DNA of 51,182 bases from Thelephora terrestris. Taxonomy: Eukaryota > Basidiomycota > Agaricomycetes > Thelephorales > Thelephoraceae. Below are positions 1 through 51,182 of the stretch, piece by piece. The notes below the pieces were generated by a model. It was not told the origin of the DNA. It saw only the letters and a list, made by a program, of their open reading frames with translations, and made no database searches. Numbering within the stretch: the first letter of the stretch is position 1; every line of letters begins with the position of its first letter. The stretch spans positions 1 through 51,182 of the forward strand of contig WIUZ02000035.1 in assembly GCA_015956445.1 (NCBI GenBank). The letters are read 5' to 3'. The position numbers and the translations under genes are program-made.

Positions 1-2950
1 GAAAAGATGGGACTTACAACCACGGAGAGGGTCGGGATGGGAGAAGGAGTGCAGCTGGCGAAGGAAGGGATGGTCGCGACTGGTGCGAGGAGGTGTACAT
101 GCCCACACTGAGTAAAGGCGCGAGTCGTGTCCTGTGGCGGGTGGATGAATACCTGAACGACAGTCGCGGGAAGGAACACATAACATACCTTCATCAAGGA
201 ATGCTCGGTTTCCCGGGTACAGGGAAGTCGGAGGGATGGTGCGTCATACAGATCTGAGGGGAAATTTAGGTCTCCCAAGACCTCTACCCCCGCGTACAGC
301 TGGCCTAGGTCGCCACATTCCGACGGATGCATACACATTTCGCTCGTGGTATTATCCCAGTATGTCGAGCATACTGAAGAAGTCGTCTACCACGCTGAGG
401 TTGCCGAGACTGGGATAATCCTTGTCGAGGCCAGGGAAACCAGCGAAGTCGAGCATTCTGTTCTGCGGCATTGCTGTAAGCTGGGTCGTCGTGAAATTGA
501 AGGGTGTGTTTGGTGCAACGAGGTCAGCGGGTGGCCTTCGAGAGTTCAAACCCTCGGGAGTTATTTATATTTGAGATGAACGAAGCGATGCGTATCGTCC
601 TTTGAATAGTCCCTGATGACCCACGCCGGGTTGCAGTTTCCAAGCGCTTAGAGGCACAAATGATATCGCCCAAGGTCCCCCACATACTAGTGTACATGCT
701 CCTTTGATGATGACAAGGCGCTTGGGCGCGGAATTCGCGGTCCCGAAGACTCATCATTGCAGGCGGAAAAGAACCCACAGGCCGTGGGCGCAGCCACACG
801 TCCCGTTCCGACCTTCAAAATGTCATGCGGGGTAGTCAAGAGCGGCTACTTCTATCCCCATCTTTGTTCTCTTTGATTCTTTCGCTTTAAAGAATTTTGA
901 AATTCTGTCGTCGCATAGCTATTGCCCGCGGCGCCTAGGCGTGTGGAATGGGACATGATTGTGTATTCCACCTCCCTCTCCATCCCGTTCAGCCTCGGCA
1001 CGGGGCATTCCGCGAAGAACAAACAGGAGAAGTGGTGCCACTCGTGCTGGAGACCAACTTGCGCAGGCGATGCATTAATCCTCCAAGAGAGTCGGAAGCG
1101 AGGGGTGGACTCGCTACAACCCTTCCGCCTCATCCAGTTTCTCGGGGCCAAAGTTCGTTGAGCACTATACCCCGATGTTGACGCAGGACCTTGATGCCTT
1201 CGATATTCAAAAGTCGCGCTAGACATCACCTACTTCAATAAGCAAGTCACTTCGGAGGAAGTTTTGTAGGTCCTCTGGAATCGGTCTCCGCTCAGAAAGA
1301 TGGACCTACACAAGGCAGGGCACTTAGGCGTGAGCGTTCTGTGGGCGGTGTGCTCGACCGGTTCAGGCTCATAATATGTACCTGAACCTGGCATCGGCAA
1401 GGAACCTTGATCGCCGGATTCTGAATTTTCCCGGATGCCGGCTGGGTGACGCGTTGGTTTCTGCCTGTATGTAGCGTACTGCACTTGCATTTCGTTGGGG
1501 GACGTATACGGTGAAAAAAACGTCCACCGTCCACAGCGCTCCCGCTTTGTGGCGGCCCACCTACAAAGGCGGTCCGAGTCTTTCTCATCGAAAGCACGAT
1601 TGTTTTTTGCTGTATTACCACCCTATTTGGAGTTTTGCACGAGTTCTTACCTGGAAAACCTCAGGGGAACGGCCCGCTGGGATATGCCCAACGATTTCGG
1701 CCCCCCGGTCACACCGAGCATCCGAGCAGCTCCAGCATAGTCTCGACGACCATTTAAAACCACCAATATTCGCCCGGTTTGAGGCTGAATATCGATATGA
1801 CTGTTGGAGGTCATAGGGCTTGTACACTGAAAGTTGAACTAAAGAGAGACCTGAGGGTGGGGAGCAGAGCGATGAACGTTTGAACGGGGCCGGTTATCGG
1901 TTAAGATCGGCCTGGAATACAGACTGGACGTTCCGCGTCTTGGCTGTATCTCGGATCAACATTAGACTTAAATGCCGAGTGCCGTTAGATGTCCGGTTCA
2001 CCCACAAGAACGCGCTCTGCAGGCAAGTATGTGCACATGTACGTCTGGAGCCGCTGCACGCGCAGATATCAACCACCTAGCACCTCGCGGGAGTTCAGTG
2101 TATAGCGATGCATGTTGTCAAGGCTGGACGCCGGACGGTCCAATCGAAGAATCACTTTATCACTCTGCGTCGATATATTTCTTGATTAGACGGCGAGCTG
2201 GGAGGAAACCAGGCGAAAGTCACCCGCAACGTAGCTCCTGGCGCCCTATGTTGCAACAAATAGCGAAGAGCCAACAGCGTGTACTAGGGCTCAAGTTTCG
2301 GCGGGTGTAGCGAGATCGGCCTTGTACAGACACGACAATCTGGACCGCCCCAACATCATGAATGTCCAGGGCACTTGACAACACGAGTAAAAATTGGATA
2401 GGAATCAGGAGACGTTGAAGCGCTCGCCGGGTTTGAACTGCACCCAGGCATCGAGTTTTAGAGATGCTTCGGGTCTTGTCTCCCAAGCATTGAAATTATC
2501 CCTCTGGAAGCCGCCGTGAGGCGGCAACACTCAGAACGGCAACAGAATGGACAACGGTTTGTTTTGAGAGAGAGAGACAGAGAGGTATCCTACTGTAATC
2601 GAGGTCGAATATTGTTTATATACTGTACTGTAATTCAACATGAACATAATGACGTCGTAATCATGGGAGCATGATTACACCCTCCAGGGAAAGATCACAC
2701 TGTCAGAGCGTCCCCCCAACAGCAGCCCCCCCCTCAAATCCTCCTCCGAATTCGCTCTGAAATTCGAGGCTGGATTCCAGCCTAACACTGTCTGCACTGC
2801 GATATTTCGGTCCGATAGTTCCTCCTATCATTTTGGGCGCTTATACATACATCACGTTTCATTCAAATTCATAACCTACAAGTCTGGCACAAGAAACGTA
2901 TAGAGGGACAAGGAGTGGTGGTGTGGGAGCGGTGTACATAAACATATTCA
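1..2950. other. No supportable gene; low-information 5' region
   Basis: I scanned both strands and found no recognisable domain and no chain of frames joined by good splice sites. The most protein-like frame is on the minus strand, 549 to 352. It ends in a hydrophobic/acidic stretch with the motif DFAGFPGLDKDYPSLGNL and could be a last exon of something unrecognised, but its 5' continuation is not clear. The rest is short, mutually overlapping frames of the kind random sequence gives. The segment may be decayed intergenic or old mobile-element DNA. The right end (after 2500) is simple and intergenic in character. Confidence 0.5.
2753..2786 (+). repeat. Partial copy of a short dispersed element
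   Basis: This stretch shares the core palindrome AGGCTGGATTCCAGCCT and flanking bases with the roughly 90-bp insertion at 50602-50691, in the same orientation. Only one end of the longer element is recognisable here. The palindrome arms are 8 bp around a single central base. It looks like a decayed copy of a small non-coding mobile repeat. Confidence 0.5.
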
Positions 2951-3187
2951 GCGGAGGAAGAAAACACCTTGGAAGCAATGTATGGAAGACGTGACAAAAT
3001 CATGGATAGGGGGGGATGGAGCAGCAACAACGAAGAGAATCACCTGGGGAATGAATGCGGTGGATGGGTCACGATCGACGTTTGCCCACCCACATAACCG
3101 AGTACCGTGAGAGGGTAACAAAGGCGGGAGAATGGGCGAATGGGCAGAAAACACGAGTAGGGATGACGGGGGGGCCGCGCAGAGACT

Positions 3188-5630
3188 TTAATGAGCTTGC
3201 ACCGGACCTGCCCGTCTTTCTGCAATAGCCCGCTGGTGCTTCAACCATTCCTCGCTCTTGAACACCTTCTTGTGCATCTTCAAGGCCCTTTCCTTCGCCC
3301 GTGCGCCCCTCGTACTCTTCCCGCTCTTCTTAACTTCTCCTTGCTCCGTCTCACGGGTAACAGCAGCAGCGGCCTCGAGACCGGACCTTACCATCCCAAA
3401 GAATCGCTCTCCAACCTCCACGATAGTCTTGGCGTTCTTCTTGGCCTGTCTATTCCCTCTTGTCAGCTTCTTCTTCAGCTTCTTCATAGCGTTCTTGGGG
3501 TCCTCGAAGAAGTTTATGCCCTGAGACTTGATCTCTCTTACGAATTGGTCAAGAAAGGCGATAATCTCCGAGACTTCGCGGTTGAACGAGGCTGCGAGAG
3601 CACGAATAAAGTCCATGTCGAGGGCTTGTGAGACAGAGGTGACAGAGGAGGCGAGTTGGAGCGAGAGGTCGTGTAAGACGTCTTCAACCGTTTCACGACC
3701 TTTGCCCTTTTCGGAGTTCTCAGAGGACTTCACATGGTGTTTAATGTCTGGCTTGGGGGTCGGAGTGGCGGAAGAAGGAGCAAGAGCTGATGGTTCGGAA
3801 TCATGGCTAATGACCAGGGCATTGTTGGTCGGTCGGCTGATGACATCTTGATTGAGATTCTTGTTACGGTGTTCGGCAGAAGGGGTACTCGAGCTTGGAC
3901 TACTCGCACTGTCGGGCGTTGACGGCTGTGGAGCCTGTAGGGGTGGAGAGTCGACAACGGATAGTGAGCCGGGAGGGTTGAAGATGGTAAGGCCGAGGTT
4001 GCTACTGATTGCCGGTAGGATCGAAGAGCTAACAGTAGAGGTCGGGACTGCGATAGAAATAGCAGGCTGACTATTTCCATCGTCGCTTGCTGCCCACGAT
4101 CCGGGGTTTCCGGCATTCGGTGGGAGAGTGAGGATAGCGGTTGAGGCAGGAACAAGGGCGACAGGGATGTCTGTCCTGCCCGTCGCGATGTACCCAACCA
4201 GGGCGCACATCAATCCGAAACTATCGAAAGTTAGCAAAGTGATCGATAAAAACGTAATACACCAACGTACAAGATGTGCATGACGAGAGGCTCGGAGAAA
4301 TATGTTCTGGCGATGAAACGACCCCAGCGACCACTATGTTCCACACAGAGAGTTGTGTGGTCCTTGACGGGTTCGAGAGGCGGTATGAGCTTCTTGAAAG
4401 CCGCAGAAACCATCCTGGGGTCATACTCCATCACTGTTTCAGTCTCGACAACAGGGCTTGCCGGGAGGTTGAAGAGCAGTTTATCATGTGAAACACCTAA
4501 ATCCTTCCAGTTAGACTCTGCAGAGCTTCTCACACTGTCAATGCCTCCTGGAGTGTCCTTCGTGTACGAAGTGGATGCGACCAAGGGCAAGTAATAAGTG
4601 TGATCCGGTACGACGGAGAATGCTCGTTGCGGGAAGAATATGATACCTAGAGATGGTTTGTCGTAGGATAATCCAGAGATCGACTGTAAAGAAACTAAGT
4701 TGAGCCATTCGAATGGAGGATAAAACGGGCATACACGGAAATCAAGTGATTGAGTCTTGTCGATGATCGTAACAACACGGGGCGGGATTCCACGAAACTG
4801 GTTGGGGGACCTCAGCTCACGAATGGCTAGAATCTGAGAACACGGTGGGTGGACTTGAATAGTGTCGACCAGTTCAAGTCCGGAACCAGATGAGTGACTG
4901 CGCAATAATCTGTCGACGAGGTCTAGCTTGTCTCCGATTGAGAATCCATAAAGAACGATGAATAGGTCGGTCGCGGTTAGAATTGCGGATGGAATTGAGT
5001 CGCGTGGGGAGAGCTCCTGCGTGGATGACACGCATAAATCGGTGATCGATTCTGACTCAGGTGCAGCCTCCGCAGGCACCTGGTCTTCGTGGGAGTTGCG
5101 CCGCGAACGGGAACGACGGGTGGCCGATGCGTCAAGCTCTTCGTATGACCTACGTATATCATCGGTTGTACTCGCGATGGGGTCTGGGAACGACAATCTG
5201 ATGTCTTTCGAGGGTCGGGATGAACTCATGGAGGACCGCCCGAATGATCCAGAGCGTGAGCTACTCAGCGTGCTAACCATGCTTTGATCTAGGGCTTCCT
5301 TGACCCTCTGATCTTCCGGGTTGTCTGTCTTCACGGGTGCTGCTTCTTGATCGAGGTCGCTGTCACTGTCGGAGGGGGAGACAAAGGGGTGGTCGAGTGG
5401 CTCTTCATCGTCGGTTGGAGGTTGACCAATCCAAGGACCGGTAGCGTCGCTGTCCCTGAAGCTGAAATTACTACCGGAGAGTTGTGGCGAAAGAGAAGCA
5501 GCGTACGAGTGTTGTAGTCGGTGAACTGATTCTCGTCCTCGGATTGTTCGCTGAAGTCTGTGTCTAGGAGAGACTCTGAGCTGGATATACATTCATATTC
5601 TGAGTCAAGGGCATTGTCAGAGATATCCAT
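3188..5630 (-). CDS. Uncharacterised single-pass membrane protein
   Basis: I do not recognise a named family. The main body is one long frame (exon 4271 to about 5592) joined through a clean 50-nt intron (4270-4221, GTACGT donor, GCTAAC branch, GATAG acceptor) to a second exon ending at the stop at 3188-3190. Splicing makes one continuous frame across the junction (ILF then FGLMCALVGYI). The protein is about 780-800 residues. It starts very acidic (from the ATG at 5628-5630: MDISDNALDSEYECISSSES), has a Ser/Asp-rich disordered third, a folded middle section, one strong transmembrane helix at the intron junction (VMHILFFGLMCALVGYI), a Pro/Ser-rich linker and a Lys-rich C-terminus (KKLKKKLTRGNRQAKKNAK). 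The start is uncertain: the acidic 5630 frame and the 5592 frame differ, and the connecting splice is not resolved. It is divergent from the F-box gene at 5841. Confidence 0.7.
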
Positions 5631-5704
5631 GTAGGGCCCAGTAGATGCACAGATAGATAAGTAGATGGGAGGACAGTGGAAGGAACTAGTTACTTGACCG
5701 CATC

Positions 5705-5782
5705 ATCCCTTTATATGGTAGCCCCGGCCACTAGGCGCCCCTCTTGATCAGATCGGACCGGGGTCGGAAGTCACGTGAGGTC
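5705..5782. promoter_or_regulatory. Divergent intergenic promoter with TATA-like site and E-box palindrome
   Basis: The 210-bp gap between the minus-strand membrane protein and the plus-strand F-box gene holds a TATA-like CTTTATATGG near 5709-5718 and a perfect TCACGTGA palindrome at 5771-5778. CACGTG is the classical bHLH E-box. A shared or back-to-back promoter is expected from the head-to-head layout. Binding itself is not shown by the sequence. Confidence 0.4.
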
Positions 5783-5840
5783 ACTCCATTTCCGTCCTGG
5801 ACTCCTTACCAGGTTCCCTGAAACAAGCCAAAGGCCCAAG

Positions 5841-7472
5841 ATGACCAGCATCTTCGAATCAGCACCTGAGACGTCTTGCTGGAGGTCTTTCTCCGCTGCA
5901 ATGTTCTTGACATTCTTTCTTTGAAACAGGTGGGTCATCATCCGACTACGTGACTACACGTGGGCTCACTCCTTGCTGCCACGCAGACATGTCGCATGTT
6001 GTACGCTCTTGGATCAAGTGATTATCTTTGGCATAGGATTGTGCCCACAATCAGAATCCCTCTCGAAATCCCTGCTGACGTGGACTCGAATTCTCTTTCT
6101 GGCGCCGAACTTCAAAGGATCGTTATCAAAGCGATCAGGCTAGAGCATAACTGGAGGAAACCGACTTCTCGCATCACACGAATGACTCCCGTATTACAAG
6201 AACCGGGTGGTGTTCCCATTGATGAGATGCGCTTGTTGCCTGGAGCGCGCTGGTTGGTTACAGCACAGCGCAATCGACCATTATGGCGTCTCAGCACGAC
6301 CATCTCTCTCTGGTGTCTTGAAGATGTAGATGCCATATACCGATCCGCACAGATGGAAATCACCGGGACATACAGAGATCTTGCCATCGTCTCCCATCCT
6401 GATTGTTCCTGGGTTTCACTTGCCATTGGCATGTGTATAGGCGACCACGAGTGAGTCAGAATAGTTTGAATGGTACTCACCCACGCTGATCCACGTTGTA
6501 AGAGTGATCCAAGTACACAAACTTCCTATGCTTGGCCGCCTTGACTTTACACATGTCCCGCAGTCGCCGATCAAGAGCATACCACGACCGCGCGATCTAC
6601 CGGGCGTAATCCACGAGGTTTCAATCCACGGAGACATTGTGGCAGCCAGTTTCGTTGTAGCAGATGATGCGCTCAACCACCACCATCAACTCCTACTCAT
6701 CAACTACGCTACAGGTGTCCAGCAGATGGTTGATCCAAAGTTTGTCGAAGTACGTTAATTTCGATGCTCCGCAACGACTCCATCTGACTGGGACTCTATG
6801 AAAGCGGTTTACTAACTTTAGCATTCGGTTGGCACATGGCCAGATTATTTTGGTCGGCATCTTGAATCAGAGCTTTGCCATGCGGATATACGGCCTTCCT
6901 GATACAATATTTCCTGGGAATACAACATGCCCGGAGTCGCAAGGCGAAGGGTTGGGCCCGATCGCGTTTAGTTTCAACGTCATCCCTACTCCTAGTCTTT
7001 CTCTCCCCGATTTTGCGATTTCAGATAGCATCAACATACCCCGGTTTGGTCGATGCTCTCGACTCTCAATGGTTTCATTCGATGTACGCGGATCCCATAT
7101 CGGAGGTGGGAATCTCGTCCATTTCTGCACGGAGAACTTGAATGGTGGCGGCCAGCCCCCGAGTCAGCCACAGGTGATTGAGCCTCGAAAATTCGTGGTT
7201 CCAGGATCAACTTCGATCGAATTCGTTAAGATTGGGACGCGAGGGCATCGTGCGGTGTGGTTGGAGCATGACTGGGAATCCCAGCGGTTCCGGCTGATGA
7301 AGTTGTCTGCGCCTGTCGGTCATGGTAAGCCAGCAGTGGTGTGCTTTTGCCCCCCGATCCGGAGTTGCCGTTCTCCCCACGGGAATGCCAGTCGCTGGCA
7401 TTTGACGAAGTTACTGGTAGGGTTTGTCTCGGACTTTACACAGGTAGCCTATATATTCTAGATTTTGTATGA
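5841..7472 (+). pseudogene. F-box protein, probably frame-damaged
   Basis: The N-terminus has an F-box: DVLLEVFLRCNVLDILSLK, then across a 57-nt intron (5930-5986) TCRMLYALGSSDYLWHRI. A second good intron (6451-6502) joins GDHE to VIQVHKLPMLGRL. The C-terminal part looks like the beta-rich domain of basidiomycete F-box proteins and ends LGLYTGSLYILDFV before the stop at 7470-7472. F-box proteins are substrate adaptors of SCF ubiquitin ligases. Several junctions do not hold frame. No in-frame ATG precedes DVLLEV (the ATG at 5841 is one base out). The third intron from 6750 works only if the acceptor is about 6845, not the better TAG at 6821. Near 7325-7335 the frame must change to read SSGVLLPPDPELPFSPRE. 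It is either a decaying gene or an assembly with single-base errors. Confidence 0.6.
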
Positions 7473-7858
7473 TCTCGACTTTTCCTTACCTTACCCATCA
7501 AGCACAATGCCACCCAGCAGTTCTCACGACCGCGCTTAACGCCACTTACTCAGCTAAACTTGGTATACGCCGTAGTCATTTTTCAATAGTATTCCTCCTA
7601 GACTCGATGTTATGTATCTCAATTAGAAAATGCTGTTGTTTCCCGACGCTTAAGCTTACACTTGCACCGTGACCCCTTGTGCGGCTGAGTCAAGATCACT
7701 CACCACTGGGGCACGCGATCGATCTTCTCAATTCTATCCACAACTTCAAAAATCTTTGACCCATCCGCCAGTTGTGTATTAAACGACCTGCTAACCGGTG
7801 AAACGGGGATATACATCGCTTCTAACGTGCCATTGGTCAACTTTGCCTCGTACACCCT
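7473..7858. other. Intergenic, upstream of exportin-T
   Basis: No gene is seen in this 386-bp gap. It would contain the 3' end of the F-box gene and the promoter of the exportin-T gene. I see no clear TATA box. Confidence 0.5.
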
Positions 7859-10800
7859 ATGGATCCAGAACTTGATCAGATAACCCAGGCCATTCTAATC
7901 GCATCGGATCCTTCCCAGACTTCCTTGCATTCCCAGGCCCTCGAATACCTCTCTTCCATCCAACAAAATGCCCAGATGACCTGGCGGTGGGTCTTGGCTC
8001 TCTTCGTCGAACCGGGTGCCGAAGGAAGCGAACGCAAATATCCCCCACAAGCTAGATTCTTCGCTCTCAGAGTCCTCGACGATTTCTTGGATAACAGGTT
8101 GGTTCAGTCAGCTGTCCATGGTTTTTTGTTAAATTTTTGACGATAGATAGGTTCGATTCTCTAGAGCCTGAGGCTTTCAAGATCATCCAAGAATCTCTCG
8201 TGAAATACATTCAATCAGAGTATATTTATGGGCCAGCTGAAGCTACTTCACCATGTGCGTCGTATCTACAGCCTTCCCTCCTCCGGTACTGACAAGGGTT
8301 ATCCAGTTTTGAGAAACAAATTCTCGCATACACTGTCACTATTCTTCCTCCGAACCTATGTAGAACAATGGCCAACGTTCTTCGCCGATTTCTTCACCCT
8401 TATCAGCCGACCGGGATCCTCCTCATCCTCCACTTTTAACCCCCATGTCTCGCTCTTGTTGTTCCACCTAATTTTGGAGATTTCCGGAGAAGTTGCTGAC
8501 CAAATGCTCAAAGCCGCGCGAATACACAATCCAACTCGGCATGCAAGGGACGGACGTGTGCGTGATGCTGTACGAGAACGAGATGCTGCTAGGATCAACG
8601 AAGCAGTTTTGACCATCATCGCTGCGAATGTGGAGAAGTTGAGCAAGCTCAGATCGGATTCCGACTCGGGAAAATCACGAAAAGAGCTTGAACAGGCGGA
8701 AGAAGTGGTAGATTGGGGCATTCGGACATTTGGATCGTATGTCGGGTGGGTAGACATCAACCTCACGGTCACGCCCACAACAGTCCCGTTGCTCTTCACT
8801 TTGATCTCTGACGCCGCTCTCCCCATCCGACTCGCAACTTGCGTTTCTCTATCCCGAATCGTCTCAAAGGGTCTCAAGGAATCAGGAGACAAGTTACAGC
8901 TAATCAAGGTCCTCTCATTGGCGGATGTTTTGGCGAATTTGGAGGGGCGGACAAGGAAGGAACAGGTCGCTCGCGGAGAGGACACGGATGAGGGAGAGGA
9001 GTCTTACCGCGAGGCACTTGGGAAGCTACTCAATGTTCTGGGTCTGGAATTGTGCAAGCTTTCGGAGGTACGTGTCACTTCTAGAATCGTTGCCTTGGAG
9101 GCATCTCACCAAATCTCTCTAAGGACGCCCACGACGAGGTTCGGACGGAAGCCACGCGTCTAACCGACCAAACCCTCCCAGTGATGTTACGATTCTTGGC
9201 TGACACGTACGATGATACGTCATCTACCGTGTTCCCATTCCTGTCGACGGTGCTCCTTGCCGTAAGTTCCCGGTCCCTAAACTTGTGAATCACCCATTGA
9301 AAAGCCATAGCACAAAAAAGCCAGGAAAGCGTCGGCAGAACCAATTTCTGACGCAACGCGAGCGTTCCTTACCCCTTTGCTGGAGGTTTTGTTGGAGAAA
9401 TTACGCTGGGACGACGAAGAGGATCCGGCCGATCTGGATGAGGACGATAGGGCCGCATTTGAAGTCTTACGAAAGGTATCTCCCAGAGGTTTTTTTTAGA
9501 AGATGCATAATCATTGACCCGTTTTTGAAGGATCTACGCACTTTTATGGACTCGGTATTGGTCATCGATCCTTCGCTAGTCACGGGTGCGGTTCAAACGC
9601 TCGCCATGAACACCTTGAATGCTTATCAAAATGGAGCTGCCGTAAAATGGAAAGACGCTGAACTCGCGGTGTACTTGGTTTACATCTTCGGCGAAATCAA
9701 TAAATGTGAGCCCACTCCTACATGCATGGAATCTCTGCTGATCGTCTCTCGTCAGCTGGTGGCGGTAAGGGGAGGGCAGCGTTCTGCGAGACACCAGCGG
9801 TGATCGACAAGGACAAGAGGAAACTCACGGATTACTCGGAGTTTGCTCTCACCGCCCATGGGCAAATGTTGTATACCCTTGTTCATTCCGGCATCTCAGC
9901 ATATCCGCACCACACTGTCACTCTCCAGTTCTTCGAAACGACCACACGGTATACCGACTTTTTCAAGGTCCGCAAGGAATGCATCATGCCTACCCTGCAC
10001 GCAATGATCGACCAAAGGTTCGTGGTCACACTGTCCCGGCTTCCGCATGATAGCTAAAATCACCTCAATAGGGGCCTGCATAATCAAGATTCTAGCGTCA
10101 GAGCACGAGTGTTCTACCTCTTCCACAGGTTCATCAAGGAACTGCGGAACGAGATCTCACAAGATCTTGCTGCCTCCCTCTTAGAGAACATCAGAGACCT
10201 CCTCTCTATCCAAGTAGACCTACCAGAGCTCGAAAGCCCAGAAATTCAGGACCTCCTCACGGAAGCGATAAAGAACCCCGGAATCTTCGACTCCCAGATC
10301 TATCTCTTCGAAACTGCGGGTATCCTCAACTCGTTGTTCTTCAAGGATCCGACTCGGTCAGAAACCCTTTTGAGGTCGATCGTGAAACCGCTTATGGGAG
10401 AGTTGCCCAGCCTCTTGCAAGTGGCGAAGGTTTCGAACGATGTCATGGCGGTCCTGAAAATTCATCATACCATTATGGCGCTTGGGAACGTTGCGAAAGG
10501 ATTCCCCGAAATTCCTTCCCCATTGCCGGAGGGGTATATCATTCCACCAATAGAAGTATTTCGCGAGATTGGGCAGGCGATTTTAGTGTGCTTGGAGCAA
10601 CTCAATGTTGTGAAGGGAGTTCGAGATGCTGTGCGTTTCGTTGATTTTCGCTCTCGTTTCTGACGCTGAAAAGCTCAACCTACTGCAGACCCGGTTCGCA
10701 TTTGCGAGGATTGTCGCTCCGACCGGCAGTAGTATCACGGATCTGATCCCTCCGTTGATGGTGAATCTCTTGGCGCACTCGGAACCTTCGGAACTCGCGG

Positions 10801-11650
10801 ATTTCATGAACTTTATCGGGTTGCTCGTGCACCGCCTAAAGGTCAGCGAGTGTAGACTAAGCGAGATTATGCTGACCCCCCTGAATTCAGGACGCCATGT
10901 TCCAAGTCCTGGACGAGCTTGTATCGCCGTTAACCACCCACATTTCTCAACTACTGGCACAGCCTGCGAGCGGGACAGATGATGCGCTGACCCACGGAGA
11001 ATCAAAGAAGGGATTCTTGATCCTGCTGAGCAGCATCATGACTGCGAAGTTGCAAGGAGTGTTTTTGTCAGAACGTGCGTGTCTAAATCGCTCTCGCCGA
11101 CTGATCAGCTGCTCATCCTCCGCTCGTGATCGTAGGTAACAAGGGCCAGCTAGAGGGCTTACTGGAAATGATGGAACGGGTGGTCATAGATCTCACAGAT
11201 CCGGCGGGTCAGCGTTCAGCGCTCCAATTCCTTGCGCGTTGCGTCAACGTTTGGGCGGTGCCGTCACCTGATGGTGCACCCCAGCCACTGCCTGGCTTCG
11301 AACGATTCATATACGAGAGGCTCATCCCCGCTACCTTCCGTGTGCTCTCCTTACCAGAGTTCAACACCAAGGACGGGCAAGTGATGCTAGTGAGGGGCTT
11401 CTCTAGAGATTCCGATTCTCTGATGCTGACGATTCGTAAGGTCTCACATGAGATCGCTTCCTTTTACCAAACAGTCGCCAAGGCTAGGGGTCAAGAAACC
11501 TTGGACTTCTTCGTTTCTGCCTTCTTGCCCTCTCAGGGCTGGCCACAAGAGATGGCCCTCGATTTCGTCACGAAATTACGAGACTTAGACAGCAAGGCAT
11601 TCAAAAAGTATCTCACGGATATTGTTCGCGCTGCCCACGGAGGGTCATAA
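7859..11650 (+). CDS. LOS1: Exportin-T, tRNA nuclear export receptor (Los1/XPOT type)
   Basis: The product is the karyopherin-beta that carries mature tRNA out of the nucleus with Ran-GTP. I assembled 11 exons: 7859-8097, 8151-8254, 8307-9067, 9124-9261, 9311-9475, 9531-9705, 9756-10017, 10072-10630, 10689-10841, 10891-11074 and 11136-11650. All junctions are GT...AG and keep phase. The total is 3255 nt, or 1084 residues, close to yeast Los1 and somewhat longer than animal XPOT. The start MDPELDQITQAIL is the first ATG. Exon 1 holds ALRVLDDFL and exons 2-3 hold the exportin-1-like region (NKFSHTLSLFFLRTYVEQWP). The rest is alpha-helical HEAT-type repeats. The acidic stretch DDEEDPADLDEDD lies in exon 5 (from 9311). 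I see no frame damage. Cullin-3 follows 283 bp downstream on the same strand. Confidence 0.9.
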
Positions 11651-11933
11651 TACATGATAGATGCGGTTTTCTTTTCTGGTTCTCGACTCCGTCGTTGATA
11701 TGGATTCCCTCTAATTTACCTCGCGTTTACCTCTCGCGTGAACCTAGTTCCATACCGTAATGCTTCGCTGTATCCGCTGCCTTCCGCATAGCATCTTCGA
11801 CGTTGACGTGCACGGAGATTTCGCCGTAATGTGGGATTTGTTGGACAGACGCCCATCCCGGACCAAACGCCAGGCTTGGCCACACAGATCTCATGTGCGA
11901 TCACCTTCCCAACGCGCACATCCACCCTCAACC

Positions 11934-14926
11934 ATGTCTACCGGTCAGTCTCCCAGCTTATGCTTGGTAACCGCTACAAGCTGAATGGGTAAACTGGATC
12001 ACCAGCATCTCAGAAGAAGAAGACGAAAATAGTGAGTTGTGATCAACAAAGTGTGGCTGGTGATCTCTCCCTCATTAATATATCTTTCACAGAGGCCTCC
12101 AAGGGTAGAAATTGCCCTCGCATCGCCTGGAACTGCAATCTGACCGCATACTATTCAGAACTCCTCGGATATGTCGTTGGATGAAACGTGGAGGAGGCTC
12201 TCACACAACATCCGGGAGATCTTTGCACAGAACGCGGCGAACTTATCCTTCGAAGAGAACCATCGGTTTGGCTACAACTTAGTCCTCGGGAAACAGTCAG
12301 AAAAGCTCTATGAAGGCGTCAAGGTTCTCGTCGTCGAGAATTTACAGAAAATGATCAAGGACAAGCTGATCCCCGCGTTTCCCACCGGAGTCCGGAGCGA
12401 TATGATATCTCGGGCGAAAGAAGGGGAGGAGCTGCTCAAGGCGTTCAGATGTGTCTGGGACGACCACGAATCTGGATTGTGTAAACTGCGGGACATCCTA
12501 AAGTACTTAGTGCGTCTCCCTCCGCCCTTTTTTCTCCCAAGTCCGAGTGTGGCTGAGGCGCTTATCTGCCCCAGGATCGAGTGTATGCACCAGCGCAACA
12601 CCTCCCCGTCATCTACGATGCCGGTGTCCTGTTATTCCACACACACATAATCGTACCCCCGATAGAGGGCCACCTCATCGACGCCGTTCTCGACGAAGTG
12701 CGGGTGGAACGGGACGGGTTTGCGATCAACCAGTCCGCCGTCCGGGGGTGCGTCGAAGTTTTGTCCCTACTGCGGGGGGACCGTGCTGCGCAGCCAGTCT
12801 ATCTTGAGAAACTGAAGCCACCACTGCTGGAAGAGACACGGAGATTCTACGAAACTGAGGGGAAGCGAAGGTTGGAGTCCTTCAGCGCGCCTGAATACCT
12901 TGCATATGTAGGTGCCTGATCCTGGTCCCGTCTGAACCAGTGTCAACCCGTGGATGGTTTATAGGTGGATAAACGGTTCATCGAGGAAATCCTTCGTGCC
13001 CAACGCTACCTCACTTCACAGATCGCACCGCTACTGCAGGTGATCCTGGAAGAGACATTGCTCGCGCCACACCTTTCAGCTGTCATTTATATGCCCAATT
13101 CTGGGATGGACACCATGATTGACACGGACAAGGTTCAATCCCTCAATCTCATGTACAAGCTATTCAAACGAGTCGACGCGGGAGTCCCGACCATACGAAG
13201 CGCGTTCAAGGATTCGATTGTCCGTCGAGGAAATGAGATTAATATGAATGCGGAGTTCGATGCCGCGGACGAACTTGGGGGAGTCGAAGGGAGTGCAAAG
13301 GGGAAAGGCAAGGCCAAGCAAAAAATGACGGGGTCTCAGACGCTTCAGCAGGCTCTGAAGTGGGTCCAGGACGTACTAGACCTGAAGGACAAATTCAATC
13401 GCGTCTGGTCAGAGGCGTTTGATTCCGATCGAGAACTCGAGACTGCGACGGTTGAGGTACGGTTATGTGAAGCGCATGCATACATTGTCTGATGAAGAGC
13501 TTTCAGGGTTTTGAAAAATTCATCAATACCAACCCGAAAGCTCCTGAATTTATATCTCTGTTTATTGACGAGAATCTCAAGAAGGGAGTCAAGGATGTAA
13601 GTTCCCACCAACGAAAATGGTTCCTTCTAATACTGTTTCAGAAAACAGATCTCGAGGTCGATGCCGCATTAGACAAGACTATTACCGTGTTCCGATATCT
13701 CACCGACAAGGACGTGTTCGAACGCTATTACAAAGGTCATCTTGCCAAGCGGCTGCTGCTGGGCCGGTCCGTCTCTCATGACGCAGAACGACAAATGTTG
13801 GGCAAGCTGAAAGTCGAGTGTGGTCACCAGTTCACGCAAAAGCTCGAGGGCATGTTCAACGACATGAAGCTGTCGGCTGAAACGATGGATGGCTACAGAG
13901 CTCATCTGGAGAGGACGACGGTATGCGAGAGTCTCGTATCTGAGGCTCTTTCTGACGCCTTTGTAGGCGCCCTCCGTTTCCATCAGTGTCACCGTTATGA
14001 CTTCCACCTACTGGCCATCAGCTGCCACAGTCACATGCACCCTACCGGATGTGCTCGTGAAAGCGACCAAATCGTTCGAGGCGTATTACCTTGCGAAACA
14101 CACCGGTCGAAGACTCGCTTGGCAGCCGTCTATGGGTACTGTCGATGTTCGGGTACAGTTCAAGGCGAGGAAGCACGACCTGACCGTTTCAACCATCGCG
14201 CTTGTGATTCTTCTGCTTTTTGAGGATCTCGAGGATGATGGGTTCCAGACGTATGAGGTAAGCGGTCCCCAGCCAATGGAAAGCACGCCTAGAGTATGAC
14301 GTTTTTTGTCTGCCCAAAGGAAATAAAAATGGCCACTAATATCCCCGACGGCGAACTCTCACGAAATCTTCAATCGTTGGCATGCGCAAAGTACAAGATC
14401 TTGAAGAAGCACCCGCCAGGCCGAGATGTGAATTCTGGGGACTCCTTCTCATTCAACAACGATTTTACATCAAGCCTTCAGAAGATAAAGATCAGTACAG
14501 TCTCTTCGAAGGTGGAGAGCACAGAGGAACGAAAGGAGACACATCATAGGATCGATGAGGAGCGAAGACACCAAACAGAGGTAGAGTACTCGTTTCTTAC
14601 ACTAGGAGGGATCTGAAGGATGTTTCGCAGGCATGTATTGTCAGGGTCATGAAGGATAGGAAGCACATGGCCCACAACGATCTCATTAACGAGGTCACAC
14701 GACAACTCATCCCTCGATTCCAACCGAATCCGATGGATATCAAGAAACGGATTGAGGGTCTGATCGAGGTAGGTGGCTTCCCCTCTCTCTTCGCCCGTCC
14801 AGTTCACCTTGTGCCTCCTTAGCGAGAGTATCTTGAGCGATGTGACGATAGGAAGTCGTACAATTACATGGTGAGTGTTTATCATGGTCTAGTGGTCATT
14901 GGTCTGACGATGAATTTTAGGCGTGA
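11934..14926 (+). CDS. CUL3: Cullin-3, scaffold of BTB-type ubiquitin ligases
   Basis: CUL3 holds BTB adaptors at its N-terminus and the RING protein Rbx1 at its C-terminus. Thirteen exons join in phase: 11934-11943, 12006-12031, 12093-12104, 12159-12509, 12575-12907, 12965-13456, 13507-13596, 13642-13920, 13967-14257, 14320-14580, 14631-14768, 14823-14870 and 14921-14926. They give 778 residues, near the usual cullin-3 length. The N-terminus reads [16 protein letters not shown], followed by the cullin-3-type segment [19 protein letters not shown]. The cullin-homology part has [18 protein letters not shown] and the C-terminal winged-helix has [14 protein letters not shown]. The neddylation lysine is in [11 protein letters not shown] (about residue 723). 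The C-terminus is YNYMA, with the last codons on a 6-nt exon. The first three exons are tiny (10, 26 and 12 nt). Reading straight through 12105-12158 would hit an in-frame TGA, so that intron is required. Confidence 0.93.
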
Positions 14927-16168
14927 AGGGTTATTTTCATTTGTACATTTGCCTGATCTGTATTTCTTGTACTCGTGCATCATCATTTTTTCGGGGAATG
15001 CTAACTGAGACACGTACCACCTTGGCACCACAGATTCACAGCATCCAGAGTGCAAAACATACAGAACAGAGAAATGTCTGTCTGTCGACCGATTACCGAA
15101 AGCCTCTCCTCGCCACTAAACTGGTCCTGGGCCCTGAGTTTCGGCAGGACTGGAGTGTCCGCGGTTTTGGAGTGGCCAGCCCATATGCCACCACATCCGA
15201 GGTTCCGTTTGTGATCCTCTCTCGGTCGTAAAATACAATCGAGTGCAGCGGTAAGCGCAGGCTAACCGTGACTCGAGTGGTACGTTCTCCAAACCTCGTG
15301 TACATCTACTAGGACCTTCAACCTGGCTCTACTGAGCGAGTTGAGCTGCGATCTTTCACAAGAGGCTTCCGTGGATCAGGTATCAGACGTTACAATGGGC
15401 TTAAGGAAAGAGGAGGAATGTGGGTTGCTGCCTCTTCAGAGTTTACGTTTAGCGGTGACACAGGGTCCTTTTCGCCTGCTATCAAAGAGCACATTCTGTC
15501 GTGGCATGTCTTTCATTCAACACCAGGCGGCTATCCGATAGAGCCCATCATTCAGGTTCCCCGGAGGCAATGGTTCTATTTTTGAACAAAAAACAGGTGA
15601 AACGTGTGATACGATTGAATTCAAGGTGGGGGCATTCAACCAAGGCGCCTGGTGTGGGCGGAGCCGTTGTCACCGTCCGCGGCCTATCTTTGTGATGTCA
15701 TTTCGCCGGTGTGTAGTACCCTCTACCCGATGCAATTTTCAAGGCCACGTCCTAAAGGCGAAACGCTCTGAGGTCCTGCGGCAGGAGGCTTGAACCTGAT
15801 AAAGGAGATGCAGGGCCTTCCGATGAGATGAAGTCAAACATTCAGGCCTTCGGCTCGACGGCTGGACCTTGAAACCCTCTTCGATGAATGGATGATCCCT
15901 GGTGATACACGGCATCAGATGCAGGAGTCGTTCCTGGCACCATCGCCGCTCGCATGAATGATCGGTATTCCGACACTATGAATACCGAGGAATAGGTGGG
16001 GACAACTCTCGCTTTGGGGGCTGTCGCTTGAAACAGTAAACGGCAACATCGAAGCTCGCGCTGGCGCCGCAGGGTTGCGCCTCTACTCCACCAGGATAGC
16101 TATGCATCACAAATCATCAGCGCCTCGCGCGTTCTCCTTCGCTGGTAAAATGTTCTCCAGGTATGTAC
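14927..16168. other. Intergenic between cullin-3 and 7TM-A, containing a long repeat
   Basis: No gene is supported here. The middle is half of a dispersed repeat pair (listed separately at 15230-15900). The rest is short unconvincing frames. The right-hand end contains the promoter of 7TM-A. Confidence 0.5.
15230..15900 (+). repeat. Dispersed intergenic repeat, copy 1 (matches 30165-30780)
   Basis: Collinear blocks recur at 30165-30780 in the same orientation and order. They are the segment around CCAAACCTCG near 15291, GCTCTACTGAGCGAG near 15336, CTTTCATTCAACACCAGGCG near 15512, and CTCGACGGCTGGACC near 15854. Spacing between blocks is roughly kept. No long frame is shared, so this looks like duplicated non-coding DNA. 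Here it lies upstream of 7TM-A; the other copy has no 7TM gene directly after it. Confidence 0.6.
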
Positions 16169-16175
16169 TTATAAG
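16169..16175 (+). promoter_or_regulatory. TATA-like box of 7TM-A
   Basis: TTATAAG lies 117 bp before the 7TM-A start codon. Similar boxes stand about 118-133 bp before the start codons of 7TM-C, D and E, which makes a real core promoter likely. Confidence 0.5.
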
Positions 16176-16285
16176 ACGTTGACCTCCGTCACTCATCACT
16201 CCTCTCCCAAGCACTAGGGTCTCCCTCTATTCGAGCTTTCTCTACCCGCCCTCTGCTGAATTCCCCTCTGTTGAACGTCTGGGCC

Positions 16286-17532
16286 ATGTCCGACTCTAAT
16301 CAAACGCCCTGGTCAAACAACCCAAACGCTCCACAAATCCCATACTCTCTTTACTTCGCGGAGAAGGCAAATTTCGCTGGAGCCCTCCTTGGCGCGATAT
16401 TCTACGGTACGCCGACACAGACGTCCATCTCCCCATTCTCATCGATCCACCATTCTAGGCATTGTGATCGTTATGTTTTTCCAGTGTATGGGCGCATTGT
16501 TCGACCCCGTAAATCGCACGAAGGGGGGCATCAAGTGGCCGCTCGTAGCTCACGCCGTGGTCATGTTCTCGTTCGTGACCGTGTACACCGCGACGAGCCT
16601 CGACCTTCAATCGATTTCCTACATCGATAACCGAGAGTTTCCCGGCGTTGACGGCATATTGCCCCCTGGACCTCTCGGATACCAGCTCTCCATCTATTAC
16701 AAGGCGATAAATCTTGTTCCCAACCTTATGGTTCTCTTAAACAATTGGTTGGCCGATGGCCTTTTGGTAAGTCCAGTATCAGCTCGGGCGTCCTGGTGTC
16801 TAACACAATATCTACCCAGCTCTATCGTTGCTATGTCATCTATGCCAAGAACCACTGGGTCATCGCTTTTCCCTTCCTAATGTACCTCGCCTCTGTGGGT
16901 ACGTACTCCAGCATTCCGCAAGCCGATGGTAACGCTCACGACTAATGCTCCCCCGATCCAGGAATGGGTATCTTGTTCATCTACCAGACTTCGCAACCGA
17001 GTAGCATCTTGAACTCCCTGGGCTCAAGGACCGGCATTCCATACTTCTCAATTTCAATATCGCTCAACATCCTCCTCACGCTCCTGATCGTTATCCAACT
17101 CATCAGGCATAGCAGGAACATTCGAAAAGCTTTGGGTGCCCAAGGAGGTGGGGTGTACAACGCCGTTGTAACCATGCTTATCGAGTCTTCTGCCTTGTAC
17201 GCTGTCAGTTCCGTCCTGTTCATTGGTCCGTGGGGTGCCAATAGTTGGGTTGCGGATATTTTCTTGCCGATCCTCGCCCAGAACCAGGTCCGTGCTTTTC
17301 TTCCTTTTCCTCGGTGTGGCGCAATATTAGGGTACAGCTGGCTGATCACGGCGCCGAATAGGTCATCGCTCCATTCCTCATCACTCTACGAGTCGCAAAC
17401 CAGAGTGCGCTGACGAGCAAAACTATCGTCTCCGGAAACATCGGTTCAATACGTTTCGTATCTCAAGGGGAGTCGACGGGTGGTAACATCGAGACCATTC
17501 CTGATATCGAAGTACATGACGACAAGGCCTAA
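16286..17532 (+). CDS. 7TM-A, seven-transmembrane family protein
   Basis: Five exons (16286-16406, 16459-16766, 16820-16898, 16962-17287, 17362-17532) join in phase to 334 residues. I recognise this as a widespread but uncharacterised Agaricomycete integral membrane family. It starts MSDSNQTPWSNNPNAPQIPY, a hallmark shared with copies C, D and E. Hydrophobic segments are NFAGALLGAIFYGIVIVMFF, WPLVAHAVVMFSFVTVY, LVPNLMVLLNNWLADGLL, WVIAFPFLMYLASVGMGILF, YFSISISLNILLTLLIVIQL, VVTMLIESSALYAVSSVLF and VADIFLPILAQNQVIAPFLI, giving seven. A conserved loop holds DNREFPGVDG. The tail is short, polar and Ser/Asp-rich. Exon 3 is 79 nt, as in every readable copy. A receptor or sensor role is possible from topology only. 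The gene looks intact. Confidence 0.85.
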
Positions 17533-17791
17533 AGAGACTCGACATCTTGCTGCTGTTGAGAAATTTTTGTCTCTCATTCACCGATCGGCATTTTCGCCGC
17601 TTTTGCCTTGCAGATATGCAGTCTTTTCATTCGAGCTGAAGGGTGCGCTCAACAGTTCCCGTAGATTATATGTGTTGTTCGCTGTCCGGCTTTGTGTGAG
17701 CCCGACTTCACTCAGCTTCTGACGTTTCCCCGTTCAGTGTTTCCATGTCAGATCCCTTCCATTCCCTCGCTTTGGTTGCTCTCTTAATCTT

Positions 17792-17823
<32 letters not shown>

Positions 17824-18488
17824 TGTATGTATGTATTGCGTGTAACGTCTGGTATTCTATAGCGTACCTGCGAACCAAGTGTTGCGACCAAACGCCACAA
17901 GATCATTAACACACTCACTCCGGCCCGCATCAAGCGATGATCACTTCGACACCGGCAGTATCCCGAAGAGCGACTCGGAGAAGAGTGGCAAGTGCATCCC
18001 TTTAATCAGACCGCTGTTGTTCACATAGAGGGACTTTGATGCAAGGGCTGTGGGGGAGGTGTGACGGGCAACGGGTGGGCTATCGGGGAGCAGACGAAGA
18101 ACAGGACGGAGAAGCAGAGCGGCTTTGCGATAATTTGGATGGTGTTCGGTGCGATATCTCAATAAACCTGCGGTAGAAAGTGGAGAAGGTGGTCACGATG
18201 CACGCAGGGTTAGGTTAGTTGACGTGACTGGGTGTTCTGGTAATCGAGGCCATAGCCTGGTTGTACCCTTCGCAAACCATACCGATACGGATGAGGCAGC
18301 ACGGGAGGGCTGATGAGTGGCGCCGGGGCGTACTCAGCCTAATGCGATACGAGAAGGTGGTGAGATTTAAATAAGTACATACTTGACATGAGACCGCGAT
18401 GTATATATCATCATCGACTGGAATTTAAATACGGAAGACACACAGTGGATACACGCGCAGAGAATGAAAGGAAATGGCTGTCCGCGTG
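17533..18488. other. Intergenic between 7TM-A and NLR-1
   Basis: The segment has a TATG microsatellite and one small minus-strand frame (18162 to 17941, 73 codons) with no recognised domain. A stretch around 18140-18210 resembles 30917-30985: both read GGTAGAAAGT/GGCAGAAAGT with similar flanks, and on the minus strand both can be read as a related peptide containing FI(E/Q)(I/V)SHR. This may be a small conserved exon or merely repeated DNA. Confidence 0.4.
17794..17836 (+). repeat. (TATG)n microsatellite
   Basis: About 10.75 perfect units of TATG run without interruption, 262 bp downstream of the 7TM-A stop codon. It is non-coding and probably length-variable. Confidence 0.95.
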
Positions 18489-21400
18489 TCACTCAAGAAA
18501 CTCTAGGATGACAACTTCCGGTGGTTCACCATGCAAATACCCAAAGAACCGTCCTCGCCAAAATTCGCTCCAATGAAGCGACCGCCAATGGTGAGGCAGC
18601 CACAGGAGCCGCTTCTGGGTCGAGCTCAGTACCCACCCATCCAGCTGTACTTTATACCCATAAAATGATTCCGAGGGGCGCGTGACTCCCAATGGACACG
18701 CGATTGGCGGTAGGCGTTCGAGCTTGAGGAGGCTGGATCCGCTCTCCACGGGAATTGTCCACCTGGTCACAGGCCCGGAAAGGGGGACGCTCCAGACCTC
18801 AGATCCGTCTGGAGTGAAGTGTGGCTTCGACTTGGGCTCCGTTGGGACACTCGCGAGACACTCCCCGGTCCACGTGTTGTAGATGTTCATTTGGCCGGGA
18901 GATCCTCTGTCCTCTAGCGTGACGGCGACATAGTTGAGATTAGGGGATATTGACCTGGTGGATTTCACCAGGGAAGGAGTCCATGGCCAATGATCGAACG
19001 TCATCTCGTGAAAAAGGTCCCTCTTTGTCGCTCTGGCGTTGGGAGCGGAGTCCCTTGCAGGTATGTCCCAGGCAGCCACACCATCGTAATCGGCGACGAC
19101 TATCATGCTCCCGGTCAACCCCATACAGTAGACACTCATATCCACATCAATGACCAACCGTGGATCGCCAGTCTCCAGGTCGATGATTTCAATCCTGCCT
19201 CCCGCCGGTGGAACGACCGCCGCCAATGTTTCATCTGCGGAAAATTCCAGAAGGAAGTCGTCCCGATCGCCATGTCCATCCGGGATACTGGAGGGGGGTG
19301 TAAAAGGATCGCTCGTGGGCCATAAGTTGACTGAGAAACCGTTGAGCATGATGATTGATTCTCCGTTTGGGGAGAAAAGCGGCCTCGCGGATTCACCAAG
19401 GCCGGTGAGTACGACATTTTGGTGAGGCGTGTAGCCGACAGGAGACTCCTTCCAAAGGTGAAGTTCTCGGTCGGTCGTGCAAGCAAAGAAGCGACCGTCG
19501 GGGGAGAAAGACATTTCCCGGAACGAATCCCTGCCCACGAAGTCTAGGAGAGGCTTTGAATTCCGAGCATCCCAGATCAAGGCATTTCCTTTGAGTGTGA
19601 AGGCGAGTCGGGAGAGAGTGGGAAGGAATAGAAGGTTTTTCGAAGGGGGGATTCGATCGGGAAGAGGCAAAGTCTCGACTTCTGCCAACGTGTTTATCGA
19701 GATGAACCCAACCTCGTATACGCTGATTGATCCTGGCACCATGGTGACAAATCGGATACGCTCGCCGTCAGTCCAAATGGGAGGTATGAGGTGGCCTTTT
19801 GGGGGAGTGTAAGAATATAAGCGTGCCTTCGGGAGGAGATCATAGGTGGCAATGGTGAAAGTGGTGTCGTCATGACTCTTGGATGCGACTGCAATAATCT
19901 TGCCGTCCACTGAATATGTGGACGAGGAGCTACGGGGACTAAACTGATCCACGAGTAGGATGGTACCGACTAGACCACCTGTCTGAAGGTCCCAACTCGT
20001 GAGTGCGCAGTCACTGAATTGCGTTAACAAGCGGCTGTCTGGAGAGAAACTAAGCCGCCAGGTTTCAGATTCGCCACACTCTAGGGTGTTGAGTTTTTTG
20101 AGAGTAACTGCGTCCACGATGCCTATTTCACTGTGCCCAGAGATGGCGATGAACCTGTTGCACGGGGACCAGGCAGCCAGGGTATCACCGTTGTAAGTGT
20201 TGAAGGTTGCAACGATTTGTTCCCACGAGGAGGGCAACCCATGTACGACTCTAGCCAAGGGACTGGCATACCGTTCGTACAGCTCCCGTACGGTCGTCCC
20301 TCGGGGTGATAGGGGGATTGCGGTGTGGTAGATATGGGGAGCTGAAGTGCTGATGACTTCGAAAAATGTGATTACGAAACGAAAGTAGTCTTTGACGAGA
20401 CCGGGGGTTGGAGTTGGCGATGTCTGGGTGTGGCCCGCGTGAGATTTGAAAGAATCGATGCTAATGAAACGGAACATACGTCCAGCCATTGTTCAGCCGC
20501 CGTCAGCGCGTCAACCGCTTCCCTTGCGGTACCGAGAACGCTGAGCACCTCCAACCAAAATGGAAACTTCTCTTCTAGGAATCGGCGAAGAACAGGCACG
20601 ATTTCGGGCGAGTGCACGGGTGTTGTGTGAATGAGGTGCTTATGCCACGACTGGCAGGCATATTGCAAACCTTCGTCGATGTATTGTTCGGTCCTCTCCC
20701 TCAGGTCGGCAACCTCTGAGTTGGTGACCCCATCTGGAAGCTTGCACATATTCTTCTCCAGTCTTCGGTTCATTGTCTCGAGGCAGCCGAGCAGGAATTC
20801 CGCATGGTGAGCTGGGGGAGAGATATGGAACCTTTGATTGATGCACCGGGTTGGATCGACGATGAAGTCCGGAAAAGACTTGTGAAAGGGTCTAACGGGG
20901 TGATCGACGTCCTCCCGGAGAACGAGGAGTGAGTGTAACGATGACAGGAGAGGAAACACATCTTCGGTGTCAATGCTCAGGAGTGTGGCGATGGTTGCTG
21001 GGGAGAGAGGGTTCATAGCCAGGATGACAGCAGCGAGAACAGATCTGACTCTGGGGTCACCCTCTGGGTCGTCGTCGCCGAAGGCCTCCTGGAGAATCGT
21101 GATGTAGAGCGAATCCAGTGTTGTGTTCACCTTGAACTTGATCTTTCCCTCGAATTTGCTATCTGGCGATCGTAGAAGGCGAACCAACTGTTCCTTGGGA
21201 TTGACATTCTTCTGGTCGATGAACCTGACCGTAGCTATGGCGTGGACGAATAGCCCCCCTGTGCGTTCGCAAAGTAGGCCCTGTTGTTCTGCTGTTGGCC
21301 AGCCATCCATTCCACGTCTTCGGCTCCTGATTTCGGAGAATTTGTGTCCAAAAAACAGCCGTATGTCACTGTTGACTCGACTCGACTCTACCTCGTGGAG

Positions 21401-23173
21401 GACAAACACATCCGTCGCTTCGGCCAACAGCGGGAGCCGGAAGCCTTCTCGAATGCGTGGCTCCGGACGACCGGTGACGAAGAACTTGACCTTTGGGATC
21501 TGTGCCACAAATTGGCCAAGGACCGACAAGATTGCCGAAGCGGGTTCCTCGTCTTTACATTCGTCCAGAGCGTCAATCACGATGACGGTCGAAACGGAGG
21601 ATTCGACGAGGGGCTGGACTACCAACTTGTTCATTTGGCCATACAGAGACTCATGGACGATTTCTGGATCTGCCTGAATCAGTGGGACGAAGATCGATCG
21701 GAATTTGGGGTAGTTGCGCGCGAGTTGGACCGCAAGGGTGGGGAAGATGGACTTCAGGTTACTTCGGTCTTCAAAATCTCGCGAGCAGAAGAAGGAGGCG
21801 CCCAGTCGTCCGTCTGCAAAGGTTCTCTCTGAGATCGTTTGTGCGATAGTGCTCTTCCCCGTTCCGGCGAGCCCGTTCAACCAGTAGACAGAGGGCTTGT
21901 AGAAGTCGTACGACCAGAGTTCAATCTCATCCAGGATGGCTCCACGGGTTCCCCTGAGACAGCCATTGCGGTCGCCGTGTCGATACTCGGCCTGTCGTGC
22001 AGAGCGGAAATGATTGAGGACAGCCGCTTCCGCTGAGGAGGGAATGGAGCGTATCAGGGAATGGTCATAGAAATATAGAATATAATCCAACCTGGGTCCT
22101 ACCAAGAATGGTCAGTACGTTGACCAAATGTGACACAAAGGAAAAAACTCGCTATTGATTTGAGTTCTTGGTTGTAAATCATCGTTTGTCGCGCCATCTG
22201 TTGTCATCGTCAAAACCGAGGGAACTGTCAGGTTGCGAACGAACCTGATAGTCGACAACAGCAACTTGTAGGTCTTCGAGAAGTCTGAATGCCTCTTCTT
22301 CGTCTTGGGCGTGATCGGTAAGCTGCTGCCACTCCGGCTTCTTACACAACGAGCATAATTGTCCTTCGATTCCCCTGGAATTGCTAGGAGGGAGTCAGTA
22401 CTGAGCGTAAAAATGGGAACTTGGTATACCGTATCAATTCATCCCGGCGCCTCTGATCTGCCACGTCAGCCGGTGGCAAGCTGAAATGTTCCTCTAACGT
22501 AGCTACCCGGAAGAGGACATTTTTAATCTTGTTTCCCGCCGCGACGCTCCCCTAAAAATTTGTTCGTCAACGGAGAATTATAGGAAAATGAGTATGGGCG
22601 AACTTCACGATTGGCAAAAAGAGGAGGGATGGCCCCTAGGACAACTTTAAGAGGACCAAACTTTTCTGTGGCCTCATTTACGTCCCCGAGGGAAGCACCC
22701 TTACGAGCTCTCTTTGCCGCTGGTACACGGTGAGAGGGAGTGAGCACCATCACATTGTCACGTACCCCTGGAAGCTTCTGCCGCGTCAATCCCCCTCCAT
22801 CCAGTGTCGCTAGCGTCCACAACTGGTGGCCAGAATAACAGGAACCCGGATGAATGTTGGCCTCAATTGCGCACAGGAATCAAGAACACTCGCCATTTCT
22901 GTGGCCGGAGCCACCAATCAGAAGACCAGACATCGGAGGACCCGACGCAGTGGGTTCTTGCCCAACATCCATGCCATTCCGAAAGGGATCCGTGCCGCCT
23001 CTCCCGTCTAGTGCCACAGTAACATCAGGATAACCCATATAGTCCTGACGAGAAAGCCTCTATGGCGCACCTTCGGGTGGTCCAGGATCGAGGCTAAATG
23101 GGTCTCCAGGAAAAGTGGGCTGGTGTGGAGGCTCAGGAGATTTCTTGCGCTTTATTTTCAAGAAATGTTTCAT
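18489..23173 (-). CDS. NLR-1: NACHT NTPase with C-terminal WD40-like repeats (STAND protein)
   Basis: STAND ATPases of this NACHT-WD design are the fungal counterparts of NLR receptors, related to HET-E type incompatibility proteins. The large NACHT exon (20490 to about 22090) has Walker A GLAGTGKST, FFCSRDFEDRSNL, Walker B VIVIDALDEC and the sensor-like VTGRPEPRI. A 66-nt intron (20489-20424) leads to the last exon (20423-18489) with WD-like blades (LAAWSPCNRFIAISGHSEIG, MSFSPDGRFFACTTDRELHL) ending GEPPEVVILEFLE. Upstream exons are visible: a Lys-rich start MKHFLKIKRKKSPEPP at 23173-23071, a second from 23007 (GRGGTDPFRNGMDVG), one ending LGAIPPLFANRE, then GSVAAGNKIKNVL and a segment ending VVDYQ. 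Some junctions between about 22970 and 22800, and just before the NACHT exon, are not resolved. No frame damage is visible in the NACHT or WD exons. Confidence 0.85.
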
Positions 23174-24203
23174 CTGCGTCAAGGGGGAAGAAAAGCGTGG
23201 ATCCAGAGGGTGGGCGGTGGACCCAAGTACGCTCAAGCACGCGCCCCTCTAACCCCGCATAATACCCCGGAAGTACCCTTCGTTGTCCCACACGTATATT
23301 GAGGAACATTCCCGAGCCACGTACCCCCGCCGCCCATGCAACAAGACTCTGTAAGTGTATAGAAGGCGTCTAACCGGATCTGACACCGTGAGATGGCATC
23401 TGATGGTATCCGCCGGAGACTCCCGTTTGCATCCGCGCAAAATGCAAAAAGATATCCTTCGGATATGTGCAAGGTGACTCGTTATTCCCTGAGACATGGC
23501 CGGGCGAACCTCGAACTCTTTCCATCGGTTAGTCTCCAAGCAAGCAAGCGCTGCTCAACTACGATGGCAGATGCTCTCCAGAATGTGGTAGGGAATTCAT
23601 CTGGTTTCTTTCCCATGCTGTGCCTTTCGTATCGCTGGCAGTGGAACCGGGCTACAATATCAACATTTCAACTAGCAGAACATCCTTCCAAACTTTGGGA
23701 CACGGCTGTTACCTTGCGTCTCACCAACTCTCCCAGGCCCGTTCAGCGCAGAGCCCAAGTTTCGCCATTCTGCTCTTACATTGCACCAAGCAAAGCGTTC
23801 ATCATATGATTCCCTTAGGTATCGCCGTTGATTTGACCGCTCTCGCGGGCTAGCCATCCAAATCACACTTCAGCACAAACTGGGTCACTGCTGGTCACAT
23901 ATTTACAACACCACAACCCCACGTACATCGTGACCTTTTGTAGATCCTCTGCACGGCCTTGGGGAATGACAATTGACGTTGAATGAATGCCCCGTGTGAC
24001 TCATCGAGGCTCCCGAACAACCAGAACCTTTTGTGTGGGAGCGTCAACAAAGTGTGATTTGGGCGAGTACAAGTGATAGCTAGCGCAAGTAACAGAAACC
24101 ATAACAGATAAACCAGATATTTTCGCCAGAAATTTGAATGAGACGGGGGACAGAAGTTGGATACATGTGATGAGAAGGAAGAAAGATAGATGTGCGCGGG
24201 TCA
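23174..24203. other. Intergenic between the two NACHT genes
   Basis: I see no supportable gene. Short minus-strand frames (23539-23249 and 23866-23672) show no domain and no clear splicing. The region would contain the promoter of NLR-1 and the 3' region of NLR-2. Confidence 0.45.
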
Positions 24204-27200
24204 CTACTCGAAAAATTCAAGAATGACAACTTCTGGTGGTTCACCATGCAAAAACCCCAAAAATCGTCCTTGCCAAACTCTCTCCGTCTGATCTGGCCGC
24301 CAATAGTGAGGTAGCCACAGAAGTCGCTTCTGGTTGGGGCTCAGTACCCACCCATCGTCCGCAACTTCGTAACCACGAGACGATTCCCAGGGCAGTACTC
24401 CCAATGGATAAACGTCTGACCCCAGGGGTTCCAACTTGATGAGTTGAGACTCGCTCTCCTCGTTGATTATCCACCCGGCCACGGACTTGGAGCTGCCAAC
24501 ACACCAGACGCTGCGTCCGTCTGAAGCGAAGTATGGAACCGACGCCAGGGCTGCTGTGGTACTTGCGAGATGCCCCCCGGTCCACATGTCGTGAATGTTC
24601 AGCTGGTGGGAAAAATTCGCGGTGTCTTTTATGATGGCGATATAGTCGAGATTAGGGGATATTGATGTGTTGGTGAAGGTGGAGGGCTTCTTCGGTTCCA
24701 ATCTCACCCAAGACACAGCACTTTGTTTTTTCGACCTTATCTTCGGAGAAGGCCGACTGAATGAAGTGTGGGGTAGATTGGATCGACAGATCTTTGTATG
24801 AAAGTCCTGTCTATGGCAGGCATTCAGTCGGCTGTGTAGGTTGCGTCACTGTCAGCTACCCTACATGGTCCAATGTCAAGAAGGTGCCGAGGCAGGAGCG
24901 CCCCACCTGATTGAGTCTGACCCCCCACACTGCACCCATCTCCTGTGGTCAAACGCATCAACGCGCTGACAGATAGGCGCTGCGTGGAATCCACTAGGAT
25001 ACATCCAAAAAGGGTAGTACATAAAGATCTCGAGGACGGTTAGGGCAGCGGGTAAGCCCTCTGATGAGCCCCTTCGCAAGGGCGAAACCCAAAGTCCGAA
25101 CGCCAGTGGGACATGAGACGGCGCTGGAGTACGAACGTTGTCGCAGTGGACGCTATCGGTAAGGTTCCCTGGCTGTTGACACAGAGCCCCTCGCAGGTAT
25201 GTCCAAGCAACTACCTTCTTCACATCCGGCGACAGCAACCATGCTCCCAGTAATCCTCAGAAACTAATCTCCATACCCACATCTCAACTAGTCGTGGATC
25301 ACCGGATCGAGGTCAGAATTACGACTTCCTTTTCCTCCGGCTGAACGATTGCCGCCAACGTTTTATCTGAGGAAAATGCCGGAAGGAAGTCGTACCGATC
25401 TTGAACAGGTCGATCTGTGATGGTGGAGGGGGTAAGTATGGAATCTCTGTTGCCCATAAAATAACTGATGGATCGCGAGCCGCGACGATTGATTCTCCGT
25501 TCGGGGAGAAAAGCAGGCCTGTGGGTTTACGCGTTCCCCCGAATGCAAGATTCTGATGAAGTGTGTAGCCAACTGGAGTCTCCTTCCAGACGAAAAGTTC
25601 TAGACGGGTTGCGCACGCAAAGAAGCGGCCATCGGAGGAGAAAGACAATCGAGAGAATTCGTCCTTGCCCGTAAAATCTAGAAGAAGCTTCGAATCCCGG
25701 ACGTCCCAGATCAAAACCTTCTTTGGGAGAGTGAAGGCGAGTCGGGAAAGAGTGGGAAGGAATAGATGGTTTTTTGAAAAGCGGATTTCGTCTGGGAGAC
25801 GTAAAGACTCGACCTTTGCTAACGTTTTCATCGAGCTGAACCCAATCTCCCATATGCTGATAGATCCCGGCTCCACAGTGGCGAATTGGATGTTTTCGTC
25901 ATGAGTCCAAATTGGAGGTATGATGTGGCCTACTGGATGTGTGTAAGAATATACGAGTGTCCAGGAGAGAAGATCGTAGGTGGCAATGGCGACAGTGGTG
26001 TCGCTAAGATTCCTACACGCGATTGCAACTATCCCTCCATCCATAGAATACGTGGAAGAGAATCCCCGGCAAGAAGAACCATCCCTCCGGCTGGTACCAG
26101 CCGGACCACCCGTGTGAAGGTCCCAACCTGTGAGTCCCCAATCACTGAATTGTGTTAACAAGCGGCAGTCCGGGGAGAAACTAAGCCACTTGTGTCGAGA
26201 TTTATCTTCCTGGGGGGACTGGAAAGTGTTGAGTTGCTTGAAAGTCGCCGCGTCCACGATGTCTATTTTCGTAGATCCGAACCCCGCGATGGCGATGAAC
26301 CTATTACACGGGGACCACGCAGCCACGTTGCGAAAATCTTGACAAGGGAAGGTCGCAAGAATTGGTTCCCACGAAAGTGATAGCCCATGCACGATCCTCG
26401 CCGTGGGACAGGCATATCGTTCGTACAGCTTGCGTATGATTGACTTTTGGGGTGATAATGGAAGTGCGGTGTGGTAAATATGGAGAGCGGACGTGCTGAT
26501 AGCTTCGAAGAATGTGACTACGAAACGGAGGTAGTCTCTGGCGAGGCTGGCGGCAAGGACCGGCGACGCCCAGATCTAGTTCGAGTAAGATTTTGAGAGA
26601 TGAATGGGAAATGAAACACAGCATACCTCCAGCAATGTTTCAGTCACTTTCAATGCGTCAACCGCTTCCCTTGCGGCACCAAGAACGCTGAGTGCTTCCA
26701 ACCAAAACAAAAACTTCTCTTCGAGGAACTGGCGGAGAGCAGGTATGATGTCGGGTGACTGTGTCGGTATCGTGGGGACGAGGTGCTTGTGCCACGACTG
26801 GCAGGCGTATTGCAAAGCTTGGTCAATGTGTTTTTCGGTTCTCTCCCTCAGGTCAACGACTTCCGAATTGGCGACCCCATGTGGGAGCTTGCAAATATTC
26901 TGCTCTAGTGTTTGGTTCATAATCTTGAGGCAGCCGGCAAGAAGTTCCGTATGATGATCTGGAGGGTAAACGCGAAACCTTGGATCGATGCACCGTGCGG
27001 GATCGAGGACGAAGTCTGAAAAGGACTCGTGGAAGGGTCGGACAGGGTGATTAACGTCCTCCCGTAGAACGAGGAGTGGATGCAATGATGATAGGATGCG
27101 GAATACGTGTTCGGTATCGAGGCTTAGGAGTGTAGCAATTGTGGTTGGGGAGAGGGGGTTTGTAGCCAGGATTGCCGCACCGAGAACAGCTTGAACCATG

Positions 27201-29377
27201 GGGTCGCCATCTGGGTCATCGTCACCGAAACCCGCCTGGAGGATCGTTACATAGAGCGAATCAAGTGTAGGGTAGGCCTTGAACTTGGCCTTCCCCTCGA
27301 ACCTGCTATCTAGTGATCGCAGAAGGCGATCTGACTGTTCCCTGGGATCGACGCCCTTCTGTTCAATAAACCTGACCATAGTCATAGCGTGGATAAATAG
27401 CCCTCCTGTGCGTTCGCAGAGCAGATCCAGTTGTTCTCCAGTCGGCCAGTCATCCAGTCCATGTCGACGGCCCTTGAGTTCGGAGATTCTGTGTTCAAAG
27501 AACAGCTTTATGTCGCCGTCGACCAGACCGGCCTCAACCTCGTGGAGGACAGACACGTCCACTGCTTTGACCAAGAGCGGGAGCCGGAAGCCTTCTTGAA
27601 TGCGGGGCTCGGGGCGACTGGTGACGAAGAACTTAACCTTGGGGATCTCGGCTGCAAGTTGGCCAAGAACAGCCAGGATTGCCGAAGTAGGTTCCTCGCC
27701 TTTGCATTCATCCAATCCGTCGATCAAAATGACGGTCGAAATGGAGGATTCGACGAGGGGTTGAACGATCAACTTGTTCATCTGATCATACAGTGACCCA
27801 TGAACAACTCCTGGATCAGATTGCACCAATGGGATGAACATCGACCGGAATTGCGAGAATTTTCGTGCGAGTTGAATCGCAAGAGTGGGGAAGATCAACA
27901 TTAGGTTGCTTCTGTCTTCGAAATCCCGCGAACAGAAGAAGGAAGCACCTAGTCGTCTGTTTGCGAACGTCCTCTCTGCAATCGTCTGTGCGATGGTGGT
28001 TTTCCCCGTCCCAGCGAGACCATTCAACCAGTAGACAGGGGACCTTTCAAAGTCACGTGTCCAGAGTTCAATCTCGGCCAAGATGTCTCCACGGGTTCCT
28101 CTGAGACAACCATTGTGGTCGCCATGTCGATATTCGGCCCGTCGTGCAGAGTAGAAACAGTCGAGAACGACCACTTCAGCTGAGGAGGGGATCGTGTCAG
28201 GTAAAACTCGTGAAAACACAGAAACAGAATGTGGTCCAACCTGGGTCCTATCAAGAGAGGTCATTTTTGTTGGCCCAGACACGAACGGGAACGCTCACCA
28301 GCGAATTGAGTGTTCGATTGTTAACCGCCGTTTGCCACGCCATCTGTATTCTTTGTTAACGTTGAAAAGAGCGCCCGATTGCGGACAAACCTGATAGCGG
28401 AAGACGGCCTCGTGTAGATCTTCGAGAAGTTTGAGAACATCTTGAATGTGATCAGTAAGCCGCTGCAACTCCAGGCTCTCGTACAACGGCCGCAGATTTC
28501 CCTCGATGCCTTGAAGTTCGCTGGAAAGGGGTTATTATGTACCAATGCAAATGCAGGAACGTGACGTACCGAAATAACTCATCCCGGCGCCTCTGATCTA
28601 CCAAATTGTCTGGACGTTTCGCAAAAAGTTGACCCAGCGAGGTTATACGTGAAAGGAGCACTTTGATCTTGTTTCTGACAGCGGCAGATCCCTGCAGAGT
28701 TGTTAGCCAAACAGGGATTTGGGATTGGCGGTCGCCGGCAAACCTCTTGGTTAATACAGTCGATGGAGAAACTCAGAAGGAGGGCTTCGAGAGAATCGAA
28801 TCCATTTGAAGCCTCTACTGTATCATTAGTGGGAAATACGGGAGCCCTCAGCGGCGTATTTGTGTGGTCTTGCTCCGTAACTGATGGCTATCAAGAGGGC
28901 ACGAGTGACACAATAATATTCATGCGTACCGATCGACGCCGCCCCCGGCTCCCCCTCCTCCTGACTTAAATTGCAGGTATCCTCTCCTGATGCACAAACG
29001 CACAGAGACCCTTGTGAAAAACTGCTGTGATGGTGGTGATTGAAACCTCTCACTTGTAAAGCTGTCCCCAACTTGTTCGGTATCGTCAATCGCAACAACA
29101 GGGGCCGAGGTTCCTGGTACGGAATAATCCTGAACTGTGCTTTCCCTTTCACAAAATACAATCCGTGAGGGCACAGAGTCCTTCTCATCTGGGATCGCGG
29201 CTCAATCACACTTATCTACCCCCAGCCGTGATGCTAAGGACGACTCAGCTCACCCTTCGAGGTAGTGTCCAGTTCTGCTCGGAAGCCGAGCGGACTGACG
29301 GCGATGTTGGTGAGGAGCCCAAACGAGAGGTTTCTTGCGGGGTGTTCCTGCGATTCCTTGGACTTTTTCTTGAACAT
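24204..29377 (-). pseudogene. NLR-2: tandem paralogue of NLR-1 with a broken WD region
   Basis: This is a tandem copy in the same orientation. The NACHT exon (about 28200 to 26640) is open, with GLAGTGKTT, FFCSRDFEDRSNL and VILIDGLDEC. Exons further 5' align with NLR-1: start MFKKKSKESQEHPARNLSF at 29377-29254 (ending in phase 1, as in NLR-1), then a segment ending SFSIDCINQE, then GSAAVRNKIKVL and one ending AVFRYQ. WD blades continue open from about 26560 to 25430. Near 25400 the frame shifts (DDFLLEFS in NLR-1 against a displaced YDFLPAFSS here). In the displaced frame a stop follows after ILTSIR. About 70 bp present in NLR-1 is replaced by roughly 430 bp of unrelated sequence. The last blade piece (24716-24204, ending GEPPEVVILEFFE) is open again. 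The WD half therefore cannot be read as one protein. A truncated NACHT product is still possible. Confidence 0.75.
24735..25165. mobile_element. Insertion inside the NLR-2 WD region
   Basis: Homology between NLR-1 and NLR-2 stops at about 24735 and resumes at about 25165. The sequence between has no counterpart in NLR-1. Near its left edge a 12-bp perfect inverted repeat, GCCGACTGAATG at 24752-24763 and its complement at 24821-24832, bounds an 81-bp potential hairpin. I could not define terminal repeats or a target duplication for the whole segment, nor any coding capacity I trust. A small non-autonomous element is one explanation; a rearrangement is another. Confidence 0.45.
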
Positions 29378-31774
29378 CAGCTCACACACACGGCACGGGC
29401 GTGCGGACGTCGGATGGCTCAGAGGACGGTGCGAAAGTGTGAAAGCGGTTGATTTAGTGTTGGCCGGCTCGACGCAAGAACTTTGCCTAGGGTTCGGTTT
29501 GTCAGTAGACGTAGAGGACACCGCAGAACCCCACTCACCGACGGGCTCGTATCGGGAGAACAATCAGACGGATCCCATCAATCCTTGGGTGACCGTGACG
29601 GAAGATAAATTCGTCAGCGTGACGTATGGACAGCGAAGGGGCGCGCTGGTTCATGGTGTTCCTTTAGGCCTAGCCAATTGAGTAAAGGCTGGTTGAACAT
29701 TTCAAGTTACAGGACGGGCGGTTTCAGTTTCCAATGTTCTTCGATGGTCGTCCATGCGGGCAGTCTGAACACCACATCGATCATCAGGATTTCATGCCAA
29801 CGAATTGATTGGTAGAATACATACCGGCGAATGCTACCCAGTGCAGCATTTGGCCCAGTACTTCCGGAGAAATAGATATTTGATAACGCAAACCAAAAGG
29901 CGTGCCCCATACCAACGGAAGCCAGGTACGTGAACGTGTATTCTATGCAACAGCTCGGGGCACCCAGAAGCTAATGCTACCTACGGGTTGGGGCACCCTC
30001 TCGGATGCGCACGATGGTAGAATCGAAAGTCTTCACGAAAATCGTGAGTCGTGATCGTCCTAGACGAAGGGTGGTTCCCGGTGATCGAGAGGTACGCTTG
30101 GGAACCCTCAAAGGCTCAACGCTGCAACGCCTGATTCCAAGAATGTGATTTTTGCATTCTGTTCTCAATCCTCTCCCGGTGGTAAAACAGTAGAATTTAT
30201 CCGTGGTGGTCCGTTCCCCAAACCTCGCGCACATCTAATAAGTGGTATAGAATATGTAACTAGCCCCAATCGGTCAGCCACCACTGCCCCGCACAGGGAG
30301 AATAGTACCAACGACGCTGGTAAGACCTTGAGTGCGGCTCTACCGAGTGAGTCGAGCTGCGGGTTGAGTCCAAACCGTGCGGCCTGGTCACTCAGGAGGC
30401 GGATTATTGATGAAGGCGAGGGCATGGATGGATAAAGAAGAACTGGGAGGACGTGGGTCAGTCGCTACGACGCGCTTACCAAGGGAGGTGCAGGCGTTGG
30501 AAATTCGGCGAATGATGCTGCTTCCTTTCAAGGTTCACGTTTAGCAGTGACTTTGATCCCAGGAAATGAGGGACCCTTGAGTCCATCAAAACAAACCCTT
30601 ATCGTGGTATGTCTTGGTATGTCTTTCATTCAACACCAGGCGACTTTCGAGAGCGCATCATCCTCCTACGACAAGATGCTTCAACCGATAAAGGAGGTGT
30701 TGAGTCTCGCGATGAGACGGGATCAAACACTCAGGCCTACAGCTCGACGGCTGGACCCTGGAATCGGTCTTCGATATTGACGCGTGACGTCAGATGGACA
30801 GCAAACGGGAATATTTGGGGATGCTTGTTTGGGTGCCGTAGGATCGCGCTTCCTCCATTACGCAGGATGGTAGAAACCGGATTTCACTTGTGATTCAGGA
30901 GCGCCTTTGCACGGTGTTTCGATGCGATACCTGGATAAAAGCGCGGCAGAAAGTCGACAGGGCGCACACGATGAACGTGGGATCAAAGTATTGTAGACCT
31001 TTGAACAGCGGTGGTCGAGCTTGTGTTGAAGTGTGATTTAGAGGGAAAAGTGATGGTGGTGGAGAGGGGGGCACGGCCTAAAAATGTACGCTTGATGTTT
31101 TTTCTAGTACAACGCAAGGGCAGAAGGGCGAAACTTACGCTCTGCTACGAACGGGATCAAAACAATAGGCGAGATCCAAGGCAACACAATGCCCAGTTTG
31201 ATCCTCCGCAAACCACACTCGCAGCACTGGGATGGAGCCTCGCGAGTATTCCTCCACATTATAGACAACGTGTACACTCACTCATAGTCGAGGAGTGCTT
31301 GCTTGAAGACTAACTGCGGCAAAACATGAGAAGTGATTCGTGGATTGCAGCGTCACTGTGGTATAGGTCAACGAGGTACGGCGCCGGTTCCTTCCGGGCT
31401 CATCCGGATAGGTCAACCAAACTAGCACTACGAACACGGCTTGCCAGCGACGCGACAGCCACATCTGGCCCTGCTCAAGAGAGCACGACACCGCGAACAG
31501 GGTTTGTGGGAGGCTGGAAAGTGGAGCGCCGCACGATGGCAGTGATGGAGCGTGGTCGAAACAGGTAAGTAGCCCTGGTACGAACTCCTACAAACGCCCT
31601 GCAATCTTCTCAATGGGCACACAGATTTATCCCGGAAGGGGGCTATCGCTTTCACAGCTTGTGTTTGCTCTGAACAAGGAACTGGATCTTGTGGTCCATT
31701 CTCCCTCGTGCGTTGCTAGTATCATTCTGGACTCTCCGCTGGACGCAACTCACTGATTCCTCCACAGCTTCACC
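29378..31774. other. Intergenic, with repeat copy and a possible gene relic
   Basis: This stretch lies between NLR-2 and the F-box/LRR gene. It contains repeat copy 2 (30165-30780). On the minus strand at about 29950-29707 a readable segment (YLASVGMGHAFWFALSN, then across a plausible intron LPAWTTIEEHW, then a stop) partly resembles the fourth membrane segment of the 7TM family (YLASVGMGILF) but lacks the intron found there. It may be a relic. A small 5' exon of the next gene may lie near 31540-31740. Nothing else is supported. Confidence 0.4.
30165..30780 (+). repeat. Dispersed intergenic repeat, copy 2 (matches 15230-15900)
   Basis: This stretch carries the same ordered blocks as 15230-15900: CCAAACCTCGCGCACATCTA near 30217, GCTCTACCGAGTGAG near 30337, CTTTCATTCAACACCAGGCG near 30622 and CTCGACGGCTGGACC near 30742. 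Substitutions and small indels are spread evenly and no shared reading frame is obvious. Confidence 0.6.
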
Positions 31775-33352
31775 TTGGACGCAATTTCCCAACTCGACCG
31801 GGATACCTCGGCAGCATTGACAACCATCCGCGAGTGGAGGAACTCATTGGTTCCCATCAACCGCATCCCGTTGGACATCCTTTCACTCATCCCTACCCAT
31901 CTCTCTTCCCAGGAAGACCGGTTCATCGCTACGTCCGTATGCCGCCATTGGCGCAAGACATTTCTTGAACATGGCGCACTATGGTCCAAACTGTTTCTCC
32001 ACAAGGGCAATGTCTACGTGGAGACCCTTCTCCGCCGTGTGAAAGGGTCTCCGCTGGATGTAATCGTCGATCGAAAAATTCCCACCGACACCACGATAAC
32101 ACTGCTTTCTCCCCGCATTCGACAAATCAAGTACCTCGAACTTAGGCAAAGCTCATGGGAAGCAATCACAAAGCTCTCTGAAATGGGTCTTGGACAACCT
32201 TTCCTCCGAACCCTCAAGATCGCCGTCGTCGAAAGACGCAACGGGTTTCGCCGGCCGGTGACGCCTCCCCCACACCCTTTCTTCAGCGATGCCGCAAACC
32301 TTGAGCAATTCTTCCTCGATTCTTGGAGTTACAAACGCCTGGAATACTTTGTCTTTCCGCGCCTCACCACGCTCACGCTATCTATGCATTGTACATACGA
32401 TTGCAACGCACCCGACCTGTTCGACTTTCTGAAGGCTTCGCCCATGCTGCGAACGGTCGAAATCAGGATCCAAGGAGGTAACAATCTGCAGGAACATTCT
32501 CGGGAACCAATCGTCGTCCTCCCCAATGTCGAGGTCTTCTCCTTGCACATGTTCCATGGTTGGGGCGTCTACTATATTGCAGCCCGTATCTCCTGTCCTT
32601 ACTCAAAGCACACATCGCTGACATACCAAATACCCGACTACGAACTGTTGCCCGGCATAGAAATATTCCCCACTTCTGTCACGTCGAACGTGATCGTTCG
32701 CCAGTACACGAGGAGTCCGGTCGAGGAAGTCACGTTGCGCGTGGAACCAATTATTGACCTCGCGATGGGACCGACTTTTGGCCCCTTGGTCGGATGCTCC
32801 CTTACTTTCCGATGCTCTGACACAGGTATCATCAAATTGGGTTTCCAGGTTCCTGGCATAGACCTACCCCAAACATTGCTTGAAGAGATAGGCTGCGAAG
32901 CCTTCTTACAGGCTTCTACGACTATCAGGGCTCACCCTCTACTGTGCCAGGTCAAGCATCTCCACATCGAATATAAGGCTATTACCCTGCAATCAAGACA
33001 ATTGCTGTCCATGGCGCAAGAGGTCGGGAGTCTCTTCAAGTCTCTAGGGCCATTGGACGGGCTGACCATTGATGGCTGCGATCTACACGTCGTATTCTTC
33101 GCCTCCCACCTCGAGCTTGGGGAGCTGGAGCAAACGATCGTGTTTCCGTCAATTAAGGAGCTTGCCATCTCACGCCTACCGACGGGACCCGACGCGGAAG
33201 CATGTATGGAAGCTATTGTGGACCTCGCAGAGTCGCAGCACGCGAAGGGTATACCCTTTGAGCGTGTGAAAATCCATGCAACGGCGTTTCCTGCGGAGAT
33301 TGTGGAGGTGTTGAGGCGATGGGTGGGTGCTGTGGATTGTTACGAGGATTAG
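31775..33352 (+). CDS. F-box protein with LRR-like C-terminal region
   Basis: One large open exon of about 525 codons ends with the stop at 33350-33352. The N-terminal part carries the standard basidiomycete F-box lead-in: a coiled stretch (AISQLDRDTSAALTTIREWR), then VPINRIPLDILSLIPTHL and FIATSVCRHWRKTFLEHGAL with WSKL. The rest has degenerate leucine-rich spacing (LRTLKIAVVE, LTTLTLSMH, PMLRTVEIRI, PSIKELAISRL). Such proteins pick substrates for SCF ubiquitin ligases. No ATG opens this frame near the F-box, and a good acceptor (CCTCCACAG) stands just before it at about 31768, so at least one 5' exon is missing from this model. A frame ending HSPS just upstream of a GTGCGT donor near 31720 would join in phase. 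The exact start is not resolved. Confidence 0.8.
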   Translation: MDAISQLDRDTSAALTTIREWRNSLVPINRIPLDILSLIPTHLSSQEDRFIATSVCRHWRKTFLEHGALWSKLFLHKGNVYVETLLRRVKGSPLDVIVDRKIPTDTTITLLSPRIRQIKYLELRQSSWEAITKLSEMGLGQPFLRTLKIAVVERRNGFRRPVTPPPHPFFSDAANLEQFFLDSWSYKRLEYFVFPRLTTLTLSMHCTYDCNAPDLFDFLKASPMLRTVEIRIQGGNNLQEHSREPIVVLPNVEVFSLHMFHGWGVYYIAARISCPYSKHTSLTYQIPDYELLPGIEIFPTSVTSNVIVRQYTRSPVEEVTLRVEPIIDLAMGPTFGPLVGCSLTFRCSDTGIIKLGFQVPGIDLPQTLLEEIGCEAFLQASTTIRAHPLLCQVKHLHIEYKAITLQSRQLLSMAQEVGSLFKSLGPLDGLTIDGCDLHVVFFASHLELGELEQTIVFPSIKELAISRLPTGPDAEACMEAIVDLAESQHAKGIPFERVKIHATAFPAEIVEVLRRWVGAVDCYED

Positions 33353-34484
33353 ACTGGAAGGATGATAGGAATTCTGCATGAGAAACCAAATATGCATATA
33401 GCATCGAGTATAGCACACACCTTTACGGGTACATCCGAAGAAGGTCATTGAGGCCTCGGTAGCTTCAAAATTGAAGATGATGCCCTTCATCGTACCCTAG
33501 TGCTCGTGAGGGAACGCATTGCCAAACAGAAGCTTGTAGTTGCAGAGCGCAAAGGCGCGCACACGCTGTTCTCCCTTCGACTGATCGACCCCCGCCGAAC
33601 AGTGCTCCATCGGAGACCCCCCGCTGGAGGAAACGGGATGAGACGCGACATTCGATCCATTTCCCACTTCTGCATCCACGACAAGGGGTCCCTTGGCGTC
33701 GAGCTCCTGCATACCAGTTGCTCACCGACACTCAACTTTGTTTCCGTTCCTCTTGGACGACTAGCCAGCTGACGGCTTTTTGATAAGCCCCACGTGAAAC
33801 TGAGCCGCGGGTTTCCAGCGTAGCCTCTCTTAGCCTCTCTTTCAGCTCCATCGTTTCCTCGTCACCTACGTCAAGAATCGCTGTTATGACCTTCCCTGGG
33901 CGCGCCCGCGTCAGGAGGTCCGCTGCCGTTGCCCTCAATCTCACCTACTCTTCTATCTCTTTTCGCTCAACGTCCCCCTCGCGACTGTGATGGCCTACGG
34001 CTCGTCCTGCGCGAGGGAACATTCGGAACGCCAGACTGCTCAAGCAGAATGGTCAACCTGAAGGCAGGCTTTGATATCCTTGAAACTTGCGACCTACACG
34101 CCGCCACCAATAATCTCCATTTCTTGGACCGTGTGGTTCCAGGCGTGCCAGCGCAGATACCCTTTCTAATCAATCCTTTGCGCAGACCTTCATCCCCACC
34201 TGTACCCACCACCGGGTCCGATGACCGCATATAACTGGACTCTGATCCGGTTTTGACTCGCTTGTGGATATTCGCCTCCTTCGCCCATGTCACGCTTTTC
34301 CTTTGCGGATAACTCTTCAGAGGGTGAGCCCTAACGCCGTTGGATGTGCACAGAGATCGGGGTATCACCGAAAACATGTTGTGGAAGCCCAGGCGGGCGG
34401 TTTGGCCTAGCGCCCATGTGCCACGAAGCTGCAAATTTAAAGCACCACTCTCGACGTACTACAGCCTTCAGGCTCCTTCTTCGA
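33353..34484. other. Intergenic; unassigned frames only
   Basis: No gene is recognised. Two frames have protein-like composition. One is minus 33944-33732, containing GKVITAILDVGDEETMELKE. The other is plus about 33990-34230, containing GTFGTPDCSSRMVNLKAGF. Neither has a domain I recognise or convincing splice partners. They could be remnants of an unannotated gene. Confidence 0.35.
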
Positions 34485-35221
34485 CTTTTGTGCTGACCCG
34501 TGGGGAAGCTCGAGAACGAACCGCTGGCGAACTGTATCATTACCACGAAGACCCGTCTAATCGTTCTAGAGTGAGCGTCGTTCGATCACGATTCAATGTA
34601 AGTTACGCTGAATGAATACTACGCTTACTGTCAGCTGATAGTCCCGCAGCAGGACCTCAACATATCTGAATTAGACGCCACAGTTGGGTGTGGAAACCTA
34701 ACACAGACACCTGTTATCACCCTGGAATCTGACGCTCAATGCAATCGTCCCCTGACTCTAGTCTCTTTAGCATTGTGCAGTTGGTTTTCCCTCAAGACCT
34801 TATCCCGCAGATAAGATGGCACTTACGTCAAAAGGTATTCACTGAAGCATGGATCACGTCCGAATCATCGGGACGTCATATTTTTTCTGTTCCTACTCAT
34901 ACACGTCCCGTGGCCCGAGCAATGCAGGGGATCAGATCCACGTGCCGGAATGCTCCAAACCCACACACAAGTCAAGCAATTAGAAGGCGCACAATGAACT
35001 GGATTCGCACTCGGTGAAGAGCGGGCGGTTTGGAAACACGCCGTCGTTCTATCCCCCGCATAGCCCATCCTCCTTTAATTGGACTCCAAGTACGCACCTG
35101 CAATCTGCCGATCCTATTCGCCTCCTCCTATAGATCCCCGAGATCTTCTCTCTTTATCTTGGTTTCTCTCTCCCGTCCGCCCTCCACTGGACCCCTTCCT
35201 ACAATTACACACACCCGAGTC
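34485..35221 (+). repeat. Segmental repeat, copy 1, leading into 7TM-B
   Basis: From about 34485 the sequence matches 50160 onward in the same orientation: the block around GATAGTCCCGCAGCAGG at 34640, CAATCGTCCCCTGACTCTAG at 34742, the block around CCGCAGATAAGATGGCACTT near 34806, and CCAAACCCACACACAAGTCA near 34957. The match continues through the leader and into the first exon of 7TM-B (copy of 7TM-F). Compared with the copy at 50 kb, this one lacks about 80 bp near 34690 and lacks the roughly 90-bp insertion at 50602-50691. Confidence 0.8.
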
Positions 35222-36510
35222 ATGTTTGATCCCGTTAGAGAGTCCTGGTCAGACCAGTCACGGATCCCACACTCGATGTACTTTGAGGAAAAGACAAACT
35301 TCGCGGGGATTCTCATCGGCGGGATATTCTACGGTATGCGGACCCATGTATTCGTTCATCCGTACTCACCGCTCGATCTATCGCCCAAGGGATCGTCATC
35401 GTTCTGTTTTTCAAATGCATGGGCTTATTTCTCACTGGATCATTAAGTCTGCGGACCAAGTGGACGCTCGTGGCACACACCTCCGCCATCTTCTCGCTTG
35501 TGACGGTATACACGGCAATAAGCCTCAACATCCTGTCCGTCTCCCATGTCGATAACCGAGAATTCCCCGGTGCAGATGGTGCAGCACCCCCCGGGCCCCT
35601 CGGACACCAGTTTTACACCGACTTCGAGGCTGAAAACGTTGTGCGCACCCTCGCGTACGTGTTGAGCAGCTTGTTAGCCGATGGCCTTTTGGTAAGACTT
35701 TCATTGGAGTCAATCGCCCAAGTGTCTAACGGGGACCACTGCTCTCAAAGCTACATCGTTTCTGGGTCATTCATTCTATGAACCTCTGGATCGTCACTTT
35801 GCCATTTCTCGCATACCTCGCCTCGTTGAGTACGCGTCCGAGCCTTCCGCGACCTGACAGCGGTGCTCCTGGCTAACATCGATAATACAGCGTTTGGTAT
35901 TGTGCTGATCTACCAGACCTCACAACCGGACAAGAACCTTGGGAACACAGTCGCTGGCCTTGACCTTGGTTATCTGTTTTACCTAATTTCACCTTCGTTC
36001 AACATTCTCCTTACGCTCACGATCGTGCTGCGATGCATCGAACACAAAAGACAACTGCGGAAGGTTCTAGGGAATTCGTATAAGAATGGAGTGTATGATG
36101 ACATCATCGTCAGAATTATCGAGCCTTGTGCCCTGTACACGGTCAGCTTTCTCCTATATGCTGCACCCTGGGGTTCTGGGAGGATCGTTGCGGACATCTT
36201 CTTCCCAGCGTTCGTCCAGGTGCAGGTTCGTACCTCCTCGCCGTTTACATGCGCGATACAATATGACCATTGTGATGAACAGGTAATCGCTCCGCTCCTC
36301 GTCATTCTCCGAGTCGCCCAACGGCCATCACCGACCAGCGAGGAGACCGACTTCGAATCGGCTGTTTTCTTCAGCCAGGGGGATTCGGTAGGCCCGAATG
36401 AGATCCTTGCTGGTGTGACTCCCGCGGGACCGACGGACGCGAATGAAGGAGCTTCTGGCGAGCCTGGGTTTGGCGTTGAGGCTACTACTAGCGAAGTCAC
36501 CCCATTGTGA
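35222..36510 (+). CDS. 7TM-B, seven-transmembrane family protein
   Basis: Exons 35222-35333, 35390-35691, 35751-35829, 35891-36225 and 36283-36510 join in phase to 351 residues. Exon positions and phases match 7TM-A. The N-terminus (MFDPVRESWSDQSRIPHSMY) is shorter and lacks the NPNAPQIPY block; only 7TM-F shares this form, so B and F are a subgroup. The loop motif is kept as DNREFPGADG. The usual WLADGLL is SLLADGLL, and the usual YRCYVIY after it is HRFWVIH. The segment IIEPCALYTVSFLLY replaces LIESSALYAVS. The cytosolic-type tail is longer, about 60 residues, acidic and Thr/Pro-rich. It looks intact. Its function is unknown. Confidence 0.82.
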
Positions 36511-36784
36511 TGGGGCTTCGACCCGGGTTTTCACCCCGCGTTTGTAGGCAGATGAGCGTCGATTTTGGTTAATTTTTTATTATCATTTCGTGTTCATCGC
36601 GTGGCACTGGATACCATCACATCTATCGTGGATCCAAACACAAAAGTGGAGGTTCCAAGATGTACACAACTTACAAGCGGACACATGCTCGTCGGGTGCA
36701 CTGTCACCGTAACTTCTTGACTTACTCCGATGTGTGTGCTCCCGATGTTGAGGTGATTGGTTGTTGGTGGTAAATAGATACGTG

Positions 36785-37075
36785 CTTTTCGCCACGAAGA
36801 CTGGTCTAAGCGTTCTATAGTGAGTACCGCTCGAACACAATTCAGAAGACGTGGCATTCATGTATGCTGAATGTTAACTACGCTTACTGCTAGCCGATAG
36901 TCCCGCAGCAGGACCTCAACATATCTGAATTGGACGCCACAGTTTGGTGTGGCCCGTTCTTCCGTCTCTGGAGGCTTCTCGCCCTCTGGAAACCTGACAC
37001 AGACACCTGCTATCACCTGGAATCTGACGCTCGTCTTCTGATAACAAAATCGAGTTTTGAGACCCACTCAGCGAG
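36785..37075 (+). repeat. Segmental repeat, partial copy 2
   Basis: This copy matches 34560-34740 and 50205-50445, centred on GATAGTCCCGCAGCAGGACC at 36897. It stops before the part that leads into the 7TM gene in the other two copies. On the minus strand a frame containing GVCVRFPEGEK and QFRYVE(V/A)LLRDY is shared with the 50-kb copy (50524 to about 50250). This may be the remains of a coding element or simple DNA similarity. Confidence 0.7.
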
Positions 37076-37880
37076 GAAACGATACGCTGCTGCCGGTGAA
37101 AGAGTGCATGCTTACGGCTTGATAAATGATCGAAGGATACCTTCATCGCGCGTGATGTGGCGTGACGAATCCCACGGAGGGAAGGGAGTGATCCAAAAAT
37201 GAGCCCTAGAAGAGACTGTAAAGCATGCCCTGCGGTTTTTTATGAATTCGAAAATTCGAAAATCTCGGCTGATCATGAGAAACCGACGGCGGCGATGTCG
37301 GGGTAAAGAGAGGTGATGGGCAGGAGAGATTGACGCATCGTGTCTGTGTAGCAGACTGCTGTGGGAATCGCTTAAGACGACACTTTTGTTGAAGCGCTCT
37401 TGATGAGTTCTGCAGAAGTCGGGGGGACAGACATCAGCACAGGTCGCATTGAATGTGTGGGTAGGATCCGTTCGGTTTTTTCCGGAAACCTCCCGTCGTC
37501 AACTGCGTGGCGCGCGCTTACCCGATGCCATCGAAACCGTTTCCCCTCCTGCCTTGATCTCGCTAAGAACGAGATTACAATAGAAGGTATGTTGTACTCG
37601 TAACCACGTATCACGTTCGAAAGGCTGAGGTGTTTCATTGTCCCAGGTCATTACCGCATACATCCTGCGTCTCGCGCAATACGACGTGTCCGAGGGATGT
37701 TCTAAAAGGCTTGCGTCTTGTCGAACTCGAGTGAAGGCGAACATAGAATTGAAACTTTATCGATTATCGTGCCAGAAATGGGCGAATCTAAAGACAGAAC
37801 GACATACAGGTGTGCATACCTCTTGCCACCCCGTCGGAGTCGCGGCTGGTGCTGATTCTTTGCTAAGCCTTGGTAACAGA

Positions 37881-37892
37881 TGGTATCAAAGC
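37881..37892 (+). mobile_element. Possible LTR-retroelement primer-binding site
   Basis: TGGTATCAAAGC closely resembles the initiator-methionine tRNA primer-binding site used by many LTR retrotransposons (usual form TGGTATCAGAGC). It follows GGTAACA, compatible with an LTR ending in CA two bases earlier. No reverse transcriptase or second LTR is seen, so at most this is a stub. Confidence 0.25.
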
Positions 37893-38012
37893 GCAGAGAA
37901 TGCATGGCCCTGCGGAGGTTTTCGAACCAGAACTTGTTCTCATGGTCGTCGCGGGTTGTCGTACATCATGCATAACGCATCGTGCACCTTCGACTAGGCT
38001 CTCAATGCTCAG

Positions 38013-38020
38013 TTTATAAC
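38013..38020 (+). promoter_or_regulatory. TATA-like box of 7TM-C
   Basis: TTTATAAC stands 133 bp before the 7TM-C start codon. The identical octamer followed by TC stands 124 bp before 7TM-E. Confidence 0.5.
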
Positions 38021-38145
38021 TCCCTGATCCCCTTCACCGGCTCCCATTGAGCTCCGAGGTCCCCTTTCCCTTCGTTTTCATCTCCCTTCTACCCTACCTC
38101 TCCACTCCACCGAACCTGTTTCCTCCACCCGTACACTTTCAATCC

Positions 38146-39489
38146 ATGTCTGACTCTCTGGCAAAGCCCTGGTCCGATAATCCTTATGCTCCGCCGATCT
38201 CATACTCGCTGTACGTCGCGGAAAAAAACTATCTTGCCGGAGCTTTCATCGGCGCGATATTCTATGGTACGACTACCCATGTTTCTGCATAATATCCTTA
38301 CATTGTGTGTTGATCTGTCATTCTAGGGATAGTCGTTGTCCTGTTCTTCCGATGTATGGGCGCTTTGCTTCATCCCACCCATTGTGCAAGGGAGGGCGTC
38401 AGGTGGGCTCTCGTGGCCTACACTGCAACCATGTTCACGTTTGTGACGGTAAATATCACGACGATCCTGGACATCAAATCTATCTCTTACGTCGACAACC
38501 GAGGATTCCCAAGCACTGACGCATTAACCTCTGGGCCTTATGGATACTATGAACTTATATACTCCAAAGCAATTGCTGTCGTTCCTAATCTTATGTTCCT
38601 CTTGAACAACTGGCTAGCAGATGGTGTTTTGGCGAGTTTTTTGTTAGACTCAGCCACCTAGATAACTGATAAGGGCCACCCCTCCAGCTCTATCGTTGTT
38701 GTGTTATTTACGCCACCAACTACTGGGCCATCACCTTTCCATGCCTCATGTACCTCGCCTCTCTGGGTACGTGACCAAGTCGCGTTCTCCCCGAGCCCGC
38801 CGAGCTGCTCCCGGCTAACGTCTACTACAGCGATGGGTATAATATTAATCTACTATCAGGCCTCGGAATCGACCACTAGAGGCTGGAGCTCCGTGGCTAC
38901 AAGCTTCAATTATCCATATTTTGCGATTTCCCTTGGGCTCAACATCCTCCTCACCTCCATGATTGTTATGCGACTCGTGCTGCGCAGCAGATACATTCGA
39001 AATGCCATGGGGGCTCCAGCCATAACTAGCGGGTTATACAGGGCCATCCTCACCTTGCTCATCGAATCTTCTGCCCTTTACGCCGTTAGCTTTCTCCTCT
39101 TTATCGTACCTTGGGCTGCAGGTAGTTCCGTCTCGGGTATCTTTTCCCCAATCCTCGCAGATGTTCAGGTTCGTATTATTTGTCTTCCTGACTCATCACA
39201 ATTGGGGACGCCGTTGGCTGATGATGGTAACAAATAGGTCATCGCTCCGTTCTTCATAATCTTGCGAATCGCTGACAGAAGCGCGGTAACAAGTGACATC
39301 ACGGTCTCTGGGAGCTCCGCTTCAAATCAATCCAGGAGCCAAGGGGAGTCTGCGAGTAGTAACGAGATCCCTCCTGACGAGGATGCCTCGGGCTGCGTGG
39401 ATGCGCTTGGCAAGTCGCCTAGAAAGCTCAGTGTAGAGGTTGAGCCCGTCGTCGACGTCCATCAAGACCCATTTTCAAACGGTCCTTGA
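38146..39489 (+). CDS. 7TM-C, seven-transmembrane family protein
   Basis: Exons 38146-38266, 38327-38631, 38688-38766, 38831-39168 and 39238-39489 join in phase to 364 residues. The N-terminus MSDSLAKPWSDNPYAPPISY carries the family hallmark. The loop reads DNRGFPSTDA in place of DNREFPG, and the amphipathic third segment ends NNWLADGVL. LIESSALYAVSFLLF is kept. The tail (about 80 residues, Ser/Asp/Glu-rich) is the longest in the cluster. The second intron begins with GC (GCGAGT at 38632) where other readable copies have GT, so it is either a GC-AG intron or a donor mutation. The gene is tail-to-tail with 7TM-D, 431 bp away. Confidence 0.82.
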
Positions 39490-39920
39490 ATTCCAGCCTC
39501 GCTTTGGTGGAGACTTCTGCCTATTTCCTTCGCACTGGTTGTGATCCTCTTACGTTTTTATAGTCGAAAACTGACCGCTGCGTCGAGCATTTCAGCATCT
39601 CTGGACAACGATACCGCTTTCGCTGATGTTCATGGACCCTCACTCCTTTCATAGTTATTTCCTATCCTTTTCCTGAGCGTTTAGGGCCAAATTCCTTAGG
39701 ACTTTATTCCTTGTGCTATCCATTCGCGTATCAACTGTCTTTCTTTGGACCGCGCTTTTGTGTAATATCCCCCGTACTCATTATTTCCATTCCTTGCAAT
39801 CCTAGATCTCTCGTAATTCTTGTACCTTACGGGAAACAATAGTATCGGCGACGCTCGCAACTCTGATGTCCTTGGTGGTGGCCGTTTTACCGGTCTCTCG
39901 TTCATGCAAACAAAAATACG
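39490..39920. other. Convergent intergenic gap between 7TM-C and 7TM-D
   Basis: This 431-bp gap holds the two facing 3' ends. No gene, hairpin or repeat is evident. Confidence 0.5.
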
Positions 39921-41255
39921 TCACAAAGTGATTTCTTCGATAGTATTCTCAAGCCTGATACCATGTTCTTCCTGAGACCCTGCGTTTGTCTCCGTGTGGC
40001 TTCGGACCTCGGAATGCGCCTCGTCACCACTCGTCGACTCCGCTTGGGTCTTGAAATGAATCGAGCCTATATTCCCTGAGACGATCGCTTCGCTCGTCAA
40101 TGCTCTCCTGTTGGCCACCCGTAGGGTGATGAGGAACGGAGCGATGACCTGCGGGTTACCCTAATCAGAATCAAAACAGCACCAACGTCCCAAGGTTGAA
40201 GCGAGTCCAAAAAGCAGCACGAACCTGGAAATCACCGACGACGGCTGTGAAGATATTCGTAGCGGGGCTATCGGCAGCCCACGGCCCAATGTACAATAGA
40301 AAAGCGACGGCATAAGGGGCGGAAGACTCGATGAGCATCGTGACGACGGCCGTATACAATCCGTTGGTGAATCCGGCGGAGCCACCCATAGCGTTTCGGA
40401 CGTTCCTGCTGTGCAGGACGAGGCGTGTGGCGATCATTACCGTAAGGACGACGTTGAGCGCAACGGCAAGCGAGTAGTATGAAGTCCCGAAGTTGATTTC
40501 CGCGACGGCGGCGGCGCTATCGGTCAGCGGTTGTGAAACTCGGTAGAGGAACGCAATACCCATCGCTGTGCCAATGTCAAAAATCAGTCCTGTCGCGAGT
40601 CGTCGGTTCCTCATGGACTTGAGCACGTACCGACGGTGGCGAGGTACATCAGGAACGGGAAGGCGATGGCCCAGTAGTTCATGGCATAAATGATATAACA
40701 ACGGTATAGCTAAAGCGGCGGCAAAACGATCAGCACCTAGGCGACCGAGCTTGAAACGGGACACTTACCAGAAGGCCATCGGCTAGCCATTGGTTCAAGG
40801 GGAACATAACCTTGGGGAAATTCTCGATCGTATCGTAGTAGGTAAAGTACTGGTATCCGAGAGGCCCGGGAGGTAATGGGCCAGCGCCAGGGAATTCACG
40901 AGCATCGACGTAGGAAACGGATTGGGTCCTGAGGTGTATCGAAGCGGGTAGCGTGATGAACGAGAACATGGCAACGGTGTGGGCGATGAGACACCACTTT
41001 ACGCGCCTCTTCATGCGGTTATCTGGATTCAGCAACGCGCCCATGCATTGGAAGAATAGAACGATGACGATTCCTGAAATAACAGATTGAGCGTGGACGC
41101 GGACGTGAAGAAATGGGCACACAGATCAACGTACCGTAGAAGATTGCGCCAATAAGGACTCCGGCGAAATCCGACTTCTCCCCGAGGTACAAATCGTACG
41201 GGATCTGTGGAGCATTCGGATTGTCGGACCAGGGCTTTTCAGAGGAGTTGGACAT
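39921..41255 (-). CDS. 7TM-D, seven-transmembrane family protein (only minus-strand member)
   Basis: Exons in transcript order are 41255-41135, 41073-40769, 40709-40631, 40565-40225 and 40148-39921, which join in phase to 357 residues. The start is MSNSSEKPWSDNPNAPQIPY. Exon 2 gives IVIVLFFQCMGALLNPDNRM, and the usual loop motif DNREFPG is DAREFPG. Exon 3 is the same 79-nt size (LYRCYIIYAMNYWAIAFPFL). Exon 4 has MLIESSAPYAVAFLLYIGPW. The tail is polar, about 65 residues. It looks intact. As the only inverted member, it shows the cluster did not arise by simple head-to-tail duplication alone. Confidence 0.85.
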
Positions 41256-42118
41256 GGCTCAGTTGTTGATCGAAAGGGATTTCTCCTCGGGCCAGGTAGA
41301 ATGGGAGGGGATCAAGATGACCGGGAAAGAGCCCAGAGGTCAATGAAGAGAAGAGAAAGAGAGTTTACCGGGTCATATATAAACATTTGAGAGACCGAGT
41401 GAGGGCATACGGTGAGTAAAATGCGACACAACAGAAAAACGAAGGATTCCCAGTCTTGTCCGGTGACGTTCGGGGGCCACGTTCCCAATCATCGGATATC
41501 GCTCCACAAACGATTTAGATCAACACCTGTTGCATGCATACCCAGTACAGTAGGCCTGGGATTGGACGTTTGATAGAGTTGCAGTTCCATCTCTACCACT
41601 GGTCATATATCAATATTCAAATCTTTTCCCTCCAGCCAGATGCCGCTTTTAACCCAGGGTGTGTGTTCTCAGACTCTTGGCACCGTGTGCAAACAGTTGG
41701 AGGCACGTCGGTGGCAATGTCAGGGAACATACAATCGACAGCTCGAGTAACTTGAGACCGTGCCCTGCGTGGAACGTGAAAACGACAACATGTGATGAAG
41801 AACATGAACGTACAAGGACTCTCAGATGATTAAAAGGAATAGGTGTCTTTCCCATTGCTGCTGATTGACCTCGTGTGCAAGGGGTCATCAGCCCCCACGC
41901 CCAGTGATGCCCAGTGATGATGCTCATTTCCTCCTACCGCCCTCCAAGCTGCCAAAGAAAGGTCCGGCAAATCTATAAATGAGCAGGCAATCCAAGTCTG
42001 GATGTCATCCTGCACAGCAAAGCCACGACGGAACGATCGATCAAGTTAGGATGATCAGTGGTCCCGACGATGGATATCTTGCTGGGAAGGATGAGAAGGG
42101 TACCCAAATTATCACAAT
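41256..42118. other. Upstream region of 7TM-D and flanking gap
   Basis: The gap contains the 7TM-D promoter and, further out, a short minus-strand frame (about 42003-41830, opening DDIQTWIACSFIDLPDLSLA after a good acceptor) that could be a last exon of an unrecognised gene. I could not join it in frame to the open frame ending at 42119. Confidence 0.35.
41373..41383 (-). promoter_or_regulatory. TATA-like box of 7TM-D
   Basis: On the minus strand this reads TTTATATATGA, about 118 bp before the 7TM-D start codon, matching the position seen in the A, C and E copies. Confidence 0.55.
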
Positions 42119-42870
42119 TCAAAAACACTGACCATCAGCAACGAACTTTCCCACAATGTTCCGTTGAATTCCGGCATCCTTTTTTTGCACACTCGTAATT
42201 ATCATCGGGACGTGGATGGGTCCATAACTCGAGTCAGTCATCGCCTGTGCCTTCGACCTTGTTAGCAGCTTTGGATCGTCCGGGAAGTTCCATAGGAGGA
42301 CGAAACCTGGCACCTCATTTTGTTGCATGGGGTAGCTGACCGAAACGCGTCCTGAAAGAAGAACCCTCGAAAGAGGATGCGCATTGACCTGCGGCGAAAC
42401 ATTAGCCATGTAGGTCAGGCTTCCATTCAGGACCTGGTGAATGGGCGAATAGAATTCCGAATTTCCCTTGATGGTCCACAGCCACGACCCAGTTTCACCA
42501 CCATCACTCGTGGTATACTGAAAAGCAGATGGGAGAAGCTGGGGTCCCGTGCGCGATGGAAAATCGAACGATGAATTGCGTGGGAGCTTGTGGGAAACGA
42601 TCACGCCAAACGCTGTGATTGGCAGATCACAGTCACTTCCGCTCCCGTGCAACTCTCGACGACTCGATATGCAAGACCTAGTGGCCTGAGTGGGACCTTG
42701 AGGGCGCGAGGACACGATCCCAAGCATGTATACCTTCCTTCCCTCTCTGGTCGAATGCAAGGGTGGAAGGAGAACCAGAAGGGAGAACTTGAGGTAACGA
42801 AACGACGCGTACTGTGCAGTCAATTTGCATGAAGCAATGGCATAGAGCATCTCAGCTGAGAGGAAGGGTG
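42119..42870 (-). CDS. Hypothetical protein, open frame of unknown function
   Basis: A minus-strand frame is open from upstream of the C15 run (43069) to a stop at 42119. The most natural start is the ATG at about 42870-42868 (MLYAIASCKLTAQY), giving about 250 residues. The stretch from about 42600 to the stop has protein-like composition (FGVIVSHKLPRNSSFDFPS, GETGSWLWTIKGNSEFYS, VPGFVLLWNFPDDPKLL). A possible intron (GTATAC donor near 42735) may interrupt the 5' part. I recognise no domain. It could be a real gene, one exon of a longer one, or a chance frame. Confidence 0.35.
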
Positions 42871-42982
42871 GTCCCGCAGATGGTTCCGGCGGTGGAGAAA
42901 TATTCGTGAGCCTTTGGTATCTCAACACCTTGTGCGTCTTCAGCTGGACCCTTGGGCATTTACTGACCTTCCACACTCCACA

Positions 42983-42997
42983 CCCCCCCCCCCCCCC
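42983..42997 (+). repeat. C15 homopolymer
   Basis: Fifteen consecutive C residues. It is a likely site of length variation and of sequencing or assembly error. Any frame across it should be distrusted. Confidence 0.95.
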
Positions 42998-43079
42998 GAT
43001 CAGGGTCCAAGGCCTTCTGTTATCCCAACCCCTCCACCTACGTATCTGCTCACTATGCCCCCGAGTCATCTTCGATAAA

Positions 43080-43410
43080 GGTTCTTCTCGCCAACGTCAT
43101 CTGCAATGCAATGGGTCGGGTTCCGCGGTCATCCGCAACCGGACAAGGACAACCGGAACTCTCCGTTGTATACAACTTCGGCATTCCCTACCTCCGTTGG
43201 AACATGGGGTGTCCACCGTTGAGGCATCGTACCGATAAGAATTTAATCTCACTGCTTGCAGAGATTCAGGTTCGCCCTGCTTCCCACTGGCGCCCCACGA
43301 TCGTAAGAAATGGGTGGCTAATCATAATCACGAATAGTCCAGTGGTTCGTTCTTCATCGTTCTCCGTCAACCAGAGCACATCGAAAAGCGGCACTATCGC
43401 CTGTTCATAG
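43080..43410 (+). pseudogene. Relic of a 7TM-family gene
   Basis: Pieces of the family survive in order on the plus strand. GCCAACGTCAT near 43091 matches the end of intron 3 in 7TM-E (GCTAACGTCATCGAT). Next come FGIPYL, equivalent to the GIPYFS segment at the start of exon 4, and then LLAEIQ followed by a GTTCGC donor, as at the end of exon 4 in the other copies. The fifth and sixth membrane segments between them are deleted. A remnant of intron 4 ends AATAG before a decayed exon 5. No working protein is possible. Confidence 0.6.
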
Positions 43411-44510
43411 GAGCGAAGTAGGCGGGTGACGATGAGCCCATCCATTCAACAGTTTAGCCGAGCCTAGGCCGCACGTCCCTTAGTGTTTCCCTCCCCTTTT
43501 ACCTCGTTACCTTCCAAGTTCAACGTTCACCCCCCGACTTACCATAGGCCAGCCTTTCAATGTTATCTTTGTTTACAACTTTGTCGTGGACGGGGTTCCC
43601 ATTGGTGCCCTGAGTTCTGATCGGGAGTAGGAAGTCTGGAGACTTGGAATGAGAAAGGGAGTACGGAGGAGCTATTTTTCAGTCGCTTCGTGCCCCGCGA
43701 ATGCTGGAAAACCCATCTTGTATTCGGTCGTGAGCGGTTAGTTGACCTCCTTCGAGGAAGAGGGGATTACAGCGGTGAGTTATCGTATTCCTGCTCATCT
43801 TTCTCTATCTCGTTCCCTGTAACAGTGGGCCGCCTTCTTTTTCCATTAGACTCACACCAAAACCTGATTACCCAAAACACCCCCGTTCGACCACCTGGCG
43901 TTCTGTATAGAACTTGACCAGTAATAGAACGTCCGGGGAATATTCTATCTTCTATGATCCCACTGTGCCAGTTCACCGCGTGATCTGTGAGGTCTCGTAA
44001 GGCCTTGAAGACTGAACCGACTAGTACCAATGGGGAATCCCCGCGTGTGACTTAAACTTTGAGGCGGCCGGGCATCTGAATTCAGCGGGGAAGTCAATGG
44101 GAGGGCCACTAGCCTGTGACCGTGGCCCTGTTGACCCACTTCCCCTCTCCAGCCTCAATCCTCGAAAATGGAAGTGTGGCTGGATTACCCAACGCCCCTG
44201 GATGATAAGTATATAAACTCTCGAGAGTTGCAGGCGAAGGCTTTCCTCCATCGACCTGGATCTCTTCTCAAAGAGTCGGTCGGTCCCACCTGCTTGAACG
44301 CGGCCGGTTCGAGCTGGAGTGGCGATCCCCTCTCGCTGGTTCACCGCCAGCATTGCTTGGGATTGTCATCCGGCGGAGCGGTGGTTCCCTATGTTCGAAA
44401 AGTCAGTCGCTTCTTACTTTCTGAGTACCTGATGCTTACACCACATTAAATTTGTTACTAGCTCCTAGGAGTCCCTGACTATTGAATAGTGAATAACTGA
44501 GATTATATAC
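43411..44510. other. Intergenic, no supportable gene
   Basis: There is no recognisable domain on either strand. A plus-strand frame of 93 codons (44168-44449) starts at an ATG but has no family resemblance that I can see. The right end borders the tandem repeat array. Confidence 0.4.
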
Positions 44511-45215
44511 GTGGTCAGACACCCGTCGCCACAAATGAAGATTGCTTCATCAGCTTGTCTATCATGATAGTATATCTATCGTTGACTTCTGTGAGTGTAT
44601 ATTTTTTGGTTTCCTGCCGCGTTACGTGCTGATCGAAAGTTGAAAAGCTGACGGCTTACCAGTCATTTCTCGAGGAAATGAGATTTTATCAGATTGACAT
44701 GTGGTCAGACATCTGTCGCCACATATGAATATTGCATTGTAAGGTTGTCCGCCATGATGGTACATTTACCCTTGGCTTCTGTGAGCATATGTTTTTTTTG
44801 GCTTGCCGTCGTGTTGTGCGGATTGAAAAGCTGATGGCTTACCAGACATTTCTCGAGGAAATGAGATTCTATTAAATTGACATGTGGCAGACATCTGTCG
44901 CCACATAGTAGCCTATGAATATTGCATCATAGGGTTGTCCGCCATGATGGTACATCTACCCTTGGCTTTTGTGAGCATATGTTTTGTGGCATGCTGTCGC
45001 GTTGTGCGGATTGAAAAGGTGACGGCTTACCTGAAGTTTCTCAAAGAAATGAGATCATACTGAATTGACACGTTATCAGACATCCGTAATTTGGCAATCA
45101 TCGTAAAGATGTATGTCACGGCAGTATAGTCATAGTCGGCGGTGTGAGTGTATATTTTTTGGTCTTCTGTCTCGTTATGTCTCGGTTGAAATGCTGATGG
45201 GCCAATGCTTCGTTT
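44511..45215 (+). repeat. Tandem array of about 187-bp units (3.7 copies)
   Basis: Units start at about 44511 (GTGGTCAGAC), 44701 (the same decamer), 44884 (GTGGCAGAC) and 45072 (GTTATCAGAC), so the periods are 190, 183 and 188 bp. Each unit carries, in order, CATC(C/T)GTCGCCACA, ATGAATATTGCAT, CATGATGGTACAT, a T-rich TATGTTTTTT stretch, GATTGAAAAG, GACGGCTTACC and AGAAATGAGAT-like sequence, diverging from copy to copy. The fourth unit is incomplete and the most diverged. The array is AT-richer than its surroundings and has no shared long frame. Confidence 0.85.
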
Positions 45216-46770
45216 CCAGTAGCAAATCAAATACCCCAAGTCCCCCTTCCTTCCTTCCTCCTCCTTCCCCCCTCTTCCCCCTTCACTTGGTATGCATGAA
45301 CAAGGAAACTGCACCTGCGATCCTCTCGTTTAGGATAGTCGCACCTCACCATCGAACCCGGTCCAAGGTTCGATCGTAACCTGTAACCTGTATGGAGCGC
45401 GAGCGCGGCCCTGTAAATCATACCGATGAATGAACCCGTATCCACATCTTGAGCATTGCCCGAATCGCATCATCAACAGAACGATACTGCCGCTTGTTTC
45501 CTTCAGATCATCCTTCGTCGACGAGTTGAATCCCTGCTGGTTGTGGGCGTCGAAATATTCCAACCCCCACGTGCATCGCGGACGCCCTGTTGATATTCTG
45601 TGTGACACGGTTTTATCGAGAGACGGCACCGGTCCATCTCACAAGTTCTAGATCTGCCTTTCAATGGAAAATAAAACCCTCCGGCTGTTCGCCTTGCTCA
45701 TCATACGCATCGTCTCGTCGTCTGTTCCTGGTAGGGCCCCTGAAGGTTAGTCAGGGAAGGCCGAATTCAAGCCAGTCCCGGCGTTTTCTCAAGCGCAAGA
45801 TCTCACACACAGTTGTTGGGACTGAACACTACCCGCGGCACGTCCGCTAATTGACCACCTAACAGACACTAGATGTCATACGTAAAAACGAGAGAGGTGA
45901 TTCCCGGTCTGACAGGAATATTCGATAGCATGTTCGTATCACCGCGTATCGAGGTTCCACGAGATGCCCCGTGATGGACGTCTATCAGTTCACCGATACT
46001 CCGGACGCAGAACTCGGGATGAAGCGCAGGGCTGCCCGTTCGGTCCGAGAGAGACGGCAAATTTGAGTGCGAACTTGTATAGCATGTGTCCCTCGTCCAA
46101 GCAACTGGGCATGGTACTGTGGCGATCCCGTTGCATAGAGCCGCGGTAGTCAATCCTGAAGTCCCCCAGATCTACAGCTCGAGTGAATTAGACCTGGTAG
46201 TCGGTGAAACAATAACAGATGCGAGCTCTCTCATCTCTTCAACGCCATTGTGTGGTTGGATTGCCAGAGCAAGCGGTTGATCGCTCCGGGGTGCTGGATT
46301 AGAGCCGAAGTCGGTTATACGGCCGTCGAATGAGTGAGGCGCGCTCAGGCAGGGACTCGCGATGTCGATGAAAGTTTGAAAATGTGTGGGTGAACACGGG
46401 GCCCCTGGCTCGTCAAATGAGCCCTGAGATTACGCAGGCCTATAGAATGTGGGATGCTGATTTCAACTCCGACCAGTTGAGTTTTGATGGCGTCGGGCTT
46501 AACTCGTTCCCACCATCATACCGCTCGCGATAAACCGGGCGGTAAATGCGAAGACTATCTCCCCAATACGCCAGAGGTCAAGCAATCAAGAAGTGGGCGG
46601 CAAACTAGGGCCGCATCTGTGGGGAACCGGACCATACTAACCCAAAAATCTCAGGCCTCGAGCGATGCCAAACGCCGCGTTACTTCAGCACGCGTGAGGG
46701 GCTCCCGGGCCCTGACCAGTGACTGAAGAAAACGAGACCATGAAGGGTTGACTTTTAATGGACCTGAGCG
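45216..46770. other. Intergenic between the tandem array and 7TM-E
   Basis: It begins with a C/T-rich tract (about 45238-45290) and otherwise holds short frames without domains. Around 46150-46260 a plus-strand frame (VPQIYSSSELDLV) faintly recalls the exon 1 hallmark of the 7TM family (APQIPYSLY), but it is too weak to call a relic. Confidence 0.4.
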
Positions 46771-46778
46771 TTTATAAC
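46771..46778 (+). promoter_or_regulatory. TATA-like box of 7TM-E
   Basis: TTTATAAC stands 124 bp before the 7TM-E start codon. The same octamer is found before 7TM-C. Confidence 0.5.
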
Positions 46779-46894
46779 TCGCTGGTCCCTTCCCATCGAG
46801 CCCCGAGGGGTTCTCTCTTCATCCCAGGCCCTGGATACTCTGACCTTCTTTCGCCGCCCACTCAAGACCCCGCTAGATTATACGGATTTGAGCC

Positions 46895-48211
46895 ATGTCT
46901 GACTCTTCAGAAATGCCCTGGTCGGACAATCCCAACGCTCCGAAGATCCCATACGAAGTGTACTTTTCAGAGAAGACAAGTTTCGCAGGAACCCTAATCG
47001 GTGCGATACTATATGGTACGCCAAGATACATGCGCAACTATCCGTGCTCACCTTGTCCGTTCGATCTATCGCTCTAGGGATTGTCATCATTCTGTTCTTC
47101 CAGTGTCTAGACAGGTTGCTCAATCCAACTCATCGCAGAAGGGAGGGGATCAAGTGGGGGCTCGTGGCTCACACCGTGGCCATGTTCTCATTTGCGACGG
47201 TGTACACCGCGATGACCCTCGACATTCTTTCTGATTGCTACATCAACAACCGAGAATTCCCTGGTGTTGATGGGGTGTTACCCCCTGGACCATCCGGATA
47301 CCGGTTCCTCATCTACTCTAGAGCCATTAGTGTTGTTCCAGACTTCATGTTCCTCCTGAACAATTGGCTAGCCGACGGTCTCTTGGTAAGTCTCGTGCTA
47401 ATCTCGGTCGCTCGGTCGTTCAACTCGGACCGCTCCTCCAGTTCTATCGTTGCTACGTTATCTACGCCAAGAACCATTGGGTCATCGCCTTCCCGTGCCT
47501 AGTATACCTCACCTCTTTTGGTACGCTCTCCGCAAAGTAACAGCGACACTCTTGGCTAACGTCATCGATACAGGGACGGGCGTCGTGCTCATCTACCAGT
47601 CCACGCACCTGAACAATATCTGGTACTCCTTCAAACCCATCCTTGGCATTCCCTACTTCTCGGTCTCCATTTCGCTCAACGTCCTCCTCACCCTCATCAT
47701 CGTTACGAGACTCATTCTACATAGCAGGAGCGTTGGAAGTGCCCTGGGCCCTCTTGTCAGACCCAGCAGGTTGTACAACGCCATCGTCACCATCCTTATC
47801 GAGTCTTCTGCCCTTTACGCTCTCTTTTCGCTGTTATTCATTGCCACATGGGCTACCAAGACTCGCGCTATAGGCCTCTTTCTCCCAATCCTTGCCGAGA
47901 CACAGGTTCGTTCCATTTTACTCTAACGACGTGCCACGGTCTTTCCGGACGGCCTCTGATCGTAGTGGCTAACAGGTCATCGCCCCGTTCCTCATCATTT
48001 TACGAATTGCCAACCAAAGCGCATTGACGAGCAATACTCTCGTCTCTCACTCGATTCACTTAGCGGTCAAAGGAACTCGACGGGCGGTGGTGGGACGCTT
48101 CCTGGTGTGTATCCGATGAGTTCAACGGATTCGGATATTAAGGTTCCTGGGGAACCCGGTGTTAGGGTTGAGACTACTGTCGATTTGCATCGTGACAGTC
48201 GAACGGTTTGA
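46895..48211 (+). CDS. 7TM-E, seven-transmembrane family protein with frameshifted tail
   Basis: Exons are 46895-47015, 47078-47385, 47442-47520, 47574-47905 and 47976 onward. As read, exon 5 ends at the stop at 48117-48119, giving 327 residues. All seven membrane segments are intact, with MSDSSEMPWSDNPNAPKIPY at the start, NNREFPGVDG in the loop, FYRCYVIYAKNHWVIAFPCL in exon 3 and LIESSALYALFSLLF in exon 4. After SALTSNTLVS the frame becomes basic and unlike the other tails. The frame shifted by one base continues to 48211 with a family-like tail (LDSLSGQRNSTGGGGTLPG, then acidic residues). A single-base change within the CT-rich stretch 48036-48050 would explain this. The membrane core should be unaffected. 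Confidence 0.82.
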
Positions 48212-50159
48212 GGAGTCGCTTGGAAACTTTGTGCCTTGCCACGATCTGGACCCTTTTCCGCCTCTCTCCCCCTGATCGGCGCTCTCATCTGCTTTTGCCG
48301 TTCAAAATCGGTAGCCGTCTGGGACATTTCACCACCGATGGGTTTTTTACTCGTATTTCTAGCTACATCGCAACCTTTTGACTCGGGTTTTTTTCTCACG
48401 TTTGAATGTATGTTGCTTGTAACATGTACTTTCTCCAGTCATGAGATTTAAATTTTATTGCGCCAAAATCAAACGTTCGGTGGACAACTTTGCACTGCAA
48501 ATATCATGAACACCGCTAGCTAGCTCTTGAGAAAAGAGGGTTTCCGAATTTTGTCCCAATTTGCTGCACCTGTGTCTTACCCAAAAGCAGCCCAACATCG
48601 AGCTGAATGCGCGCACGAACCCCAAGTCCAAGGCCAGGGTCTGCCACAGATGATCATGAACCGGTTCGGCAACCGCCGCATGAGGTGATCGTTGGCTCGA
48701 TTTTTCTCCCCCTTCTTTTCTCCAACCACCACAGGCTGAACGCCGCGATGCTCGTCCCGCACAGACCAAGGCTCGTCTTCGGCGACCTTTCGAGTCTATC
48801 TCACGAGCGGGAAGGTCTGAGTATGCTCAAGTCCCTTTGACGGCTCCACAGCTGTTGCAGGTGTTAAATCTCACCTCAGTCGACGTACCAGAAAAACGAG
48901 CGAGCCCCGAGTGGGCCGTGTAGTTCCTTGTTCCGAAGATGCCAGGGAAATGCCTTGGTGGAGGATATAGTGTGCTCTTGAAAACACGTCACGGACTTTG
49001 GGTGCCTCCCCCTCACCTCGGCTTTTTAGGTCGATCTCTTCCACCCTCTCTATCACAGGGAACGCGCCATTCTGGGTTGTTATTGATGGCGCACCATTAC
49101 GTGGATGACTGTACAATGTGCAGAAGCTGAAACGTCGTGTTCTTTTTCTGTTAACTCGGCTATTTGCGCCTTTCGCAATCTCCGAGGGAACACTACATTC
49201 CTGTACGAGGAGAGTTTTGGTGTGTTGTGGATCCTGACCGCCTGTGAGAATGGCGCCCTTTAGTGCAATTCGCGGCACGCGGGATTGCTTTGGCATCGTT
49301 TGCCTCATGTGCTCGCTGCCAAGGGCCGAGTGTATGTTGGCGAGCTCCTGTGTAACTCAATTCAGACTAGTCTCGGTCTGTGGTGCCCCCTCTTCGTATT
49401 TTTTCCTCCTATTTCAACTCTTCGCGAGTTGGTTGCACGTTGGTGTCTCATATATACATATAGTTTGGTCATTTGTACTTCGCGTATGACGCTGTAGTGA
49501 ATCTTAGGCTATACTCGTGCTCACACTCGGACCCTGAACAATAATCACATTCTGGACGATTTCATTCGCAATCGCGGGTGCTGATACAAGGGGCGTAGCT
49601 TGGGTAGGGTTGATACTCTGGCATAAAGGGCCCGGGGGAAGAGGTCATGTCCAAAAGTGCGTCGCGGAAACTTCCCCAGACAGGGCGTCGCTCAACCCCG
49701 TGCATAGGATTGTAGTTCTGTACTTTCAGCCGAACTACGTCCTGATATCATGGCTCGTTCGTCCAATGTGTTGCTCAGATCTGGAGTGACTCACTTTCAA
49801 TGCCCAGGCAGTCACTGAGTTCCGCAGCGTTTTCGTCGAGCTGGAAGGAGAAAATATACCACGACAAGGGACTTGACGAGGCCGTGATCCCTTTTTTTCC
49901 GCAACTGTGAGAAGACAATTCGATGGTCACTTCCCAGCTACACCGTACTCATCCAGCGCCGGCGTCCGGCGTTCCTTCCGCCCTTGAGTCGGTTGATTGA
50001 CAATCTGAACCTCTAGAAAACACTCGATGCGATCGACTCCGGACTTCCACGGATCCAACTTGGCAACAGTCTCCAGCCTCAATTCAGAGGCGAGGAGGAC
50101 GCGATTTAAAGGGGGAACGATACTTAGGGGGACGTATCCCCGCTCTTCCTTCTTTAACT
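48212..50159. other. Intergenic, no supportable gene
   Basis: The longest frame is minus 49308-48871 (145 codons). It has no domain and no paralogue in the window, and is probably chance. A decayed inverted copy of the small insertion element lies at 50073-50140. The rest shows no organised structure. Confidence 0.4.
50073..50140 (-). repeat. Inverted copy of the short insertion element
   Basis: Read on the minus strand, this matches the first two thirds of 50602-50691. Shared words on this strand's complement are CAGAGGCGAGGAGGACGCG at 50083-50101, GGGAACGATACTTAGGG against GGGGACGATACCTAGGG, and CCAGCCTC at its edge. It shows the element inserts in both orientations. Confidence 0.6.
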
Positions 50160-51008
50160 CTTGTGCTAACCCATGACCGAGGTCGAGACCGAAAACGCTG
50201 GCAAACTGTATCATTACCAGAGTGAGTGTCGCTCGATCCGAACGACTCAGAAGATGTGGGCATTAATGTACGCTGAATGAATACCACGTTTACTGTTAGC
50301 TGATAGTCCCGCAGCAGGGCCTCAACATATCTGAATTGGGCGCCAGGGTTGAGCTTGGCGTGTTCTTTTGTCTCTGGAGACTTCTCGCCCTCTGGAAACC
50401 TAACACAGACACCTGTCATCACCCTGGAATTCGACGCTCGATGCAATCGTCCCCTGACTCTAGCCTCTTTATCATCGTCCAGTTGGTTTTCCCTCAAGAC
50501 CCTATCCCGCAGATAAGATGGCACTTACGTTAAGAGGTCTTCACTGAAGCATGGATCACGTCCGAACCATCGGGACGTCATATCGTTTCTGTCCCTAGTG
50601 ATTACAGAGGCGGCGTTCCCTAGGTATCGTCCCCTTCCAAATCGCGTCCTCCTCGCCTCTGAATTCGAGGCTGGATTCCAGCCTATACTGATATACGTCT
50701 CGTAGCCCGAGCAATTCAAGGGATCAGATACGCCTTCCGGAATGCTCCAAACCCACACACAAGTCAAGCAATTAGAAGGCGCACAATGAACTGGATTCGC
50801 ACTTTATGAAGAAGAGCGGGCGGTTTAGGAACACGCCACTAGTCTATCCCCCGCGTAGTGCTTCTCCCTTTAATTGGACTCCAAGTACGCACCTGCAATC
50901 TGCCGAACCTCTTCGCCTCCTCCTTAGAGTTCGATATCTTCTCTCTTTATCTTGGTCTCCCTCTTCAATTCGCCCTCCGCTGGACCACTTCCTACGCACA
51001 TCCGAGTC
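50160..51008 (+). repeat. Segmental repeat, copy 3, leading into 7TM-F
   Basis: This copy is collinear with 34485-35221. It carries GATAGTCCCGCAGCAGGGCC at 50302, CAATCGTCCCCTGACTCTAG at 50443, CCAAACCCACACACAAGTCA near 50748 and the same leader before the start codon. Copy 1 lies about 15.7-15.8 kb upstream in the same orientation. It differs mainly by the roughly 90-bp insertion described below. Confidence 0.8.
50602..50691 (+). mobile_element. About 90-bp non-coding insertion element with empty site in the paralogous repeat
   Basis: Aligning this copy of the segmental repeat with the one at 34.9 kb shows an extra block here. At 34.9 kb the sequence runs CTGTTCCTACTCATACACGTC without it. 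The block is flanked by TAGTGA (50596-50601) and TACTGA (50686-50691), and the empty site has TACTCA, which fits an imperfect 6-bp target duplication. The element contains the palindrome AGGCTGGATTCCAGCCT. Related copies are at 50073-50140 (inverted) and 2753-2786 (partial). It has no coding capacity, so it would be a non-autonomous element. Confidence 0.65.
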
Positions 51009-51182
51009 ATGCTTTATCCCGTTAGACAAACCCGCTCAGACAAGTCACCGATCCTACCCGCGATGTACTTTGAGGAGAAGGCAAACTTTGCTGGGATCCT
51101 CATCGGCGGGATCTTTTATGGTATGCGGACTCGGTGTTCGTTTGTCCGCACTCATGCTCGATCTATCGTTCAAGGGATCGTC
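51009..51182 (+). CDS. 7TM-F, seven-transmembrane family protein, cut by the window end
   Basis: Exon 1 is 51009-51120, followed by an intron 51121-51174 (GTATGCGG donor, TTCAAG acceptor) and the first bases of exon 2. The translated exon is MLYPVRQTRSDKSPILPAMY followed by FEEKANFAGILIGGIFYG, nearly the same as 7TM-B, with identical exon length (112 nt) and phase. The rest lies outside the window, so integrity cannot be judged. Together with its upstream repeat it is clearly the product of the same duplication as 7TM-B. Confidence 0.75.
   Translation, partial: MLYPVRQTRSDKSPILPAMYFEEKANFAGILIGGIFYGMRTRCSFVRTHARSIVQGIV

Follow-up and report, generated by a model that had tools for sequence, protein, structure and literature searches.

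The window analysed here is the small contig C29 of Thelephora terrestris, 51,182 nucleotides long, and carries an array of genes for predicted seven-helix membrane proteins (Table 1). Five complete five-exon genes (g1 to g5) were modelled, together with a sixth (g6) that the contig end truncates after 174 bases. The six-member array of the preliminary description was thereby recovered, and the gene models and the locus list of the genome agree with its account of a multigene family in both orientations. The full g6 on contig C12 (2704908-2703755) matches the five-exon pattern of the array. Exon 2 of g3 has an alternative end at a GC donor six bases past 38625 (read by eye), and the tail of g5 is short in the window because its exon 5 differs from the C12 copy by one base in a homopolymer. 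The constant exon 3 of 79 nt was confirmed in all five complete window genes. Across the genome, 56 loci yielded 50 models, all 50 with a 79-nt exon 3; ten of these models are the five window genes and their C12 counterparts. The model search let exon 3 take lengths from 70 to 88 nt at three-base intervals and gave no gene model at 6 of the 56 exon-2 loci. The intron phases (1,0,1,0) were preset in this search, so that their agreement is not separate evidence.

Table 1. Family genes, decayed copies and the main difference block in the window.
Feature	Position	Strand	Exons	Remarks
g1	16286..17532	+	16286-16406, 16459-16766, 16820-16898, 16962-17287, 17362-17532	334 aa; inside main block differing from C12 copy
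g2	35222..36510	+	35222-35333, 35390-35691, 35751-35829, 35891-36225, 36283-36510	351 aa; belongs to young trio g2/g6/C12:2702k
g3	38146..39489	+	38146-38266, 38327-38625, 38688-38766, 38831-39168, 39238-39489	362 aa
g4	41255-39921	-	41255-41135, 41073-40769, 40709-40631, 40565-40225, 40148-39921	357 aa
g5	46895..48119	+	46895-47015, 47078-47385, 47442-47520, 47574-47905, 47976-48119	327 aa in window, 358 aa in C12 copy
g6	51009..51182	+		exon 1, intron 1, very start of exon 2
Firm relic	33634..34146	+		collinear pieces matching portions of exons 2 to 4
Weak relic	43134..43402	+		exons 4-5; score reached by 2/60 shuffles
Main C29/C12 difference block	14400..19400	.		1-12% mismatches in most 200-base bins

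The motifs reported to recur were found across members, but in exact form only in some of them (translations read by eye): PWSDNPNAPQIPY occurs unchanged in g4 alone and is missing in g2 and g6; exact copies of DNREFPG are in g1 and g2, of WLADGLL in g1, g4 and g5, and of LIESSALYAV in g1 and g3. The dead copy described earlier is also present, and two decayed copies were found, one firm and one weak. The collinear score of the firm relic (33.63-34.15 kb) was reached by none of 60 shuffles. Against the weak relic (43.13-43.40 kb), the best single match of the reversed control had an E of 0.0005 versus 0.002 for the real sequence. Both were recovered by DNA comparison only, and a tblastn scan with exon peptides detected neither at E<=0.05.

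Because the window repeats C12:2,704,733-2,755,668, its array represents one array and no extra one. Most of the divergence between the two copies is at 14.4-19.4 kb, around g1, where mismatches reach about 15-23% in the bins at 15.0, 15.4, 17.6 and 18.2 kb and large gaps lie at 15.0-16.2 and 17.6-18.4 kb. Inside this block, g1 adjoins a NACHT-WD40 gene.

At least 95 non-redundant family loci were counted in the genome, on a list compiled by hand from three listings. Six gene starts in 35 kb are a density far in excess of the family average, since 95 loci in 40.6 Mb amount to roughly one per 430 kb. A tree that took in 47 of the 50 models, including 8 of the 24 loci on contig C23, placed g2, g6 and C12:2702k as the only young trio in the array. 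The birth-and-death pattern proposed earlier is borne out in part only, by this trio and by the two relics (one of them weak); the remaining members are old paralogs. The array is not the product of one recent burst and is a sample of a large family.

A second cluster of at least 24 family loci in 321 kb on C23 surrounds a probable pheromone/STE3 locus, with three STE3 genes at two sites inside it. The family might on this basis be a large recognition repertoire for mating or self/non-self, whose C23 branch grew around the pheromone/STE3 locus and of which g1 lies with the NACHT-WD40 gene in the differing block, a reading we hold to be very improbable. The link to the STE3 locus is weak: it was noticed after the fact, in a genome of which 4.3% is no more than 17 kb from a family locus, and may be a coincidence. 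Two homeodomain gene matches were found (on C15 and C56), neither near a family cluster.

The seven helices proposed in the preliminary description were supported by the family-average hydropathy profile, in which seven peaks exceed 1.2 and the eighth reaches only 0.27. This is a simple hydropathy count and not the output of a dedicated topology program; in 46 single sequences it gave seven peaks in 33, six in 8, eight in 3 and five in 2. With helix and loop limits placed by hand on g1, ICL1 and ICL3 are basic (2.73 basic versus 0.51 acidic residues per sequence, and 2.96 versus 0.51), the N-terminus and ECL1 are acidic (2.00 versus 3.31, and 1.84 versus 3.44) and the whole tail is slightly acidic (4.69 versus 5.29). 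This charge bias, of the positive-inside kind, fits a predicted N-outside/C-inside orientation of the proteins in the membrane. Two acidic residues lie within predicted helices, D140 (TM3) in 46 of 46 sequences and E244 (TM6) in 98%, and histidine is missing among the positions conserved at >=93%.

The conserved core with variable polar tails that had been described was not upheld. The tails (45 of the 50 models, with C29 left out) are mostly regular in length, the middle half measuring 75-80 residues, and 34 of the 45 share one of two end motifs, DLHxD-like or IEEVPL-like, by patterns drawn up after inspection of the tails. It is ECL2 and ECL3 that vary most: their mean column identity is 0.25 and 0.32, versus 0.45-0.57 in the ICLs and 0.50-0.65 in the helices (45 of 46 rows; the C12 copy of g1, with exon 1 shifted by one base, was excluded). 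Good conservation is also seen in the N-terminus and ECL1, in spite of their predicted outward orientation. The dN/dS comparison of loops and tails envisaged earlier, made on nine pairs hand-picked from the tree, gave an omega of 0.60 (0.45-0.81) for ECL2+3, 0.45 for the tail, 0.37 (0.28-0.49) for the ICLs and 0.30 (0.25-0.35) for the helices. When codons, not pairs, were resampled, the omega of ECL2+3 was at or below that of the ICLs in 5 of 1000 bootstraps (31 of 1000 with ECL1-3 instead), and ECL2+3 did not clearly outpace the tail (67 of 1000). All region omegas were below 1 except two: about 1.0 for ECL2 in 28 non-independent C23 pairs (region comparison with 43 of 46 rows), and, for the tail of g2 versus C12:2702k, 3.60 across 27 codons that align poorly. 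Relaxed constraint would also fit the fast outer loops, and these omegas give no demonstration of positive selection.

We also considered that the family has little function and grows and decays mostly by drift. The two relics, one of them weak, are consistent with this, as are the omega of 0.63-0.68 in the young trio and the shortening of the tails in two of its three members. However, omega is 0.21-0.39 in three intact pairs, an open five-exon model was obtained at 50 of 56 loci, and the tails have common ends in 34 of 45, which makes drift as the main explanation improbable.

Searches for known relatives returned matches to Pfam, NCBIfam and PDB at chance level only, and a literature search recognised no description of the family. 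In 30 members searched at E<=10, with program filters that drop most matches above about 0.1, 12 families were matched, with no 7tm, STE2, STE3, Pth11 or similar GPCR profile among them. The PDB search by sequence profile gave a single match at chance level (E 0.41), and a structure model from four window proteins (g1, g3, g4 and g5) had a mean pLDDT of 40.8 and a pTM of 0.26, too low for a fold search. Pattern matches in viral (41) and prokaryote (243) contigs contained no relatives. The retinal lysine of helix 7 that marks microbial rhodopsins was not recovered, TM7 having only 0.18 K+R per sequence (45 rows).

No transporter or enzyme family was matched beyond chance, in agreement with the preliminary description; the best matches, PlsY acyltransferase (E 0.019) and CbtA cobalt transporter (E 0.094), each came from a single member of the 30. 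A seven-helix transporter or channel, with D140 and E244 forming the transport path and loops varying unconstrained, would account for the conservation of these two residues within predicted helices, and the CbtA match, although at chance level, points the same way. Yet Pfam and NCBIfam yielded no further transporter profile, and an additional reason would be needed for so large a repertoire and for its loop pattern, so that we regard transport as rather unlikely. Seven helices with conserved polar residues, and the chance-level PlsY match, could also suit a membrane enzyme such as a ceramidase/PAQR-type lipid hydrolase. The ceramidase/PAQR group has metal-binding histidines, which are absent here since no histidine occupies a position conserved at >=93%; the 30 members gave no ceramidase/PAQR profile match either, and an enzyme seems decidedly improbable.

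Known seven-helix systems offer partial likenesses. The family shares with STE3 pheromone receptors (class II) the seven helices, but not a profile match: PF02076 was unmatched by the 30 members, and comparing profiles with a single STE3 piece from the genome gave nothing. Pth11-like receptors (fungal GPCR class XIV) form a similarly large, expanded and mostly orphan fungal 7TM repertoire (PMC13308352, PMC12842992), reported from Pezizomycotina only (PMC12842992); besides this host range, they differ in that their Pfam profiles were unmatched by the 30 members. DUF6534 proteins form a large 7TM family in mushroom-type fungi and, on the strength of machine-learning predictions, are proposed as new GPCRs in Agaricomycotina (PMC12842992). 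The present family is likewise large, 7TM and from a mushroom-type fungus, but its 30 members left PF20152 unmatched, and the three matches in the genome are near the cut-off (28.3-29.2 versus 28.2 bits), with none at family loci. SNB1 (DUF6533), a predicted 7TM protein with the same N-out, C-in prediction, acts in fruiting-body patterning in an Agaricomycete by an unknown mechanism (PMC10949477). This precedent could suggest that the family consists of accessory or chaperone-like membrane proteins, for instance partners of receptors or cell-wall enzymes. However, no profile links the family to DUF6533: PF20151 was unmatched by the 30 members, and a comparison of coordinates placed none of the 43 DUF6533 matches in the genome at a family locus. 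We regard an accessory role as highly improbable.

We lean, by a modest degree, towards the family being a large receptor-like set of seven-helix membrane proteins, possibly coupled to G-alpha, a view that draws on family size, gene structure, hydropathy, charge bias, the rate asymmetry of the regions and the common tail ends. The N-terminus and ECL1-3 would face outward, and the basic ICL1 and ICL3 and the tail of about 77 residues would be cytosolic. In this putative receptor role, each paralog may respond to its own small or peptide cue via the divergent ECL2 and ECL3. The signal would then reach an intracellular partner common to the family by way of the end of TM3 (WLADGLLLYRC), TM5-ICL3, TM7 (QVIAPFLI) and the C-terminal motif. 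This putative partner would most likely be a G-alpha subunit, and candidates are present in the genome, since G-alpha was found at 17 separate places above the cut-off and one below (counted by hand).

If the family is a receptor repertoire, it would provide at least 95 loci for cell-surface sensing that are unnamed in the profile libraries searched, about eight times the STE3 genes of the genome (12 places, counted by hand). Sizeable sets of orphan 7TM proteins are on record for Ascomycetes (Pth11-like); with a comparable set in a basidiomycete, ligand discovery could be put directly to the test, the common tail ends pointing to a partner site and the variable outer loops to a ligand site.

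Gene models built from splice sites and similarity yielded five complete genes of the seven-helix (7TM) family and the start of a sixth between 16.3 and 51.2 kb (g1 to g6, see the table), which agrees with the six copies reported in the preliminary description. Where that description had one relic, two decayed copies were detected, one of them less sure. Because the intron phases (1,0,1,0) were preset in the model search, their match among genes adds no independent evidence. Exon 3 was allowed to vary in length (70 to 88 nt, in steps of three), and it was 79 nt in all 50 full open models obtained from 56 exon-2 loci of the genome, a set that counts each of the window's five complete genes along with its copy on contig C12.

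Coordinates of family members and other features in the window and elsewhere in the genome
Feature	Position	Strand	Remarks
g1	16286-17532		complete, five exons, exon 3 of 79 nt
g2	35222-36510		complete, five exons, exon 3 of 79 nt
g3	38146-39489		complete, five exons, exon 3 of 79 nt
g4	41255-39921	minus	complete, five exons, exon 3 of 79 nt
g5	46895-48119		complete, five exons, exon 3 of 79 nt
g6	start 51009		truncated by contig end
Decayed family copy	33.63-34.15 kb		equalled by 0/60 shuffles
Less sure decayed family copy	43.13-43.40 kb		2/60 shuffles as good; reversed control had a better single hit
NACHT/beta-propeller gene	18489-22111	minus
NACHT/beta-propeller gene	25319-28294	minus
F-box-like gene	31757-33352		between NACHT genes and g2
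Tandem repeat, short	44511-45087
Family cluster on C23	G000:C23:1280000-1601000 (1,280-1,601 kb)
STE3 gene	C23:1,361.8-1,362.9 kb		within family cluster
STE3 gene	C23:1,366.7-1,367.7 kb		within family cluster
STE3 gene	C23:1,492.5-1,493.6 kb		within family cluster
Probable pheromone precursor frame	L057:3245-3412	minus	55 residues, starts MDSF, ends CVIS; between first two STE3 genes
Family copy on small contig C42	G000:C42:15181-16027

Three protein searches found at least 101 family loci in the genome, and at least 95 after removal of the copies on C42 and on the window contig (C29); these searches score best candidates only, so the counts are lower bounds. C12 carries at least 32 loci and C23 at least 24. 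The copy on C42 scores exactly like the one at 2,763 kb on C12 and seems to be a repeat of it. A match to a transporter or enzyme family, which was to count against the receptor-like reading, was not obtained beyond chance level: with 30 members, the best matches were E 0.011 in Pfam (Cortexin, 5 members) and E 0.019 in NCBIfam (PlsY, one member). Searched against solved structures, the family profile reached E 0.41 at best, and no relative was found in the viral and prokaryote contigs searched. DUF6533 and DUF6534, named domains of other Agaricomycete 7TM proteins, were absent among the matches of the 30 members and have their own hits in this genome, elsewhere than the family. This is a real, large 7TM family that is unnamed in the libraries searched, and the window is a sample of it. 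Fungi are already known to have large orphan 7TM sets (PMC12842992, PMC13308352).

The proposed seven helices fit the family-average hydropathy, with seven clear hydrophobic peaks, and 33 of 46 single sequences also give seven; loop charges are consistent with an outer N-terminus and an inner C-terminus. Fourteen positions are invariant in 30 members (including W67, F77, R99, G111, D140, P161, and L208), and 52 more are conserved at 90% or above (including R146, E244, and Q278). Conservation is lowest in the predicted outward-facing loops ECL2 (0.25) and ECL3 (0.32) and higher in the C-terminal tail (0.42), while the N-terminus (0.54) and ECL1 (0.49) are conserved despite their predicted outside placement. 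Variable tails, which the first description set against a conserved core, occur in a few window members but not family-wide, because tail length is mostly uniform (median 77 residues, middle half 75 to 80, range 30 to 128 in 45 models) and a terminal DLHxD-like or IEEVPL-like motif is present in 34 of the 45. A structure model from only four sequences had a pLDDT of 40.8, too low to be informative about the fold.

In nine tree-chosen pairs, omega was 0.60 (0.45 to 0.81) for ECL2 and ECL3, 0.53 for ECL1 to ECL3 jointly, 0.45 for the tail, 0.37 for the inner loops, 0.30 for the helices, and 0.27 for the N-terminus. Outer loops evolve faster than inner loops, contradicted by 5 of 1000 bootstraps (ECL2 and ECL3) or 31 of 1000 (ECL1 to ECL3). 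ECL2 and ECL3 exceed the tail, yet 67 of 1000 bootstraps were contrary, so they are not clearly faster. Over 28 C23 pairs, which are not independent, omega of ECL2 was about 1.0. Three intact young pairs gave 0.21 to 0.39, and the trio of g2, g6, and the C12 copy at 2702k gave 0.63 to 0.68, with short tails in the latter two; one tail comparison within it reached 3.60, from 27 poorly aligned codons. None of these comparisons establishes positive selection.

A receptor-like family, as initially proposed, remains the best guess, although the chances for and against it are about equal. The proteins would then be a set of surface receptors that differ in their outer loops and share a common inner face. 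Coupling to G-proteins is possible, because 17 distinct sites in the genome score above the cut-off as G-alpha-like (and one below).

In a tree built by a quick method, in which 21 of 44 inner branches have less than 80% support, the array members form no single group. The trio is young, a separate group (support 89) joins g1 and g5 to further copies from C12, C10, and C3, and both g3 and g4 fall elsewhere. The eight C23 copies tested and one C3 copy form one group (support 100 for the nine).

The window parallels C12:2,704,733-2,755,668 along its entire 51,182 bases, and the C12 array extends beyond this stretch on both sides (loci at 2,697 to 2,703 and 2,763 kb). The two are nearly identical, and every thousand-base bin between 26 and 47 kb is free of mismatches; the main exception is a block at about 14.4 to 19.4 kb (14400-19400) that contains g1 and the end of the adjoining NACHT-WD40 gene. 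The two g1 proteins have five differing positions outside exon 1, and in that exon an apparent one-base difference shifts the frame of the C12 copy. The first kilobase aligned with 20 mismatches and 61 gaps, BLAST gave 10 mismatches across the whole of 1-5,625, and there were 11 mismatches at 25.0 to 25.2 kb, a few differences at 48 to 50 kb, and scattered gaps. Gaps outside the block (42 in the stretches examined, 40 of them inspected) look like read error because they are mostly single-base length changes in one-base runs, many near contig ends; one such change gives g5 its short tail. The two copies may be either alleles or an assembly product.

The C23 cluster places its family loci around three STE3 (pheromone receptor) genes. 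Basidiomycete pheromone precursors start and end in the manner of MDSF...CVIS. The site is probably a pheromone/receptor mating locus, because an STE3 pair encloses a precursor-like frame and small frames with such an end are rare in the other fetched loci (5 in 292 kb, a rate of 0.14 per 8 kb). Two homeodomain hits are located elsewhere. The family locus nearest to this frame lies about 17 kb away, and 4.3% of the genome is equally close to a family locus. The association of the family with the mating locus was spotted post hoc and is therefore a lead only.

The window also holds two adjoining NLR-like genes, about 71 to 75% alike in DNA, in both of which beta-propeller repeats come after a NACHT domain. 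It further holds an F-box-like gene and a short tandem repeat that has a period near 190 bases and copies about 71 to 80% alike.
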